Shown here one piece after another: positions 1 to 64,000 of a stretch of 64,000 bases of DNA. Each line of letters begins with the position of its first letter. Positions within the stretch are counted from its first letter, which is position 1. The translations under genes and the position numbers were made by a program. Origin of the DNA: Oceanospirillum beijerinckii DSM 7166 (GTDB lineage: Bacteria > Pseudomonadota > Gammaproteobacteria > Pseudomonadales > Halomonadaceae); the NCBI RefSeq assembly GCF_000422425.1, contig NZ_AULT01000010.1:62001-126000 (forward strand), written 5' to 3'. The notes beneath the pieces were generated by a model, which had not been told where the DNA came from, searched no databases, and saw only the letters and a list, made by a program, of their open reading frames with translations.

Positions 1-1034
1 CAGATGATATCTATGTCTCACCGAGCCAGATCCGTCGTTTCAACATGCGCAAGGGCGATCATATCGCCGGTAAAATCCGCCCGCCTAAGGATGGTGAGCG
101 TTACTTCGCACTGTTGAAAGTAAATGAAATTAACTTCGACAAGCCAGAAAACTCCAAACACAAGATCCTGTTTGAAAACCTGACACCTATCTTCCCGGAC
201 GATCGTCTGATGATGGAGATCGGTAACGGTTCCACAGAGGATTTGACAGCTCGTGTGATCGACTTGGTCGCTCCGGTGGGTAAAGGTCAACGTGGCCTGA
301 TCGTATCTCCTCCAAAAGCCGGTAAAACCCTGATGTTGCAAAACATCGCCTCTTCCATCACCCGTAACAATCCTGAATGTCACATGATCGTACTGCTGAT
401 CGATGAGCGTCCGGAAGAAGTGACCGAGATGACGCGTTCTGTACGGGGTGAAGTTGTGGCATCGACCTTCGATGAGCCGCCAGCCCGTCACGTTCAGGTG
501 GCTGAGATGGTGATCGAGCGTGCGAAACGTCTCGTAGAACATAAAAAAGATGTTGTGATCCTGCTGGACTCCATTACCCGTCTGGCCCGTGCTTACAACA
601 CTGTGATTCCTTCCTCCGGTAAAGTACTGACCGGTGGTGTGGACGCTCACGCACTGGAAAAACCAAAGCGTTTCTTTGGTGCGGCACGTAATATCGAGCA
701 CGGCGGCAGTTTGACCATTATCGCAACCGCTCTGGTTGATACCGGTTCCAAGATGGATGAGGTAATCTTCGAAGAGTTTAAAGGTACTGGTAACATGGAG
801 CTGCATCTGGATCGTAAGATCGCAGAGAAACGTGTTTACCCTGCAATCAATATTCGTCGCTCTGGTACTCGTCGTGAAGACCTGCTGGCCAGTGAAGATG
901 AACTGCAACGGGTATGGATTCTGCGTAAGCTGCTGAATCCAATGGAAGACACCGGTGCCATTGAGTTCCTGATTGATCGCTTGAAAGATACCAAGACCAA
1001 TGATGAGTTCTTTGAGGCGATGAAGCGGAAGTAA
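1..1034 (+). CDS. rho: Transcription termination factor Rho (5' end cut by window)
   Basis: Rho is the hexameric RNA-dependent ATPase helicase that terminates many transcripts. The reading frame is open from base 3, giving 343 residues; E. coli Rho has 419, so roughly the first 75 (most of the N-terminal RNA-binding domain) lie outside the window. Seen here are the end of the RNA-binding domain ([13 protein letters not shown]), the Walker A motif SPPKAGKT, the Walker B strand VVILLDS, and the C-terminal motor with [13 protein letters not shown]. An ATG at 45 is internal and is not the start. A strong intrinsic terminator follows directly. Rho followed by ubiD is an arrangement known from Pseudomonas and relatives. 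Confidence 0.97.
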
Positions 1035-1050
1035 TCACTCCGTGAATTGA

Positions 1051-1080
1051 AAAAGGGTAAGCCAAGGCTTGCCCTTTTTA
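1051..1080 (+). terminator. Intrinsic terminator of rho
   Basis: An 11-bp stem (AAGGGTAAGCC pairing with GGCTTGCCCTT, loop AA) is followed by a short T run. It begins 16 bases after the rho stop codon. Confidence 0.85.
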
Positions 1081-1231
1081 TTGCCCTGAGTTTTTTATGG
1101 GAATGCTTTTCAGTTGTAACTGGCAACATAAAGCCGTCACTATAATCAGTGTAAGACTGCTGACCGCGACAGTTTTTGAATGTCTATTAGCTGCTAAGTT
1201 TTGCCTGTTTAGAGTTAGGTTCTAGGAAATT

Positions 1232-2701
1232 ATGCGTTATAAAGACTTGCGTGAATTTATCGAACAGCTGGAACAGATGGGAGAGCTGAAGCGTATCTCT
1301 CAACCGGTTGACCCTAATCTGGAAATGACAGAGATCTGTGATCGCACTTTGAGACAGGGTGGTCCTGCACTGTTATTTGAGAATCCTGTCGGTTATGACA
1401 TGCCTGTGCTGGGAAACCTGTTTGGTACGCCACGACGGGTAGCGCTGGGTATGGGCGAAGACAATGTGGAGTCCTTGCGGGAAGTGGGGCAGCTGCTGGC
1501 TTACTTAAAAGAGCCTGAACCACCGAAAGGCTTCAAAGATGCCATGGAGAAGCTGCCGATCTTCAAAAAAGTTCTGCATATGGGACCGAAGAAGGTGCGC
1601 AACGCTGCTTGTCAGCAAGTGGTGTTGGAAGGTGACGATGTAGATCTTTATAAGATCCCGGTCCAAACCTGCTGGCCGGGCGATGCCGGTCCTCTGGTGA
1701 CCTGGCCGCTGGTGATTACCCGTGGTCCACACAAAGAGCGTCAGAATCTGGGGATCTACCGTCAACAACTGATCGGTAAAAATAAGCTGATTATGCGCTG
1801 GTTATCCCACCGTGGCGGTGCGCTGGATTTTCGTGAGTGGCAGCAGACGCATCCTGGTGAGCCTTTCCCGGTGGCTGTGGCGCTGGGTGCTGATCCCGCG
1901 ACCATTCTGGGTGCAGTAACTCCGGTACCGGATACGTTATCTGAATACGCTTTTGCCGGTCTGCTGCGTGGCGGTAAGACCGAAGTGACTCAGTGTCTGG
2001 GGAATGATCTGCAGGTGCCTGCCTCGGCTGAGATCGTGCTTGAAGGTCATATTTATCCTGATGAGGTGGCCCCGGAAGGCCCATTTGGTGATCATACCGG
2101 CTACTATAATGAGGTGGAGCAGTTCCCGGTCTTTACCGTAGAACGCATTACCCATCGTAAAGATCCGATCTATCACAGCACCTACACCGGACGTCCACCG
2201 GATGAACCTGCGATTCTGGGAGTGGCGCTAAACGAGGTGTTTGTACCGATATTACAGAAGCAGTTCCCGGAAATTGTCGATTTCTATCTACCACCTGAGG
2301 GCTGCTCCTATCGGATGGCGGTTGTTACCATGAAGAAGCAATACCCAGGTCATGCCAAACGGGTGATGATGGGAGTCTGGTCCTTCCTGCGACAGTTTAT
2401 GTACACCAAGTTTGTTATTGTCACTGATGATGATGTCAACGCCAGGGATTGGAACGATGTAATCTGGGCGATCACTACCCGTATGGACCCGGCGCGGGAT
2501 ACGGTGATGATTGAAAACACGCCGATTGATTACCTGGATTTTGCCTCGCCGATTCCCCGTTTAGGTTCAAAAATGGGTCTGGATGCCACCAATAAGATGC
2601 CCGGTGAAACGGATCGTGAATGGGGTGTGCCGATCGAGATGGATCAGGCTGTGAAGCAGAAAGTGGATCAGTTGTGGGACCAATTAGCTATTTTTGACTA
2701 A
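1232..2701 (+). CDS. ubiD: 4-hydroxy-3-polyprenylbenzoate decarboxylase UbiD
   Basis: Prenylated-FMN-dependent decarboxylase of ubiquinone biosynthesis; it removes the ring carboxyl from 4-hydroxy-3-polyprenylbenzoate. The 489 residues match the usual family length. The start [15 protein letters not shown] is the standard UbiD N-terminus, with a TAGGA-type ribosome site upstream. Diagnostic stretches are QNLGIYRQQ near residue 181 and [11 protein letters not shown] near 189 (cofactor and metal region), and [12 protein letters not shown] at 282-293, which carries the acidic residues of the active site. The cofactor-making partner ubiX is not in the window. The gene stands alone after the rho terminator, with a redox protein gene 140 bases downstream. 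Confidence 0.96.
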
Positions 2702-2843
2702 GATGCTGTTTGTTTAAGTGAGAAATGAGCCGTCTTGCCTCAGTGTGGCTTAGCCAGGTATCAGTCTTTGCCCTTACCTGTACCTCTGGCCGCACTGATT
2801 GCTCTCAATTATAGATTTAAGCGCAAACGTATCTTTAATTATC

Positions 2844-3866
2844 ATGACTACCACTATGCCAGGTCTGATTACAGTGCACTGTTTACCCAGCGGCCAGAGC
2901 TTTTCTGCCAAGCCTGAAGAGAATCTGTTACAAGCCGCCAAAGCGCAGGGGTTTCGTTTGCCTAAAGGTTGTCGCAATGGGGTGTGTGAATATTGCGAAG
3001 GTCGTCTGATTCAGGGGTTGCTCAATTATAACGGTCGCCGGGGCTGGCAAGAGGTCCGGGCCGGAGAAGATTTCTTATTTTGCACAGCATATGCGTCGGA
3101 GGATATCTGGGTGGAGTTACCCAGAATACTGGCGCCAGGAGAGTTTAACGTGAAAACATTGGCCTGCCAGATCAACCGTGTTGAACAACTGGCTAATACA
3201 GAGGTATTTAAGGTCGAGCTTCAGGCGCCTGCCGGAGTGAGCTTGGATTTTGCTGCGGGACAGTATCTGGAAGTGATTTTGCCTAACGGTGAGCGTAATG
3301 CCTTCTCTATCGCCAACCGCCCGGATGGTCGTCGTATAGAGCTGCATATCCAATACCTGCCGGATAGGGATAATTCCCGTGTGCTGATTCAGGTGCTGCA
3401 GCAGCAAAATACCATTGAGGTTGAACTGCCCAAAGGCGAATGTGTGCTAAAAAATACCGGTACCGATAAGGCCTTTTTTGTCGCAGCGGGTACTGGTTTT
3501 ACCCAGATGAAAGCGCTGTTAGAAGAGGCTTTTGAGCAGGGCAGTGATCAACAACTGTATCTGTACTGGGGGGCTCGCCGGGTGCAGGATCTGTATATGG
3601 CTGAATTGCCAGAGCAGTGGCAGCAGGAATATGAAAACTTCCACTTTGTACCGGTTGTGGGGGATCTGCTACCGACACAGGACTGGGCAGGCCATGTGGG
3701 TATGCTGCATGATGCTATGATCAAGGATCACGGTAAGTTTGATGATGCCACAGTATATGCCAGCGGTTCGCCGAATATGGTCTACTCCGTGACGGATACC
3801 CTGATTCAGTATGGCCTGGATCAGGAGTGCGTATTTTCTGATGTATTCTTCTATGCCCCTCGATAA
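2844..3866 (+). CDS. NAD(P)H-flavin oxidoreductase with N-terminal 2Fe-2S ferredoxin domain
   Basis: About 340 residues. An N-terminal plant-type ferredoxin domain has the cluster ligands C43-x4-C48-x2-C51-x28-C80. It is followed by a ferredoxin-reductase-type FAD domain (RNAFSIANRPDG) and an NAD(P) domain (AAGTGFTQMKALL, then YASGSPNMVYSV). This is the protein often annotated as CDP-6-deoxy-glucoseen reductase-like, found next to ubiD in Pseudomonas and relatives. Its electron acceptor is not established; the sequence only supports a soluble one-chain electron transfer enzyme. The start is uncertain: an in-frame TTG at 2799 and ATGs at 2844 and 2856 all lack a clear ribosome site. I chose 2844 because it leaves a normal ferredoxin N-terminus. 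Confidence 0.85.
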   Translation: MTTTMPGLITVHCLPSGQSFSAKPEENLLQAAKAQGFRLPKGCRNGVCEYCEGRLIQGLLNYNGRRGWQEVRAGEDFLFCTAYASEDIWVELPRILAPGEFNVKTLACQINRVEQLANTEVFKVELQAPAGVSLDFAAGQYLEVILPNGERNAFSIANRPDGRRIELHIQYLPDRDNSRVLIQVLQQQNTIEVELPKGECVLKNTGTDKAFFVAAGTGFTQMKALLEEAFEQGSDQQLYLYWGARRVQDLYMAELPEQWQQEYENFHFVPVVGDLLPTQDWAGHVGMLHDAMIKDHGKFDDATVYASGSPNMVYSVTDTLIQYGLDQECVFSDVFFYAPR

Positions 3867-3970
3867 CCCCTGAATATTGCGATAAGCCGAGCTGATATTG
3901 GCTGAGATACAGCGCCCAATCGATGCTGTTTATAAACGACTAACGCTAATGGGATGTAAGGAGTGATCTG

Positions 3971-4726
3971 ATGTCCGATCAAGCTGTAATGACAGATAAT
4001 AAGGCAGAGGTCGTGACCAAAGCTCCGATTTTGATTACCGGTGCAGCCCAGCGTTTGGGCCGTGCTGCCGCGATTCATTTTGCACGGCAAGGTTATCCTG
4101 TGATCATCAGCTATCGCCGCGAGCGTGATGATCTGGCAGAGCTTCGCGCTTTGGGTATCACTACCTTGCAGGCAGACTTTAGTGATGTGGCCGGTATTCA
4201 GGCTTTTATTGAGCAGGTAAAACAGCATACGAATTGCCTGCGTGCCATTATCCATAATGCTTCCTGTTGGTTGCCGGATAGCAAAGAGCCTGAACAGGCT
4301 GCGGTCGGTTTCCAACAGATGTTTCAGGTGCATATGATGGCACCTTACCTGATCAACCATCAGTGTCAGCCACTGCTGATGGCCTCGGAAGGTGCCAGAG
4401 ATATCGTACATATGACGGATGCGGTGGTGCGTAAGGGGTCTAAAAAACATGGTGCTTATGTGGCAACCAAGGCGGGCCTGGAAAGCCTGACTCAGTCTTT
4501 TGCCGCGATGTTTGCGCCGGATATCAAGGTGAATGGGATTGCTCCGGCGTTGATCATCTTTAATGATGACGATGATGAGGTATACCGTACCAAAGCCTTG
4601 AAAAAATCCGCGCTGCAGATCGAGCCAGGTGAAGAAGTGATCAACCTGAGCCTGGATTATTTGCTTAATAACCACTACCTGACAGGCGTAATCCTGCCTG
4701 TGGAGGGTGGTCGCTCACTGATTTAA
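3971..4726 (+). CDS. folM: Dihydromonapterin/dihydrofolate reductase FolM (SDR family)
   Basis: Short-chain dehydrogenase of 251 residues. It shows the nucleotide motif TGAAQRLG (23-30), the HNAS motif near 95-98 and the catalytic pair Y163-x3-K167. TGAAQRLG rather than TGxxxGIG, and the C-terminal features IAPALIIFN and LPVEGGRSLI, point to FolM, which reduces dihydromonapterin to tetrahydromonapterin (the phenylalanine hydroxylase cofactor precursor) and weakly dihydrofolate. A good AAGGAG ribosome site precedes the ATG. The subfamily call is by motif only; a general pteridine reductase is the alternative. Confidence 0.8.
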   Translation: MSDQAVMTDNKAEVVTKAPILITGAAQRLGRAAAIHFARQGYPVIISYRRERDDLAELRALGITTLQADFSDVAGIQAFIEQVKQHTNCLRAIIHNASCWLPDSKEPEQAAVGFQQMFQVHMMAPYLINHQCQPLLMASEGARDIVHMTDAVVRKGSKKHGAYVATKAGLESLTQSFAAMFAPDIKVNGIAPALIIFNDDDDEVYRTKALKKSALQIEPGEEVINLSLDYLLNNHYLTGVILPVEGGRSLI

Positions 4727-4975
4727 TTCCCCTGCTCTTAATGTAGCAGGCCGTAATCGCGTATTATCCGTATGTTTGTTATCCGCTTCGGATATCTGCT
4801 TTCTCTCTTTTTGGTATGGCGCGCATGGTTTGAAGGGCGTCAATGCTGCGACTATTTTTAGTGCTTAAACACATTTGTGTCGCGGTATTGGCAGAAGGTG
4901 CTGTTTTTTCTTGGAAATAGACCGCTAAAGTTGCACTGGACAGAATGCACTTTGCTTGTAAAATGCACACTCTGT

Positions 4976-4989
4976 TTGACGTATATCAA
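4976..4989. promoter_or_regulatory. FNR/Anr-type box
   Basis: TTGAC-GTAT-ATCAA matches the FNR/Anr consensus TTGAT-N4-ATCAA at 9 of 10 defined positions. Its centre (4982.5) would place a class II start site near 5024. A -10-like TTTAAC sits at 5012-5017, about where it would be expected, and the following small gene starts at 5040. It lies in the 313-base gap between folM and that gene, where nothing else stands out apart from a weak CCTGCT/AGCAGG hairpin at 4731-4750. Confidence 0.6.
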
Positions 4990-5039
4990 TAATTAAAAAT
5001 ATCTCAGCTACTTTAACCTTCAACTTGTGAGGAAACCTG

Positions 5040-5168
5040 ATGTCTCATCATGACGAAAACTTTCGCGACGATTCCGGCATTATCTGGTTTGTACCTGGTC
5101 TGGCTGTTCTGATCGGTATGAACTGCCTGCCAGCGACTATTTTCTGGTCTAACCTGCTGCTGGGTTAA
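5040..5168 (+). CDS. 42-residue single-span membrane peptide, function unknown
   Basis: I do not recognise this protein. It starts at ATG 5040 behind a good GAGGAAA ribosome site and ends with TAA at 5168. The first 12 residues are hydrophilic and charged (MSHHDENFRDDS). They are followed by a hydrophobic stretch of about 25 residues with one Cys (GIIWFVPGLAVLIGMNC) and a short WSNLLLG tail, so an inner-membrane span is expected. It has its own promoter region with an FNR-type box and its own perfect terminator, so it appears to be monocistronic. Small membrane peptides with such regulation often serve respiratory complexes, but that role is only a guess here. Confidence 0.7.
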   Translation: MSHHDENFRDDSGIIWFVPGLAVLIGMNCLPATIFWSNLLLG

Positions 5169-5190
5169 TGCTGCGGCGGAAGGATTCGCA

Positions 5191-5235
5191 AAAACGCCCG
5201 TGGTGTTGACCAACACCGCGGGCGTTTTGTTTTGA
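5191..5235 (+). terminator. Intrinsic terminator of the 42-residue peptide gene
   Basis: Arms AAAACGCCCG and CGGGCGTTTT, plus an inner GGTGTT/AACACC stem, are followed by TGTTTT. It lies 22 bases after the stop codon and could also serve the converging acuI transcript. Confidence 0.85.
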
Positions 5236-5345
5236 GGTGGGTTTATAGCGTCAGCAAGCCGCTAAACCACTAAGCTGCTAGCCACCCTATCTTGCTGGCA
5301 GCCTATAAATTGAATACATGCTCACTAGTAGCTGGATTAGCGGTC

Positions 5346-6329
5346 TTACAGATTAGGGTTTACCAGTACACGGCCACGGATCTTGCCTTCGATAATACCC
5401 TGTGCATACTCAGGCACCTGCTCCAGGCTCACCTCTTCAACCACTTGCTCCAGGATCTCTTTTGGCAGTTCATCCGCCAGGCGCTGCCAGGCCTGTACAC
5501 GGCGCTCGTAAGGGATCATGACGCTGTCGACACCCAGCAGATCGACGCCACGCAGAATAAATGGCATGACAGTGGTGTTCAGGGCATGGCTAGCAGCCAG
5601 GCCGACAGTCGCGACACGACCGTTGTAATGCATTTGAGACAGTACTTTGGCCAGGATATCTCCACCTACGGTATCTACTGCACCGGCCCAGCGGGACTTG
5701 TCTAATGGGCGGGCTTTCTCTTCAAACTCGCTACGGGGCAGCACTTCACTGGCACCCAGCTGTTTCAGGTAATCTGCACTGTCTGCTTTACCACTCACGG
5801 CAACCACTTCAAAGCCGTTTTTCGCCAGTAGTGCCACAACGATACTACCCACACCCCCGGTTGCACCGGTGACCAGCACAGGGCCATCTTCAGGCTTAAG
5901 ACCGCCTTCCTGCAGGCGCATGACACATAGCATAGAGGTTAGGCCAGCAGTGCCGATGACCATCGCCTGACGGCCCGTTAGACCCTCTGTCAGCGGCACC
6001 AGCCATTTGGATTGCAGGCGCATCTGTTGGGCATAACCGCCCCAGTAGCGCTCACCCACGCTCCAACCGGTCAGCACAACCGCATCGCCCGGTTTGTAAT
6101 CCGGGTTATCGGATTCGGCAACAGTACCCGCCAGATCTATACCTGGCACCATAGGGAATTGGTGCACAATCTTGCCTGCACCGGTGACGGCCAGACCATC
6201 TTTAAAGTTCAGAGAGCTGTAATCGATATTAACCAATACATCGCCTTCCGGCAGTTCGTCCACAGACAGTTCACGTACGCCTGCCAGTGTCTTTTTCTCT
6301 TCCTGTTCCAGTACCAGAGCCTTGTTCAT
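5346..6329 (-). CDS. acuI: Acrylyl-CoA reductase AcuI / YhdH-type zinc-free alcohol dehydrogenase family
   Basis: Medium-chain dehydrogenase/reductase of 327 residues that uses NADPH to reduce acryloyl-CoA to propionyl-CoA, a step in dimethylsulfoniopropionate use and acrylate detoxification. YhdH/AcuI signatures are DYSSLNFKDGLAVTG near residue 36, MVPGIDLAGTV near 60, the nucleotide loop TGATGGVGSIVVALL near 150, and the C-terminal IIEGKIRGRVLVNPNL. No structural zinc cysteines are present, as expected for this branch. The start ATG has a GAGGCGA ribosome site. A GntR regulator gene is divergently placed with a canonical GntR-type operator between them, so acuI is probably its target. Confidence 0.88.
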   Translation of the reverse strand: MNKALVLEQEEKKTLAGVRELSVDELPEGDVLVNIDYSSLNFKDGLAVTGAGKIVHQFPMVPGIDLAGTVAESDNPDYKPGDAVVLTGWSVGERYWGGYAQQMRLQSKWLVPLTEGLTGRQAMVIGTAGLTSMLCVMRLQEGGLKPEDGPVLVTGATGGVGSIVVALLAKNGFEVVAVSGKADSADYLKQLGASEVLPRSEFEEKARPLDKSRWAGAVDTVGGDILAKVLSQMHYNGRVATVGLAASHALNTTVMPFILRGVDLLGVDSVMIPYERRVQAWQRLADELPKEILEQVVEEVSLEQVPEYAQGIIEGKIRGRVLVNPNL

Positions 6330-6494
6330 AGTCGCCTCGGTGTTGTTATCATATCTTTGTCAGATGTTTGAGGTAGTACGCACTGATACAAACGTATTTT
6401 GGTGCTCTTCGGTCAACGGCTGAAGCCATCTGCTAAAGAGACAATTTTGTATCCGTGCTTAATGTGATGGCTATCAGCATAATGCGCTATTGTT

Positions 6495-6513
6495 CTATTT
6501 GTCAAACAAATAG
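6495..6513. promoter_or_regulatory. Perfect 8-bp inverted repeat, likely GntR/FadR-family operator
   Basis: CTATTTGT-CAA-ACAAATAG is a perfect dyad. It contains TTGT-N3-ACAA, the known FadR-subfamily operator shape (TNGT-N-ACNA). It lies 69 bases before the GTG of the GntR gene and 166 bases before acuI, in their shared intergenic region. Confidence 0.65.
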
Positions 6514-6581
6514 GTTTTTATCACTTGTCACTCTTTTCTGGTAAACTGAGCGCTCAGGTTTGTATTTGTTTGAGGTGCCCC

Positions 6582-7313
6582 GTGAAAATTGAACCCCTGG
6601 TAACACAAAGTCTGGCGAAGCAGATCTCAGAACAGCTGCGGGCGGCTATTATGTCCGGCGAGCTGAAAGCGGATGATCGTCTGCCAACTGAAGGGGAGCT
6701 GGCGACCCGTTATCAGGTGTCCCGTCCCACCATTCGTGAGGCCCTGAAGCGTCTGGCGGCTCAGAACCTGATTCGCTCTCGCCGTGGCCCTGCCGGAGGC
6801 ACCTTTGTGACTCGACCTTCGTTGGAAGAAGCCAGTGATAGTCTGGCCTCTTCTGCCACTTTGTTAGCCAGTATGGATCAGTTTAGCCTGTCTGAGGTGG
6901 CGGATGCCCGTCATGAGATGGAAAAAATCTGCTGTCGCCTGGCGGCGGTGAACCCTGATAAAGCACTGCTGGAAGTGATGGCCCGGGAGCTCGAAATTCA
7001 GCAGGATGAAGACCTGAGTGATGAGGCGTTTTGTGCCTCGGATGTGCGTTTTCACCGGGCCTTGGTCGATGGCTGCCAGAACGCCATGCTGCAATTTATG
7101 ATGTACGGGGTGATTGAGGCGATGCAGCCCGTGACCAATATGGTGGTCTATCGCTTCCGTGATCGTATCAATGTGGTTGCGGCGCATCAGAAACTGTATC
7201 AGGCCATTGCGGATAGTGATGCCGCAGGTGCTGAACAGGCGTTAGATGAACTGATGGTATATCTGAAGGCCCGTTTCCAGGCCGCTCAGGAGTGGAAGGC
7301 GAATCAGGCGTAA
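6582..7313 (+). CDS. GntR-family transcriptional regulator, FadR (FCD) subfamily
   Basis: 243 residues from GTG 6582, preceded by a GAGG ribosome site; the frame stays open further upstream, but this start gives a normal length. An N-terminal winged helix-turn-helix (LPTEGELATRYQVSRPTIREALKRL in outline, residues about 30-55) is followed by GGTFVTRP. An all-helical FCD ligand domain includes ADARHEMEK, DVRFHRALVDG and AAHQKLYQAI, whose Asp/His residues usually hold a metal and a carboxylate effector. Divergence from acuI and the operator at 6495 suggest control of acuI and of itself. The effector is unknown; a small organic acid is typical. Confidence 0.88.
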   Translation: MKIEPLVTQSLAKQISEQLRAAIMSGELKADDRLPTEGELATRYQVSRPTIREALKRLAAQNLIRSRRGPAGGTFVTRPSLEEASDSLASSATLLASMDQFSLSEVADARHEMEKICCRLAAVNPDKALLEVMARELEIQQDEDLSDEAFCASDVRFHRALVDGCQNAMLQFMMYGVIEAMQPVTNMVVYRFRDRINVVAAHQKLYQAIADSDAAGAEQALDELMVYLKARFQAAQEWKANQA

Positions 7314-7368
7314 TTCGCGCCTCTAATATAAATCCACTCATTTAAACCCTAATCTATGTGTTCTAATC

Positions 7369-7959
7369 CTAGTCCATCTGTTCCAGCAGAGAGGGAATAA
7401 CTTCCCGTACTCGAATATCCTGCTGTAGACGACGCATCAGAGTAGGGATTTTTTTGGCATCAACCTGATAGTAGGCGCGCTTTAATCCGTTCAGTCGGCG
7501 GGTTAGTTTAAGGTCATAGCTGGTTGCAATATTATCCGCTTGATTAATGTCATGCAGAACAAGTCCCAATTCATCCTGAATAATGCCGTAGCGGCGTTTG
7601 CTTTGATTCCAGACCACCGGCTTTCCGGTGGTTGTCTTACTTTCCAGAATGCTGTAACCGCCTTTTCTGCTGAGTTCACGACTTGGATTCAATGGGGTAT
7701 CGTTTTGCTTTTTCGCGGCAAAGGCCCGTACCTGATCCAGCAGAAGATAGTGATTATGGCCGATACGCATCTGCATGCCGCTATGGAGGTGATCGGGTAG
7801 GGTTTCTTGATCAGCCTGAGGTTTGACACCGTTATACGCCGAGGCTATTTCTGTTAGTGTCAGCAGCAGAAGTCCAGAGCAAATAACTTGTAGAGCAAGA
7901 GGGCGATAATAGCAGGCAAACGCATGTAAAGAATGTCGGAACCAGATCAGGTGCGGCAT
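7369..7959 (-). CDS. Secreted or membrane-anchored protein of unknown function
   Basis: 196 residues; not recognised. The start has a GGAG ribosome site. A basic N-terminus and a hydrophobic stretch at about residues 21-41 (PLALQVICSGLLLLTLTEIASA) look like a signal peptide with a likely cleavage after ASA. The rest is soluble and basic. The C-terminal third resembles the inhibitor I9/subtilisin prodomain pattern: SYDLKLTRRLNGLKRAYYQV, a short linker, then LMRRLQQDIRVREVIPSL. That would suggest a peptidase-inhibitor or external-chaperone role, but no protease gene is adjacent. Treat the similarity as a visual hint only. Confidence 0.6.
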   Translation of the reverse strand: MPHLIWFRHSLHAFACYYRPLALQVICSGLLLLTLTEIASAYNGVKPQADQETLPDHLHSGMQMRIGHNHYLLLDQVRAFAAKKQNDTPLNPSRELSRKGGYSILESKTTTGKPVVWNQSKRRYGIIQDELGLVLHDINQADNIATSYDLKLTRRLNGLKRAYYQVDAKKIPTLMRRLQQDIRVREVIPSLLEQMD

Positions 7960-8147
7960 GGGAGCTCCTGTATAACCATTACTGATATTTAACAGGACTA
8001 ATGATGGCGAATATTATTGGCAAATGTCCAGAGCCATCTCTAATCGAATGCAATCGGTAAATATACCTCAGCCTTTTGTTGCGCTTATTTTCTGAAACTG
8101 TGGCAGATGGTCATGGTCGTTGAAATAGATAAGCTGTTGAGACAGGT

Positions 8148-8182
8148 AAAAGCGGAGATGCTGCTCGGCAATCTCCGCTTTT
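8148..8182 (-). terminator. Intrinsic terminator of nhaB
   Basis: Perfect 12-bp stem AAAAGCGGAGAT/ATCTCCGCTTTT with an 11-base loop. Read on the minus strand it ends in TTTT, 21 bases after the nhaB stop codon. Confidence 0.8.
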
Positions 8183-8202
8183 GGGTTGAAGAGAATCTAT
8201 TG

Positions 8203-9714
8203 CTAGATCCAATTTACTACGGCATACATACCGACAATAGACATCACGATAGTGTATGGCAGCGCCATCAGCACCATGCGGCCATAAGATAAACGTACGA
8301 GTGGGGCAATGGCTGAGGTCAGCAGGAACAGGAAGGCGGCCTGGCCATTAGGCGTCGCCACACTGGGCAGGTTGGTACCCGTATTGACCGCAACGGCCAG
8401 AGTATCAAAGTGCTCACGGGTGATTGCACCGGAATCCAGTGCCGCTTTAATCTCAGAGATATAAACCGTGGCTACAAACACGTTATCACTGATCGCAGAT
8501 AGCAGCCCGTTTGCAATAAACAGCATACCTGGCTGCTGGCTCGGCTCCATATCCAGTACCATCTGGATAAATGGTTGGAACAGGTGCTGCTCATGGATTA
8601 CGGCAACTACTGAGAAAAAGACAATTAACAGTGCGGTAAAAGGCAGAGCCTCTTCAAAGGCATGGCCGATCTGGTGCTCTTCGGTGATACCGTTAAAGGC
8701 CGTTTGCAGGACGATAATTACCAGGCCAATCAAGCCCACTTCGGCAATGTGGAAGGCCAGAGCAAAGATCAGGAAGGCTGCACAGATCGCCTGTACTACC
8801 AAGGCTGCTTTATCTTTATTGGTGCGTTTTTCTGTTTGATGCTGGTCGTAATCTTGCAGAATAGTGCGCACGGATTCCGGCAGTTTAACGCCATAACCTA
8901 CGATCTTGGTTTTCTCCAGCACCACACAGGTGATCAGACCTACAACCAATACTGGCATGGTGACTGGGGCCATGCGGGTAAAGAATTCAACAAAGTTCCA
9001 TCCGGCTACTTTGGCAATCAGCAGGTTCTGTGGTTCGCCTACCAAGGTGCAGACGCCACCCAGTGCGGTACCTACGGCGGCATGCATCAGCAGGCTGCGC
9101 AGAAAGGCGCGGAATTGTTCCAGATCTTCTTTATGCTGATCGTGCAGTTCCTGGTCATCACCATGATCATGGCTCTTGGTGTGGAACTGCTTACCTGATG
9201 CAACCTTGTGGTAAACCGAGTAGAAGCCTACACCGATGCTGATTACAACTGCGGTTACCGTCAGCGCATCCAGGAAAGCCGATAGTAAAGCTGCGGCGAT
9301 ACAGAACAGCAATGAGAGCATGGATTTTGAGCGTACGCCCAACAGGATCTTGGTAAAGGCAAACAGCAGGAGCTGTTTCATAAAGTAGATCCCGGCCACC
9401 ATAAAGACCAGCAGCAGAATCACTTCCAGGTTGGCTTCCACTTCGTGCATAACGGATTCAGGGGAAGCTAACCCAATGGCTATGGCTTCGATGGCGAGCA
9501 GTCCACCGGGTTGCAAAGGATAGCACTTCAGCGCCATCGCCAGCGTAAAAATAAACTGGACAATCAACAACCAGCCCGCAGCAAAGGGGCCAAAGCCAGG
9601 CATAAAAAACAGGATAGGATTAATAATTAGAAAGGCTAGAATGACTTTCTTGTACCACATAGGTGAGTTACCAAGAAAGTTTCTCAAAAAGCCTTGCGAC
9701 ATGGTCTGTGCCAT
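8203..9714 (-). CDS. nhaB: Na+/H+ antiporter NhaB
   Basis: Inner-membrane sodium/proton antiporter of 503 residues (E. coli NhaB is 513), exporting Na+ in exchange for protons. It has about 12 hydrophobic segments. NhaB hallmarks are the start [43 protein letters not shown] near residue 150, a His/Asp-rich cytoplasmic loop near 195-205, [14 protein letters not shown] near 222-235, and [21 protein letters not shown] precedes the ATG. It is monocistronic, with its own terminator. It fits a marine sodium economy. Confidence 0.95.
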
Positions 9715-10471
9715 TTGAGTGTTCCTTAAAAAAGGTTTGGGGGTCGGTTTTAATTTTTTTTGTCAGCCAGCCCATCTTTCAGGAACTCACGGAAGTACCG
9801 GAGCCTTGAGAGCGTACCTGATCTGTGCAGTAAATATTGTTGTTATGCACAGGCATGCCCTGCTCTGCCCAGCAGGAGAAAGCCGGGGGCATTATACACA
9901 CATCACTACAAAAACAGAGCGCTTGATAGGTCGTTAAATAGTGGAATAGAGACCAAATGATGGTGTTATAACCCGGAGGGGCTAATCCTTATGGGTAATG
10001 GTTTGATTTCTATAAGGTTTATTTTGTGAATTAGTAGTCGCACTCGATATAGGTTTTTTGTATGGCAATAAGTTTTTGTATAGCGACAGTTTTGAAGGTG
10101 CGATAATTTTTTGAATAGCAACAAGACATTAGCTTTAGGGTATCAGGTTAGCTTTGCCCAGTGCTTTTGGATAAGCTAGATCTGATGCCATAAACGGCTC
10201 AACAAGGCGCAAGACCGGCATGCAGTTCACCCGTCTGATGTGCATGATTTTAAAAGTGATTATTAGCCCTGATTAAAGAGATGAAAGCCTGTCAGATCAT
10301 TTAGTAAGTGCTTTCTTTCAGGGTATGCGTAGAAATATACCCAAATAAGAATATTCCGCTGTGTCTGCTGGCTACACCCGAGTATGCAGGTAGGTAGAAG
10401 TAGAGTTGATGTAGAGAAGTTTTTGTTTGGTGCTTAGAGAATTAGTCCCCCTATTTCGAGAAGGATAGCTC
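9715..10471. other. 757-base divergent intergenic region
   Basis: It separates nhaB (minus) and glnE (plus). I see no convincing coding frame. The only structure noticed is the degenerate tandem repeat listed separately at 10050-10121. The region is AT-rich near its middle and presumably holds both promoters, which I could not place with confidence. Confidence 0.5.
10050..10121. repeat. Four degenerate 17-19-bp tandem repeats
   Basis: Units start at 10050, 10069, 10087 and 10104. They share the shape TAAGTTTTTGTATAGCGA (unit 2), with variants such as TAATTTTTTGAATAGCAA (unit 4). They lie upstream of glnE in non-coding DNA. Confidence 0.5.
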
Positions 10472-13366
10472 ATGAGTTTGCCCGATCAGTTACAACAAAC
10501 CTGTGATAATAACTGGCAGCGACTGTCAGAGACGCTGGATGCAGACCAGATTACCCAGCTAAAAGCCTATTCAGCGGCGGACAAAATTATCACCACCAGT
10601 GATTACGTGGTGGAAAGCATGCTGCGTTTCCCACTGCTGTTGAAGGAGATGCTGGACAATAACTGGTTGGAAATGCCGCTGAACACGCAGCAGATGCGTG
10701 AGTTGTTGCAAACTAAGATCGCCGGTGTTGAAAGCGAAAATGATCTGCACCGGGTGCTGCGTCAATTCCGTCGTCAGATGATGATGCGCATTATCTGGCG
10801 TGACTTCTCCTTCCAGGCCAATATGTGGCAAACCACGGCAGAACTGAGCGATCTGGCAGACATCTGTGTCGATGAAGCACTGAACTGGCTATATGATCAT
10901 TACTGCCAGCAGTGGGGCACGCCGTATTCGAAAGCGGAAGCGGGAGAAGAATCGATACCGCAACGTATGGTGGTGATCGGTATGGGCAAGCTGGGTGCCC
11001 GTGAACTGAACCTGTCGTCGGATATCGATCTGATGTTCTGCTTCCCCCGTCACGGTCAGACCCAGGGCGGTCGCCGTACGCTGGATAATCAGGATTTCTT
11101 TATCCGCCTGGGTCAGAAGCTAATTGCTGCGCTGGATAATAATACCGTCGATGGTTTTGTTTTCCGTGTCGATATGCGTCTGCGTCCTTATGGTCAAAGT
11201 GGTGCGCTGTCACTGAGCTTCCCGGCCATGGTGGATTACTACCATGATCAGGGCCGTGAGTGGGAGCGCTACGCCATGATTAAAGCTCGGGTGATTGCCG
11301 GTGATCTGGTATCCGGTAATGAGCTGCTGCAGGATCTGAACTCCTTTGTCTATCGCAAGTATGTGGATTACAGCGCCATCGAATCCCTGCGTGATATGAA
11401 GTCGATGATCAATCGCGAGGTGCGTCGTAAAGGCCTGACCACAAACGTGAAGTTAGGCTCCGGTGGTATCCGGGAGGTGGAGTTTATCACCCAGGTGTTC
11501 CAGCTGATTCGCGGCGGTCGTGAGACGGAACTGCAGGAAAGATCGATTCGCAAGGTGCTGCCTATTATCAGTGGCATGGGCCTGTTACCCCAGCAGATTA
11601 CCGATGAGCTGTTAGAGGCTTATCTATTCCTGCGGAATGCGGAGCATGCGCTACAAGGTGTTGCTGATCAGCAAACCCAGACCCTGCCGGAAGACGATTA
11701 CCCGCGTCTGCGCATGGCCTGCATTATGAACTTTGATAACTGGCAGGCGTTTGAAGAGAAACTGGATTATCAGCGCGCCCGTGTCGCTGAGCACTTTGCC
11801 AATGTGATTGCGGCCCCAGATGATGATGAGGAAGCGGATCAGAGTCTGAGCGCTGAATTGGGCGCGATCTGGAAGGGGGAATATGAGCCGGAAGCAGGCA
11901 CCTCTCTGCTGGATGATCAGGGGTTTGAGCAGCCTGAAGATACTTTCAAACGTCTGGAACAGCTCAGAAGCAGCCGTGTGGTGCAAAGCCTGCAGAGGGA
12001 AGGTAAGCAACGCCTGGATCAGTTTATGCCGCTGTTGCTGGCTGCCGTGACCGAAAGTGATACGCCGTCGCGCACCCTTGAGCGCACCCTGCAGTTAGTA
12101 GAAGCGGTACTGCGCCGTAGTGCCTATTTTGTCCTCTTAATGGAAAACCCGGGCGCGCTGAAGCAGCTGGTGAAACTGTGTTCTGCCAGTCCTTGGATTG
12201 CCGAGCACCTGGCCCGTACGCCGATTCTACTGGATGAGCTGCTCAATACTGCCACCCTTTACACGCCTGCTGAGCTGGAGCCGCTACGTGATGAGCTGCG
12301 TCAACAGATGCTGCGTATCCCGGAAGAAGATGAAGAAGCCCAGATGGAGGCGCTGCGTTACTTTAAGCGTGCTCATGTTCTGCGGGTCGCCGCGTCCGAT
12401 ATTATGGGCACCCGTCAGCTGATGAAGGTGAGTGATTATCTGACCTTTATTGCCGAAGCAATTCTGGAGCATGTGCTGCAGATGGCATGGAAGAAGATGA
12501 CCGATAAACACGGTCGTCCGGCCAAAGCGGATGGTAGCCCCTGTGACCCCGGCTTTGCCATTGTCGGTTACGGCAAAATGGGCGGCATAGAGCTGGGTTA
12601 CGGTTCCGATCTGGATCTGGTATTCCTGCACGATGCGGCCCCTCAGGGTTATACCGATGGTGATAAGAGCATTGATAATGGCGTCTTCTTTACCCGTCTG
12701 GGTCAGCGCATTATCCATATTCTGAATACCATGACCTCCTCGGGTCAGCTGTATGAGGTGGATATGCGTCTGCGTCCCTCCGGTAACTCGGGTCTCTTGG
12801 TGAGTTCACTGAAAGCCTTCAGGGACTATCAGCTGAAAGAGGCCTGGACCTGGGAGAAACAGGCTCTGGTCCGTGCCCGTGTGGTGGTCGGCTGTCCAGA
12901 TGTGGCTGCCAAGTTTGAGCAGATTCGCGCCGAGATCCTGTCTGAAGAGCGCGATGAGGCGCAGCTGCAGGAGGATGTGGTTTCCATGCGCATCAAGATG
13001 CGCGATAACCTGGGCTCAAAACCGGCGGTGGGTGATGAAGCGCCGATGTTCCATCTGAAGCAGGATGCCGGTGGTATGGTGGATATTGAGTTTATGGCGC
13101 AATACTGTGTGCTGCGTTTTAGCCCGCAACACCCGGAACTGCTGCAGTGGACCGATAATATCCGTATTCTGGAAACGGTGCAGCAGGTGGGGATTTTGCC
13201 AGAAGATGAGGTGAAACTGCTGAGCGAGGCTTATCTGCTTTACCGTCAGGCTGCTCATAACGCCTCGATGCAGAAAACCAAGAGCCAGGTGCCAGCAGAT
13301 CGCTTTGTTGAAGAGCGGGCCAGGGTGAGCGCCATCTGGCAGCGTTTGCTCAATACCGATCAATAA
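10472..13366 (+). CDS. glnE: Bifunctional glutamine synthetase adenylyltransferase/deadenylase GlnE
   Basis: 964 residues (E. coli 946). It attaches and removes AMP on glutamine synthetase in response to PII signals, tuning ammonia assimilation. Two nucleotidyltransferase domains are visible: the N-terminal deadenylase (GMGKLGARELNLSSDIDLMF, residues about 170-190) and the C-terminal adenylylase (GYGKMGGIELGYGSDLDLVF, about 690-710). Each carries the paired acidic residues of the DxD signature and its own RLRP-type loop (DMRLRPYGQSGAL and DMRLRPSGNSGLL). GAAGGAT precedes the ATG. In related bacteria an LPS heptosyltransferase gene follows glnE, as here. Confidence 0.97.
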   Translation: MSLPDQLQQTCDNNWQRLSETLDADQITQLKAYSAADKIITTSDYVVESMLRFPLLLKEMLDNNWLEMPLNTQQMRELLQTKIAGVESENDLHRVLRQFRRQMMMRIIWRDFSFQANMWQTTAELSDLADICVDEALNWLYDHYCQQWGTPYSKAEAGEESIPQRMVVIGMGKLGARELNLSSDIDLMFCFPRHGQTQGGRRTLDNQDFFIRLGQKLIAALDNNTVDGFVFRVDMRLRPYGQSGALSLSFPAMVDYYHDQGREWERYAMIKARVIAGDLVSGNELLQDLNSFVYRKYVDYSAIESLRDMKSMINREVRRKGLTTNVKLGSGGIREVEFITQVFQLIRGGRETELQERSIRKVLPIISGMGLLPQQITDELLEAYLFLRNAEHALQGVADQQTQTLPEDDYPRLRMACIMNFDNWQAFEEKLDYQRARVAEHFANVIAAPDDDEEADQSLSAELGAIWKGEYEPEAGTSLLDDQGFEQPEDTFKRLEQLRSSRVVQSLQREGKQRLDQFMPLLLAAVTESDTPSRTLERTLQLVEAVLRRSAYFVLLMENPGALKQLVKLCSASPWIAEHLARTPILLDELLNTATLYTPAELEPLRDELRQQMLRIPEEDEEAQMEALRYFKRAHVLRVAASDIMGTRQLMKVSDYLTFIAEAILEHVLQMAWKKMTDKHGRPAKADGSPCDPGFAIVGYGKMGGIELGYGSDLDLVFLHDAAPQGYTDGDKSIDNGVFFTRLGQRIIHILNTMTSSGQLYEVDMRLRPSGNSGLLVSSLKAFRDYQLKEAWTWEKQALVRARVVVGCPDVAAKFEQIRAEILSEERDEAQLQEDVVSMRIKMRDNLGSKPAVGDEAPMFHLKQDAGGMVDIEFMAQYCVLRFSPQHPELLQWTDNIRILETVQQVGILPEDEVKLLSEAYLLYRQAAHNASMQKTKSQVPADRFVEERARVSAIWQRLLNTDQ

Positions 13367-13424
13367 TTTCCGAACGTTGCAAGCCAGGGATTTGAAAGCC
13401 AGAACATAGATGGTCAGGAATTAG

Positions 13425-13457
13425 AGGGGTTGACCCGCATGGTGCGGGTTAATCCTC
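13425..13457 (+). terminator. Possible terminator hairpin after glnE
   Basis: ACCCGCA-TGG-TGCGGGT is a perfect 7-bp stem, extended by GAGG/CCTC on the outside. There is no T run, so intrinsic termination is doubtful. Confidence 0.35.
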
Positions 13458-13577
13458 CAGAGGCTAAGCTTTACAATTCTTGCCTCTTCTCTTGCTGCAC
13501 TTTATTGTGGTTCTCGTTAATATCAGTACCTGTCGTTGATTTGTCACTTTTCCGCTCATATCTGAAGAACGTCCGTC

Positions 13578-14618
13578 ATGAAAATACTACTGATTGCTGA
13601 AAACCATCCCGAAGGTCTGTTGAATATCCAGGCTTTAATTCAGCGTTTGGTGCAGAAATATGATGAGGTACATATCAGTCTGATGGTTTCAGAGGGACTG
13701 CAATCCCTGGCTCGCCGTCTACCTGATGTGGATGCGCTTTTCACCTTCCCAGATGCCAGTATGCCGCTGAAGTATTTCTGGTTGGCAGGACGGCAGCTGG
13801 AAGAGTATCACTTTGATCAGGCCATTGTGCTCAATAGCAGCTGGCGCGCGGCGATGGTGGCCTGGATGTCAGGTATCGAACGTCGTACCGGTTACCTGCG
13901 TCGTATGCGAGTGATAGTGCTGAATGATACCCGTTGGCTGAATACTCAGCAGTTTGCCACGGAAAAAGCGCAATACTTAGCATTGGCAGATGATCACGGT
14001 GAAGCGGTAACAGAGCTGCCAGATGCCAAGCTGCTGGTTGATCAAGCCAATGCCGAGGAACAGATCAAAACTCATTATCTGCAATCAGAACGTCCGACGG
14101 TTGTCCTTTGTCCCGGTGGTAATTTGGCTCAGAACCAACGTTGGCCAGCCAGCCATTGGGCGCGTTTAGCGGCAGAGCTGATTGAACAGGGTTGGGCTAT
14201 TTGGCTGGTGGCACCTAAAGCGGATCAGGGGCTCTGTGAGCAGATCTGTGCCGGTCTCGACCGGGAACAGCAGATGGAGATCAGTAATCTGGCCGGGCGT
14301 TTAGCCTGGGAAGATATGGTCGATTTGATCGCCCAAAGCCGTGCGGTGGTGGCGCAGAATAATATCTTCAGTCATATGGCGCTGGCGCTGGATCGACCCT
14401 TGGTATCCCTGTCTGGTGCTCATGAGTTTAGTCGTTATCTACCAGAAAACAGTGACGCACGTTCCGTCAGTAGTGATCGTCACTGTCAGCCTTGCGAACA
14501 GGACTCCTGTCGCATGGAGACAGACCAATCGGGTACTGCGCCTTGTATCCAGGCGTTGAGCGTTGATCGGGTGCGTGCGGCAATTCTGAGCATGGTGCCG
14601 ATGCAGGCAGTGGATTAA
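13578..14618 (+). CDS. Glycosyltransferase family 9, divergent heptosyltransferase (WaaF-like)
   Basis: 346 residues with a heptosyltransferase II layout: MKILLI start, SWRAAMVAWMSGIERRTGY near residue 88-105, MRVIVLNDTRWLN, and NQRWPASHWARLA near 186-198. In E. coli WaaF the N-terminal motif GD (catalytic Asp13) aligns here with EG, so the Asp is lost. The donor-binding motif DSGLMH aligns with NNIFSH at 261-266, losing Asp, Ser and Gly. A Cys-rich segment (HCQPCEQDSC) follows near residue 298. The position after glnE suggests an LPS core role, but the missing residues raise the possibility of a changed donor or lost activity. Confidence 0.75.
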   Translation: MKILLIAENHPEGLLNIQALIQRLVQKYDEVHISLMVSEGLQSLARRLPDVDALFTFPDASMPLKYFWLAGRQLEEYHFDQAIVLNSSWRAAMVAWMSGIERRTGYLRRMRVIVLNDTRWLNTQQFATEKAQYLALADDHGEAVTELPDAKLLVDQANAEEQIKTHYLQSERPTVVLCPGGNLAQNQRWPASHWARLAAELIEQGWAIWLVAPKADQGLCEQICAGLDREQQMEISNLAGRLAWEDMVDLIAQSRAVVAQNNIFSHMALALDRPLVSLSGAHEFSRYLPENSDARSVSSDRHCQPCEQDSCRMETDQSGTAPCIQALSVDRVRAAILSMVPMQAVD

Positions 14619-15069
14619 ATCTATGCTAATCGAGTCTGTCTATAATCCACTTTAAATGATGAGATTTTTTCACTAATTGCTGTGAATAATCTCACTTGTT
14701 CTTCTTGGTACTACCATTAGAATCTGCAGGATCTGATTGATCTCTGAATGTATATTTTTTAATGACACAATGCTTGAGTTACATAACCCGTATGAGCTGG
14801 TGCATGGCACGCCAGTGCTCTTATGCGTCTGTACTCAGCGGTTTTTGCTCAATCCTGCGTTTGTCTCCACTGCGTGCTATCAAGAATGCGTGCAGTCAGC
14901 CCAATGAAGCCCTGTTCAGTGTGATTCAGCTGCAGCAGCGCACTCACCACAGTTGATCTCTTTTTCTTAATCAAATCGTTCTGTTTAACCCGCTGATTTG
15001 TATTTGGCTGCTTTGGCTTTGATCCTTACCTGCCAGATAGCACCTGTTTTGAGAAAGAGAGAAATAACG
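14619..15069. other. 451-base intergenic region with no convincing gene
   Basis: Two overlapping short frames exist: one of 64 codons at 14762-14956, and one of 45 codons at 14770-14907 beginning MLELHNPYELVHG. Neither has a ribosome site, and I do not accept either as a gene. The composition of 14770-14960 looks coding-like, so a decayed gene is possible. Confidence 0.4.
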
Positions 15070-15750
15070 ATGAAACGTCACGCCCATGCCTGGTTAGGTC
15101 TGTTGGAAGGTAGCTTTTTGATGGCGCTGGGAATCCTGTTTTTAAAATCTACCCATGTGGCCGTTGGTGGTATTACCGGTGTTGCCTTGATAGCAGATTG
15201 GTTATCTGATCGCTTTACCTTTGGCCAGATCTTCCTGCTGATTAATCTGCCGTTTTACTGGTTAGCTTATCGTGAAAAGGGTGGTACGTTCACCTTGCGT
15301 ACTGCTGTTGCGGTGACTCTGATCGGCGTATTAACGGATCTGTTGGGTCAAAATATCGATGTGCAATTGGATTCCCCTATTCTGGGAGCGCTGGCCAGCG
15401 GTGCCTTAGTGGCCTTTGGTATAGTGACTCTGTTTCAGCATAATGCTTCGACGGGCGGCTTTACCGTGCTGGTATTGTGGCTGGAGCGCCGTTGGCAGGT
15501 TAATCGTGGTATTGCGCTGTTAACCATTGATGCTATCACTATTATCAGTGCCCTGGCACTGTTCGGTGCTGGGTTATGGTTAAGCTCTTTGCTGGTAACG
15601 GTAGTGATGGGTTTGATTATTGGTCGCTATAAACCGCAAAACCCTCAGCCACAGTTGAAAAAGTCGTCATATGCGCCTATTGCTGTGCCTATGCCTGTGG
15701 TTACGATGGCACAAAAAAATCAGATGACAAATCGCGACAAATTGGCGTAA
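15070..15750 (+). CDS. YitT-family (DUF161-type) integral membrane protein
   Basis: 226 residues from ATG 15070, which has a purine-rich GAGAAAGAGAG ribosome region; the frame is open to 14998 but that extension is not needed. There are five to six hydrophobic helices. YitT-family signatures are GSFLMALGILFLKS, AVGGITGVALIADWL near residue 35-50, INLPFYWLAYREKG, and HNASTGGFTVLVLWL near 140. The C-terminus is a soluble tail of about 35 residues. The family is common in bacteria and its function is unknown; substrate transport is assumed from topology only. Confidence 0.85.
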   Translation: MKRHAHAWLGLLEGSFLMALGILFLKSTHVAVGGITGVALIADWLSDRFTFGQIFLLINLPFYWLAYREKGGTFTLRTAVAVTLIGVLTDLLGQNIDVQLDSPILGALASGALVAFGIVTLFQHNASTGGFTVLVLWLERRWQVNRGIALLTIDAITIISALALFGAGLWLSSLLVTVVMGLIIGRYKPQNPQPQLKKSSYAPIAVPMPVVTMAQKNQMTNRDKLA

Positions 15751-15874
15751 GTATTGGCGCCGGTCGGCTTGTAAAGATCGGGTAGATGCTTAAGCCGATA
15801 GAGTCAATCTGATTGTATTCAGGTGCGCCCGTAGAATGGGGGTGCCTGATAATGTTTTTTCTTAACCGGCTTTA

Positions 15875-16210
15875 TTAGTAAGACTGCACTAAAGAGTTGC
15901 TGGGTTCTTTTAAAAAAGTGGGAAAAATAGAGTGCTCTTTTTTTCTGTTGTGATCAGCTTTATTAATCAAATCTGAGTTGTTGAATAATAGTTCGGCCAA
16001 TTCTTCAATTGAATTAAAACCAACATGCTTATCACCCAGGTGTGCCCAGTAGTTATAGCAGTCAGGGTCAAGGTATTGATTTATATGGTTATATGGTGGC
16101 AAGGACGTAATTCGATCACTTTTCACTGTTGCCATTCCCGGCATAATATCAATAGCATCATCTCTGTTTTTGTAGATTGATATATTTAGCTTAGTGCTGT
16201 TAGCTGGCAT
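15875..16210 (-). CDS. 111-residue hypothetical protein in AT-rich DNA
   Basis: Not recognised. 111 residues, soluble, no signal peptide, rich in Asn, Ser, Lys and Ile. It contains YNHINQYLDPDCYNYWAHLG in the middle and a SIEELAELLFNN segment. Base composition is clearly more AT-rich than the neighbouring genes, and codon use follows, which suggests acquisition from elsewhere. The ribosome site (GGTGAA) is modest. An FNR-type box lies 136 bases upstream of the start. It could also be a chance frame, but a 111-codon frame ending cleanly beside another gene favours a real one. Confidence 0.5.
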   Translation of the reverse strand: MPANSTKLNISIYKNRDDAIDIMPGMATVKSDRITSLPPYNHINQYLDPDCYNYWAHLGDKHVGFNSIEELAELLFNNSDLINKADHNRKKEHSIFPTFLKEPSNSLVQSY

Positions 16211-16590
16211 ATATTCACCAATATCCTTAACAAGAGAAAAGCAGCTGCTTTCTGTCTTTTTAAATACTTCTTTTGTCTGTAGCTGAACTTATACTCTAAT
16301 TTGTATTTGCATGTTATTACATGATATTACAAAACAATCGGCTTATTGATATAGGTCAAATTGTGACGCGTTAGCTTGTTCAAAACGTCAATTAAATAGT
16401 GAAGATATCCACCTGCCTTTGAAAGCATGATGAAAGGTGCGACGCTATGCTTCTTGTGTTTGGGGCGCGGGAACGCGACGTATATCAAATCTTAACCCTC
16501 TATTAACCTCTTAAATGTTTAACTTGAGACCGATTTTATCTAGGCTTGTAGCCCTTGTTTGATTGACCGGTCGGCTTAAGGGTGATCGCC
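16211..16590. other. 380-base divergent intergenic region
   Basis: It separates the AT-rich hypothetical gene (minus) from the TSUP permease (plus). It contains the FNR-like box listed separately and, at 16476-16488, a half-matching ATCAA site. No coding frame is evident. Confidence 0.45.
16346..16359. promoter_or_regulatory. FNR/Anr-type box
   Basis: TTGAT-ATAG-GTCAA matches TTGAT-N4-ATCAA at 9 of 10 positions. No well-placed -10 was found on either strand, so the target gene is unclear. Confidence 0.4.
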
Positions 16591-17325
16591 ATGGATCTAT
16601 CGGCATTTGATTTGGCTCTACTGACTCTGACCAGTGGCTTTACCTCTTTGATGACTGCTTCGGTGGGCATCGGTGGTGGCGTGCTGTTATTGGCGGTGAT
16701 GGCCTCTATACTGCCGGCCAATGTATTGATTCCGGTGCATGGTTTGGTGCAGCTGGGCTCCAATGGCAATCGAGCCTTTATGACCCGTCAGCATATTCAC
16801 TGGCCCATGGTGCTGTTTTTTTCACTGGGTGCGTTAGTCGGTGCGCTATCCGCTTCTCAGGTACTGGTGCAGTTGCCATTGGATGTGATTCGATTGGCCG
16901 TAGCGGTTTTTATCTTATTGATGGTGTGGGGTCCTAAACCGAAAAAGCTACAGGTATCTGGCCCGGGCACATTAATAGCCGGTTGTATTACCACCTTTGC
17001 CTCCATGTTTGTAGGGGCTTCGGGACCTTTGGTTGCTGCAGTGGTGCATCGCTCTGGTCAGGAAAAATTAGCGACGACCGCCACCTTTGCCGCCTGTATG
17101 TCTTTTCAGCACTTGTTAAAAGCAATGGTCTTTGGCTTTGTTGGTTTCTCATTTGCCCAGTGGTGGTGGCCGGTCTTGCTGATGATTGCATCCGGTGCTG
17201 TTGGCACCTGGCTAGGCTTAAAGCTGCTGAACCGTTTGCCTGCTGAGCTATTTGCCCAATTGTTTAAAGTCTTGGTTACTTTACTGGCACTGCGTTTGTT
17301 GTGGCAGGCATGGGGAGCGGTCTAG
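16591..17325 (+). CDS. TSUP (TauE/SafE) family membrane permease
   Basis: 244 residues from ATG 16591 with AAGGGTGA at the right distance; a GTG at 16582 is possible but overlaps that site. There are about eight hydrophobic helices in the two-repeat TSUP arrangement: repeat one with TASVGIGGGVLLLAVMA near residue 20-36, repeat two with TTFASMFVGASGPLVAAVV near 130-150. Family members export or import sulfur-containing or organic anions such as sulfite, sulfonates and sulfoacetate. The substrate cannot be told from this sequence, and the neighbours give no hint. Confidence 0.85.
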   Translation: MDLSAFDLALLTLTSGFTSLMTASVGIGGGVLLLAVMASILPANVLIPVHGLVQLGSNGNRAFMTRQHIHWPMVLFFSLGALVGALSASQVLVQLPLDVIRLAVAVFILLMVWGPKPKKLQVSGPGTLIAGCITTFASMFVGASGPLVAAVVHRSGQEKLATTATFAACMSFQHLLKAMVFGFVGFSFAQWWWPVLLMIASGAVGTWLGLKLLNRLPAELFAQLFKVLVTLLALRLLWQAWGAV

Positions 17326-17575
17326 CGATTGAGAGCCGATATCGGGTCGCGATTATTTATTTAAACCGCAATAACTGATTAATTGTTTGTTATCCGTAGT
17401 CTCAATCGCTCCGTATGATACTCCGGTTCAATTGATCTGTAGGTAGGCTGCTTATTTGTTTAACTCAGTGGACGATAGGATACTTCTCTCGTTTGATTTC
17501 TACCTGAGTAACTTTTTACTGATCAGAATTTTAAATGACTCATCAATGCACAGGGATAACGCCGAGGCTGTCTGC

Positions 17576-18661
17576 ATGAAAACACTTCTCTCCCGTCGCG
17601 CTGGCCGCGCTGTATTAACCACCGTTGCATCTATAACGGCCTTATCAGTGACACTTGTTTCTGGGGCGCTTTTTTCAGAAAAAGCACAGGCGGCACAACC
17701 GCAAATGCCGCCCATGCCGGTCGAAGCTCAAATCGTGCAACCGGAAGATCTGGTGCGTCGTATTGAGCTGGTGGGCTCTTTGAATGCCAACGAATCGGTG
17801 ATGATCCGGCCAGAAGTCTCTGGACGTCTGGCTAAGATTCACTTTGCGGAAGGTCAGACGGTTAACGCTGGTGATCTGCTGTTCTCTATGGACAGCTCGG
17901 TACAAAGTGCCGAGTTGAGACAGGCTCAAGCCAGTCAGGGCTTAAGTGAAGTGGAGTATAAACGTGCCAGTCAGCTATTAAGCAATAACGCTGGCAGTGT
18001 GAATACCCGAGACAGTGCGCTGGCTAAGCTACGTATCGATCAGGCCGGTGTTGAACTGGCCAAAGAACGCTTGGCTAAAATGCAGCTGAGTGCGCCGTTT
18101 AACGGTATTGTAGGCCTGCGCCAAATCAGTGAAGGTGAGTATGTTACACCGGGTCAGGGTTTGGTGAATCTGGTGGCGATCAACCCGATGCGTCTGGAGT
18201 TCCGTGTGCCCGAGATCTACCTGAGTGGCGTTGCTATGGGGCAGATGGTGGATGTGACCTTTGATGCTCTGCCGGGCGAAAAGGTACAGGGTAAGGTGTT
18301 TGCCATCTCGCCTGAGGTGGATCTGAACGGTCGTAACGTGAAAGTGGTGGCGGAACTGCCGAATGACGATGGTCGTCTGCGCCCCGGTCTGTTTGCCCGT
18401 GTCAGCCTGCAGCTGGAGACCATTAAGGGAGCCCTGATGGTTAAAGGGGAAGCGCTGGTGCCGCAAGGCAATGCTCAGCTGATCTACACCCTGGTGGACG
18501 GCAAGGTAAATATTGCACCGGCGACTCCGGGTCTGCGTGAGCGTGGTCGAGTACAGATTATTCAGGGGGTTAAGGCCGGTGATATCGTGGTGACTGCAGG
18601 GCAGATGAAGCTGCGCCCGGGTGCTGCCGCCGCGCCGGTTAATTTGCCGAAGGCTCAGTAA
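17576..18661 (+). CDS. RND efflux periplasmic adaptor (HlyD/MexA-type membrane fusion protein)
   Basis: 361 residues from ATG 17576 with a GAGG ribosome site; in-frame upstream codons were rejected because this start gives a clean signal region (KTLLSRRAGRAVLTTVAS, hydrophobic core, ending near AQAA). It shows a barrel-sandwich lipoyl half-motif (IRPEVSGRLAKIHFAEGQTVNAGDLLF near residue 70-95 in outline), a short helical hairpin, the second lipoyl half (LSAPFNGIVGLRQISEGEYVTPG), a beta-barrel and a membrane-proximal domain. It bridges the inner-membrane pump encoded next to an outer-membrane channel that is not in the window. It lies 15 bases before the pump gene, so the two form an operon. 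Confidence 0.92.
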   Translation: MKTLLSRRAGRAVLTTVASITALSVTLVSGALFSEKAQAAQPQMPPMPVEAQIVQPEDLVRRIELVGSLNANESVMIRPEVSGRLAKIHFAEGQTVNAGDLLFSMDSSVQSAELRQAQASQGLSEVEYKRASQLLSNNAGSVNTRDSALAKLRIDQAGVELAKERLAKMQLSAPFNGIVGLRQISEGEYVTPGQGLVNLVAINPMRLEFRVPEIYLSGVAMGQMVDVTFDALPGEKVQGKVFAISPEVDLNGRNVKVVAELPNDDGRLRPGLFARVSLQLETIKGALMVKGEALVPQGNAQLIYTLVDGKVNIAPATPGLRERGRVQIIQGVKAGDIVVTAGQMKLRPGAAAAPVNLPKAQ

Positions 18662-18676
18662 AGGAGTTCTTAAGAC

Positions 18677-21600
18677 ATGGTCTTGTCTGAAGTTTCAATT
18701 AAACGTCCCGTCTTTGCGACGGTGATGAGCCTGCTGCTACTACTGGTGGGCCTGATCGCCTATGACCGTTTATCGGTACGGGAATACCCCAATATTGATG
18801 TGCCTACGGTATCGGTGGAAACCCGTTACAGCGGTGCTAACGCCAGTATTATCGAATCTCAGGTGACAAACGTGCTGGAAGATTCCCTATCGGGTATCGA
18901 AGGCATCGATTTTATGACCTCGTCATCGAGTTCCGGTAAAAGCCAGATCACCATCAATTTTAAGCTGGATCGTGATGCGGATAATGCCGCCTCCGATGTG
19001 CGTGACCGGGTCGGTCGTGTGCGCGGTATGCTGCCCGATGAGATTGATGAGCCGATTGTAGCCAAGGTGGAAGCCAACGCTCAGCCGATTATGTATCTGG
19101 CGTTTTCCAGCCCGAATCATACTCCGTTGGAGATGACTGATTTTGCTGATCGCCTGGTAAAAGACCGCCTGCAAACCGTACCGGGTGTGGCGGAAGTGCG
19201 TATCTTTGGTGAACGCCGTTACTCCATGCGCATCTGGTTGGATCAGGCCCGTATGGCGGCCTTTGGTGTCACGGTTGCGGATGTGGAAAATGCGATTCGG
19301 GCACAAAACCTGGAAGTACCATCGGGTTCTATTAAGTCCGATGCCCGTGAGTTTACCGTACTGTCCAAAACGGACCTGCAAACGCCGGAAGAGTTTGAGC
19401 GTGTCATTATCCGTGATCAGGATGGTTATCTGGTGCGGGTGCAGGATGTGGCTCGTGTCCGTATCGATGCTGAGAATGACCGTGGCACGGTTCGATTCAA
19501 CCAGAAAACAGCGGTAGCGCTGGGCGTGGTAAAACAATCGGTGGCTAATCCTCTGGATGTTTCTGCGGGCATCAAAGAGATGATCCCGCAGGTGGAATCG
19601 GTGCTGCCGGAAGGCATGCAAGTTGAGGTGGCCTACGACTCCTCGGTGTTTATTGATCGCTCTATTCAGGCAGTATACAGCACCATTATTGAGGCCGTGG
19701 GGCTGGTGATTCTGGTGATATTCCTGTTCCTGCGCTCGTTCCGTGCGACCTTGATTCCTCTGGTGACGATTCCGGTCTCCATGATCGGTGCCTTTATCTT
19801 TATGTACGCGCTGGGTTACTCCATCAACACTCTGACCCTGTTAGCGATGGTCATGGCTATCGGTCTGGTGGTGGATGACGCCATTGTGATGCTGGAGAAT
19901 ATCTATCGTCATATCGAAGAGGGGATGGATCCGATTCAGGCGGCGTTTAAGGGCTCAAAAGAGATTGGTTTTGCCGTTATCGCCATGACCATTACCCTGG
20001 CTGCGGTATTTACCCCGATCGCCTTTACTGAAGGGCGTACCGGTAAATTGTTTGCGGAGTTTGCATTGACTCTGGCTGGTGCGGTGCTGGTTTCTGGTTT
20101 TGTCGCGCTGACGCTGTCCCCAATGATGTGTTCGCGTATTCTGAAGCATAAAGAGAACCCTGGTTGGTTCTATCGCTTTGGTGAGCGCATGTTGTCCGGC
20201 CTGGAAAATGGCTACCGCCGTTCTCTACAGCTGACACTGAAGGCGCGCCCTTTGATCGTATTGATGGGGCTGGGTTGTATTGCGGGCTTATATTTCAGCT
20301 TTACTCAGTTGAAATCCGAGCTGTCTCCAGTGGAAGATCGCGGCACCATTATCGGCTTTGGTATTGGCCCTGAAGGATCAACAACGGAGTTTCTGGATCA
20401 GTACAGCCGCCAGATTGAAGGCATCTTTTCCGGTGTCCCGGAAGTGGAGCGCTACTTTGTGATTACGGGCTTGTTCCCGACAGAAAGTAATATTATCGCT
20501 TTTGCCGGTATGAAGGATTGGGAACAGCGTGAGCGTAGTGCGCAGGCGATAGCAGGTTCTCTGCGTGGCCCTATGTTTGCGGGTATTCCTGGTATTATGT
20601 CTTTCCCTATTACTCCTGCTTCTTTAGGTCAGAGCCCGATTGCCCGCCCGGTAGAACTGGTGATCCAGTCCAGTGGTGACTTTGCTCAGCTGCAGCAGCT
20701 GGTAGGTGCGGTGATGGGTAAGGTGTATGCCAGTGGCAAACTGGTCAACCCGGATGTAGACCTGAAACTGAATAAGCCTCAGCTGCAGATTCAGATCAAC
20801 CGGGATAAAGCCGCAGTGATGGGCATTACCGTATCAGAGGTGAGTCGTACACTGGAAACTCTGTTGGGTGGCCGTTCGGTGACGCGCTATAAGCAGGGTA
20901 ACGAACAGTATGATGTGATTGTGAAGGTTGCCGATGTGGATCGTGCGACACCGTCGTCGCTGTCCTCCATCTATGTGCGTGCCAATAGCGGCCAGATGAT
21001 CCAGCTGTCGAATCTGGTCACTGTGACTGAAACAGTGGCGCCTCGTGCATTGAATCACTTTAATAAGCTACGTGCAGCGACTATTCAGGCCAGCCTGGCT
21101 CCGGGTATGACTCAGGGTGAAGCCTTGACCTGGTTGCGTGAGACTGTGGAGCAGACCGCTGAAGAGATGGGGGTGATCGGTATTCAGTATGACTACAATG
21201 GTCAGGCCCGTGAGTTTATTCAAAGCGGTGATACCCTGATGATCACCTTTATCCTGGCGCTGGGCTTTATCTATCTGGTACTGGCAGCACAGTTTGAAAG
21301 CTTTGCTTCACCTATGGTCATTATGTTGACTGTACCTCTGGCGATTCTGGGGGCACTGCTCACTATGCAATACACTGGTGGTACATTAAATGTTTACAGT
21401 CAGATTGGTTTGATTACGCTGATCGGTGTGATTACCAAACATGGTATTTTGATGACCGAGTTCGCCAATCAGTTGCGTGAAGCCGGTAAAGAGAAGCTGG
21501 AGGCCATCGTTGAAGCCAGTGTACTGCGTCTGCGTCCGATTCTGATGACGACAGCGGCGATGGTGCTGGGCACAGTCCCATTGGCGCTGTCCACCGGGGC

Positions 21601-21745
21601 CGGTGCGGAAAGTCGCCAGGCGATTGGTTGGGTGATTGTCGGTGGTTTGACTTTCGGTACCATTCTGACGCTGTATGTGGTACCAACCGTGTATACCTAT
21701 ATCGTCAGAAAGCTGCCCCATTTACCAGAACCTGACTATCAATAA
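18677..21745 (+). CDS. RND multidrug efflux permease (HAE1/AcrB family)
   Basis: 1022 residues, the usual size for the family. A proton-driven trimeric inner-membrane pump with 12 membrane helices and two large periplasmic loops. Visible are the N-terminal SIKRPVFATVMSLLLLLVG, the paired proton-relay aspartates in AIGLVVDDAIVMLENIYRH (near residue 400), GRTGKLFAEFALTLAGAVLVSG, and the second-half helix motif LITLIGVITKHGILMTEFANQ. An AAGGAG ribosome site precedes the ATG. It resembles the MexF/AcrD-like HAE1 branch, but the substrate range cannot be read from sequence. No TolC-like gene or repressor gene is adjacent. Confidence 0.95.
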   Translation: MVLSEVSIKRPVFATVMSLLLLLVGLIAYDRLSVREYPNIDVPTVSVETRYSGANASIIESQVTNVLEDSLSGIEGIDFMTSSSSSGKSQITINFKLDRDADNAASDVRDRVGRVRGMLPDEIDEPIVAKVEANAQPIMYLAFSSPNHTPLEMTDFADRLVKDRLQTVPGVAEVRIFGERRYSMRIWLDQARMAAFGVTVADVENAIRAQNLEVPSGSIKSDAREFTVLSKTDLQTPEEFERVIIRDQDGYLVRVQDVARVRIDAENDRGTVRFNQKTAVALGVVKQSVANPLDVSAGIKEMIPQVESVLPEGMQVEVAYDSSVFIDRSIQAVYSTIIEAVGLVILVIFLFLRSFRATLIPLVTIPVSMIGAFIFMYALGYSINTLTLLAMVMAIGLVVDDAIVMLENIYRHIEEGMDPIQAAFKGSKEIGFAVIAMTITLAAVFTPIAFTEGRTGKLFAEFALTLAGAVLVSGFVALTLSPMMCSRILKHKENPGWFYRFGERMLSGLENGYRRSLQLTLKARPLIVLMGLGCIAGLYFSFTQLKSELSPVEDRGTIIGFGIGPEGSTTEFLDQYSRQIEGIFSGVPEVERYFVITGLFPTESNIIAFAGMKDWEQRERSAQAIAGSLRGPMFAGIPGIMSFPITPASLGQSPIARPVELVIQSSGDFAQLQQLVGAVMGKVYASGKLVNPDVDLKLNKPQLQIQINRDKAAVMGITVSEVSRTLETLLGGRSVTRYKQGNEQYDVIVKVADVDRATPSSLSSIYVRANSGQMIQLSNLVTVTETVAPRALNHFNKLRAATIQASLAPGMTQGEALTWLRETVEQTAEEMGVIGIQYDYNGQAREFIQSGDTLMITFILALGFIYLVLAAQFESFASPMVIMLTVPLAILGALLTMQYTGGTLNVYSQIGLITLIGVITKHGILMTEFANQLREAGKEKLEAIVEASVLRLRPILMTTAAMVLGTVPLALSTGAGAESRQAIGWVIVGGLTFGTILTLYVVPTVYTYIVRKLPHLPEPDYQ

Positions 21746-21833
21746 ATGCCTGTATGCCGTTGTCGTTAATTGGCCTGTCAGAATAGTTTCACCGGTCATA
21801 ATTGTTGTGACTGGCCATAAAAAGTACAAACGG

Positions 21834-21866
21834 TAAAAAAGCCGTCCTTTAGGGGCGGCTTTTTTA
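21834..21866 (+). terminator. Intrinsic terminator of the RND operon
   Basis: AAAAAAGCCGTCC and GGGCGGCTTTTTT pair across a short loop (one base bulged), with a run of T at the end. It lies about 90 bases past the stop codon. Confidence 0.85.
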
Positions 21867-22164
21867 ATGGTATATTCCCCAGCTATCAAAATAACAAGAT
21901 CCATACTGATAAGTACTAAGCAGCTCTCTTTATCCATAGCGTCAAGATTCGTTAAGCCTGATGTTATGGTCTTCCTCTCCCCGGATTTATCAATGGGGGG
22001 GATATTAAAGGCGCGTCTAGTATTGGTTCTAACAAAGATACTGCTGGATACTGAATCATTATTTTCCCCGGAGACTGTCTTGTTTATGGATAAAATGGAT
22101 TAAAGATATCTCCTTATACTTTGGCTTTCTGGATAGTGTTGGTCAAAGCGTGACAGGTAATAAG
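21867..22164. other. Intergenic region before the signalling operon
   Basis: About 300 bases. A 78-codon frame (21867-22103) begins inside the terminator tail, lacks a ribosome site and was not accepted. No repeat or clear promoter was found. Confidence 0.4.
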
Positions 22165-22551
22165 ATGTTAAGAACGGTTTTAATCGTAGATGACAGTCGT
22201 GTCTCTCGAATGATGCTCTCAAAAGCCATTGCAGATCTGGACCCGGACTGGCAAATTATCGAAGCGGAAAATGGCCAACAGGCTGTTGAGATGGGCTGTG
22301 AGTTTGCGCCTAATCTGGTGGTTATGGACGTCAATATGCCTGTTATGGATGGCTTCGAGGCCGTTGAGATCTTGCGCCCCAAGTTACCCAATACGTCGTT
22401 TGCGATGCTAACCGCTAACGTACAAGCTTCCAGCCAGCAAAGGGCTGAGGAGCTTGGGGTTCACTTCCTGGCAAAGCCGGTTACTCCGGCGGTTGCAGAA
22501 AAAGCACTGGCTATTTGGAGGCAGGAGCATGAAGGATCTTACAGCGCTTGA
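22165..22551 (+). CDS. Single-domain response regulator (CheY-like)
   Basis: 128 residues from ATG 22165 (AGG ribosome site; a GTG at 22150 is the alternative). A receiver domain only, with no output domain. The acidic pair is in LIVDDSRVSR, the phospho-acceptor is in VVMDVNMPVMDG (Asp near residue 53), the switch residue is in AMLTAN and the conserved Lys is in FLAKPVTP. It overlaps the next gene, a CheC-type phosphatase, by 23 bases, which argues that the phosphatase acts on this regulator. The kinase that feeds it is not identified; the minus-strand kinase at 24512 is a candidate. Confidence 0.9.
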   Translation: MLRTVLIVDDSRVSRMMLSKAIADLDPDWQIIEAENGQQAVEMGCEFAPNLVVMDVNMPVMDGFEAVEILRPKLPNTSFAMLTANVQASSQQRAEELGVHFLAKPVTPAVAEKALAIWRQEHEGSYSA

Positions 22552-23128
22552 GCTGGATGCCTTAGCGGAGATATTTAATATCAGTGTGGGGCGCTCTGCT
22601 TCGGTGCTGAGTGAATTAACCGGTGAAGCGGTAACGATGAGTGTACCCATGGTACACATTCTGTCTTCCGAACGAGTGGTGGAGCTGTTTGCCATCAGTC
22701 ATGAGCGTCTCACTTGTATCAGTCAACAATTCTCTGGCTCTTTCTCTGGTGCAGCCATGTTGATGTTTACAGAGAGCAGTAGCCTTGAAGTTGTGCGTCT
22801 TATGCTGGGCAGCCAGGTGCCACTGGAGCAACTGTCCGAGATTGAGCAGGATGCGCTCAGTGAGATCGGTAATATTATTCTGAATGCTTGTTTTGCAGGG
22901 ATTGCAGATATGCTCAGAGATAGCTTCTCTTGTGAACTGCCCGAGCTGATGACCGGTGATATCGAGCATATTTTACACAGTGGAGGCAGTGAGCAGAAAG
23001 TGCTGTTCTTACAGATTAAGCTTGGGTTGGAGCAGAGAAACCTGGAAGGTTATCTGGCCTTTCTGATGGGCAGTGAAACGGAATCTATGTTACAGCAATC
23101 ATTGTCTAATTTTCTGTCAGGTATGTAG
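22529..23128 (+). CDS. CheC-family protein phosphatase
   Basis: 199 residues from ATG 22529 with GGAG immediately upstream. Two copies of the CheC/CheX/FliY active-site pattern (D/S-x3-E-x2-N) are visible: LDALAEIFNISVGRSASVL at the N-terminus, and EQDALSEIGNIILNACFAG near residue 110-128. CheC proteins dephosphorylate CheY-type receivers. Here the gene overlaps a stand-alone receiver gene and precedes a diguanylate cyclase gene by 9 bases, well away from any che or flagellar cluster. A role as phosphatase of the adjacent receiver is inferred from that arrangement. Confidence 0.88.
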   Translation: MKDLTALELDALAEIFNISVGRSASVLSELTGEAVTMSVPMVHILSSERVVELFAISHERLTCISQQFSGSFSGAAMLMFTESSSLEVVRLMLGSQVPLEQLSEIEQDALSEIGNIILNACFAGIADMLRDSFSCELPELMTGDIEHILHSGGSEQKVLFLQIKLGLEQRNLEGYLAFLMGSETESMLQQSLSNFLSGM

Positions 23129-23137
23129 AGTACTCAG

Positions 23138-24070
23138 ATGAAGCTATTTGAAAAGACACTGAATATTCTGCAGTCCGGTGTCATGATACTGGATGATGAG
23201 CTGAATATTGTCTTTATCAATCTCTGGTTGCAGAAAGCATTTGCCTATGTGGATGCTCAACCAGGTGAAAACCTGTTGAGCCTGTGTCCTGAACTGAAAG
23301 GGCGTCGAATTGAGGCGAGCCTGCGTCAGGCGTTGGACAGCGGTCTCCCTGCTGTACTTTCTCCGGTGCTGAATCGTTCCCCTTTACCCTTGTATCATAA
23401 CGGACAATCCCAGGCGGAGCCGTTTGCCCAGATGATACGGGTCCAACCTATGCGGGAAGAAGAGCAGAACTATTGTATGCTGGAGGTTCAGGATGTGAGT
23501 TCGGTGATACGTCGGGAACGTTTACTGAATGAGCAGGCGGATAAGCTGAATCAGATGGCATTGACGGATGAGTTAACGGGTATTGCTAATCGCCGTCATT
23601 TCAATAGTCTGTTGGAAAAAGCCGTGGCCTCCACTATAGACAGCAGCCAATCACTGAGTCTGATCTTCTTCGATATTGATTATTTTAAACCCTATAACGA
23701 TCATCTGGGGCATCAGGCTGGAGACCATTGTCTGGCCCGTATTACGCAGCACCTCAATGATATCTTAAAAGGTGAGGGCTACCACCTGGCCCGCTACGGT
23801 GGTGAAGAGTTTTGCATTATCCTGCCGGGAGTCTCTCCCGCTCAGGCCACGGTGCTGGCTGAGAACTATCGTCAGAATGTTGAGCGGTTGGCAATAAGGC
23901 ATCCCGCCAGCAGTGTGGCTAAGGTTGTGACCGCCAGCTTTGGTGTTTCAGGTTTTAATGCCGGTAAGAGTGATACCTTTACCGGCCTGGTACTGAAGGC
24001 AGATAATGCTCTCTATCGGGCGAAAATGTCCGGTCGTAATCAGGTTATCCAAGCCTGTCTTGATGAGTAA
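23138..24070 (+). CDS. PAS-GGDEF diguanylate cyclase
   Basis: 310 residues, no membrane segment. The N-terminal PAS-like domain (NILQSGVMILDDELNIVFIN, residues 8-27 in outline) could bind a cofactor or ligand. The C-terminal GGDEF domain has DELTGIANRRHF, FFDIDYFKPYNDHLGH and the active-site signature RYGGEEF, consistent with c-di-GMP synthesis from GTP. The inhibitory I-site RxxD expected five residues before the signature is absent (GEGY there), so product feedback is unlikely. Tight spacing with the receiver and CheC genes indicates one operon, probably with c-di-GMP output controlled by that receiver. Confidence 0.92.
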   Translation: MKLFEKTLNILQSGVMILDDELNIVFINLWLQKAFAYVDAQPGENLLSLCPELKGRRIEASLRQALDSGLPAVLSPVLNRSPLPLYHNGQSQAEPFAQMIRVQPMREEEQNYCMLEVQDVSSVIRRERLLNEQADKLNQMALTDELTGIANRRHFNSLLEKAVASTIDSSQSLSLIFFDIDYFKPYNDHLGHQAGDHCLARITQHLNDILKGEGYHLARYGGEEFCIILPGVSPAQATVLAENYRQNVERLAIRHPASSVAKVVTASFGVSGFNAGKSDTFTGLVLKADNALYRAKMSGRNQVIQACLDE

Positions 24071-24110
24071 GCCTTTTTCTGTTCTCGGTCGGATGCTGGA
24101 TGCCTCTGGT

Positions 24111-24488
24111 CTAGTCCGTTTTGAGCAGTTCATTGATCTTTGCGATCAGCTGTTCTTCATCCAAAGGTTTTCTGAAAACCGCTTTGGCCCCCAGTTTCTT
24201 CGCGCTGGTCAGATAATCGGTACTGGATAAACGACCGCCACCAGAGATACAGATTACGGGTAGCTGGGGGTGCTGGCGTCTGAGCTCTATCAGCAGTTCG
24301 ATGCCTTCTTTTTCGGGCATAATAATATCGCTGATCACCAGATCGGGAAGGTCGTTACTCAATGTGGCAGCGACCACAGGATCAGCACCATGCGTAGCCT
24401 GTGTAACCTTAAGGCCAGCTATTTCCAGCGCCATATTCAGAGCAAAGCGCACCAGTTCATCATCATCAATCAATAAAATATGCTTCAT
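24111..24488 (-). CDS. Single-domain response regulator
   Basis: 125 residues, receiver domain only: acidic pair in LLIDDDELVR, phospho-acceptor in LVISDIIMPEKEG (Asp near 54), switch region ICISGGG, and Lys in FRKPLDEEQL. It is the downstream partner of the histidine kinase gene at 24512 (23-base gap), and the two form a classical pair without a DNA-binding output. It converges with the diguanylate cyclase gene, whose stop codon is 40 bases away. Confidence 0.9.
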   Translation of the reverse strand: MKHILLIDDDELVRFALNMALEIAGLKVTQATHGADPVVAATLSNDLPDLVISDIIMPEKEGIELLIELRRQHPQLPVICISGGGRLSSTDYLTSAKKLGAKAVFRKPLDEEQLIAKINELLKTD

Positions 24489-24511
24489 TGGGTGTCGTCC
24501 TCAAAAAGTCT

Positions 24512-25507
24512 TTATTGGGTGCAGGCTTGTGGGTTGTCTGCCAGAGGGAAGAGGATAATAAAGCGACTGCCTTTACCGGATACGCTCTCCACGGTAATAC
24601 TGCCACCCGCCTGCTGAATCAATCCGTGGACAACGGATAAACCCAGTCCTGTGCCCAGTCCAACCGCTTTGCTGGTATAAAAGGGTTCAAAGATACGTTG
24701 CTGTAGGGTTTCATCCATGCCACAGCCCTGATCCTGAATGCTCAATTGAACCCCGTCGTGTAACCGTTTTAAATCAACATCAATCGGCCCGCCTTTCCCT
24801 TCATAACTGTCTTCTGCATTGGTGATCAGCGCCAGTAGAATATCAGCGCTTTGACTGGGGCTCAGATTGATAGGGCAAGTTTGTTCTGTGATTGTAAAGT
24901 TTAGCTGATCTCCATAGGAGATAGAGGAGCGGTAGAGAAGTTGGTGCTCCTGAAGTTCCTGTTGCAGGTCGCTGACCGTGTTCTCGCGCTTGTCTTGATG
25001 ACTGAAGCGCAGTAGCTGCCCCAAGACTTCCTGTGCGTGTACTGAGGCTTGCAGGATTTTGTCCAGTACGGCTTGCAAAGGACTGCCTTCCGGGAGCTGC
25101 TTTTTACTTAACCGGCTCAAGGTCTGTATTGGTTGCAGGTAGTTGTTGGTCGAATGGGCGATGCCCCCTGCCAGAGTACCCAACGATTGCATCTTTTGCG
25201 CATTGGCCAGCTCTATCTCAAGCTTGACACGGTACTCGATCTCTTCTTTTAGAATACGGTTATAGCGCCAGGTGCTGTAGGCAAAGGTAAGAGAGCTGAT
25301 GACTAAAGCAGAAAATAGCCCAACTACAATTTCATCTAAATCCCAGTCTTCATGGTCACGGGAAAAGTCATAAAACAGGTCAAAGGCATCAATACTGACT
25401 AAGGCCGTGGTGAAGATGACAAAACAGATCAGACCTGTAACTACTTGTCTACGATTGCTGAGGCGAACTTTCTCTTCCATCAACTGGCGTCTACGGGCTC
25501 TGGGCAT
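24512..25507 (-). CDS. Membrane sensor histidine kinase
   Basis: 331 residues. Two N-terminal membrane helices (about 22-42 and 60-80) enclose a short, very acidic periplasmic loop (DFSRDHEDWDLDE). Then come a coiled linker, a dimerisation domain with the phospho-acceptor His in GGIAHSTNNYLQPI, and an HATPase domain with the N box LITNAEDSYEG, G1 DQGCGMDE, F box FEPFYTSK and G2 GTGLGLSVVHGL. The H box of this kinase branch usually reads AHDFNN; here Asp-Phe is replaced by Ser-Thr. A dedicated response regulator gene follows. The stimulus is unknown; the loop is too small for a standard ligand domain. Confidence 0.9.
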   Translation of the reverse strand: MPRARRRQLMEEKVRLSNRRQVVTGLICFVIFTTALVSIDAFDLFYDFSRDHEDWDLDEIVVGLFSALVISSLTFAYSTWRYNRILKEEIEYRVKLEIELANAQKMQSLGTLAGGIAHSTNNYLQPIQTLSRLSKKQLPEGSPLQAVLDKILQASVHAQEVLGQLLRFSHQDKRENTVSDLQQELQEHQLLYRSSISYGDQLNFTITEQTCPINLSPSQSADILLALITNAEDSYEGKGGPIDVDLKRLHDGVQLSIQDQGCGMDETLQQRIFEPFYTSKAVGLGTGLGLSVVHGLIQQAGGSITVESVSGKGSRFIILFPLADNPQACTQ

Positions 25508-25539
25508 ATCAGGTGTCCACCGAATAAGTCAAGACTATG

Positions 25540-25569
25540 AAAAAAGGGTGGCATAAAGCCACCCTTTTC
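25540..25569 (-). terminator. Intrinsic terminator of trpS
   Basis: On the minus strand AAAAGGGTGGC pairs with GCCACCCTTTT and runs into T residues. It lies 72 bases beyond the trpS stop codon and before the histidine kinase gene. Confidence 0.85.
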
Positions 25570-25640
25570 ACAGTATAGCGCTCAATCCCGAAGGTTTGAG
25601 AGCAATAGCTTGTTAAGGCTGATGAGATGGCATAACAGCT

Positions 25641-26657
25641 TTAAACAAAGGAGCCAAAACCCACCGCTTTACGCAGCTGATCCATCAGAGGTGCCGCTTC
25701 CGCACGGGCACGGTCTGCACCTTTGCGCAGCACTTCTTCTACGTAGCCCATATCGTTCATCAACTCTTCGTAACGGGCGCGAGGCTCTTTCAGGTGATCA
25801 TTCACCAGTTCGAACAGGTCATTCTTCATCTCGCCCCAGCCGATACCGTCTTCGTAGCGTTTACGCATCTCGGCGGTTTGCTCTGGCGTGGCGAAGGCTT
25901 GCCAGATCTGGAACAGCGTACAGCCTTCGGTTTCTTTTGGCTCGCCGGGTTCCAGCGAGTTGGTTTTGATCTTACGGATCAGCTTCAGCAACTTCTTCTC
26001 GGTTTCAAACAGAGGAATGGTGTTGTTGTAGCTCTTGCTCATCTTACGGCCGTCCAGGCCGCCCAGAACCGCCACTTCATCATCCACGCGGGCCTCAGGC
26101 AGTGTAAAGTACTGGCCTTTGTAGATGTGGTTGAAGCGCTGAGCCACATCACGGGCCATTTCGATATGCTGAATCTGGTCACGACCCACAGGAATATCGG
26201 TGGCGTTAAACATCAGAATATCGGCGGCCATCAGTACCGGATAACTGAACAAGCCCATGGTCACGCCCTTGTCCGGGTCGCTGCTGCCTTCCTCTTCGTT
26301 TTCCTGAGCCACAGCTTTATAAGCATGAGCACGGTTCATCAGACCCTTAGAACAGACACAGGTCAATAGCCAGGTCAGCTCAGTGATCTCAGGGATATCA
26401 GACTGACGGTAGAACACAGAGTTGTCGGTATCCAGGCCCAAAGCCAGCCAGGTTGCGGCGATGGCGCGACGGGACTCGTCAACACGCTTAGGATCGTGAC
26501 ACTTGATCAGAGCATGCAGGTCCGCCAGGAAGTAGAAAGATTCATTGGCAGGATCGCGGCTGGCCTCAATAGCGGGACGAATTGCACCCACATAGTTGCC
26601 CAGATGAGGAATACCTGTGGTGGTGATACCGGTTAAAACTCGACGTTTTTCCATCAT
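25641..26657 (-). CDS. trpS: Tryptophanyl-tRNA synthetase
   Basis: Charges tRNA-Trp with tryptophan. 338 residues from the ATG at 26657; the frame extends further upstream, but the conserved N-terminus [22 protein letters not shown] starts here. The HIGH-type motif is PHLGNYVG near residue 17-24 and the KMSKS motif is intact ([10 protein letters not shown] near 207). This is a class I synthetase of normal bacterial length. A putative promoter with a palindrome over its -10 is listed at 26773. Two ATG codons in tandem (26657 and 26654) make the exact start uncertain by one residue. Confidence 0.95.
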
Positions 26658-26772
26658 GATACGTTTATCTTCAATCAGTTCTGTTTGATACGAACCCTTA
26701 ACTTGCACAAGTCAGCATCGATCTGAGATGACCGTGCTCAAATGAATAAAAACCTACGGGGTCCGTGTAAGC

Positions 26773-26808
26773 CAGGCTATTGTAGCCTGTTTTGGTGTGA
26801 GTCTGACA
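26773..26808 (-). promoter_or_regulatory. Putative trpS promoter with a palindrome over the -10
   Basis: On the minus strand, -35 TGTCAG (26803-26808) and -10 TACAAT (26779-26784) are 18 bases apart. The -10 lies inside a perfect dyad CAGGCTA-N3-TAGCCTG at 26773-26789. A second perfect 9-bp inverted repeat (CTGACAGGG/CCCTGTCAG) spans 26803-26833. Confidence 0.45.
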
Positions 26809-26939
26809 GGGCTCAGACGAGGAACCCTGTCAGTTGTGGGCAGAAAAGCGTATTACGATGATTGAAATACTGCTTGAATACGCCGATCCGGCCATCCGTC
26901 TGATCGTTTATGATCGATTAGACTGTTTTGAGCAATGGC

Positions 26940-28121
26940 TTACAGTGTTGTTGTCACCGCTGAAGCAGCGCGTTTCGCTTTTTCGACCGCTTGCTCAATA
27001 CTGTTATCCAGTGCCAGCGCAACACCCATACGGCGCTCGCCTTTCACTTCCGGTTTACCAAACAGGCGCAGCTGAGTATCGCTTTCCTGCAGAGCCGTGG
27101 TCAGGTTACCAAATACAGGCTGGGTGGATTCGCCTTCAACCAGAATCACGGCTGACGCAGCAGGCCCATGTTGACGAATGGCTGGTACTGGCAGACCCAG
27201 AATCGCGCGGGCATGGAGGGCAAATTCCGACAGATCCTGGGAGATCAGGGTGACCATGCCGGTGTCGTGTGGACGTGGAGACACCTCGCTGAAGTAAACA
27301 TTATCACCTTTAACAAACAGCTCTACGCCAAACAGGCCACGGCCACCCAATGCATCGGTAATCGCTTTGCCGATACGCTGGGACTCGGCCAGTGCCACTT
27401 CAGACATCGCCTGAGGCTGCCAGGATTCGCGGTAGTCGCCTTTTTCCTGACGATGGCCAATAGGTGCACAGAAGCTGGTGCCACCTTCGTGACGTACCGT
27501 CAGCAGGGTGATTTCGTAATCAAAGTCGACAAAACCCTCAACAATCACTTTGCCTGCACCGGCACGACCGCCTTCCTGGGCGTAATCCCAGGCGTAATCC
27601 ACATCTGCGGCTGTTCTGACCAGGCTCTGGCCTTTACCTGAACTGGACATAATGGGTTTAACCACACACGGCATACCCACGGTTTCAATGGCGGACAGAT
27701 ACTCTTCTTTCGTGGCTGCAAACTGGTAAGGAGAGGTGCTTAAGCCCAGCTCTTCGGCCGCCAGGCGGCGGATACCTTCCCGGTTCATGGTCAGCTGAGT
27801 GGCACGGGCGGTAGGCACGATATTAAAGCCTTCCTGTTCCAGCTCGGCCAGAGTATCGGTGGCAATTGCTTCAATTTCAGGCACGATCAGGTGAGGTTGT
27901 TCCTGTTCGATCACCTGACGCAGAGCCTGACCATCCAGCATAGAGAGGGTGTGGCTACGATGGGCCACCTGCATAGCCGGGGCATTCTCATAACGATCCA
28001 CTGCAATCACTTCACAACCCAGGCGCTGCAGTTCGATCACGACTTCTTTACCCAGTTCACCACAGCCGCACATGAGTACGCGGGTGGCGGTTGCACTCAA
28101 AGGAGTACCTATGCTTGTCAT
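26940..28121 (-). CDS. purT: Formate-dependent phosphoribosylglycinamide formyltransferase 2
   Basis: ATP-grasp enzyme that makes formyl-GAR from GAR, formate and ATP, the folate-independent version of purine step 3. 393 residues, matching E. coli PurT (392). Signatures are [21 protein letters not shown] near the N-terminus, [12 protein letters not shown] near 78, the ATP-grasp segment [17 protein letters not shown] near 153-169, the metal-binding region [28 protein letters not shown] in outline, and ERRMGVALA at the end. GAGGAAC precedes the ATG. No terminator is evident downstream. Confidence 0.97.
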
Positions 28122-28159
28122 AACAAATGTTCCTCAAGAGGTTTTGCCGACATAGAAAT

Positions 28160-28393
28160 TTATGCCGGTTTAATAAAAGCTTGATCCAATTCGGCCCGGC
28201 GCTGACAGCTGTTTAATACCTGCTGTTTCTGCTCATGGGTATATGTATTCCATAAGCGGATCTCATTGCCATCCCGGTAACAGCCGATGCAAAAACCCTC
28301 ATCGTTGAGGGCGCAAACGCTGATACAAGGTGAGGCAACGGTAGCTGCACGAGGGTTAAATGTCTGTTGCGATGCCGTATGTTTAAGACTCAC
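28160..28393 (-). CDS. DUF1289 family small cysteine-rich protein
   Basis: 77 residues from GTG 28393, behind CCAGGAG. The DUF1289 signature is clear: SPCISVCALNDEGFCIGCYRDGNEI, with four cysteines likely holding a metal, followed by W and QKQQVL. The family is widespread in proteobacteria and its function is unknown. It lies 38 bases upstream of purT on the same strand and may share its transcript. Confidence 0.85.
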   Translation of the reverse strand: MSLKHTASQQTFNPRAATVASPCISVCALNDEGFCIGCYRDGNEIRLWNTYTHEQKQQVLNSCQRRAELDQAFIKPA

Positions 28394-28460
28394 AAATACT
28401 CCTGGCGGGATACGCGATCCCGAATGCTCTACTCTGCGTTATTATGTCTGAAAGGTTTAG

Positions 28461-28985
28461 TCAGTTCCGAGCTTTTAACTGGGTATTAAACCGAACTGCA
28501 TTATCCACATAATGTTGTGCATTGGCTTCCAGCATTGCGTATTGATCTTTGTTGATCGGTCGCTTAATTGTCGCTGGAGCTCCTACGACCAGAGAGCCAT
28601 CAGGAATTTCCATGCCTTCTTTTACTACGGCTCCGGCACCAATAATGCAATACTTGCCAATTTTGGCGCCGTTCAGAATTACTGCGTTCATTCCGATCAG
28701 GCTGTAATCGCCGATCTCACAACCGTGTAAAATCACCTTATGGCCGATGGTGACACCCTTACCTATGGTCAGGGGAACATCATCATCCACATGAAGAACA
28801 GAGCCATCCTGCACATTGCTCTGCTCACCTATGGTGATCAAATCGTTATCACCCCGCACAGTAACGTTGAACCAGATGCTGGCCTGATGGCCGATCTTTA
28901 CCGAGCCAATGACATCGGCACTGGGGGCGATAAAGTAATCATCGGAATCAAACGTTACCCTGCGATCCGCTAAGTCATAAATCAC
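28461..28985 (-). CDS. Gamma carbonic anhydrase-like hexapeptide-repeat protein (YrdA family)
   Basis: 174 residues from GTG 28985, which has an AAGGAG site seven bases upstream; an upstream GTG at 29012 keeps the frame but has no ribosome site. Left-handed beta-helix hexapeptide repeats run through the middle ([58 protein letters not shown]). The three metal-ligand histidines of the family are recognisable in SVLHVD and GHKVILHGC. YrdA-type proteins are related to gamma carbonic anhydrases, but activity has rarely been shown; carbonic anhydrase function is an inference. Confidence 0.88.
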
Positions 28986-29265
28986 GGTCTGCTCCTTGAG
29001 GTTGTCATACACGCGCTTACTTTTATCATGGTGCGCGTTTGCTTATTATTATAAAAATTGAGTGTATCCGTCTGCTGATCTCGTCTGTCTGGCTCAGCCA
29101 TGCCATGCCAGAAGCAAGATCTTTACCGGGCACGCGGTGAAAATCCAGCCTTTTAAGCCGGAATACGACTATTTTGTCAGATGATTATTCCATCTTGCAC
29201 GGTACTTTTGACTATCTAAGGGCGAATATCCCAGTCAATGGTGATATTTAGCTATGCAAAAAATA

Positions 29266-29910
29266 TCAGCTTTCCCGGCTGACCCGACGATGCTTGCTGG
29301 GCTCCAGATGACGCAGAGGGCTGCCTTCGGGAGGCTTTTGGTGTAATGAGATCGGGGCGTCAAAACCAGTTTTCAGCAGATCGACCAGCATCATGGCAGA
29401 CAATCCCCAAATGATATATTCCTCAAAATGATAGCAGGGCACATAGATCGCTTCCCGGCCTATGGGGATGACATCCGTATGGTGGCGGTCATCGGCCAGA
29501 AAAAAAGACAGGGGAACACGGAAGATGGCATCCGGTTCATCTTCATTGGCGGTCAGCTCGATATCTTCCGGTACGATGCCTACCCAGGGGGTGACCCGCA
29601 CACCCATATGGGAGATCACTTGATTCAACCGACCGATAATTTCCACCTGCTCTGGGGCCATTGCCACCTCTTCATGGCTTTCTCTAAGTGCCGTATGCTT
29701 TAGATTACGGTCTGTTTTGTCCTGCATACCACCGGGAAACGCCACTTGACCGGAGTGACTGGAGAGATGAGAAGCCCGGCGGGTCAGAATAATCTCAGGG
29801 TCGTCAGGGTTGTCGGTTAAGGCGATAAGCACCGCCGCATCGGGATGGGCACCCTTTATGGTCTGTCCCTGAAAACGGGACAGCTTATGTTTGAGTTGTT
29901 CTAATTTCAC
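29266..29910 (-). CDS. Nudix hydrolase, CoA pyrophosphatase type (NudL)
   Basis: 214 residues from GTG 29910. The CoA-specific Nudix pattern is visible: RASHLSSHSGQVAFPGGMQD before the box, then GGMQDKTDRNLKHTALRESHEEV. The first Glu of the usual box is replaced by Asp. NudL-type enzymes split CoA or its oxidised and acyl forms into 4'-phosphopantetheine and 3',5'-ADP. Its divergent neighbour is another Nudix gene; the start codons are 188 bases apart and the promoters presumably lie between them. Confidence 0.88.
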   Translation of the reverse strand: MKLEQLKHKLSRFQGQTIKGAHPDAAVLIALTDNPDDPEIILTRRASHLSSHSGQVAFPGGMQDKTDRNLKHTALRESHEEVAMAPEQVEIIGRLNQVISHMGVRVTPWVGIVPEDIELTANEDEPDAIFRVPLSFFLADDRHHTDVIPIGREAIYVPCYHFEEYIIWGLSAMMLVDLLKTGFDAPISLHQKPPEGSPLRHLEPSKHRRVSRES

Positions 29911-30098
29911 AGGTCTATCCGTTGTATCGCAAGTAAAGTACAGAGCGGGTATATCAAATCAGCTCTGCTTTCATCTTAATGGAGAAAGCGCGAACAGGGA
30001 AAAGTTTGACGCTGGTCAAGGCCGGTAATCTACCGTATTCTGTCCATAATTTGTGTAAAAGCGCTAAGCCTGTCTTGGCCGTAATAAAGGATCAACGC

Positions 30099-30677
30099 AT
30101 GAATTTTTGCAGCGAATGTGGCCAATCTGTACGGGTTGGTATTCCTGATGACGATAACCGCCCGCGCCATATCTGCGATAATTGTGGCACTATCCATTAT
30201 CAAAACCCCAAAATTGTTGCTGGAACCGTACCTGTATACGGCGATAAGGTTTTACTGTGTAAACGAGCCATTGAGCCTCGTGTCGGCTATTGGACACTGC
30301 CAGCCGGTTTTATGGAAAACGAAGAAAGCACTGATGCAGCCGCTGCCAGGGAAACCTGGGAAGAAGCGAATGCTAAAGTGGATATCAAGCATCTGTATGT
30401 GTTGATCGATACGATTGCGATCAGTCAGGTGTATATGATGTTTCTGGCGGATATGCCTGAACCTGAGTATGGTGCCGGGCCGGAAAGTCTGGAGGTTGAA
30501 CTGTTCTCGGAAGATGAGATTCCGTGGGATGAGCTGGCTTTCCCAACGATTGAAAAAACCCTACGTCTCTATTTTGAGGATCGGAAGAAGGGAGAGTACC
30601 CGCTCCACCAATGTCAGGTGACAAAAGAGGACCGGGATCGCTTTTTTGCTCAGGCATCGGCCGTGAATCACGCTTAA
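30099..30677 (+). CDS. Zinc-ribbon Nudix hydrolase
   Basis: 192 residues from ATG 30099 with AAGGA upstream; the longer frame from 29979 has no ribosome site. An N-terminal zinc ribbon (CSECG at residue 4-8, CDNCG near 27-31) precedes a Nudix domain with the full box GFMENEESTDAAAARETWEEA. The build resembles NudC-like or ADP-ribose/NADH pyrophosphatase enzymes with a ribbon, but the substrate is not certain. The family is common in marine gammaproteobacteria as an orphan gene. Confidence 0.85.
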   Translation: MNFCSECGQSVRVGIPDDDNRPRHICDNCGTIHYQNPKIVAGTVPVYGDKVLLCKRAIEPRVGYWTLPAGFMENEESTDAAAARETWEEANAKVDIKHLYVLIDTIAISQVYMMFLADMPEPEYGAGPESLEVELFSEDEIPWDELAFPTIEKTLRLYFEDRKKGEYPLHQCQVTKEDRDRFFAQASAVNHA

Positions 30678-30837
30678 TTATCAGCAATCCTTAATAATCC
30701 ATAGCTGATTAATGGCAGATAACAGTGCTGGTTCAGGGATGGTCGTGTCCCTGTCCCTACATTGTTAACGCTTGCCACAGGAATGCCTGCTATAGGAATG
30801 CCGTGCCGGGATATTCCGTGTTCTTTGGCTGTGGGCG

Positions 30838-31149
30838 TTATAACTCTGCCAAAGGAAAGACATCATAGGCCGGTTCTTCATAGGGGTGGGCTTGCTTCAT
30901 CGCCGCAACGGCATCCCGAATGAGTGCATCTGAACACACTAATTCAACCCGGTACTCTTCCACCGTTTCCACCTGTCCCTGCTGACCGATAAAGGGATTG
31001 CTGCCCGCCAGAGCTCTAAATTGCCCCAGCCCTTTCACTTGCCGGCAGCAATGATCGTAATCACCAATTTTTCCGGCACCTGTGGCAAATACGGCACTTT
31101 TGACGCTTTCCAGATGGGATTCAGGGACAAAAAAAGCCAGTTTGTACAT
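30838..31149 (-). CDS. NIF3/YqfO-type small domain protein
   Basis: 103 residues. The sequence matches the stand-alone version of the domain inserted in YqfO/NIF3 proteins: MYKLAFFVPESHLESVKSA at the start, GAGKIGDYDHCCRQVKGLGQF in the middle, GSNPFIGQ, VEEYRVELVC, and the terminal AHPYEEPAYDVFPL. The fold is CutA-like. No catalytic role is established; it may bind metals. It ends in an operon-like position 30 bases after the pseudouridine synthase gene on the same strand. Confidence 0.85.
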   Translation of the reverse strand: MYKLAFFVPESHLESVKSAVFATGAGKIGDYDHCCRQVKGLGQFRALAGSNPFIGQQGQVETVEEYRVELVCSDALIRDAVAAMKQAHPYEEPAYDVFPLAEL

Positions 31150-31179
31150 AAATATTACCTTAAGGAGTTCTGATGGCGC

Positions 31180-32115
31180 TCAACGGCTTAAAACAATGCT
31201 TAGCTGGCGCTGGCTTTGGAAGAAACGAGGTTCTCCGGTGACCGGGTCGGTAAATTCCAGGGTATAAGCTAACAGCTGTAACGGCTGGCTGTAATCTTCA
31301 TGATCCGCCTCTGGTTGAACAACGGGGTACCAGGGGTCATTCTCCAGAGCCATGCCCAGTGAAGACATATGCACCCGCAGTTGATGCTGTTTGCCGGTAT
31401 GAGGTTTTAGCAGATATAACCCGCGTTCGCCCTGCTGATGAATCAGGTTAACTTCGGTTTCACTGTTGGGCTCTCCCTCCGCTTCCTGCATGGTGAAAAA
31501 GGTTTCACCTCGGACAATATTGGATTTGTGGATATAGGGATAGCTGAGATCTTCCCGCGCAGGGGCTACCGCCAGATAATTTTTACGTACATTACGCTGC
31601 TGGAACATGGTCTGATAAGCGCCACGGTGCTGCGGCTGCTTACATAGCAGCACCAGACCGGCAGTCTCCCGATCCAGGCGGTGAGAAGGGGCCAGTTCCG
31701 GCAGGTTAAGCTTTTTGCGTAACCGAATCAGCAGGGTCTCTTTTAGATGACGTCCAGCAGGAATGGTTGATAGCCAGTGAGGTTTATCGGCGATAACGAT
31801 CAAATCATCCTGATAGATGATCGTTTCTTCAAACGGTACCGGCTTTTCATCAGGCACTTCCCGGTAGTACCACACCCTTTGGTTCGATTGATAAGGGCTG
31901 GCGACTTGATATGCCTGACCCTGATCATCTACCAGCTCACCCTTTTCCAGACGACTTTCCAGCACCTCGGCAGGCATATGGGGAAAACGTTCAATCAGAA
32001 AGCTCAGTAGATCAGGCCATTCACCCGGTGGTAAGTTCAGGTAGCTGGGGGCTACGCCATCACGAATCGGAAGCGGTGCCGCAGGTGAATTTTTTCCAGA
32101 GCGATTTCGGGCCAT
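31180..32115 (-). CDS. RluA-family pseudouridine synthase
   Basis: 311 residues from ATG 32115; a TTG further upstream was not used. The core catalytic motif HRLDRETAGLVLL carries the nucleophilic Asp near residue 150, preceded by IVIADKPHWLSTIP and followed by LKPHTGKQHQLRVHMSSLGMAL. It isomerises a uridine in RNA to pseudouridine. The subfamily resembles the RluA/TruC-like proteins that lack an S4 domain; the N-terminal 80 residues are not a typical S4 fold. The target position in rRNA or tRNA cannot be told from sequence. Confidence 0.88.
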   Translation of the reverse strand: MARNRSGKNSPAAPLPIRDGVAPSYLNLPPGEWPDLLSFLIERFPHMPAEVLESRLEKGELVDDQGQAYQVASPYQSNQRVWYYREVPDEKPVPFEETIIYQDDLIVIADKPHWLSTIPAGRHLKETLLIRLRKKLNLPELAPSHRLDRETAGLVLLCKQPQHRGAYQTMFQQRNVRKNYLAVAPAREDLSYPYIHKSNIVRGETFFTMQEAEGEPNSETEVNLIHQQGERGLYLLKPHTGKQHQLRVHMSSLGMALENDPWYPVVQPEADHEDYSQPLQLLAYTLEFTDPVTGEPRFFQSQRQLSIVLSR

Positions 32116-32233
32116 AGTGAGTATCAGGTGCAATCAAAGTGAGTGTGTGAGGATATCGGTTGAGGCATGGATTGTAGGCGAGAGGGCGGGAGACTGGAAA
32201 GCAAAAAGTCAGATCTCAAACTCTATGGGGATG

Positions 32234-32263
32234 AAAAAAAGCCGGGCTTTCTGGGCCCGGCTA
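32234..32263 (-). terminator. Intrinsic terminator of the cox operon
   Basis: On the minus strand AGCCGGGC pairs with GCCCGGCT and is followed by seven T. It lies about 160 bases past the last gene of the cox operon. Confidence 0.8.
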
Positions 32264-32425
32264 ACTCATGGCTTTGTAAAACATATGCTTCCAACCAACA
32301 ACAAACTAACAACAACGGAGAACTTCATAACGGTGATTTGTAGCTAACCCACTTATGAACAGTAAGCTTCTCTGTGCTCTAAAATTTTTCAGTATCTATA
32401 AAGTGGTTAGGGTTGTCGTTCAACA

Positions 32426-33025
32426 TCAACTGGTAAATACCGGCATCATACCCATCCCCCAGAGCAGTACGCTGCCCGTAATCATGCCTACCAGGACAAC
32501 GAGGCCAACTGTTAGGATGGATGTACCAAACAGAAACGCCTGTTCTTCCGGTGGCTCCATAATAGTTTCAACACCGTTATAGAGTAGATAGATGGTGTAG
32601 CAGAGCGCGACTAACCCCACCATCACCACAAACCATAGCATGGGCCAGAGCCCCGCAAACCCCGCCATAAAGAGTGGTGTTGAAGTAAAGGTTGTGAGTA
32701 CCATACAGCGGTCAAAGCTGGCATCGGCACCATAGGTCTTTTCCATCCAATGCACGGCATGAGCCATGATATAGACACCAATCAGCAGGGCAAAATAGAA
32801 GATGATGGCAATAGGCAATGCACTGGCGACGGTAAGTCGGATATAGTCGCCACCGGCAATGCTCCAGCCCATTTGGGTCGTGCCGATAAAAACACTTAAG
32901 GGGGGGATGGCGGCAAGCCAGAAAAGGTCATTCTTGTAGCAGTCCAGCCAGGTGTATTTTTCCTGTTTGATAAACTGCCATTCAGCTTTAGGGTGATAGA
33001 TCACGCCAAACATATGTTGCAGCAT
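32426..33025 (-). CDS. Yip1-family membrane protein at the end of the cox operon
   Basis: 199 residues from ATG 33025, which has a perfect AAGGAGG ribosome site. There are five hydrophobic helices. The start MLQHMFGVIYHPKAEWQFIK is the standard bacterial Yip1-domain entry (F..P...W). The helices include LFWLAAIPPLSVFIG and AIIFYFALLIGVYIMAHAVHW. Related cox clusters often end with a SCO copper chaperone, whereas here a Yip1 protein occupies that place. Its role is unknown; it may help oxidase insertion or be unrelated. Confidence 0.8.
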   Translation of the reverse strand: MLQHMFGVIYHPKAEWQFIKQEKYTWLDCYKNDLFWLAAIPPLSVFIGTTQMGWSIAGGDYIRLTVASALPIAIIFYFALLIGVYIMAHAVHWMEKTYGADASFDRCMVLTTFTSTPLFMAGFAGLWPMLWFVVMVGLVALCYTIYLLYNGVETIMEPPEEQAFLFGTSILTVGLVVLVGMITGSVLLWGMGMMPVFTS

Positions 33026-33102
33026 GACAACCTCCTTACCCGTTAGGGTTTTTACAGGTCGTTTGCAGTAAATTGAATGTGCTGTCTTATTATTGTGTTG
33101 TC

Positions 33103-34005
33103 TCAAATGGGCAGATAGTGATCCACCAGTAACACCACGAACAGCCACATGATGTAACGGATCGAGAACCAGAAGGTTCTGATTGCTGCCTGTTTATCCT
33201 GACCTCGATACAGAATGATGACATGCTGCAAAAAGCGACCGTTCAAAATCATGACGCCTATCATATAGAGTAGACCACTCATGCCGGTTGCGTAGGGTAA
33301 TGTTGTGGTTAATATCATCAAAACGGTGTAAAGCAAGATTTGCAGCCTGGTAAAGGCTTCTCCGTGAGTGACGGGTAGCATGGGGACACCTGCACGGGCA
33401 TATTCCTCTCTTCTATGCAGTGCCAGAGCCCAGAAGTGTGGCGGCGTCCAGGCGAAAATAATCAGTACTAACAACAGGCTATGACTGTCGATCTGCCCTG
33501 TCATGGCTGTCCAGCCCAGCAGTGGAGGCGCAGCACCGGCCAGGCCGCCAATAGTGATATTTTGCGGTGTTGCCCGTTTTAACAGTGCGGTATAGATCAC
33601 GGCATAACCGATCAATGATGCCAGAGTCAGCCAGGCAGTCAGACTGTTTACGGTAATAAACAGTAAACTGATGCCTAACGTGCCAATTAAGAGTGCAAAA
33701 GTCAGTACCTGTTTAGGGCTCAGCTTTCCCTGCGGCAATGGACGATAGCGGGTGCGGGCCATCTGACTATCGATCTTTTCATCCAGCAGATGATTGATAG
33801 CGGCAGCAGAGCCTGCGGCCAGTCCTATTCCCAAAAGAGCAAAAATCACTTTATCCACAGGCAGAGCGCCGGGCAGTGCCAGACACATACCAACAAAAGC
33901 TGTGAGTAACATCACCGCCACGACCTTAGGTTTACACAGTTGATAATAACTGCGCCAAGGCAGGTGGCGAACAGATGGTGTAGGTAAATGATGAAAATTA
34001 GGCAT
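33103..34005 (-). CDS. ctaB: Protoheme IX farnesyltransferase (heme O synthase)
   Basis: UbiA-type membrane prenyltransferase of 300 residues that attaches farnesyl to heme b to give heme O, the precursor of oxidase heme A. It has about nine helices. Catalytic signatures are the first Asp-rich motif in INHLLDEKIDSQMARTRYRPLP (near residue 80-100 in outline) and IFAWTPPHFWALALHRREEYARAGVPMLPV in the second half. The ATG at 34005 has GGGGAGG upstream and overlaps the ctaA end by eight bases, indicating translational coupling. Also known as cyoE or COX10. Confidence 0.95.
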   Translation of the reverse strand: MPNFHHLPTPSVRHLPWRSYYQLCKPKVVAVMLLTAFVGMCLALPGALPVDKVIFALLGIGLAAGSAAAINHLLDEKIDSQMARTRYRPLPQGKLSPKQVLTFALLIGTLGISLLFITVNSLTAWLTLASLIGYAVIYTALLKRATPQNITIGGLAGAAPPLLGWTAMTGQIDSHSLLLVLIIFAWTPPHFWALALHRREEYARAGVPMLPVTHGEAFTRLQILLYTVLMILTTTLPYATGMSGLLYMIGVMILNGRFLQHVIILYRGQDKQAAIRTFWFSIRYIMWLFVVLLVDHYLPI

Positions 34006-35113
34006 GACGAATCGCCTCCCCAAAAGGCAGTGGTGGGTGCAGGGCATATAGATACCAAAGCAGATTACACAAAACGAGCAGCATCAAGGCGGCACCGAGG
34101 TTGTGCATCACTGCGAGAGACAGTGGGAAATAAAGCAGAACGTTAGCAATACCCAAAGAAACCTGTAATACCAGTGCGGTAAATAACCAGAAAGCTCTTA
34201 ATTGCAGAGATATATTCAATGGGCGACGCATAATATACAGCGCCATCCCGCCGACAATAATCAGAGTTGCAATGGCACCCAGGCGGTGGGTGGTGTGAAT
34301 AGCCACTCGGGCTGGGCCATCTAACTGCCCTCCGAGATAGTCTGGCCCCACTCTCTGGTTAAAATTGAATCCCTGCTCCATCGACATCTCGGGTGCCCAT
34401 TGGCCCTGGCACTGCGGAAAATCGGGGCAGGCAACAGCCGCATAGTTAGCACTGGTCCAGCCTCCGAGTGCGATTTGTAGCGTAAGTATGCATAGGGCCA
34501 GTATCGCCCAATGTCTGAGCTTCCACAGCAGGAGCCATTCCTGTTGATTGGGTTCATGAAGCAGGTTGTCAAAGCGCATCTCGCTCCAGCCCTGAATATC
34601 GTTCAGGCGCTGATCCAATCGTTTGAGACGCAATGAAAGGATGTAAAGAAGGCTTAAAGTAGCCATGCCCCCTAACAGATGCAGTGCGACCACCTGAGGC
34701 CAGAGCTTCAGTGTGACCGTCCACATACCAAACATGCCCTGCAAAATAACCAGGCCCAGCAGGATATAGCTCTGTTTTTGCGGATAATCGTTGATATGAC
34801 GATTACGGAAGGCTTGTACCGCCAGGAACATAATCAGTAGCCCCAGAGTTGTTGCGGCATAGCGGTGAATCATCTCCGGCCAACCTTTATTGGCTTCCAC
34901 TATGTGATCAGGAAAAAGCTCCGCAGCACGGGCTAACTGTTCTGAGGTGGTCGGCACTATGACATGCCCATAGCACCCCGGCCAGTCCGGGCAGCCAAGC
35001 CCAGCATCAACCAGGCGGGTCCAGGCCCCTAGACCTATAACCAAAACGGCCAGTAAGATTCCTAACTGGCTGGCCCTGACGGCCGATGTGAGAGACGTTC
35101 TTCTAAGCATCAT
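33998..35113 (-). CDS. ctaA: Heme A synthase CtaA (COX15 type)
   Basis: 371 residues, eight helices in two four-helix repeats. It oxidises heme O to heme A with two heme-ligating His pairs. Seen are TRLVDAGLGCPDWPGCYG near residue 31, with the cysteine pair of type 2 synthases, EMIHRYAATTLGLLI, LHLLGGMATLSLL, and the second-half heme site AIHTTHRLGAIATLII. Two ATGs are adjacent; the AAGGAGG site fits the second (35110) better. It overlaps ctaB at its 3' end. Confidence 0.95.
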   Translation of the reverse strand: MMLRRTSLTSAVRASQLGILLAVLVIGLGAWTRLVDAGLGCPDWPGCYGHVIVPTTSEQLARAAELFPDHIVEANKGWPEMIHRYAATTLGLLIMFLAVQAFRNRHINDYPQKQSYILLGLVILQGMFGMWTVTLKLWPQVVALHLLGGMATLSLLYILSLRLKRLDQRLNDIQGWSEMRFDNLLHEPNQQEWLLLWKLRHWAILALCILTLQIALGGWTSANYAAVACPDFPQCQGQWAPEMSMEQGFNFNQRVGPDYLGGQLDGPARVAIHTTHRLGAIATLIIVGGMALYIMRRPLNISLQLRAFWLFTALVLQVSLGIANVLLYFPLSLAVMHNLGAALMLLVLCNLLWYLYALHPPLPFGEAIRHA

Positions 35114-35170
35114 CTCCTCCTTGTGTCTTGAGGACTGCCACTACACAACAGCAGATTACTGTTTGCAGGA

Positions 35171-35767
35171 CTACCCGGCTGAAGACGCTTTAAGCAAGCG
35201 ACGGAGATCTTTTAACAGTTCCCGACCGGAGTGACTGGCTGCATAACCTGTGACCAGATTACCCATCGGATCCACAATTAATACCTGATAGTCTTTGCCT
35301 AACCAGGGACGGGCCTGCCAGTCTGGATTAGACATGGTTAACCCATGCCACTGGCGAACACTTCTATCGCCCATACCTTCCAGTGTTTCAGGCAGCGATG
35401 AGTCATGCCGCTCTGAATTAAGAAATACCCGGCGGACTCTATCTCCCTCTTTGCCTAACGCTTTATGAATTTGTTGCAGCTGTTGCTGCCAATGCCGACA
35501 CTCTCCCTGACATTCTTGATGATTCACCAGGACCAGTAACCAGTGCTGTTTTAACGCATCTGGAAAGCGGTTCTGAGCTTGCCAGGGCCAACGGTAAAAA
35601 GGCTCTTTGTCCTGCAAAAAATCTCCGTTATTGACGCTGTTAGTCGGTAGCCAGACCTCAAAACGGACCATTAACGAGGCCAGTATAAAGGGGATCAGCA
35701 ATAGGATAAGCAGCAGAGATAGGCGACGGCGGTTCCGTCGAATCTGTTGTTCCGACAAAATATGCAT
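35171..35767 (-). CDS. SCO-like membrane-anchored thioredoxin-fold protein in the cox operon
   Basis: 198 residues from ATG 35767 with GGGAG upstream; the frame opens earlier but without support. It has one N-terminal membrane anchor (about 16-34) and then a periplasmic domain. The pattern LLVLVNHQECQGECRHW has C86-x3-C90, the same CxxxC spacing as the copper site of SCO/PrrC assembly factors. The later DYQVLIVDPMGNLVTGYA matches the thioredoxin-fold beta strand. I infer a role in delivering copper to, or reducing, the CuA site of subunit II. In related genomes this slot is usually labelled hypothetical. A third ligand His cannot be assigned. Confidence 0.65.
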   Translation of the reverse strand: MHILSEQQIRRNRRRLSLLLILLLIPFILASLMVRFEVWLPTNSVNNGDFLQDKEPFYRWPWQAQNRFPDALKQHWLLVLVNHQECQGECRHWQQQLQQIHKALGKEGDRVRRVFLNSERHDSSLPETLEGMGDRSVRQWHGLTMSNPDWQARPWLGKDYQVLIVDPMGNLVTGYAASHSGRELLKDLRRLLKASSAG

Positions 35768-35968
35768 AACAGACTCCCAACCTCGTCCTATGAGGCGTTT
35801 CTTATTGTTCTTTACAGAGTTCATGCTGCAAAAACAGGTATTTTGCAGTAACAGATCAAGCGCAGTGCTCTTTTCAGGACGCTTACTTTTTAAGCTAGCA
35901 GAGATTTTTGGAGTTGCGCTGTTTTATCCCTGATTGATTGGGCAAGGCTAAAACTTGCTATAACGTGT

Positions 35969-36757
35969 TTATGATTTGGCAGAAAGCAGGGTTTGTTTAA
36001 GTCTGGCTAGCCAATAAGGACCAGCCCAGAATAGCAGGAGTACACCAAACAACGAGAACCATTGCAGGGCATAACCCTGATGCTTTTCGGGCGTTAAACG
36101 AGGGGATGCGGGTTGAGCCTGCTGTACACCTGACTGCTGGTTGTCGACTAAGCGAAACTCATAGGGTAGTAATGCACGTTGGCTGAGTGTATCCAGTTGA
36201 GACCAGTCCAGTTGTTGTAAGCGTATAGGCCATTGTTGTGTTTCAGGAGGATAGCTTTGAGTTATTTCTGGAATATTAAGCTGAACCTGCAGGGTGACTG
36301 TTTCATTGGGGGTTTCAAATTGGGGACGTTCACTGCGTAAACGTGGCGCTGCTATCCAGCCTCGATTGACTAATAGCCAGACAGGCTCTGTGTGGTCGAC
36401 CTCAAACAGCGTCAGCAGCTGATAGCCCGCTTTGCCCTGATAGGTGCGATTATCCAGAATAAAGCTTTTATCCGCATGATAGCGACCGGAAAACTGGATA
36501 TGTTGATATTTAAACCCATTGCCAGAGCTTTCTTGTACCTCCTTAGCAGCATCCAGGTATTGCTGGTAGAAGGTCGCAAATGGCAGAGGGTTTTGCTCTC
36601 CTGCTGAGATCTGATCCAACATTAAACGTTTTTCTTCTGCTCTATCCAGTTGCCATAAACCCAGGTTAAAACACAGCATAAGAATCAACAGCACCAGTGA
36701 GTGATAGCAGAACTGGCGCTTGCTCATTGATGTTTTCATGGACTTGGGGTGAGACAT
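35969..36757 (-). CDS. SURF1 family cytochrome oxidase assembly protein
   Basis: About 262 residues from ATG 36757; other in-frame ATGs at 36739 and 36727 are possible, and an upstream extension would overlap the divergent DUF2909 gene. It has two terminal membrane helices around a periplasmic domain. SURF1 signatures are FNLGLWQLDRAEEKRLML after helix one, IQFSGRYHADKSFILDNRTYQGKAGYQLLTLF, LLVNRGWIAAPRLRSERP, and the C-terminal HQGYALQWFSLFGVLLL. SURF1 takes part in heme A insertion into subunit I. Start choice is the main uncertainty. Confidence 0.9.
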   Translation of the reverse strand: MSHPKSMKTSMSKRQFCYHSLVLLILMLCFNLGLWQLDRAEEKRLMLDQISAGEQNPLPFATFYQQYLDAAKEVQESSGNGFKYQHIQFSGRYHADKSFILDNRTYQGKAGYQLLTLFEVDHTEPVWLLVNRGWIAAPRLRSERPQFETPNETVTLQVQLNIPEITQSYPPETQQWPIRLQQLDWSQLDTLSQRALLPYEFRLVDNQQSGVQQAQPASPRLTPEKHQGYALQWFSLFGVLLLFWAGPYWLARLKQTLLSAKS

Positions 36758-36848
36758 ATTAGGCAGAGGCAAAAGTCGTGTGTCCTTGGGTAATGGCTTA
36801 TGCTTTAGAGACCAGATCATCTTTCCAAAAGATCTGATACAGGAGGCT

Positions 36849-37061
36849 ATGATGCTGAAACCACTAATCTTACTGCTGTTTGTGGCCATTCTTTTGAGTC
36901 TGGCCTGTGGGCTGTTTTTCCTGTTAAAGCCTGCCAGCAGTGAAAATAGCTTACGCTTACTGACATCATTAAAGTTTCGTATCTCTTTGACCGTAATGTT
37001 GTTGGTTTGTTTGGTTTATGGTTTTGGCACAGGGGCCTTAACCTCTCAGGCTCCCTGGTAA
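36849..37061 (+). CDS. DUF2909 small twin-span membrane protein
   Basis: 70 residues; an AGGAGG site precedes ATG 36849 (a second ATG follows at once). Two hydrophobic helices (LILLLFVAILLSLACGLFFLL and SLTVMLLVCLVYGFG) are joined by a short polar loop, the usual DUF2909 layout. It is a known companion of proteobacterial cox clusters, encoded between SURF1 and subunit III. Here it lies on the opposite strand to the oxidase operon. Its function is not established. Confidence 0.85.
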   Translation: MMLKPLILLLFVAILLSLACGLFFLLKPASSENSLRLLTSLKFRISLTVMLLVCLVYGFGTGALTSQAPW

Positions 37062-37108
37062 GAGAGTCGAGAAGTTAAAGCTTCTTATGAGTGATGCCCT
37101 TTTTAGGG

Positions 37109-38014
37109 TCAGAAGACATAAACAAACAGGAAGAGTCCCAGCCAGACCACATCGACAAAGTGCCAATACCAGGCGGCGGCTTCAAAACCAAAGTGATGTT
37201 TGGCATCAAAATGTCCTTTCATAATTCTTACCAGCATTACCAGCAGAATAATACTGCCCATGGTGACGTGCAGGCCGTGGAAGCCGGTCAGAATAAAGAA
37301 AGTGCCACCGTAGATACCCGATGCGAGAGTCAGGCCCAGTTCGGTATAGGCTTCAACATACTCTTCAGCCTGAATAATCAAAAAGCAGAGACCCAGCACC
37401 AGCGTGATAGCCAACCAAGTTGTGACAGTAAGACGATCATCCCTTTGCAGCGCATGGTGTGCTCTGGTTAAAGTGAGACTGGAAGAGACCAGTAGAATGG
37501 TATTGATCAATGGCAGATGCCAGGGGTTGATAGTCTGCTCGGGTCCTGGAAATTTCTCCGCATCTGGCGTGGTCATCAGGGGCCACTCTGCGACAAAGCC
37601 TGGCCAAAGCAGCTCATGGGTCATGGCATTGCTGCCTTCACCGGCTAACCAGGGAACAGCCAATTGCCGCACATAAAACAGTGCCCCAAAGAAAGCAGCA
37701 AAGAACATCACCTCTGAGAAGATAAACCAGCCCATACCCCAGCGGAAGGAGCGGTCCATCTGTTCACCATATAAGCCATCCATACTTTCTTTGGCGACGG
37801 TGCCAAACCAGCCAAAAAACATCCAGACAATAATTAGAAAACCGATGACTCCCAACCAGCGTAAGGCGCTGTCGGGTTCGTTAATCATATTTCCGGTGCC
37901 AAACATCAGCAGGAAAAGCCCTATCGCCGCCACGATAGGCCAGTGGCTCTGGGCGGGCACGTAGTAACTTTGGGCGTGATCGTCATGATCCGATTGAGCG
38001 TGTGTGCTACTCAT
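37109..38014 (-). CDS. ctaE: Cytochrome c oxidase subunit III
   Basis: 301 residues from ATG 38014 behind GGAGG. Seven helices; no metal of its own. It stabilises the core and the proton uptake path. Subunit III signatures are the acidic residue in FIFSEVMFFAAFFGALFY, NTILLVSSSLTLTRAHHAL, IIQAEEYVEAY, GGTFFILTGFHGLHVTMGSIILL and HFGFEAAAWYWHFVDVVWL. A His/Asp-rich N-terminal tail (STHAQSDHDDHAQS) precedes helix one. It lies one base after the ctaG stop, within the operon. Confidence 0.96.
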   Translation of the reverse strand: MSSTHAQSDHDDHAQSYYVPAQSHWPIVAAIGLFLLMFGTGNMINEPDSALRWLGVIGFLIIVWMFFGWFGTVAKESMDGLYGEQMDRSFRWGMGWFIFSEVMFFAAFFGALFYVRQLAVPWLAGEGSNAMTHELLWPGFVAEWPLMTTPDAEKFPGPEQTINPWHLPLINTILLVSSSLTLTRAHHALQRDDRLTVTTWLAITLVLGLCFLIIQAEEYVEAYTELGLTLASGIYGGTFFILTGFHGLHVTMGSIILLVMLVRIMKGHFDAKHHFGFEAAAWYWHFVDVVWLGLFLFVYVF

Positions 38015-38015
38015 C

Positions 38016-38681
38016 TCAATATCCTCCTGCCAGGAGTATGGTGTCTTGTACATGAATTGATGGGACCGTGCTTGCGATATGATCAGCCGATCCCCTTGGC
38101 TCTGGTTGACGGATTTTTGCAGGATCAAGCTGAGCGATACTGCTGACCGAACGGGTATCTGTGATATCGAACAGGGTATAAGCCAGTGTCAGGGTTTTTA
38201 TATGTTGTGGCAGATTGGGGTCAACCCGGAACAACAATGTCATCTGAAGACTGGCCCCAGCGCCCAGCTCCTGCTGTTCAAAGCAGAAACACTGGGTTTT
38301 CAGCAGATACTCTGCGCCCTCTGAGGGACTGACACTGGGTACGGCCTGGGCTGTCATACGTTTGAGAGAGGGATTGATCACTTTAAAGCTGACTTTACTC
38401 AGTTCACCAGGGTGAACCTGAATAGAGCGTGCTTCGGCCTCAAACAGCCAGTTCATATTGGCGTTGGTGTTGGTGAGAAACTGCACCGTGACCTTACGGT
38501 TAGGGTCAACGGTAAAGCCCTCTTTTTCTATATAGGCGGTGTTACTGACTTTGCCGTTTAGCCCGGTAATATCACAGAAGACATCGTATAAAGGCACTAA
38601 CAAAAAGCCGAACAGAAACATGCCCAGGGTGGCGAGAACCAGTTTGCTCACCGTGGTTTTATGTGGATTCTGATCTTTCAT
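38016..38681 (-). CDS. ctaG: Cytochrome c oxidase copper assembly protein CtaG (COX11)
   Basis: 221 residues from ATG 38681 with GGGAGG. One N-terminal membrane anchor (SKLVLATLGMFLFGFLLVPLYDVFC) is followed by an immunoglobulin-like periplasmic domain. The copper motif CFCFEQQ is intact near residue 130, and the N-terminal Cys in YDVFCDITGLNGK is also conserved. COX11 inserts CuB into subunit I. Its place between subunits I and III is the standard order. Confidence 0.95.
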   Translation of the reverse strand: MKDQNPHKTTVSKLVLATLGMFLFGFLLVPLYDVFCDITGLNGKVSNTAYIEKEGFTVDPNRKVTVQFLTNTNANMNWLFEAEARSIQVHPGELSKVSFKVINPSLKRMTAQAVPSVSPSEGAEYLLKTQCFCFEQQELGAGASLQMTLLFRVDPNLPQHIKTLTLAYTLFDITDTRSVSSIAQLDPAKIRQPEPRGSADHIASTVPSIHVQDTILLAGGY

Positions 38682-38757
38682 GCTTACCTCCCGACTTCCG
38701 GTTTTGGAAGCCATTCAGTGCAGCGAATAATAGTCGTCTTACTTAGCCGCTATGTAT

Positions 38758-38831
38758 TTTATCGATAGACATTTAACCGATAGGCATTCAATCGATGGCT
38801 ACTCAATCGATGGCTACTCAATCGATGCGCG
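38758..38831. repeat. Five 14-15-bp tandem repeats around the 3' end of ctaD
   Basis: Units begin at 38758, 38772, 38787, 38802 and 38817. They follow the form TTCAATCGATGGCTA, with the last three nearly identical. Each contains an ATCGAT or ACCGAT core. The last unit covers the stop codon and final codons of ctaD; the rest lie in the ctaD-ctaG gap. Confidence 0.75.
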
Positions 38832-40401
38832 GTGGCTGAGCAAAGGTGTGGTAGGGCGCAGGAGAGGCAACCTGCCACTCCAAGCCTTCAGCCCCTTCCC
38901 AGGGTTTTGCTTCGGCCTTCTCGCCACCTTTAATGCACTTAATCACTATGTATAAAAATAGCAGTTGGCTGAAGCCGAACATAAAACCACCAATACTGGC
39001 GATCATATTGAAGTCAGCAAACTGCAGGGCGTAGTCGGGAATACGACGGGGCATTCCGGCCAGGCCAATAAAGTGCATCGGGAAAAAGGTGAGGTTGACA
39101 CCGATCATCGAGAGCCAGAAGTGCCACTGACCCAAGCGTTCGTTGTACATATGACCGGTCCACTTCGGCAGCCAGTAGTAGGCTCCGGCGATAATAGAGA
39201 ACACGGCACCCGGCACCAGTACATAGTGGAAATGTGCTACCACAAAGTAGGTGTCGTGATACTGGAAATCCGCCGGGGAGATCGCCAGCATCAACCCGGA
39301 GAAACCACCTATGGTAAAGAGGACAATAAAGCCGATGGCGAACAGCATAGGGGTTTCAAAGCTGATTGCGCCCCGGAACATAGTGCTGACCCAGTTAAAT
39401 ACCTTCACCCCGGTGGGTACGGCAATCAGCATGGTGGAGTACATAAAGAACAGCTCACCGGCTAACGGTAATCCCACAGTGAACATATGGTGCGCCCAGA
39501 CCACGAACGACAGCAGGGCAATCGATGCCGTGGCGTATACCATAGAGGCGTAACCAAACAGGCGTTTGCGGCTAAAGGTCGGTACGATATGAGAGATGAT
39601 GCCAAAGGCAGGCAAAATCATAATGTACACTTCCGGGTGACCAAAAAACCAGAACAGGTGCTGGAACAGGACCGGATCACCACCACCACCGGCATCAAAG
39701 AAGCTGGTGCCAAAGTGAATGTCCATCAGCATCATGGTGATCACACCGGCCAGTACCGGCATCACAGCAATCAGCAGGAAAGCGGTAATCAGCCAGGTCC
39801 AGACAAACAGCGGCATCTTCATCATGGTCATACCCGGTGCACGCATGTTCAGAATGGTGGCGATGACATTGATCGCCCCCATAATGGAGCTGATGCCCAT
39901 CATATGCACAGAGAAGATAAAAAAGGTCACACTGGGTGGCGCGTAAGTAGTGGAGAGCGGTGCATAAAAGGTCCAGCCAAAGTTAGGGCCGCCACCTTCC
40001 ATCAACAGCGTCGACAGCAACATGGCAAAAGCAAAGGGCAGTATCCAGAAACCGAGGTTATTCATTCTGGGCAGTGCCATATCCGGTGCGCCCACCATCA
40101 GCGGAATCATCCAGTTGGCGAGGCCAACAAAGGCGGGCATTACGGCACCAAACACCATAATCAGACCGTGCATGGTGGTCATCTGATTAAAGAACTCAGG
40201 CTGTACCAGCTGCAGCCCAGGCTGAAAGAGTTCACTGCGGATCACCAGAGCCATACAGCCGCCAATCAGAAACATGGCAAAGCTGAACCAGAGATAGAGC
40301 GTGCCAATATCTTTATGGTTGGTAGTGTACAACCAGCGGGTTATACCTTGAGCGGGGCCATGATGGCCATGCATCAGCTCAGGTTGGGTCATATCATTCA
40401 T
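38818..40401 (-). CDS. ctaD: Cytochrome c oxidase subunit I (aa3 type)
   Basis: 527 residues, 12 helices. It holds heme a and the heme a3-CuB centre that reduces oxygen to water. Seen are the low-spin heme His in [20 protein letters not shown], the CuB/Tyr site [36 protein letters not shown] with the two CuB histidines, and the heme a3/a ligands in [17 protein letters not shown]. The D-channel residues N and D are in the first third. The C-terminal tail ends PRID in the tandem repeat. An AAGGAG-type site precedes the ATG. Confidence 0.98.
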
Positions 40402-40422
40402 TGTCCTGCTCCTTCTGCTGAC

Positions 40423-41577
40423 CTACTGGCCTCTGGCTTGTTTGATCTCCTGAGGTGTCACCATCTCTTTGGTGTCATTACCCCAGGCATTACGTTCATA
40501 GGTGATCACGGCTGCCAGATCCACAGCATCAAACTGCCCGCCGTAAGCGGCCATGGCTGTACCTGCTTTGCCATTTAGTACAATATTGATATGGGCAGCT
40601 TTATCCTGAGTCGCCATCACACTGCCTTTTAGGGCCGGGAAAGCGCCGGGAATACCCATGCCGTTAGCCTGGTGACAGGCTGCACAGGCGGTGTTATAGA
40701 CCTGTTCACCCTTGGTCATCAGCTCAGCCAGAGTCCATTCTTTCTCTGCCGATGCGGCTTTCGCTTGCTTGGCGGCCTGTTGTTGAGCTACCCAGGCGGA
40801 GTAGTCATTGTCGTTCATCGCTACGACCACAATAGGCATAAAACCGTGATCCTTACCGCATAGCTCGGCGCATTGGCCGCGATAAGTGCCGGGTTTATCG
40901 ATTTTGGTCCAGGCTTCATTGATAAAGCCGGGGATAGCATCTTTTTTTACCGCAAAGTCGGGAATCCACCAGGAGTGGATTACATCATTGGAAGTGAGCA
41001 GAAAGCGCACTTTTTTACCCACGGGCAGTACCAGAGGGTTATCGACCTCTAACAGGTAGGTGTCGGTTTTTTCTGCCTGATTTTGGATCTGCTCTTTGGG
41101 GGTGGAAAGGTTGCTGAAGAAGTCGATCTCTTCGTTCAGATACTGATAACGCCACTTCCATTGATAGCCTGTGATCTGGATATCCACTTCGGCTTCTGAA
41201 GTGTCGTACATCTGCCTCAGGGTTGCCGTCGCGGGGACCGCCATGCCCACCAGAATCAGCAGTGGAATAATGGTCCAGATAATCTCAACGGTGGTGCTTT
41301 CATGAAACTCTGCTGGCTTCGCACCCTTAGATTTTCGGTGATGAAAGATTGACCAGAACATGATACCGAAGACAATTAAGGCGATCACCACACAGATCCA
41401 GAAAATGGTCATATGCAGGGAATAAACCGATTCACTGATCTCGGTAACCCCGACGGGCATATTCAGCTCCCAGTCGGCGAAGCTGATTGAAGGAGGTGCC
41501 CATAGCAATAATACAAAGGCTTTACAAGGCAAACCCTGGGCATGGGGTCTACCGCCTATATCCCTTAACGTGTCCAT
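40423..41577 (-). CDS. ctaC: Cytochrome c oxidase subunit II with fused cytochrome c domain
   Basis: 384 residues. A hydrophobic leader (KAFVLLLWAPPSISFA) and two membrane helices precede the CuA cupredoxin domain, with ligands H201, C236, C240, H244 and M247 (DVIHSWWIPDF and GQCAELCGKDHGFM). A C-terminal cytochrome c domain has CAACH at 298-302 and a likely axial Met near 342. This fused form (caa3-like subunit II) is typical of Pseudomonas-type aa3 oxidases and accepts electrons from cytochrome c. First gene of the operon, behind the promoter at 41725. Confidence 0.97.
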   Translation of the reverse strand: MDTLRDIGGRPHAQGLPCKAFVLLLWAPPSISFADWELNMPVGVTEISESVYSLHMTIFWICVVIALIVFGIMFWSIFHHRKSKGAKPAEFHESTTVEIIWTIIPLLILVGMAVPATATLRQMYDTSEAEVDIQITGYQWKWRYQYLNEEIDFFSNLSTPKEQIQNQAEKTDTYLLEVDNPLVLPVGKKVRFLLTSNDVIHSWWIPDFAVKKDAIPGFINEAWTKIDKPGTYRGQCAELCGKDHGFMPIVVVAMNDNDYSAWVAQQQAAKQAKAASAEKEWTLAELMTKGEQVYNTACAACHQANGMGIPGAFPALKGSVMATQDKAAHINIVLNGKAGTAMAAYGGQFDAVDLAAVITYERNAWGNDTKEMVTPQEIKQARGQ

Positions 41578-41724
41578 AGGCCCACCTGCGCTATTCGGCT
41601 GGCTAATAAGGTCTTATGCTGTCGGCCCGCACATTGTTTTATAGGACTCCCATAAATGGGACTGCGTCCGAAAGGGCTGCAGCGATGATCATCAAAACTG
41701 TGTAAAACAGTCTGATTTAGCTTG

Positions 41725-41752
41725 AGTATAGACGGGGTTTATCAGCCAACAA
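41725..41752 (-). promoter_or_regulatory. Putative promoter of the cox operon
   Basis: On the minus strand -10 TATACT (41725-41730) and -35 TTGTTG (41747-41752) are 16 bases apart, about 145 bases before the ctaC start. The 304-base gap also holds two small dyads: TCCCAT-AA-ATGGGA near 41648, and ACTGT-N5-ACAGT near 41698. Confidence 0.4.
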
Positions 41753-41881
41753 GCAAAGAAAAAATACTGTGATTGTTGGAAAGTTAGGCTATGAAAGTCG
41801 TATCAGAAATGATTTTTAAAATGAGGTGGCGGTATTATCTAATTGATTTTTTAGACATTTTATAAGGTATGTTTGTCTGTG

Positions 41882-42064
41882 TTAGCTGGTTAGCCAACGT
41901 ACCAATAGTACTAATAACAGTACAAACAGTAGCGTCATGACTATACCTGTGACGATAAAAGGCCAGGGCGAACTCGCATTAAAATCCTCCCGACGTTTAT
42001 TTTCTTTTTGCACACCGATAAAGGCGGCTAATACACTTTGAATAACAGCTAACCAGTGCCTCAT
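41882..42064 (-). CDS. DUF2970 small membrane protein
   Basis: 60 residues from ATG 42064, with AAGAGAG upstream; the frame opens earlier without support. The N-terminal segment RHWLAVIQSVLAAFIGVQ, a charged linker ENKRREDF and a C-terminal helix IVTGIVMTLLFVLLLVLLVRW match the DUF2970 pattern. Members are often found beside oxidase genes, as here, directly upstream of ctaC. Function unknown. Confidence 0.8.
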   Translation of the reverse strand: MRHWLAVIQSVLAAFIGVQKENKRREDFNASSPWPFIVTGIVMTLLFVLLLVLLVRWLTS

Positions 42065-42218
42065 ATTGACTCTCTTTGACTGCCGAAAAGTTTTAATGCA
42101 GGTGCTTATCAAGGGCCTGTGATATTAAAACGTATTCTATTAAGCCTGCTGGCTATTTTTTCTCCTATGATCAAAGATATAGGCAAATGTAAAAAAAATC
42201 CTGTATCTGGGGTGATGA

Positions 42219-44270
42219 ATGGGAAAAACATGGCGGCATCAGACAAAACCTGCGGCAGTGAGCGCGGGTGTCTCCCGCTTACAGCGTGTGGCATCACTCG
42301 CCGGTGGTTTGTTGATACTGTTTCCTTTGTTGGCCAGCGGGAATGAGCCGGTTCTGACTGTATTTAATACGATCGACTTTTGGCGCTATACCGCCCTGGT
42401 AATGGGAGGTGGGCAGTTCATAGTCATCCTATTGTTAGCACGCTTTGCCTACCAGAAGTCACAGCAAGTCAAAAAGGCCCAGACTATCAGCAGTGATTTG
42501 AGTGAGAAAACTCAACTGCTGAGCCGTCAGCATGAGCTATTGCGTACGTTGATGGATAATTTGCCTAATCTGATCAGTTTCAAGAATAAAGCCGGAGAGT
42601 ACATCGAGTTTAATCGTGCTTTTGAAGCCTTCACGGGTAAAAGTCGAGGCCAGATTCTTAAACATACCGAGCTGGAGTTATTTGAAGATATTGATGCGGC
42701 CAGTATCCGTGAACAGGACCGGTTGGTGATTGCTACCGGGGTGACTCAGCAGGCTTCATGTTGGATTAATGATGGTGGTAAGCAAGCTCATCTGATGCAT
42801 ATTGTTAAGGTCCCTCTGAGAGCTCAGAAAGGTGAGCGTACAGGAATATTGAGTATCAGCCAGGACATCACTGCTCAACATCAACAGGAGACTATCTATA
42901 CCTACCGCAACCGCATTCTGGAAATGATGGCACAGGGTAAGCCGTTGCAGGATGTTTTGAACAGTCTGATCAGTTTTACTGAGGATACCTTCCCCGGTTT
43001 GATCTGCTCTGTTCTGCTGTTAGATAAAACAGGCAAACATCTTTATACCGGTGCGGCACCCAGTTTGCCTGAGTTTTATAACCAAGCAATAGATGGTGTG
43101 CGTATTGGCAGTGACGTGGGCTCTTGTGGTGCTGCGGCTTATACCGGTCGGCCTGTAATCGCCAGCGATATCAGTACACACCCCTACTGGAAAGATTTTA
43201 CAGGCCTGGCGTTAAGCGCTGGATTAAAAGCGTGTTGGTCAATTCCGATCAAAAGTCGTCAGGGAACAGTGTTGGGGACTTTTGCTTTATACCATCGAGA
43301 GGTTGCCGATCCTTCTGCGGCACAGCTGGAGTTATTACAAGCCAATAGTCAGCTGGCTTCTATCGCGATTGAAGCGGATCAAATGGATCAGCAGTTGCAC
43401 AAGCTATCCCAGGCTGTAGCCTGTTCGGCCAGTTTTGTGATGATTACTGATGCTGAACTGACGCTGGAGTACGTGAATCCTAGTCTGGAAACAGTGACAG
43501 GGTATGGTGCAGATGAGTTGATTGGTCGTAAGGCAGGCTTTCTGTCCTGCGATAAAGCAGAGGCCGATATCATCCGTGATATCTGGAACACTGTTCTCAC
43601 AGGAGAGATCTGGCGTGGCGAGCGTATGCTTCAAAAGAAAAATGGTGATCGTTTCTGGATTATGAGCTCTACTGCTCCGATAAAAAACCAGGACAATGAA
43701 ATCACTCATTTGGTAAGTGTGGGTGAAGATATCACTCAGCTGAAGAAAGATCAGGAACGAATGGAGATGCTGGCGTTTTATGACCCTTTGACCGGCCTGG
43801 CGAATCGTCGTTTGTTTAAAGATCGCCTGGATCAGGCGCTAAAAAAAGTACGGCGCAATCAGAATCATATGGCGTTGCTTTATCTGGATCTTGATCACTT
43901 TAAGGATGTGAATGATGAATATGGCCATGATGCAGGTGATGAGTTACTGAAAGAAGTCGCTAACCGTTTACGTCAGTCCGTACGTGACAGTGATGTGATT
44001 GCCCGCATTGGTGGTGATGAGTTTAACGTGATCCTGCATGATCTCAATTGTGAACAGGATGCGATGTCCGTGGCTGAAAAGGTTTTACGGGTGGTCACTG
44101 AGCCTATTGATATAGGTGTGGCAGAGGTTACTGTCTCTGCCAGTATTGGTGTGACGTTAGCTCCGGATGATGCTGAGGAAGCCAAAGCATTGATTAAAAA
44201 TGCTGATGAGGCCATGTACCAAAGTAAACGGGGAGGTCGCAACCGTTGTCAGCGTTATCAGTTTTTATAA
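42219..44270 (+). CDS. PAS-GAF-PAS-GGDEF diguanylate cyclase
   Basis: 683 residues. N-terminal hydrophobic segments (VASLAGGLLILFPLLAS and WRYTALVMGGGQFIVILLLARFAY) suggest membrane anchoring. Domains in order: PAS near 105-220 (LRTLMDNLPNLISFKNKAG), GAF near 240-385 (GSCGAAAYTGRPVIASDI), a second PAS near 395-510 (ASFVMITDAELTLEYVN), and GGDEF near 520-680. The active site RIGGDEF is intact and the I-site RDSD sits five residues before it, so product inhibition by c-di-GMP is expected. No EAL domain is present. The start ATG lies close to the divergent DUF2970 gene. The signal is unknown. Confidence 0.92.
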   Translation: MGKTWRHQTKPAAVSAGVSRLQRVASLAGGLLILFPLLASGNEPVLTVFNTIDFWRYTALVMGGGQFIVILLLARFAYQKSQQVKKAQTISSDLSEKTQLLSRQHELLRTLMDNLPNLISFKNKAGEYIEFNRAFEAFTGKSRGQILKHTELELFEDIDAASIREQDRLVIATGVTQQASCWINDGGKQAHLMHIVKVPLRAQKGERTGILSISQDITAQHQQETIYTYRNRILEMMAQGKPLQDVLNSLISFTEDTFPGLICSVLLLDKTGKHLYTGAAPSLPEFYNQAIDGVRIGSDVGSCGAAAYTGRPVIASDISTHPYWKDFTGLALSAGLKACWSIPIKSRQGTVLGTFALYHREVADPSAAQLELLQANSQLASIAIEADQMDQQLHKLSQAVACSASFVMITDAELTLEYVNPSLETVTGYGADELIGRKAGFLSCDKAEADIIRDIWNTVLTGEIWRGERMLQKKNGDRFWIMSSTAPIKNQDNEITHLVSVGEDITQLKKDQERMEMLAFYDPLTGLANRRLFKDRLDQALKKVRRNQNHMALLYLDLDHFKDVNDEYGHDAGDELLKEVANRLRQSVRDSDVIARIGGDEFNVILHDLNCEQDAMSVAEKVLRVVTEPIDIGVAEVTVSASIGVTLAPDDAEEAKALIKNADEAMYQSKRGGRNRCQRYQFL

Positions 44271-44502
44271 CTCTTTTCCATCATTAGCGGCTATCTTACG
44301 CCAGCTGCTTTTTTGGCTGCCTTGATCTTTATGGGGGGGCTATTCTGACTGCGATACTAAAAAAGTGAGATGTTTTATCTAACATTTTGATTTATATGTT
44401 CTTTCTAATGATTTTCCTGCCATATCTACAGGCTCTTTTAAATATTCTTTCGCGATTGCGATATGGGCTTTTTGGGTTTTTCCTGACTTTATAGTTATTA
44501 AA

Positions 44503-44534
44503 TTGATAAAAATCACTATGTGTATTTTTATCAA
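44503..44534. promoter_or_regulatory. 11-bp perfect inverted repeat upstream of gcdG
   Basis: TTGATAAAAAT at 44503-44513 and ATTTTTATCAA at 44524-44534 are separated by CACTATGTGT, itself nearly symmetric (CAC-TAT-GTG). Its left arm also resembles an FNR half-site. It lies directly upstream of the conserved element at 44538, suggesting a second regulator binding site. Confidence 0.5.
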
Positions 44535-44537
44535 AAT

Positions 44538-44575
44538 AAATTATGAAAACTATATAAGCCATATATTGTACTTAT
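44538..44575 (+). promoter_or_regulatory. Conserved 38-bp element, candidate GcdR operator (gcdG copy)
   Basis: It matches the gcdR-gcdH intergenic copy (63317-63354) at 32 of 38 positions, including an unbroken 16-base core CATATATTGTACTTAT. Both contain the dyad TATAT-N5-ATATA with a LysR-type T-N11-A spacing. It lies 226 bases before the gcdG start at 44802. Confidence 0.7.
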
Positions 44576-44801
44576 TTCTCCCGCCTCGTTAACGTCCTTA
44601 AGTGCACCAGTAGCATAAACTGGTGACTGGAAGTCCACTCGATTTTTAACAACAACAAAATCGCAATATACCGCAGGGCGGAAGAAGTCGCCTGGTATCG
44701 GTCTATAAATTTTTGGCTAAGGAGCTTGAATGATCGGCTTTTGGCCCATACGGGAAGCGGTGTCTGAAACAGCCTCTTCCCATGCAGAGTTGGAGGGTTC
44801 T

Positions 44802-46058
44802 ATGGGCGCGCTATCCCATATACGTGTACTGGATATGAGTCGTATTCTGGCCGGTCCCTGGGCTGGTCAGATGTTGGCAGACCTGGGTGCAGATGTGATT
44901 AAGGTTGAGCGACCACAGCGTGGTGATGATACTCGCAGCTGGGGGCCACCCTGGATGGATGTGCGCTCACAGGAGCGAGGTGAAGCGGCTTATTATCTGT
45001 GTGCGAACCGTAACAAGCGCTCTCTGGCTCTGGATATTACCAGTCCTCAAGGACAAGCCGTGATTCGTAGTCTGGTGGCGGATTGCGATATTCTGCTGGA
45101 AAACTATAAGGTTGGCGGACTGAAAAAATATGGTCTGGATTACGACAGTCTTAAAGAGATCAATCCACGTCTGATCTACTGTTCCATTACCGGTTTTGGC
45201 CAAACAGGCCCTTACGCCAAACGTGCCGGGTATGATTTTCTGATTCAGGCTATGAGTGGTTTGATGAGTATTACCGGTGAGAAAGAAGGTCAACCGGGTG
45301 CGGGGCCACAGAAAGTTGGTGTGGCATTAACGGATATTCTGACCGGTATGTATGCCACGACTGGCGTCCTGGCAGCATTGGCGGCACGTGAGCGTACCGG
45401 CGAAGGTCAATATATCGACGTGGCGCTGATGGATGTGCAAGTCGCTTGCCTGGCAAACCAGTCCATGAACTATCTGGTATCCGGTCATTCACCGACACGT
45501 CTGGGTAATGCTCACCCGAATATCGTGCCTTACCAGAGTTTTGCCACGTCTGACGGTTATATGATTCTGGCTGTAGGTAACGATGACCAGTTCCGCAAGT
45601 TCTGTCTTGAAGCTGGTGTAGAGCACCTGGCTGATGATGAACGTTACTTAACGAATGCTTTACGTGTCGCGAACCGGGAAACGTTGAGTGCCACCTTGTC
45701 TGAGGTGATTATTACTCGTACTACCGCAGATTGGATTCAATCCCTGGAAGCGGTTTCTGTACCTTGTGGCCCAATTAATACCATAGGTGAAGCTTTTGCT
45801 GATCCGCAGATTCAGGCCAGAGGCATGCGTCTGAATATTCCTCATTCCCATTCAGCAGAGGGCAGTATGCCTGCGGTTGCCAACCCGTTGAAATTATCGG
45901 GTACACCCATTCAGTACGATACTCCAGCCCCTCTGCTCGGTGAGCATACCCGTGATGTGTTGAAAGAAGCAGGACTCAGTGAGCAACAGATTGAACAGCT
46001 GCATCAGCAGGGCGTGATTTCAGCTGTTTCAAGTCAAGAGGGAACAGCGGCTGAATAA
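44802..46058 (+). CDS. gcdG: Succinyl-CoA:glutarate CoA-transferase (class III, CaiB/BaiF family)
   Basis: 418 residues from ATG 44802 (GGAGGG site); this matches the usual N-terminus MGALSHIRVLDMSRILAGPWAGQ. An in-frame ATG at 44730 also has a strong AAGGAG and would add 24 residues, so two starts are possible. The catalytic Asp is D145 in GYDFLIQAMSGLM. The class III features RGDDTRSWGPP, YYLCANRNKRSLALD and GEGQYIDVALMD are clear. It activates glutarate to glutaryl-CoA for glutaryl-CoA dehydrogenase, whose gene starts at 63512. Usually the two genes are adjacent; here about 17.5 kb separates them, but both carry the same upstream element. Confidence 0.85.
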   Translation: MGALSHIRVLDMSRILAGPWAGQMLADLGADVIKVERPQRGDDTRSWGPPWMDVRSQERGEAAYYLCANRNKRSLALDITSPQGQAVIRSLVADCDILLENYKVGGLKKYGLDYDSLKEINPRLIYCSITGFGQTGPYAKRAGYDFLIQAMSGLMSITGEKEGQPGAGPQKVGVALTDILTGMYATTGVLAALAARERTGEGQYIDVALMDVQVACLANQSMNYLVSGHSPTRLGNAHPNIVPYQSFATSDGYMILAVGNDDQFRKFCLEAGVEHLADDERYLTNALRVANRETLSATLSEVIITRTTADWIQSLEAVSVPCGPINTIGEAFADPQIQARGMRLNIPHSHSAEGSMPAVANPLKLSGTPIQYDTPAPLLGEHTRDVLKEAGLSEQQIEQLHQQGVISAVSSQEGTAAE

Positions 46059-46187
46059 TTGAATTGCACTTACTATTTGAATCTAAGTGATCTGATGAGT
46101 CGATGACTGATTATCTGTATCTGCTTTTTCTAACGGTTAGATCAAAGGTTTCGACAGAGCCCTTTTCGCTGGAATGACCGTGTCTTT

Positions 46188-46215
46188 AGCCTGCCTTGTG
46201 CAGGCTTTTCTTTTC
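46188..46215 (+). terminator. Intrinsic terminator after gcdG
   Basis: AGCCTGC-CTTGT-GCAGGCT followed by TTTCTTTTCT, 130 bases after the gcdG stop. Confidence 0.75.
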
Positions 46216-46491
46216 TGTATCGTTCTATTTTGGTGAGAGGCCGCTTCTCTGAGTGGATATTTGGGAGGTCAGGTTTTATTTCCGGCTTTAAACGAAAGGT
46301 AACTGAAAAGGGGTCGCTCCAGACCCGCTTTAGGTTTATCTTATTGGACCTCCTGCTGTTATCATCCAAAGTAGTTTTATATCAAGCGGTTAGTTTTAGT
46401 GTGTTCAATAGGTATAGCAGGAAATTGATTGAGCCTGATCAAGCCCTTGGTGATAGCGTGCCAATAAGTATTTAAAACACGGAATAGAGAA
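46216..46491. other. Gap before the KfrA-like gene
   Basis: No supported gene. Overlapping frames of 75-81 codons on both strands have no ribosome site. A short hairpin GGGTC-N6-GACCC is present near 46310. The gap is AT-rich toward its 3' end and presumably carries the promoter of the next gene. Confidence 0.4.
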
Positions 46492-47433
46492 ATGAGTAGA
46501 GCAGAAATTACCTACGCCGAAGTAGCAACCGTCGCAGATTTACTTGTTTCAGAAAGTGAAACACCAAGTGCAAAAAGTATTAAAAGCAAGTTTGGGGATG
46601 AATGCAGTCTGGGGACTATACAGAAGCACTTAAGTACCTGGCGTGAAGCTCGTCAGGCAATGACGCCGCCCCGTGAGATTGAGTTATCCCCAGAGATGCA
46701 GGGGGTCTGGATTCGGGAAGTTGAACGTCAGGTTTCGTTAGCTAAAGCTGACTCCGAAGCTAATGTTGCTATGTTGACTGCTGAGTTAAATGATATGGCG
46801 ACGGAAGTTGAGCGTTTGGACGAAGATCGACGTAATATCACGAAAAATTGTGAAGAACTTCAGCAAGAAGTGGAGAATCTGCAAGAGCAACTGAGATTAC
46901 GACGCGAAGAAAACAGTAAATTATCAGAAGAACTGGCACTGGAGAAAAAGTCTGCAGAAAATGGTCGTATCTCACTGGTAAAAGAGCAGCTCAAGCTGGA
47001 TGCTTTGAAGGAACAGCAGGAAGCGCTGCGCAGCCAGTTGCTGGAATTGGAACGTGCGGTTACCGATGCGGGTAATGCCAAAAGTGATGCGAAGCGCAAA
47101 CAGTTTGAGATGGAAAAACTGTTGGCAGTAGAAGAGAGTAAGGTCGAAGGTCTGAACGAACAGAATCAGCTGAAGAGTGATCAGATTCAGCGCCTGGAGC
47201 TGGAAAAAGACTCCATGAAGCAGCAGCTAAGCAATCTGGAAAAAGAGCTGCGTGAGGCTCTGCAAAATCAGAAAAATATCGAGATTCAGGCGGCTGCAAG
47301 TGAAGGTCGTGTAAAACATCTGAGTGAAGTACAGGAAGAGCTGGTACTGGCCAAGAGCGAAATCAAAGAGCTGAAAAAGGACAATCAGAAAATTCGTGAA
47401 ATGCTCAATACCAGCTATATGTCCAAGTCTTAA
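46492..47433 (+). CDS. KfrA-like DNA-binding coiled-coil protein
   Basis: 313 residues. The N-terminal KfrA DNA-binding domain (ITYAEVATVADLLVSESETPSAKSIKSKFG in outline, then SLGTIQKHLSTWREARQ) is followed from about residue 70 to the end by one long alpha-helical coiled coil rich in Glu, Gln, Lys and Leu heptads. KfrA proteins are known from plasmids such as RK2 and R751, where they bind DNA and build a partition-linked scaffold. Here the gene is isolated between two terminators within a metabolic region, with no parA/parB or replication gene nearby. It may be a chromosomal homologue or a plasmid remnant. Confidence 0.82.
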   Translation: MSRAEITYAEVATVADLLVSESETPSAKSIKSKFGDECSLGTIQKHLSTWREARQAMTPPREIELSPEMQGVWIREVERQVSLAKADSEANVAMLTAELNDMATEVERLDEDRRNITKNCEELQQEVENLQEQLRLRREENSKLSEELALEKKSAENGRISLVKEQLKLDALKEQQEALRSQLLELERAVTDAGNAKSDAKRKQFEMEKLLAVEESKVEGLNEQNQLKSDQIQRLELEKDSMKQQLSNLEKELREALQNQKNIEIQAAASEGRVKHLSEVQEELVLAKSEIKELKKDNQKIREMLNTSYMSKS

Positions 47434-47489
47434 TCTGTCGCGTATCAAAACTGACCTTCGTTGAACTGATCGTTTAGTCATCAGTTTGA

Positions 47490-47533
47490 AAACGGCCTTA
47501 AAGTGAAAATCTCTTTAAGGCCGTTTGTTTTTC
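47490..47533 (+). terminator. Intrinsic terminator of the KfrA-like gene
   Basis: Perfect 14-bp stem AAACGGCCTTAAAG/CTTTAAGGCCGTTT with a nine-base loop and a GTTTTT tail. Confidence 0.9.
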
Positions 47534-47888
47534 TGGGCTGAGAAGCTCTGTTCTGTGAAATCATTCATCAATATGATCATCCATACCCCAGCTATCCGAG
47601 CATCATAAGCACACACACAAAAGTTTCTCTTTAGAAAATGGCTTTATTCTTCAGCCGTCGGCCAGAAAATATTGAAACACTTTTGTGTAAGTGGGTATAA
47701 GCGCACTAAACTGCGATATCAATGAATGCACTGAACGGCAAAAAACACTTCCCTGACCGCCAATATTGTTTCCTGACCAATTTTTATACTGCTTCTATCG
47801 GGTTAAACACCCGCCTGACTTTGCCAGCGGCACTGCCCTGTCGTTGGCGAACCACAACAAGAAGAGTACAAGAATAAAGGTACGAATT
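47534..47888. other. 355-base region upstream of the lactamase/hydantoinase operon
   Basis: It contains a 10-bp inverted repeat ACACAAAAGT (47615-47624) and ACTTTTGTGT (47679-47688), and an ATGCACTG octamer at 47726 that also occurs, as ATGCACAG, twice before the AraC gene. No coding frame with a ribosome site. It presumably holds the operon promoter. Confidence 0.5.
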
Positions 47889-49691
47889 ATGTCCAGTCGT
47901 GTAGATCCTATCACCCTGGCGGTCGTTCGGGGTGCGCTTGAAACCGCGCAGCGGGAGATGACCCTGACCCTGGAAAAAACCGGTCGTTCCAGTGTTTTTA
48001 ACCTGGCCCACGATTACAGTAATGCGCTGTTTGATCACTTCCCTGAAATGATTCTGCAGGGACAGGATATCCCGATTCACCTGGGTTCACTGATTCCGGC
48101 CATGAAAGAAGTGGCGGAGTATTTTGGTGATGATATCCATGAAGGCGATGTGATCTATCATAATGACCCCGCTTATAAAGGCAGCCATATTCTGGACTGC
48201 TGTATGTACAAACCAGTGTTCTATAAAGGTGAACTGGTGTTCTGGACGGTATGTAAAGGCCACCTGACCGATATTGGTGGTCCTGTGCCTGCCGGTTATA
48301 ACCCGGATGCCACCGAGATCTATGCGGAAGGCCTGCGTATTCCACCGGTGAAGTTGTGGGATAAAGGCAAACGCCGGGAAGATGTGATCAATCTGCTGCT
48401 GACCAATATGCGTGCCCGTCGTGATCAGGAAGGCGATCTGAACGCTCAGTACGGTGCCTGTCGTGTCGGTGAGCGTAACCTGTTGGCGCTGCTGGATAAA
48501 TACGGTGTTGAGCAGGTGCAGGCCTGTATTGCTGAGCTGAAAAATATGGCGGATGAGCAGATGAGAGCGCTGATCCGCGAAGTGCCGGACGGTGTCTATA
48601 CCGGCTCTGCGCTGCTGGAAGATGCCGGTCACGGTTTTGGCGAGATGGAGATCACTTCGACCATCACCATCCGTGATGACAAGGTGCATATCGAAGTGCA
48701 AAGCCCGCCTCAGGTGCCTTACTTTATCAACTCCTACGAAGGCAACTCCATGTCCGGTATCTATCTGGGCCTGATGATGTTTGCCCAGCTACCGCCGCCC
48801 TATAACGAAGGTTTGTATCGCTGTGTGACGGTGGATCTGGGAGAGAAGGGCACCTTGTGTAATGCGGAAGAACCGGCGCCTCACGTGAACTGTACCACTA
48901 CGCCGATGGAAACTCTGACCGATGCGGTGCGTAAGGCGTTTGAACAGGCGGCCCCCGAGCGTGTTACCGCCTCCTGGGGACATGCCAGCGGTATCAATAT
49001 CGCCGGTATCGACCCAAGAACCAACGAGCAGTATGTGACCATGGTGCTGGCATCGATTATCTCCGGTGCCGGTGCCACTCAGGTGATGGATGGTTGGCAC
49101 GCCTGTGGGCCGTTGTGTTGTTTTGGCGCCCTGAGTTCCGGTGATATTGAGCTGCTGGAATACTCCTATCCGATTGTCATCCGTCGTTATGGTTTGATTC
49201 AGGACAGTGGTGGTGCCGGTATGCATCGCGGCGGTTCCGGTACGGTTTGGGAGGTGGAACCGATCGATCATGAGATGACGGTGATCGCCTTTGGTGAAGG
49301 CCGTGAGATCCCGACTATGGGCGCAGCGGGTGCCGAAAACAAACTGCTGGAGCCGAAGCTGGGCAAACTGGTGGTACAGCGTGCAGACCAGTCTGAAGAG
49401 ATCCATAAGAAAAACACTATTCTGACGGTTAAGTCCGGTGAGCGTGTGGCTAACTTTAACCCCGGTGGAGGCGGTTTTGGTCATCCGTTACAGCGTGATC
49501 CTGTGGCTGTATTGGAAGATTACCGCAATGGCTTGGTTTCTCTGGAGGCGGCCAAGCTGGAGTATGGCGTGGTGTTGAATGCGGATTCTATCGGTGTTGA
49601 TCAGCAAGCTACCGAGCAACTGCGTCAGGCCCGTGGTGCCACAACAACAGATTCATCTCAATCAACCTCTACTAAACCAACGGCACAATAA
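47889..49691 (+). CDS. Hydantoinase B/oxoprolinase family protein (OplB-like lactamase subunit)
   Basis: 600 residues from ATG 47889 (AAAGG site), the standard start for the family: RVDPITLAVVRGALETAQREM. HyuB signatures are SNALFDHFPEMILQGQDIPIHLG, DVIYHNDPAYKGSHILD with metal-type Asp and His, GHLTDIGGPVPAGY, and near the end GGSGTVWEVEP and NFNPGGGGFGHPLQRDP. Together with the next gene it forms an ATP-dependent amidohydrolase that opens cyclic amides. Members act on hydantoins, 5-oxoproline and caprolactam or valerolactam, and some are carboxylases. The B-then-A gene order, the AraC gene and nearby glutarate genes favour a lactam substrate; this is inference. Confidence 0.85.
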   Translation: MSSRVDPITLAVVRGALETAQREMTLTLEKTGRSSVFNLAHDYSNALFDHFPEMILQGQDIPIHLGSLIPAMKEVAEYFGDDIHEGDVIYHNDPAYKGSHILDCCMYKPVFYKGELVFWTVCKGHLTDIGGPVPAGYNPDATEIYAEGLRIPPVKLWDKGKRREDVINLLLTNMRARRDQEGDLNAQYGACRVGERNLLALLDKYGVEQVQACIAELKNMADEQMRALIREVPDGVYTGSALLEDAGHGFGEMEITSTITIRDDKVHIEVQSPPQVPYFINSYEGNSMSGIYLGLMMFAQLPPPYNEGLYRCVTVDLGEKGTLCNAEEPAPHVNCTTTPMETLTDAVRKAFEQAAPERVTASWGHASGINIAGIDPRTNEQYVTMVLASIISGAGATQVMDGWHACGPLCCFGALSSGDIELLEYSYPIVIRRYGLIQDSGGAGMHRGGSGTVWEVEPIDHEMTVIAFGEGREIPTMGAAGAENKLLEPKLGKLVVQRADQSEEIHKKNTILTVKSGERVANFNPGGGGFGHPLQRDPVAVLEDYRNGLVSLEAAKLEYGVVLNADSIGVDQQATEQLRQARGATTTDSSQSTSTKPTAQ

Positions 49692-49703
49692 GGAGACCAG
49701 ACC

Positions 49704-51791
49704 ATGCGTAGTCAATATCGTTTAGGCATCGACGCCGGTGGCACCTTTACCGACTTTGTGCTGGCGGAAAATAACGGTGAGTTACGGGTATTTAAGAGTC
49801 CATCCACGCCACAGGATGGCACCATTGCAATTAAGGCGGGCTTAAGCCAGATCAGTGAAGCCTTGGGCAAATCCATTGAAGAGATCGTCCAGTCCTGTGA
49901 TCTGTGCATTAACGGTACCACGGTTGCGCTGAATGCGCTGATTGAGAAAAAAGGCGTTAAGGTGGGCCTGTTATGTACTGCCGGTCATGAGGACAGTCTG
50001 GAGATTCGTCTGGGCCATAAAGAAGAGGGTTATCGTTATGAGGCGGATTTCCCACCGGCTCATATGATCGCCCCTCGTCATCTGCGTAAGCCGATCAATG
50101 AGCGGGTACTGTCCAATGGCCAGATCGATCAGGCGATGGATGAGCAGGAGATCCGTGATGCCGTGGCCTACTTTAAAGCCCAGGGCGTAGAAAGTGTGGC
50201 TATCTCTTTTGTTTGGGCGGTACGTAATCCCGAGCATGAAAAACGTGCCAAAGAGATTGTGCAGGAGATGATGCCGGGGGTGTTTGTCTGTACCGGCAGT
50301 GAGGTTTATCCACAGGTGCGGGAATATACCCGTACCTCGACCACGGTGGTAAACGCTTACCTGAGTCCTGTGATGCGCCGCTATGTGGAAAAAATTGATG
50401 AGTACTTTCGTTCCTTAGGTGCTAAATATCCGGTGCGTTACTTCCAGTCCAACGGTGGTCTGGCCGTAGGCGAGGCGATGCAGGGGCGAGCGGTCAACGC
50501 CATTAATTCAGGTCCTGCTTCCGCACCGCAAGCCGGTTTGTTTGTCGGTCAGCCGTTTGATATCAACAATGTCATCACCGTGGATATGGGCGGCACCTCG
50601 TTTGATATCACCCTGACCAAAGACGGTCATACCAACCTGAATAAGAACATCGACTTCCTGCGTTATCGCATCGGTGTGCCTATGATTCAGGTGGAAACCC
50701 TGGGTGCCGGTGGTGGTTCCATCTGTCATGTGGATAAGTACGGCATGTTGCAGGTGGGCCCTGAGAGTGCCGGTGCGACACCGGGCCCTGTCTGTTACGG
50801 CAAGGGAGGTACACAGCCGACGGTGACCGATGCCAATTTGGTATTGGGCTACCTGAACCCAGCCGCGGTGCTGGGTGGGGCGATTCGTCTGGATCGTGAG
50901 GCAGCCATTCATGCGGTTAAAGCGCATGTGGCCGATCCGCTGGGTATCAGTGTCGAAAAAGCCGCTTTTGGTATCAGCACCATTGTGAATTTGAATATGG
51001 TGAATGGTATTCGCCGGGTATCCATCGAACGGGGTTATGACCCCCGTGATTTTGCCCTGTTGTGTGCCGGTGGCGCGGCGGGTATGCATATCACTGCGTT
51101 GGCGGAAGAGATCGGCAGTACCACAGTGCTGGTGCCTAAGGTGTCGTCAGTATTCTGTGCTTTTGGTCAGATTATCTCTGATGTACGTTATAACTATCTG
51201 GCTTCTGAGCCGATGCGTCTGGATGGCGAAGATGTGAACCTGGCTGCACTGAACGATAAGTTTGGTGAGCTGGAAGAGCAGGGTCGTGAGCATCTGCTAT
51301 CTGATGGTTTTGCCGATGAGCAGATCAGCTGCACTCGCAGTGTCGAAATGCGCTATGTCGGTCAGATCCATGAATGTACCGTCGAGATTCATCCCGGCAA
51401 AATCACCCAGGAGAAACTGGCGGCGATTCTGGATGATTTCCACAAGCGTCATGAAGAACTGTATACCTATAGTGAGCCGCATAACCCGGTGGAGCTGGTG
51501 AATATCGAATCCACCATGACCGGTCATGTAGCAAAACCGGACTTCCAGGACCTGATTGCCAAAGGCTCCAGTGCAGAAGAGGCCCTGATCGAATACCGTC
51601 CGGCGCTGTTTGATGCCGATGGTCACTGGATTGATACCGCGGTTTATTCCGGGCCTAAACTGGATGTGGGGCTGGAGATTCAGGGGCCTGCGATCGTGGA
51701 AGAGCCAACCACCAATATCGTGGTGCGCCCTGGTTGGACGCTGGTGCTGGAAAGCAACCATTGTTATCGCTTAACCAGAAGAGATGCCTGA
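49704..51791 (+). CDS. Hydantoinase/oxoprolinase A family protein (OplA-like, ATP-binding subunit)
   Basis: 695 residues; AAGGAG precedes the ATG, 12 bases after the HyuB stop, so the two are cotranslated in one operon. N-terminal ASKHA-type phosphate loop GIDAGGTFTDFVLAE, then INGTTVALNALIEKKGVKVGLL, EVYPQVREYTRTSTTVVNAYL, a second phosphate motif VDMGGTSFDITL near residue 295, GAGGGSICHVD, and SAGATPGPVCYGKGGTQPTVTDAN. HyuA subunits phosphorylate the cyclic amide with ATP before ring opening by HyuB. A terminator and RNA structure follow. Subunit of caprolactamase, valerolactamase (OplBA) or hydantoinase type; the exact substrate is unproven. Confidence 0.87.
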   Translation: MRSQYRLGIDAGGTFTDFVLAENNGELRVFKSPSTPQDGTIAIKAGLSQISEALGKSIEEIVQSCDLCINGTTVALNALIEKKGVKVGLLCTAGHEDSLEIRLGHKEEGYRYEADFPPAHMIAPRHLRKPINERVLSNGQIDQAMDEQEIRDAVAYFKAQGVESVAISFVWAVRNPEHEKRAKEIVQEMMPGVFVCTGSEVYPQVREYTRTSTTVVNAYLSPVMRRYVEKIDEYFRSLGAKYPVRYFQSNGGLAVGEAMQGRAVNAINSGPASAPQAGLFVGQPFDINNVITVDMGGTSFDITLTKDGHTNLNKNIDFLRYRIGVPMIQVETLGAGGGSICHVDKYGMLQVGPESAGATPGPVCYGKGGTQPTVTDANLVLGYLNPAAVLGGAIRLDREAAIHAVKAHVADPLGISVEKAAFGISTIVNLNMVNGIRRVSIERGYDPRDFALLCAGGAAGMHITALAEEIGSTTVLVPKVSSVFCAFGQIISDVRYNYLASEPMRLDGEDVNLAALNDKFGELEEQGREHLLSDGFADEQISCTRSVEMRYVGQIHECTVEIHPGKITQEKLAAILDDFHKRHEELYTYSEPHNPVELVNIESTMTGHVAKPDFQDLIAKGSSAEEALIEYRPALFDADGHWIDTAVYSGPKLDVGLEIQGPAIVEEPTTNIVVRPGWTLVLESNHCYRLTRRDA

Positions 51792-51865
51792 TCGCAGATG
51801 GACTGAATGATGTATCGAGGCTAATGGGTGGGATAGGATGTTTCGCTCGTTACAAGGCATAAAGC

Positions 51866-51966
51866 TAACTCCGATGCTCTCAGGGGACTGAGACCTCTTC
51901 TTGGGATGACTGGAGAGGTCGCGGAGTTAACCGGTTGAGTCAGATCTTTGGTCTGGCTCCTTTTTC
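51866..51966 (+). ncRNA. Candidate structured RNA with its own terminator
   Basis: Outer stem TAACTCCG (51866-51873)/CGGAGTTA (51922-51929), perfect. Inside lie a hairpin TCTCAG-GGGA-CTGAGA (51878-51893) with a GNRA-type loop, and a second hairpin GACCTCT (51892-51898)/AGAGGTC (51914-51920); these two compete for two bases. Eight bases on, a terminator stem GAGTCAGA (51937-51944)/TCTGGCTC (51952-51959) leads into TTTTT. This could be a small RNA, the processed 3' end of the operon mRNA, or a leader of the AraC gene. It does not match a riboswitch I know. Confidence 0.45.
51937..51966 (+). terminator. Intrinsic terminator after the lactamase operon
   Basis: Eight-bp stem (one G-U pair) with a seven-base loop and T5 tail, 145 bases past the HyuA stop. 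Confidence 0.75.
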
Positions 51967-52041
51967 ATTTCTGGATTTGGATCATCTATGGGCAAAAAAC
52001 AACGGATTCTTAAAACAACATAAAAGCATCTGCACCGTGTT

Positions 52042-52083
52042 ATGCACAGTGAACCCATGTGTTCATAAGCGTTCAATGCACAG
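52042..52083 (+). repeat. Direct repeat ATGCACAG x2 upstream of the AraC gene
   Basis: Copies at 52042-52049 and 52076-52083, 34 bases apart (about three helical turns), ending 66 bases before the AraC start. A related ATGCACTG lies at 47726 before the HyuB gene. AraC proteins often bind spaced direct repeats. Confidence 0.4.
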
Positions 52084-52149
52084 GTCTTTAATGCTTAAAC
52101 CGATGCAGCACATGGATATGAACTGAATAAAAATAAAAGAGGTGTTCAT

Positions 52150-53091
52150 ATGTATACCAGCTATAGTACCCACCTATTACCACCGCAGGACCGGCAGGAC
52201 TATTGGAAAGAGGTGGTCGAGCAGACCTATTTCCCTCTTGAAATCCGTTTTGCCAACCCCAGTCAGTTTCATGGTTCCCTGAGTCAGTTAAAACTGGATA
52301 AGCTTGGCCTGTCTTATCTGGCAAGTTCTTCCATCTGCTTTGAGCGCGAACAACAGCAGATCTGCAATGAACTGGAGCCCTGTTTTCTGATCACCCTGCC
52401 GTTAAATAAATCCGTCCACTTCTCTCAAGCTAACCACTCCGTCTGCTGCCAACCTGAAGGCTTTATTCTGGAACGCAGCGACCTGCCCTACCGCTTTAGT
52501 TATGACGGTGATAATGCCCTATGGGTGTTACGGGTGCCGGTCTGCGAGCTAAAAAGCAAAATTCGTGACCCGGAGCGTTATCTCTATATGCAGTTCGATC
52601 GTCGTCAGGGCGTCGGGGCGATGTTTTTTGATTATCTGCAAAGTGTGGTTAAGCAGGCGCTGTATACCGACCCGGTCACCAGTGCAGTGTTGAGCAATCA
52701 ACTGATTGACCTGTTGGTGTTGAGCTTAAAAAATGACGATAGGGTATTGATGAGCCATGAAGAGGGCATCCGCCGGGCTCATCTGGTCAATATCGAAGCT
52801 TTTGTGCGCGATAACCTGGGCCGGGCTGAGCTATCGCCGGATATGATCGCGGCGGCCTGTAATATCTCTACCCGTTATCTGCATAAACTGTTTAAAGAGT
52901 CGGATCAAACCGTGAGTCAATGGATTAAAGAACTGCGGCTACAGGCTGCGTTAAGTGATATTAAAACCCATAGAAGCACGACTCTGGCAGAGATCGCCTA
53001 TCGTTGGGGCTTTAATGATCAGGCTCATTTCTGCCGTCTGTTTAAGGCCCGTTTTAACTGTACACCCAAGGAGGTGCGCCATTCTCATTGA
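52150..53091 (+). CDS. AraC-family transcriptional regulator (OplR-like)
   Basis: 313 residues; GAGG site before the ATG. The N-terminal 190 residues are a cupin-type ligand domain of the kind found in AraC proteins with an extended effector domain (YWKEVVEQTYFPLEIRF, CFLITLPLNKSVHF, PEGFILERSDLPYRFSY). The C-terminal domain holds two helix-turn-helix motifs: LSPDMIAAACNISTRYLHKLFKE, and TLAEIAYRWGFNDQAHFCRLFKARF followed by the P-K-E family ending. It sits between the lactamase operon and the NCS1 permease gene on the same strand, like the lactam-sensing regulator OplR next to oplBA in Pseudomonas putida. Effector assignment is inferred from this context. Confidence 0.85.
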   Translation: MYTSYSTHLLPPQDRQDYWKEVVEQTYFPLEIRFANPSQFHGSLSQLKLDKLGLSYLASSSICFEREQQQICNELEPCFLITLPLNKSVHFSQANHSVCCQPEGFILERSDLPYRFSYDGDNALWVLRVPVCELKSKIRDPERYLYMQFDRRQGVGAMFFDYLQSVVKQALYTDPVTSAVLSNQLIDLLVLSLKNDDRVLMSHEEGIRRAHLVNIEAFVRDNLGRAELSPDMIAAACNISTRYLHKLFKESDQTVSQWIKELRLQAALSDIKTHRSTTLAEIAYRWGFNDQAHFCRLFKARFNCTPKEVRHSH

Positions 53092-53394
53092 GCCTGGTGC
53101 TCAATGGGTAGTGACTGCACCCCTATGGTTTGTTGCTTTAGTGGCTATTATTAGCGCGTCAGAGAGTGCTTCTGGTGTTGCGATAAGTGCTGTTTATTGC
53201 CATGAAACAGGACATTGATGATTCAAAAAAGTGTACATCGGAGATCAAATAACAGGGCGCTGATCTGCAATTAGTCAAACAGGAATACTTCTAGCCTGTA
53301 CTTATCTCTTATCCGTCTCATGACTTGATTTCGTGAAGTCTGGGTGTGCGATAGAGAAGACAAATAAGTCCATGAATAACAAAAGAGATAAGTT
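53092..53394. other. 303-base gap before the NCS1 permease
   Basis: No gene and no strong hairpin. A TGTACTTAT 9-mer at 53297 matches the tail of the GcdR-like element, but the dyad part is missing. An AAGAGATAAG purine-rich site leads into the next start. Confidence 0.35.
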
Positions 53395-54756
53395 ATGGCT
53401 GGTAAAATTACCCAAGACGGTGACCAGGTTTCACCGCAAACGTTAGTTCCTGATGAGCAGCGCATGAGCAAGGGGTCACTGAGTATGGCCTGGTGGGCGA
53501 TCTGCAGTGCCATGTTCTGGCTGGTGGTATCGGCCACCCTGGCGATGAACTTCGGTACCATGAATACCCTGATCGGTTTGGGGCTGTCCACGGTGACCTA
53601 TGGCATTATCAATGCGATCATCACACGCTATGCTATTAAAACCGGGCTTTCGGTTGCCCTGTTCTCCCGCATTATGTTTGGCAAGGTCGGTGCGAGTCTC
53701 GCGGTGCTGATCTTCTTTGCTACGGCGATCTATTACAGTGTATTTGAAGGCTCTGTGATTGCAGTGGCGATTCAGGCCTACTTCCCGTCATTAAGCCTGG
53801 AGATGGCTTATCTGATTGTGGTGTTGTACAGCGTGCCTCTGGTATTCGGAGGTGTGCAGCTGTGGATGGATAAGTTTAATGGTGTGCTATTGCCATTCTA
53901 TATCCTGGGGCTGGTGGCGGCGGTGGTGCTATCCATCAATGAATACGGCTACTCCGATGCCTGGTTATCCATGGGGCCGGAAGGTGGAGAAGTCGAAAAT
54001 GGTTGGTGGAACTGCTTTACCTATTTTATGGGTGTGTGGATTCTGATGATGTACACCTGGGATTATGCCCGTTTTGGTAAGGCCGATGACGCGGATTACC
54101 ACGCCAAGATTAACTTCGGTATGCCGTTCTATCTGTTTACCTTTATGGTCAACGGTGTCGCGGGTATTTTTCTGGCAGCGACGATTCCGACTGAAGGTGG
54201 TTTGTCAGAAGTCTCCGTGGTGCTGGCTATTCTGAAACTGATGGGGATCTGGGGGCTGTTATTTGTCTGGGTCAGTCAAACCCGGATCAATACTGCCAAC
54301 TTCTATCTGGCGGCGGATAATATGCAGGCGTTCTTTGAACACTTTGGTTTGAAGCAGGTGCCACGCTTTATCTGGGCCATAGTGGTAGGGGCTGTGGTGT
54401 ATCTATTAATGCTGCTGGATGTATTCAGCTTTATCCTGCAGGCGCTGGCCTATCAGGGCATCTTTGTTGTCGCCTGGGTGGCGATAGCGCTGGCCCATAT
54501 CTTCTCGCCGAAATACGATCAGCTGTTTAATGGGGAGGTGAACTGCGATATCGATCAGGTGGTGTCCTTCAATCCCCGCGGTCTGATCGCCTGGTTTGGT
54601 GGTGCCGGTCTGGGCATCGTATTACTGAACTATGCCGGAGCGACTTTGGCGCTGTTTTCTGCGCCGCTGACCTTTATTTTCTCCTTCCTGGTTTACCTGA
54701 TGCTGCTGAACAGTGCTAAGCAACATTGGTTTGTACGTATGGAAGCCGCAGAGTAA
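53395..54756 (+). CDS. NCS1-family permease (purine/cytosine permease type)
   Basis: 453 residues with 12 predicted membrane helices. NCS1/CodB-like features are GSLSMAWWAICSAMFWLVVSATLAMNFG (helix 1, in outline), TGLSVALFSRIMFGKVG in the loop after helix 2, a helix 6 region WNCFTYFMGVWILMMYTWDYARFG, and LLFVWVSQTRINTANFYLAADNMQ near helix 8. Known substrates are purines, pyrimidines, allantoin, hydantoins and related cyclic amides. Placed behind the lactamase operon and its AraC gene, it plausibly imports the cyclic amide that HyuAB opens. Substrate is inferred. It is followed by a strong terminator. Confidence 0.85.
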   Translation: MAGKITQDGDQVSPQTLVPDEQRMSKGSLSMAWWAICSAMFWLVVSATLAMNFGTMNTLIGLGLSTVTYGIINAIITRYAIKTGLSVALFSRIMFGKVGASLAVLIFFATAIYYSVFEGSVIAVAIQAYFPSLSLEMAYLIVVLYSVPLVFGGVQLWMDKFNGVLLPFYILGLVAAVVLSINEYGYSDAWLSMGPEGGEVENGWWNCFTYFMGVWILMMYTWDYARFGKADDADYHAKINFGMPFYLFTFMVNGVAGIFLAATIPTEGGLSEVSVVLAILKLMGIWGLLFVWVSQTRINTANFYLAADNMQAFFEHFGLKQVPRFIWAIVVGAVVYLLMLLDVFSFILQALAYQGIFVVAWVAIALAHIFSPKYDQLFNGEVNCDIDQVVSFNPRGLIAWFGGAGLGIVLLNYAGATLALFSAPLTFIFSFLVYLMLLNSAKQHWFVRMEAAE

Positions 54757-54838
54757 AAAGTCGGATAAGCACTGGAGTGCTCAACATGGCTGAAGCGCTC
54801 TAAAATGGTGCTTTGCAGCACTCTTGTGGCGCATTTAT

Positions 54839-54876
54839 AAACCTGTATCGGGTATTGTTTCGATACAGGTTTTGAT
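54839..54876 (+). terminator. Intrinsic terminator of the NCS1 permease gene
   Basis: Perfect 12-bp stem AAACCTGTATCG/CGATACAGGTTT with a ten-base loop and a short T tail, 82 bases after the stop. In the 558 bases from here to dctP I see a dyad TGACTAT-N6-ATAGTCA (54894-54913) and the two elements listed next, but no gene. Confidence 0.85.
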
Positions 54877-55198
54877 TAATTTGTCTGTCTTTGTGACTAT
54901 GACTGTATAGTCAGTTTTGTTTTTTGCTGAGCAACAGAATTTATATGTATGCCATACAAGATCTTAATAAGACTAAGGTTGAATAGTCGGCCTTAATACT
55001 CTTAAATCCCCACCCAGTATCCGGCCATAGGTTTTCTTGCCCCCGTCTTGTAAAAAACCTTGTGATATCAGACGAAAACGCTGTTTTTGTATCTGGCTTC
55101 AAGTATTTGCTCTAAAGTTGGTTTTATTATTCCTCATAGAGGGTATGGACTTTGAGACAGGGATTCGATATTGAACTATAATTGATTTTTATGGCAGG

Positions 55199-55223
55199 TA
55201 TAAATGTCATATATTTTACTTAT
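55199..55223 (+). promoter_or_regulatory. Third copy of the candidate GcdR element (TRAP operon)
   Basis: CATATATTTTACTTAT at 55208-55223 matches the 16-base core of the gcdG and gcdH elements with one change. The preceding TATAA-N5-ATATA keeps the dyad with one imperfect position. It lies 211 bases before the dctP start, in the same orientation. Confidence 0.5.
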
Positions 55224-55397
55224 TTCAGCGATACCGATAACTTCATTTCAGCGAGTGCAGGGGCTAGATCAAGGCCGGATTCCAGTCAATAGAACAGAAG
55301 TGTGTTGTCGCAAGGCAAAATGCTCATGGAGTGCTTATCCCTATTGGCACGTTCTGACTGGAAAAATTCGCGAGGGAGCTGTCGCCGGATGGTACCC

Positions 55398-55414
55398 GTA
55401 ATTAAAATAATTAC
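55398..55414. promoter_or_regulatory. Perfect inverted repeat before dctP
   Basis: GTAATTA-AAA-TAATTAC, 20 bases before the dctP ATG. Too AT-rich and close for a terminator; a repressor site or ribosome-site-proximal structure is possible. Confidence 0.4.
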
Positions 55415-55434
55415 AGTAAAAAGAGTAGATAACA

Positions 55435-56460
55435 ATGCTGAAGAAATTTGCGAAACTGAAGAAACAGATTGTCACAGGCTCCCTGTCTGTTGCTCTGGGT
55501 GTAGGCGCAGTGACGGCTACGGCTTCTGCCTATGCGGCTGAGCACAACTGGCGTTTTGCTAACCTGTACACCCGTGGTACTGCGTTTGGTGATGTATACG
55601 GCAGCATGGCTGAGAATATCGAGACGATGTCCGGTGGCCGTATTAAAGTGAAAATGATGTACGCCGGTGAAGGTGTTGATACCCGTGGTATTCTGGGCGG
55701 CGTTAAGTCCGGTCTGATCACGATGGGTGCACACTTCCAGCCAATGAACGCCGGTGAACTGCCAGCGGGTATCGTTGAAGTGGGTCTGCCAGGTGGTACG
55801 GCAGATGTGGGCGAGCTGAGTGTTCTGTTCCACGAGAAAGGCTTCAACGAAGTACTGACCCGTGCTTACGCTGAGCAAGGTATGGTTTATCTGAACCCAT
55901 ACATTCAGCCACCTGTATATCTGCTGACTAAAAAACCAATCAACTCCGTTGAAGATTTTAAAGGCCTGAAACTGCGTGCGCCAGGTGCTTACGGTAAGTT
56001 CGTACGTAACCTGGGTGCTTCTCCTGTCTCCATGACCTGGAGTGAAATCTATACAGGTCTGGCCACTGGCGTAATCGATGGCTCTATCGGTAGTAACCTG
56101 ATTGACCACCGCGACGGTAACCACGCTGAAGTGGCTAAGTATATGTACCGTCTGCCACTGGCAGGTGCTCAGGTACTGCCTGTTGTAGTGAACAAAAAAG
56201 CATGGGACAAACTGCCTGACGATCTGAAAGCGATCGTTAAAGCGGCGACTGCAGTACACGCTCGTGATCAGATGACTAAATCCCGTCTGTGGGAGTCTCA
56301 GGCGATCGCTGATATGGAAGCGAAGGGTATGAAGTGGAGCCCTGAGCCAAGCGAAGCAGATAAAGCGGCTTGGGCGAAAGCCGGTGAGAATCTGTGGGGC
56401 GAGTACGCTAAGAGCGACAAGTTCAGTGCTGAGCTGGTTGAAATTCTGAAGAAGCAGTAA
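55435..56460 (+). CDS. TRAP transporter periplasmic solute-binding protein (DctP family)
   Basis: 341 residues. Signal peptide with basic start (MLKKFAKLKKQ) and cleavage probably after ASAYA near residue 34. The conserved carboxylate-binding Arg is R181 in LKLRAPGAYG, followed by SEIYTGLATGVIDGSIGSN, a family hallmark. Substrates of this family are mostly C4-C6 organic acids. Between the lactam genes and the glutarate hydroxylase, and with the candidate GcdR element upstream, glutarate or a relative such as 2-hydroxyglutarate is the likely ligand. A terminator-like hairpin right after the gene probably keeps binding protein in excess over the membrane subunits. Confidence 0.9.
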   Translation: MLKKFAKLKKQIVTGSLSVALGVGAVTATASAYAAEHNWRFANLYTRGTAFGDVYGSMAENIETMSGGRIKVKMMYAGEGVDTRGILGGVKSGLITMGAHFQPMNAGELPAGIVEVGLPGGTADVGELSVLFHEKGFNEVLTRAYAEQGMVYLNPYIQPPVYLLTKKPINSVEDFKGLKLRAPGAYGKFVRNLGASPVSMTWSEIYTGLATGVIDGSIGSNLIDHRDGNHAEVAKYMYRLPLAGAQVLPVVVNKKAWDKLPDDLKAIVKAATAVHARDQMTKSRLWESQAIADMEAKGMKWSPEPSEADKAAWAKAGENLWGEYAKSDKFSAELVEILKKQ

Positions 56461-56504
56461 GAGGCTGATCTTACTCAACCTTCTGAATTGACGTTCCGTT
56501 GTTA

Positions 56505-56540
56505 AATAAAGGGCGATTATCTCGCCCTTTATTTTTTTCT
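56505..56540 (+). terminator. Terminator-like hairpin between dctP and dctQ
   Basis: AATAAAGGGCGA/TCGCCCTTTATT, perfect 12-bp stem, loop TTATC, then a T run. It lies inside the operon, 17 bases before the dctQ start; partial termination would favour dctP expression. Confidence 0.85.
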
Positions 56541-56556
56541 ATCAGGCTATGGCGTT

Positions 56557-57114
56557 ATGGTTAAAAAGTTAATTATTTTCTACTGTACAGGGATCGACCG
56601 GCTTATCAGTTTCATTGGAAAAAGCATATCGTTGCTGATGCCATGTCTGGCGTTGGTGATCGCGTACGAAGTATGTTCCCGATATGTCTTTAACCAACCA
56701 ACGATCTGGGCCTACGACACCTCGTTGTTTTTCTCTGCCTATCTGGCAGCTTTAGGTGGGGCATATGCCTACCAGAAGAATGCCCATATCAACGTGGATA
56801 TTCTCTATCTGGCGGTATCCAATAAAACGAAGCGTGTATTTAACATTCTGACGGGTGTTTTGGCCGCTTTCTTTATGTTGATTCTGATCTTAATGGCCCG
56901 CGAAAAGTTTGCTGAGGCTGTGAAATTTGATTACCGCAAAATGAGTAACTGGGCACCACCAACGCATCACTTCTGGATGATGCTGATTGTGGCTGCCGTG
57001 CTGATTATTCTGCAGATCTCCAGCAATATGATGAAAGACATTTTCTATATCTTTACCGGTCAGGACCTGCTACCTGAGCCAGAAATCGATACCGAGCAGG
57101 AGGATGACCAATGA
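56557..57114 (+). CDS. TRAP transporter small membrane subunit (DctQ family)
   Basis: 185 residues, four membrane helices: SISLLMPCLALVIAYEVCSRYVFN, with the family pattern R-Y-x-F-N then W, SAYLAALGGAYAYQKNAHINVDI with the conserved A-x-x-H-I-N-V-D, a third helix FNILTGVLAAFFMLILILM, and HHFWMMLIVAAVLIILQ. It forms the membrane complex with DctM. Its stop overlaps the dctM start (ATGA), so the two are translationally coupled. The ribosome site is weak, consistent with lower output than dctP. Confidence 0.92.
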   Translation: MVKKLIIFYCTGIDRLISFIGKSISLLMPCLALVIAYEVCSRYVFNQPTIWAYDTSLFFSAYLAALGGAYAYQKNAHINVDILYLAVSNKTKRVFNILTGVLAAFFMLILILMAREKFAEAVKFDYRKMSNWAPPTHHFWMMLIVAAVLIILQISSNMMKDIFYIFTGQDLLPEPEIDTEQEDDQ

Positions 57115-58433
57115 TGGGAATTGAACTACTAACCGGCATTCTGCTGCTGTGTATTCTGGTCAGTTTTGCCTTGGGTGCACCGGTTGGCTTTGCTCTGGGT
57201 GGCATCGCTATGGCGGTGGGCTACTTTACCTGGGGGGATGGCATCTTCCAGATAGTGCCAAACACCTTTGAGTCGGTACTGTTCAGCTTTATTCTGCTGT
57301 CGATTCCACTCTATATCTATATGGGCCAGTTGTTGACCCGTTCTGGTATCGGGGACGCCATGTTTAATGCCAGTCAGCTGGTGATTGGTAAGCTGCGTGG
57401 TTCTCTGGCGATCAGTGTGATTGGCGTCTGCTCCATGATCGGTGCCATGGTGGGGATTATTGGGGCCGGTATTATGACCTCCGGTAGTATCGCCCTGAAG
57501 CCTATGCTGGATCGTGGTTACGATAAGAAACTGGCGTTAGGCGTGATTATGGCCGGTGGTGGTCTGGGTATTCTGATTCCACCCAGCGTACCTATGATTA
57601 TGTTCGCGGCATCCACCCAAAACTCTGTGGGTAAGATGTTTGTTGCGGCACTGTTCCCCGCATTATTGGCGATTATCTTTCTGGTTAGCTACATCATTAT
57701 CAGCTGTAAGCTGAACCCGGAGCGCGCGCCGCTGGGAACCGGTGCAGAAGCCAAGATGACACCGAAAGAGAAGGCACGCACCCTGCGTGACGGCTTTATG
57801 TCTGTCTTCCTGATCTTTGCGGTACTGGGCAGTATTATCAGTGGTATTGCTACTCCTACTGAGTCCGGTGCTATTGGTGTCGTTGGCGCGGTGATTCTGG
57901 CCTTCTTCTTTAAGCGTTTCCGTTTGGGCATGTTTAGAATGGCCGGTATGGAAACGGCCATGCTGGTGAGTGTGGCCATGTGGATTATTTTGGGTGCCAC
58001 CCTGTTCAGTAACTTCCATCTGATGATGGGCGTGCAGGATATGATCGCCAGCTTTACCCAGGATCTGGGCTTACCGCCTCTGGGTGTGGTGATCCTGATG
58101 CAGCTGGTGATGCTGGCGCTGGGCTTTATCATCGACGAATTTATTATCGTTTTGATGTGCGCGCCGCTGTTTACACCGATTGTCGTGGATCTGGGTTTTG
58201 ACCCGATCTGGTTCGGTATCCTGATGATTCTGAATATCGAGATCGCGGTACAAACACCACCTTACGGTTTTGCACTCTTCTACCTGAAAGGGATCGCACC
58301 GCCAGGGGTGACCATGCTGGATATTTATAAATCGGTCACGCCTTTCATCTTATTGAAACTTTGTGTGTTGATTATCTGCATGCTGTTCCCGGAACTGGTG
58401 ATGTGGTTACCCAATAAAGTGATGGGGCCCTAG
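57111..58433 (+). CDS. TRAP transporter large membrane subunit (DctM family)
   Basis: 440 residues with about 12 membrane helices; sodium-coupled transport channel of the TRAP system. Signatures are ALGAPVGFALGGIAMAVGY, LSIPLYIYMGQLLTRSGIGDAMFNAS, GAGIMTSGSIALKPMLDRGYDKKLALGVIMAGGGLGILIPPSVPMI in outline, FIIDEFIIVLMCAPLFTPIV and the terminal PPYGFALFYLKGIAPPGV. It overlaps dctQ by four bases and precedes the Usp gene by 18, so all four belong to one operon. Confidence 0.95.
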   Translation: MMGIELLTGILLLCILVSFALGAPVGFALGGIAMAVGYFTWGDGIFQIVPNTFESVLFSFILLSIPLYIYMGQLLTRSGIGDAMFNASQLVIGKLRGSLAISVIGVCSMIGAMVGIIGAGIMTSGSIALKPMLDRGYDKKLALGVIMAGGGLGILIPPSVPMIMFAASTQNSVGKMFVAALFPALLAIIFLVSYIIISCKLNPERAPLGTGAEAKMTPKEKARTLRDGFMSVFLIFAVLGSIISGIATPTESGAIGVVGAVILAFFFKRFRLGMFRMAGMETAMLVSVAMWIILGATLFSNFHLMMGVQDMIASFTQDLGLPPLGVVILMQLVMLALGFIIDEFIIVLMCAPLFTPIVVDLGFDPIWFGILMILNIEIAVQTPPYGFALFYLKGIAPPGVTMLDIYKSVTPFILLKLCVLIICMLFPELVMWLPNKVMGP

Positions 58434-58451
58434 AGGTTAAAGAGACTGGAT

Positions 58452-58889
58452 ATGTACAACACAATTCTGATCCCTATGGATCTGGAACATGAAGAGATGT
58501 TCCCTAAAGCCGTTGAACTGGCAAAGCAGCTGATCGGTGATGAAGAGGGTGTCATTCACGGTATCTATGTGGATGAATCCCTGATCCATCATTCGAACTT
58601 CTCTATCTCTGGCGATGCGGTAGTATCCGCTCGCCAGGAGACTAAGCAGAAGGTGAAAAAGCTATTTAAAAAATATGTGCCTGAAGCGCTGCGTGGTAAG
58701 TGCCGGGTTAGCCAGGGTGTGGTTTATGATGCCGTACTGGATGAAGCGAAAAAACAGCAGCCTGAAGTGATTATTGTGGCTTCAGGTCGTCCTGGTTTAT
58801 CCAGTTACCTGATGGGTTCCAATGCGGAAAAAATCCTGCGTCACTCTAAGTGCTCAGTATTTGTTATCCGTGATGAGCATAAATGGTAA
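58452..58889 (+). CDS. Universal stress protein (UspA family) of the TRAP operon
   Basis: 145 residues, one Usp domain: NTILIPMDLEHEE at the start, the ATP-site region VIIVASGRPGLSSYLMGSNAEKIL, and the end SVFVIRD. The nucleotide loop is shorter than the usual G-x2-G-x9-G-S (six residues between the second and third Gly), so ATP binding may differ. A Usp gene closing a TRAP operon recalls TeaD of the ectoine TRAP system, which tunes transport activity; the same role is suggested here by position. A terminator follows. Confidence 0.9.
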   Translation: MYNTILIPMDLEHEEMFPKAVELAKQLIGDEEGVIHGIYVDESLIHHSNFSISGDAVVSARQETKQKVKKLFKKYVPEALRGKCRVSQGVVYDAVLDEAKKQQPEVIIVASGRPGLSSYLMGSNAEKILRHSKCSVFVIRDEHKW

Positions 58890-59001
58890 AAAAACGACGG
58901 CTTTGCTTGAATTTTTGCCGCTAACGGTTATCATGCCCGGCCAGAGTTTATGACTCAACAGTTTTAGCTTCTTAAGTCTATCCGATAAAGAGGCATTCGC
59001 G

Positions 59002-59040
59002 AGGCCCCACTCCCACAAGGAGATGGGGCCTTGTTCTTTC
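59002..59040 (+). terminator. Terminator between the TRAP operon and glaR
   Basis: AGGCCCCACTCC pairs with GGAG-A-TGGGGCCT around a CACAA loop, followed by TTGTTCTTTC. Placed between converging genes. Confidence 0.8.
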
Positions 59041-59074
59041 TGTCAGGAAGATTATGGTGGAAGTCGTTGGTGGT

Positions 59075-59758
59075 TTACAGCATCAGCTGCTTGATAATCG
59101 GGATCGGGCTGATTAGATGCTCATACATCAATTGTTTGGCTTTCACGGTATCTCTGGTGAGCAGAGCATCCACCATATCGGCATGTTCCCTGCGCTTTTC
59201 CTCCAGTGCCGATTGTGAGAACACTGTCTTCTTCAGCCATAAATGGCGGTAGCGCTCGGCCTGATCCTGTAGTGATGCTCGCAACTCCAGTAGCTTGGCT
59301 GAACCACAACCCTGCGCAATAGCGGTGTGGAAAGCTTTATGGCGACTGTCCCACACTTCCAGCATCTCATCCGGGGTATTGATCTCGTTCACCCGGGCCA
59401 GTTTATGGGCTTCCCCCAGTACGGTGGCTTCCCAATCTTCATCGCCTCGCTCGATGGCCAGCTCGGTGATCATGGCTTCCAGGTGAGCACGGGCATCATA
59501 TATGTCGGTCAACTCTTCCAGTGACATCTCGGCCACACGAAAGCCCCGCTGGCTGATTGCGGTCACTAAACGGTCGGCCACCAGCTGAGACAGTGCTTCG
59601 CGCATAGGGCCAGCGCCAATGTCATAGCTTTCCTTCAGATGGCTCATCAGCAGCTTATCTCCAGGCTGATGTACCCCGTTGATAATATCCTGCTTGAGCA
59701 GCTTATAAGCGATAGTGGCTTGATTTGCTTTGCTTTGTGGCGTGCTGTCTGAGCTCAT
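59075..59758 (-). CDS. glaR: GntR-family repressor GlaR (CsiR type)
   Basis: 227 residues, FCD branch of GntR proteins. Winged helix: YKLLKQDIINGVHQPGDKL then LKESYDIGAGPMREALSQLVADRLV and QRGFRVAEMS. Ligand domain with IYDARAHLEAM, DSRHKAFHTAIAQGC, RREHADMVDAL (metal-type Asp/His positions). In E. coli the equivalent CsiR/GlaR represses glaH (csiD) and lhgO and is released by glutarate. Here it is divergent from glaH with 179 bases between starts. Its operator could not be fixed; an AT-rich dyad TAAAAAT-N6-ATTTTTA lies at 59841-59860. Confidence 0.85.
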   Translation of the reverse strand: MSSDSTPQSKANQATIAYKLLKQDIINGVHQPGDKLLMSHLKESYDIGAGPMREALSQLVADRLVTAISQRGFRVAEMSLEELTDIYDARAHLEAMITELAIERGDEDWEATVLGEAHKLARVNEINTPDEMLEVWDSRHKAFHTAIAQGCGSAKLLELRASLQDQAERYRHLWLKKTVFSQSALEEKRREHADMVDALLTRDTVKAKQLMYEHLISPIPIIKQLML

Positions 59759-59937
59759 GTTGGCGTCCGTGATGACCGAATGCCACCGATTATAAACCCA
59801 CGGGGCAAAGGGATGAAATGTTCATTTTGTCTATAAAGAATAAAAATGTAGATATTTTTAAATAATAAATATATTATTCTCGGCAGATGGCATTTGATGT
59901 GTCGCATAAACCCTATATGCACTTCAGGAGTCGAGAG

Positions 59938-60909
59938 ATGAGTGTTGTTGAACAAGCAGGCATCCCTGCAGAAACGAAATACCAAGGTTTTACTTTATCC
60001 GTATCTGAGCAGAGCAATGGCCGCCTGCTGCAACTGACGTTCAACAAGGAAACCGTTGATCAATTTTTCGCGGCGATTGAGGAATGGCCTATTCAGGCGC
60101 TGGAGTACAAATCGTTCCTGCGTTTCCGTGTTGCTAAAGTACTGGACGATCTGTGTGGTAATCAGCTGCAGTCTCTGCTGATCGATACGCTGGTTGATCG
60201 TAACACCGGTGCGCTGCTGATCACTCCTGAAGGCCTGGATGATGTGTCTCAGGCAGAAGATATGGTGCGTTTCACCACAGCCGCATCTCACTTGATGGGC
60301 CGTTCTAACTTTGATGCCATGAGCGGTAAGTACTACGCACGTTTCGCGGTAGTGAACAGCGATAACTCTGATAGCTACCTGCGTCAGCCACACCGTGTCA
60401 TGGAACTGCACAACGACGGCACTTACGTTGAAGAAGATACTGACTTCAATCTGATGCTGAAGATCGATGAGCAGAACATGGAAGGCGGTAACTCTCTGCT
60501 ACTGCATCTGGATGACTGGGAAGATCTGGAGAAGTTCTCTACCCATCCTCTGGCCTATCGTCCAATCCGTTGGGCTGTGCCGCCGAGTAAAAATATCTCT
60601 AAGGATATCTACCACCCAGTATTTGATCTGGACGTAAACGGTGATGTGATCAGCTCTTACATCGATCAGTTTGCACAACCTGCAAACTTTGAAGAAGGTG
60701 TATGGCTATCTGAGCTGGGCGAATCTTTTGAAAGCAGTAAAGGTATTCAGTCGATCCGTGTACCTGTGGGTAGCTTCCTGTTGATCAACAACCACATGTG
60801 GTTACATGGTCGTGATAAGTTTACTCCGCACGAAGGTCTGCGTCGTGAACTGATGCGTCAGCGTGGTTACTTCACTCATAAGAAGACACTGCGTAAGCCA
60901 CGTCAGTGA
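59938..60909 (+). CDS. glaH: Glutarate 2-hydroxylase GlaH (CsiD), Fe(II)/2-oxoglutarate dioxygenase
   Basis: 323 residues from ATG 59938 (GGAG/GAGAG site); an earlier in-frame ATG at 59887 is unsupported. It converts glutarate plus 2-oxoglutarate and O2 to L-2-hydroxyglutarate, succinate and CO2. The iron triad is H158-x-D160 (ELHNDGTY) and H290 ([12 protein letters not shown]), with the 2-oxoglutarate-binding Arg near 309 ([11 protein letters not shown]). These match H160, D162 and H292 of E. coli GlaH, allowing two residues of offset. The [25 protein letters not shown] stretch is family-specific. It is followed by a terminator and lhgO. Confidence 0.95.
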
Positions 60910-61025
60910 TTTCGTTGCGTAAGTAACTCTGCTTTAAAACTAGTTGTGATAAGTGAAGTTAGTCCTGACTATGGACTTGTTTCAACAGTAGCTGTATCGA
61001 AAGATCGCTGCTGAGATTAAAAAAG

Positions 61026-61060
61026 ACCTCTGAAAGGCATCGCGTCCTTTCAGGGGTTTT
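61026..61060 (+). terminator. Terminator between glaH and lhgO
   Basis: CCTCTGAAAGG pairs with CCTTTCAGGGG (one G-U) and a T4 tail follows. lhgO starts 20 bases later, so read-through or a separate promoter is needed. Confidence 0.7.
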
Positions 61061-61080
61061 CGCGTCGAGCGAGGGATAGA

Positions 61081-62274
61081 ATGTACGATTACATTATCAT
61101 CGGTGGTGGCATTGTCGGTATGTCCACTGCGATGCAGCTACTGCAACAACAACCGGGTAAAAAACTGCTGGTTGTGGAAAAAGAAGCCCAGGTGGCACAA
61201 CATCAGACCGGTCATAACAGTGGTGTGATTCACGCGGGTGTTTACTACACGCCGGGTAGCCTGAAGGCCAAGTTCTGTCTGGAAGGCAATAAGGCAACAA
61301 AAGCCTTCTGTGACGAAAACGATATTCCTTACGATGAGTGCGGTAAGCTGTTGGTTGCCACCAACGAGCTGGAAATGGAACGCATGAAAGCATTGTGGGA
61401 ACGTACCGAGGCCAATGGTTTGGAGCGTTACTGGCTGAATGCTGATGAGTTGAAAGCCCGTGAGCCGAATATCACGGGGATCGGTGGTATCTTTGTACCG
61501 TCCAGTGGCATCGTCAGCTACCGTCGTGTCACCGAAGTGATGGCGGAAAAAGTGCGTGAGATGGGTGGTGAAATCCAGTTTAACTGCGAAGTGACTGCGC
61601 TGAAGGAAGGTGATTCCGAAGTGACGGTTTTCACCAGCCGTGGCAGTTTTACCAGCCGCTATATGATCTCCTGCTCTGGTCTGATGGCCGACCGAGTGGT
61701 GAAAATGCTGGGTATCAAACCGAAGTTTAAGATCTGCCCGTTCCGCGGTGAATACTACCTGCTGAAGCCAGAGCATAATCAGGTGGTGAACCATCTGATC
61801 TATCCGATCCCAGACCCCAGTATGCCGTTCCTGGGTGTACACCTGACCCGTATGATCGACGGCACCGTCACCGTAGGTCCAAACGCGGTCATGGCGTGGA
61901 AGCGTGAGGGTTACAAAAAGACCGATATCTCACTGAAAGACAGTTTTGAAGCCCTGACCTACCCAGGTATTCTGAAGGTGCTGTACAAGAACCTGAAGCC
62001 GGGTCTGATCGAAACCAAGAACTCGCTGTTTAAAGGTCAGTATCTGAAGGAAGTGAATAAGTACTGTCCTAAGATTGTGAAGTCTGATCTGACCGCATAC
62101 CCTGCGGGTGTACGTGCTCAGGCAGTATCGGAAGACGGTAATCTGGTGGATGACTTCCTGTTTGTGAATACCAAGCGCACCATCAATGTGTGTAATGCAC
62201 CGTCTCCGGCAGCGACCTCAGCAATTCCGATTGGTAAGCATATTCTGGAAACTGCGGCTAAGGTTTTTGCCTGA
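61081..62274 (+). CDS. lhgO: L-2-hydroxyglutarate oxidase/dehydrogenase LhgO
   Basis: 397 residues, membrane-associated FAD enzyme that oxidises L-2-hydroxyglutarate to 2-oxoglutarate and passes electrons to the quinone pool. N-terminal dinucleotide fold DYIIIGGGIVGMSTAMQLL, HQTGHNSGVIHAGVYYTPGSLKA near residue 41, SCSGLMADRV, ICPFRGEYYLLKPEH and C-terminal GVRAQAVSEDGNLVDDF with PSPAATSAIPIGKHI. It completes the GlaH route to the TCA cycle. The purine-rich GAGCGAGGGATAG supplies the ribosome site. Confidence 0.95.
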   Translation: MYDYIIIGGGIVGMSTAMQLLQQQPGKKLLVVEKEAQVAQHQTGHNSGVIHAGVYYTPGSLKAKFCLEGNKATKAFCDENDIPYDECGKLLVATNELEMERMKALWERTEANGLERYWLNADELKAREPNITGIGGIFVPSSGIVSYRRVTEVMAEKVREMGGEIQFNCEVTALKEGDSEVTVFTSRGSFTSRYMISCSGLMADRVVKMLGIKPKFKICPFRGEYYLLKPEHNQVVNHLIYPIPDPSMPFLGVHLTRMIDGTVTVGPNAVMAWKREGYKKTDISLKDSFEALTYPGILKVLYKNLKPGLIETKNSLFKGQYLKEVNKYCPKIVKSDLTAYPAGVRAQAVSEDGNLVDDFLFVNTKRTINVCNAPSPAATSAIPIGKHILETAAKVFA

Positions 62275-62342
62275 TAGGTCGATATCAGCGCTTAGTCAGA
62301 GTCTATTGGTAATCACGGGCCCTGGCGTGCTACTCAAGTCGT

Positions 62343-62385
62343 AATAATGCCCGGTGGACGGAGATCCACCGGGCATTATTTTTTG
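62343..62385. terminator. Bidirectional terminator between lhgO and gcdR
   Basis: Perfect 16-bp stem AATAATGCCCGGTGGA/TCCACCGGGCATTATT, loop CGGAGA, T run on the plus side and AT on the other. It lies between converging genes. Confidence 0.9.
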
Positions 62386-62387
62386 TA

Positions 62388-63278
62388 CTATGCTCGCTCA
62401 ATCTCGTTAGGCAGGTGTTCCTGCATAAAATCTACAAAGGCGCGACTGGCTTTGGACAGATAGTGATTTTTCTTCCAGCCCAGGCCGATATAAAGCGGGA
62501 TCTTGGGCTCAAAGGGCAGAGTTACTACGGGATCGCCTGGCTTAACAATACGCGACAGCCCGGTACTTATCCCGACCTCGCTGACTACCATGGCTTTAAG
62601 CAGATCAATCAGGTTGGTTTCAAAACGGATATCGAGTCGAATATGCTGCTGTTTGGAATATTGGCTGACCGCTTCACGCAGGAAATAACCTTCTCGAAAT
62701 AGCACCAGGGGCTGCTGGCAGAAATCGGCCAGTTTCATTGAGCTTTGTTTTGATAGTGGGTGATTACAGGGCACCAGAGCGACCATATCTTCTGCAAACA
62801 GGTTGACGCAGCGGATCTGATCATGGGGGCGGTCAGAGCGAATCAGGGCAATGTCCAAGGCTCCTTCCAGTAGCATCTGTTGCAGAGAGGCCGTTCCGGC
62901 TTCGATCAGGTTGATTCTGACCTTGGGGTATTTCTGCTTAAATTTAGCCAGTACATTAGGTAAATAGTAGGAACTGAGCATGCTGGAGGCACCAAATTGT
63001 ATGGTGCCAGTCTCGATGCCCTTCAGTTCCTGGATCTCTAATTCCGCCTGATTGACCGATTCCAGAATACGTTGCGCGTGCTTTAACAGCACCTCTCCAT
63101 CTGCAGTCAGAGTCATCTGGCGCTCTGCCCGGTTAACCAGTTTAAGTCCGACCTCATCCTCTAACTTCTTGATTGCCATACTTAAAGCCGGTTGGGCGAT
63201 GCCCAGATGAGTTGCGGTATGGGTGAAGTTACCGATCTTAGCCAAACTACAGAAATACTTGAGCCGTTTCAGATCCAC
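62388..63278 (-). CDS. gcdR: LysR-family regulator GcdR
   Basis: 296 residues from GTG 63278 with GAGGAG upstream. N-terminal helix-turn-helix of LysR proteins: LKRLKYFCSLAKIGNFTHTATHLGIAQPALSMAIKKLEDEVG in outline, then the periplasmic-binding-protein-like effector domain (GTIQFGASSMLSSYYLPNVLAKF, ALDIALIRSDRP, EVGISTGLSRIV). It is divergent from gcdH, the classical place for GcdR, the activator of glutaryl-CoA dehydrogenase genes in Pseudomonas. The conserved 38-bp element lies 38 bases upstream of its start, suggesting autoregulation. Effector probably glutarate or glutaryl-CoA (inferred). Confidence 0.82.
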   Translation of the reverse strand: MDLKRLKYFCSLAKIGNFTHTATHLGIAQPALSMAIKKLEDEVGLKLVNRAERQMTLTADGEVLLKHAQRILESVNQAELEIQELKGIETGTIQFGASSMLSSYYLPNVLAKFKQKYPKVRINLIEAGTASLQQMLLEGALDIALIRSDRPHDQIRCVNLFAEDMVALVPCNHPLSKQSSMKLADFCQQPLVLFREGYFLREAVSQYSKQQHIRLDIRFETNLIDLLKAMVVSEVGISTGLSRIVKPGDPVVTLPFEPKIPLYIGLGWKKNHYLSKASRAFVDFMQEHLPNEIERA

Positions 63279-63316
63279 TGGATGCCACTCCTCATGCGGG
63301 TTAGGGCTATCAACTT

Positions 63317-63354
63317 AAATTATTGAAACTATATCTATCATATATTGTACTTAT
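63317..63354 (+). promoter_or_regulatory. Conserved 38-bp element, candidate GcdR operator (gcdR-gcdH copy)
   Basis: Same element as at 44538-44575, with all six differences outside the core: AAATTAT, AAACTATAT and CATATATTGTACTTAT are shared, and the TATAT-N5-ATATA dyad is kept. It lies between the divergent gcdR and gcdH genes, as expected of a LysR-type operator. Confidence 0.75.
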
Positions 63355-63456
63355 CAGTCACGCCCGGCTAACTTTTCTGTACTGAATAATTCCAAACATA
63401 ATCAGGTAAAGATTCCATGGCCTTGATTTGGCCCATTGGATGATGACCATTTTATG

Positions 63457-63496
63457 AAACGGTTTTAATTAACCCTTGTGGGATTAAAGCCGTTTT
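63457..63496 (+). other. Terminator-like hairpin in the gcdH leader
   Basis: AAACGGTTTTAAT pairs with ATTAAAGCCGTTT (one G-U), with an inner CCC-TTGT-GGG stem and a TTTT tail. It ends 15 bases before the gcdH ATG, so it interrupts the leader downstream of the GcdR element. Attenuator or mRNA-stability hairpin. Confidence 0.55.
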
Positions 63497-63511
63497 AGAC
63501 AGAGGTGAGAC

Positions 63512-64000
63512 ATGAGCGAGCGTGCAGCATTTAACTGGGATGACCCTTTCAATCTGGATCAGCAACTGACCGAAGAAGAGCGCATGGTGCGCGATATGGC
63601 CCGTGAATACTGCCAGAGCAAGTTGCAGCCACGGGTTCTTCAGGCGAACCGTGATGAGATCTTCCACCGTGAAATCATGAACGAGATGGGTGAGATGGGC
63701 CTGCTGGGCAGCACTCTGCCTGAGAAGTACGGCTGTGCGGAAGTGAATCACGTTTGCTACGGTCTGGCGGCCCGTGAAGTAGAGCGCGTGGACAGTGGTT
63801 ACCGTTCTGCGATGAGTGTGCAATCCTCACTGGTGATGCACCCTATCTACGCTTATGGCTCTGAAGAGCAGCGTGAAAAATATCTGCCGAAGCTGGCCAC
63901 CGGTGAGTGGGTGGGTTGTTTCGGTCTGACCGAACCGGACGTAGGTTCTGATCCAGGCGGTATGAAAACCTGTGCTGAGCGTGTTGATGGCGGTTTCCGT
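63512..64000 (+). CDS. gcdH: Glutaryl-CoA dehydrogenase (3' end cut by window)
   Basis: First 163 codons of an acyl-CoA dehydrogenase. The start ATG has an AGAGGTGAG site. The sequence [60 protein letters not shown] and [18 protein letters not shown] is diagnostic of GcdH, which oxidises and decarboxylates glutaryl-CoA to crotonyl-CoA. [10 protein letters not shown] is the FAD/substrate signature. The catalytic Glu lies in the missing part. Divergent from gcdR. Confidence 0.95.

Follow-up and report, generated by a model that had tools for sequence, protein, structure and literature searches.

Three sites in the window, the 64,000-nucleotide stretch of DNA that was analysed, are confirmed as copies of a single element, one before gcdG, one before a TRAP transporter operon and one between the divergent gcdR and gcdH genes. 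With high likelihood the element is an operator, fused to a promoter, for the LysR-type protein whose gene lies at 62388-63278; this regulator would activate gcdH, gcdG and the TRAP operon in response to an inducer, likely glutarate. The features concerned are as follows; E-values are those of a model built from relatives' sites only.

44538-44575, + strand: candidate operator copy 1, upstream of gcdG (E 7.3e-8)
44805-46058, + strand: gcdG, succinate--glutarate CoA-transferase type; likely start 44805, longer reading frame from 44730
55186-55223, + strand: candidate operator copy 2, upstream of the TRAP operon (E 1.8e-4)
55435-58433, + strand: TRAP transporter operon (NCBIfam NF037995 and TIGR00786 above cutoff)
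55435-56460, + strand: DctP-type binding protein of the TRAP transporter
56557-57114, + strand: small TRAP permease, assigned by position
57111-58433, + strand: large TRAP permease, DctM
62388-63278, - strand: LysR-type regulator "gcdR", divergent from gcdH
63317-63354, + strand: candidate operator copy 3, between divergent gcdR and gcdH (E 6.2e-8)
63512-64000, + strand: gcdH, glutaryl-CoA dehydrogenase type, 392 aa, continuing beyond the window end

The gcdG product matches NCBIfam NF052585 at 557.8 bits, under its cutoff of 750, and has orthologues in all five congeners compared (G001-G005). The 163-aa gcdH fragment in the window gives a family-model match below cutoff; gcdH orthologues are 92-97% identical in congeners and 72-73% in Pseudomonas. 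Among solved structures, the TRAP binding protein has no match at E<=1e-30.

Rarity of the element

The original prediction gave the sequences of copies 1 and 3 and their agreement at 32 of 38 positions correctly. The TRAP copy, lengthened to 38 bp, is identical with each of them at 27 of 38 positions. At up to three mismatches the 16-base core has three matches in the window against 0.62 expected; three are also attained in 2 of 100 shuffles, and the core by itself is therefore only moderately unusual. That frequency, the A/T-richness of the core and the presence of a similar 15-mer in 20 of 390 order-level genomes would fit a chance likeness of A/T-rich promoters. Against such a likeness, the three copies score 51.0, 46.5 and 34.6 with a weight matrix derived from 11 sites of relatives, compared with a maximum of 12.0 in 60 Markov-simulated 64-kb sequences; the runner-up in the window itself scores 13.1. 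With E-values of at most 1.8e-4 from the relatives-only model and conservation at equivalent promoters, the probability of chance is negligible.

That model, comprising 13 sites, was searched against the 5.3-Mb genome (G000). The test for many random matches found no strong one beyond the three copies, the fourth-best being partial (E 0.09), and at this sensitivity the element is exclusive to the three places; weaker sites may be missed, because 150 of 2067 first-look candidates were scored. A whole-genome search with ATATATTNTACTTAT gave three exact matches, all at the three copies, and one further match with one mismatch on another contig. The latter, a short locus on contig 47 (L004), was set aside, having no tblastn match at 1e-5 to 15 window proteins.

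A weaker match before glaH (59869-59884), also put forward originally, did not survive: it scores -45.7, ranking 65,432 of about 128,000 positions, and is therefore noise. Within 300 bp of glaH the best matrix score is -2.0, which does not identify an operator, and no match at E<=1 precedes glaH in the five genomes carrying it (G000-G004). On the matrix score and the genome model scan, glaH was rejected as a regulon member. Its promoter is likewise outside the regulon as reported for P. putida KT2440, where glaH/csiD is left to CsiR (PMC6667623).

Symmetry and promoter geometry

The TATAT-N5-ATATA dyad described at the outset is centred on column 21 of 38, which is the top symmetry axis in both site sets, column 11 being the second. 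All 17 gcd/TRAP sites have T-N11-A boxes at columns 14-26 and 25-37, and 15 of them have one at columns 5-17 as well; single matches of this kind come easily in A/T-rich sequence. The element thus has the T-N11-A boxes and dyad symmetry near a promoter by which LysR operators are recognised. The predicted 38-bp element is real and shared, but its length was understated: judged from the aligned sites, conservation extends over about 58 bp. This unit comprises four A/T half-sites at intervals of one helical turn, leading into a -35 and then a weak -10, with a fixed 16-bp spacer between these putative hexamers; the -10-like T, A and A occur at columns 53, 54 and 55 in 16, 16 and 15 of 18 aligned sites. 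The whole is putatively an operator fused to its own promoter. The hexamers, all on the + strand and predicted from the 18-site alignment, are:

44566-44571, + strand: putative -35 TTGTAC in copy 1
44588-44593, + strand: putative -10 GTTAAC after copy 1, 16-bp spacer
55214-55219, + strand: putative -35 TTTTAC in copy 2
55236-55241, + strand: putative -10 GATAAC after copy 2, 16-bp spacer
63345-63350, + strand: putative -35 TTGTAC in copy 3
63367-63372, + strand: putative -10 GCTAAC after copy 3, 16-bp spacer

This layout suggests how the regulator might act. A tetramer would contact the four A/T-rich half-sites, which lie roughly at columns 4-7, 14-17, 24-27 and 35-38, spaced by about one helical turn and on one face of the DNA. 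The last A/T run would overlap the -35 hexamer (TTGTAC) of a weak promoter with a 16-bp spacer and an nnTAAC -10. With inducer, most likely glutarate, the regulator would recruit RNA polymerase at the gcdH, gcdG and TRAP promoters; it may govern its own divergent gene too. Overlap with the putative -35 could instead mark a repressor operator, all three promoters being repressed until ligand brings relief. LysR regulators at weak, short-spaced promoters are usually activators, which makes repression unlikely. Activation of gcdH is also what is reported for P. putida GcdR, though that protein is not an orthologue (PMC6667623). We therefore favour activation, with glutarate as the presumed effector and also as the presumed TRAP substrate.

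Conservation in relatives

Comparison with relatives supports the proposal that gcdG, gcdR-gcdH and the TRAP operon are linked by a single element, and the suggested matrix scan finds sites conserved where the genes are kept, tracking the LysR gene across the genomes compared. In four of the five congeners (G001-G004) three sites occur at E < 1e-4, at gcdH, gcdR-gcdG and the TRAP operon (trapS). Gene order there differs from the window, yet the sites stay at gcdH, between gcdR and gcdG, and at trapS; since the relatives retain all three despite this shuffling, a single LysR protein probably co-switches glutarate breakdown and uptake. The fifth congener (G005), with a gcdR|gcdH-gcdG arrangement and only a different TRAP copy, has one site at E < 1e-4, which lies at its single gcdR|gcdH promoter. 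In all five, a site precedes each target where gene and regulator are kept, sites from a single genus being neither independent nor free of A/T-richness. Two additional partial matches are found in G002 (E 0.009 and 0.017).

Outside the genus, the element lies between gcdR and gcdH in Motiliproteus (E 5.0e-5, this genome's site being in the training set) and in a genome of another family outside the training set (G081, E 0.0024). The latter first surfaced when 390 genomes were scanned blind for a 15-mer; of the 20 matches outside G000, that of G081 alone falls in a gcdR|gcdH gap, and when the remaining 19 were scored with the matrix, two loci reached 14.8 and 18.2. A 15-mer at a short locus of G047 (L026) was discarded, with no tblastn match at 1e-5 to 15 window proteins. 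At divergent gcdR|gcdH loci a version of the element lies within 150 bp in eight of nine, at a level attained in at most 3 of 300 shuffles, and in the ninth (L048) at 144-181 bp. The best match is reversed at three of the nine (L180, L182, L183); the site is quasi-symmetric. An orphan relative of the regulator (L178/L049, 57% by tblastn) lacks a site over the 197 bp that precede its contig end, and its genome, a MAG 87% complete, has no gcdH at E<=1e-80.

Across G001-G004 the gcdG sites share their own variant, CTATATATTGTAATTAT, and the TRAP sites theirs, CATATNYTTTACTTAT, whereas the window gcdG site carries the gcdH-type core CATATATTGTACTTAT; copy 1 may therefore well derive from a duplicated gcdH-type site. 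This, and the closeness of copies 1 and 3, might be extended to all copies as a recently duplicated promoter fragment rather than independently maintained operators. Such an origin is highly improbable: there are only three copies in 5.3 Mb, their flanking sequence differs, the gcdG and TRAP variants are each kept across species, and at equivalent promoters of relatives, examined for absence, sites are present instead.

The regulator and its relatives

The window regulator is a LysR-type protein of about 300 residues, with an N-terminal HTH and a LysR effector domain. It matches many LysR models over its full length, all 25 among the matches listed falling below curated cutoffs; the best is CidR, at 207 bits (cutoff 415), and the protein is CidR/CynR/GltC-like. 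It cannot be called GcdR in the characterised Pseudomonas sense, as had been supposed. Pseudomonas GcdR, which scores 285.5 bits against GcvA (cutoff 288), shares 23% identity with it, sits on a separate LysR branch of the tree and has another operator; orthology was rejected. GcdR of P. putida KT2440 is reported to be a LysR regulator that activates gcdH (PMC6667623). It is divergent from gcdH, like the window gene, and its role in glutarate catabolism and its inverted-repeat operator of the T-N11-A kind also resemble what is proposed here. That GcvA-like protein recognises AGTGA-N7-TCACT, unlike the window element, and its reported target is the gcdH operon (PMC6667623), whereas in the window the putative targets are three promoters at scattered positions, that of a TRAP operon among them. 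The Pseudomonas-type motif is exact in the gcdH gaps of two loci (L174, L175) and altered in L172; as an identity for the window element it was rejected, the sequence being different, and none of three Pseudomonas GcdR loci passes the 150-bp element test. Two unrelated LysR branches occupy the equivalent place beside gcdH.

The element might be used by another regulator, be it a further LysR paralogue or the GcvA-like protein, encoded elsewhere in the genome, that is homologous to Pseudomonas GcdR; the adjacent LysR gene would then be incidental. Only one such homologue is encoded in each of G000-G005 (E<=1e-50, 33-35% identical), and G000 encodes many weaker LysR candidates too. The G000 homologue (34%) is on contig 42, separate from the gcd genes, the Pseudomonas-type operator differs, and operator variants accompany the LysR branch of the window regulator across families, lying beside its gene with either gcdH or a YnfM-like gene as the neighbour; use by another protein is quite improbable.

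The nearest relatives beyond the gcd-linked clade, setting aside the long-branch E. coli YnfL, are LysR genes of Vibrionaceae and other families (Photobacterium, Vibrio, Neptunomonas, Bacterioplanes, Geomonas and others) divergent from YnfM-like MFS transporters. They are about 40% identical to the window regulator, resemble it in operator layout and share its recognition stretch: most carry operator variants, 43 of 46 in the set passing the test (<=150 bp, <=3/300 shuffles), and the stretch A28 Q29 P30 A31. S33, present in 11 of 11 gcd-linked regulators, has P30 in 82% and the other positions in 100% of 28 YnfM-linked ones. No gcdH was found at E<=1e-80 in three of their genomes (Photobacterium SKA34, Neptunomonas marina, Bacterioplanes). 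Glutarate export is reported for E. coli YnfM. In view of these operator variants and this export, the element very probably serves as operator for a LysR subfamily whose members drive a YnfM-like transporter or, in the present case, the breakdown of glutarate together with a candidate TRAP importer. A bolder, tentative reading is that the subfamily senses glutarate and, through one operator, drives a glutarate exporter or, in one clade, gcdH/gcdG breakdown and a dedicated TRAP glutarate importer, holding beside gcdH the seat of the unrelated Pseudomonas-type GcdR.

E. coli YnfL/HusR is, like these relatives, divergent from ynfM, which it is reported to activate in stationary phase; its reported box, CnGnnnAnnTnnnCnG, is unlike the window element (PMC12844172). 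With 27% identity, a long branch and a top matrix score of -5.0 in the ynfL-ynfM gap, it was rejected as a close model.

No title or abstract opening describing this regulon was found in the open-access PMC literature, the scope of the search, which does not prove that none exists. By the account of a 2025 paper, no microbial glutarate-uptake transporter had been characterised before its work on E. coli KgtP (PMC12622518). The present analysis nominates the TRAP transporter as a candidate importer and provides a specific, putative operator for glutarate catabolism outside Pseudomonas. Because one operator family is divided between export and catabolism, whether its members share a ligand can be tested directly, and this division could yield new glutarate biosensors. 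Among solved structures at E<=1e-30, the sole match of the regulator is the LysR regulator of a Rubisco operon.

Three copies of a predicted operator

A dispersed regulon, in which a predicted operator would join gcdG, gcdR-gcdH and the TRAP operon, is very well supported by comparison of the window with related genomes. All three copies lie where the original prediction had placed them.

Features of the window, with one from another contig
44538-44575, predicted operator upstream of gcdG
44805-46058 (+), gcdG
47766-49691, caprolactamase beta match, above cutoff
52150-53091, AraC-type regulator, FeaR match below cutoff
55186-55223, predicted operator upstream of the TRAP operon
55435-58433 (+), TRAP operon
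62388-63278 (-), LysR-type regulator gene (gcdR)
63317-63354, predicted operator in the gcdR-gcdH gap
63512-64000 (+), gcdH
contig 11, 77440-78444, second TRAP binding-protein paralogue (68%; L217)

The gcdG and gcdR-gcdH copies are identical at 32 of 38 positions, and the TRAP copy, extended to 55186-55223, is identical to each of them at 27/38. The sequence ATATATTNTACTTAT occurs exactly three times in the genome (5.3 Mb, 99 contigs), always in the window, and allowing one mismatch adds a single site on a different contig. The three cores found in the window compare with 0.62 expected and were reached by 2/100 shuffles; by itself the core is only moderately unusual there, and the weight lies in the comparison with relatives.

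Sites of relatives, gathered without use of the window, provided an independent test. The congeners compared were O. multiglobuliferum, O. sediminis, O. linum, O. maris and O. sanctuarii. An exact 15-mer was matched exactly once in each of the five same-genus genomes of the relatives set, upstream of gcdH in all five, and in 1/52 genomes outside the genus. A matrix built from 11 relatives' sites scored the window sites at 51.0, 46.5 and 34.6, with no score above 13.1 in the rest of the window and a maximum of 12.0 in 60 simulated windows. A 13-site model, run over eight whole genomes, gave three matches at E < 1e-3 in O. beijerinckii (6.2e-8, 7.3e-8 and 1.8e-4) and three in each of four congeners (G001-G004; weakest 2.7e-5), with one match in O. 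multiglobuliferum (2.0e-8) and one in Motiliproteus (5.0e-5). The single match in G081, a genome of another family, was weaker (0.0024). O. beijerinckii, G081 and the O. sediminis TRAP site lay outside the training set, and the remaining matches fit partly by construction. Sites recur at the gcdH, gcdG and TRAP promoters of congeners, and at this sensitivity the many random hits that would have spoken against a regulon did not appear, other O. beijerinckii matches being only partial (0.09 or worse). Weaker matches were partial in every genome, the best being two in O. sediminis, at 0.009 (L163, contig 152) and 0.017 (L167, contig 297), with others at 0.08 or worse. The gene glaH, before which a weaker copy had been proposed, is not a member.

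Gene order and anatomy of the site

In G001-G004 the divergent partner of gcdR is gcdG instead of gcdH, and the gap between them has a variant with the end CTATATATTGTAATTAT; TRAP, csiR, glaH, lhgO and gcdH follow, and there are three sites, the third 5' of the TRAP binding-protein gene. In the window, also with three sites, the order is gcdG, another block, TRAP, csiR, glaH and lhgO, then gcdR divergent from gcdH. A third arrangement, gcdR divergent from gcdH-gcdG with one site, occurs in O. multiglobuliferum, Motiliproteus and G081. Where gcdH and gcdG are apart (five genomes), each therefore retains its own site. The window gcdG site has a gcdH-type core, unlike the gcdG-type core of G001-G004, and may have been duplicated from a gcdH-type site. 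For gcdG there are two candidate starts, 44730 and 44805, and by eye both have a plausible ribosome-binding site; the sequence of relatives favours 44805.

A second TRAP binding-protein homologue (~70% identity) lies on a separate contig in 6/6 genomes, and is the only one in O. multiglobuliferum; these contigs hold no model match at E<=1 in any of the six. Between 55435-64000 and an O. sediminis locus (L028) identity varies from gene to gene. It is ~96% in gcdH, glaH, lhgO and the TRAP large permease, 90% in the binding protein and 85% in the small permease, but 84% in gcdG, 83% in csiR, 78% in gcdR and 77% in a universal-stress-type gene.

The consensus is ...TTAT..aAA.TATA..t..cATATAtTgTAcTTAT for 17 gcd/TRAP sites and ...TtAT.......ATA......ATATATTTT..T.AT for 17 sites linked to YnfM-like genes. 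In both sets the best two symmetry axes are columns 21 and 11 of the aligned element, the former being the centre of the TATAT-N5-ATATA dyad first described; column 31 is among the top six, and the three axes are spaced in 10-bp steps. Downstream, columns 53, 54 and 55 are T, A and A in 16, 16 and 15 of 18 sites, and 17 have T at column 58. This conservation suggests a promoter, with a 16-bp spacer if TTGTAC (or TTTTAC) is the -35 and nnTAAC the -10 element.

A regulator distinct from Pseudomonas GcdR

The LysR protein of the window shares 74-80% identity with its five congeneric orthologues, versus 23% with the LysR protein beside gcdH in Pseudomonas locus L175, itself a GcvA match just below the model cutoff. 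The Pseudomonas GcdR operator was published as AGTGA-N7-TCACT (PMC6667623); it is exact in the L174 and L175 gaps and altered in L172, and the LysR proteins beside gcdH in these three genomes are of a different kind from that of the window. In a tree of 48 rows of LysR regulators, the gcd-linked regulators group together (support 95/94): those of Oceanospirillum, Motiliproteus and G081, and those of five genomes from another family. The group has 13 rows, 11 gcd-linked and two identical rows of one orphan, and lies far from Pseudomonas GcdR; E. coli YnfL attaches beside it on a long branch with weak support (87/68). Of the "GcdR regulon" originally predicted, the dispersed regulon is very well supported; the name, judged by identity, tree distance and operator, is misleading.

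An order-wide search matched the window regulator at E<=1e-90 in 31/390 genomes. Loci were available for 30 of them: gcdH is the divergent neighbour in seven (the window, G081 and five of family f6), one is an orphan, and a YnfM-like gene adjoins 21 of the other 22. Across the whole YnfM-linked set, 45/46 loci have a YnfM match at 30-43% identity, at which other substrates may be handled.

A site test on the 150 bp that precede the LysR gene (pass, <=3 of 300 dinucleotide shuffles) was passed by 8/9 gcdH-linked and 43/46 YnfM-linked loci, many of the latter closely related, by 5/15 more distant Pseudomonas LysR loci, and by 0/3 Pseudomonas GcdR loci and 0/1 orphan locus. Sites are oriented away from the LysR gene in 42/46 YnfM-linked and 5/9 gcdH-linked loci. 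The predicted operator thus tracks this LysR branch, with exceptions: L019, L020 and L194 did not pass, L017-L020 have low site scores, the best match is reversed in L180, L182 and L183, and the L048 site, at 144-181 bp, falls just beyond the span. Within the scope of the searches, the operator, the non-orthologous regulator, TRAP as a target and the tie to YnfM-linked regulators, all predicted, are new.

The orphan (L049/L178), a regulator relative from an Aestuariirhabdus MAG, has no operator in the 197 bp upstream, where the contig ends; gcdH was not detected in its genome at E<=1e-80, and the next ORFs are, by eye, PII-like and ammonium-transporter-like. Some more distant Pseudomonas LysR genes (28-34%; L063-L092) are preceded by TTGTGAT..ATCATAACAATATATTT, which may be an older form of this operator.

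Glutarate and the block beside gcdG

The gcdH and gcdG products, which act on glutaryl-CoA and glutarate, match NCBIfam types for the handling of these compounds. P. putida GcdR, not an orthologue of the window regulator, is glutarate-responsive (PMC6667623), and glutarate export has been reported for E. coli YnfM (PMC12622518). Effector-domain residues Y104, G128, Y198, R201 and N222 are 96-100% common to 11 gcd-linked and 28 YnfM-linked aligned regulators, which fits a shared ligand without proving one. The searches turned up no assay of the TRAP system.

The block at 46492-54756, between gcdG and TRAP, is absent from the fetched stretches of five congeners. Besides the caprolactamase beta match and the AraC-type gene, it holds what we take, by eye, to be the partner subunit and a permease, and it possibly serves a lactam use that feeds glutarate.
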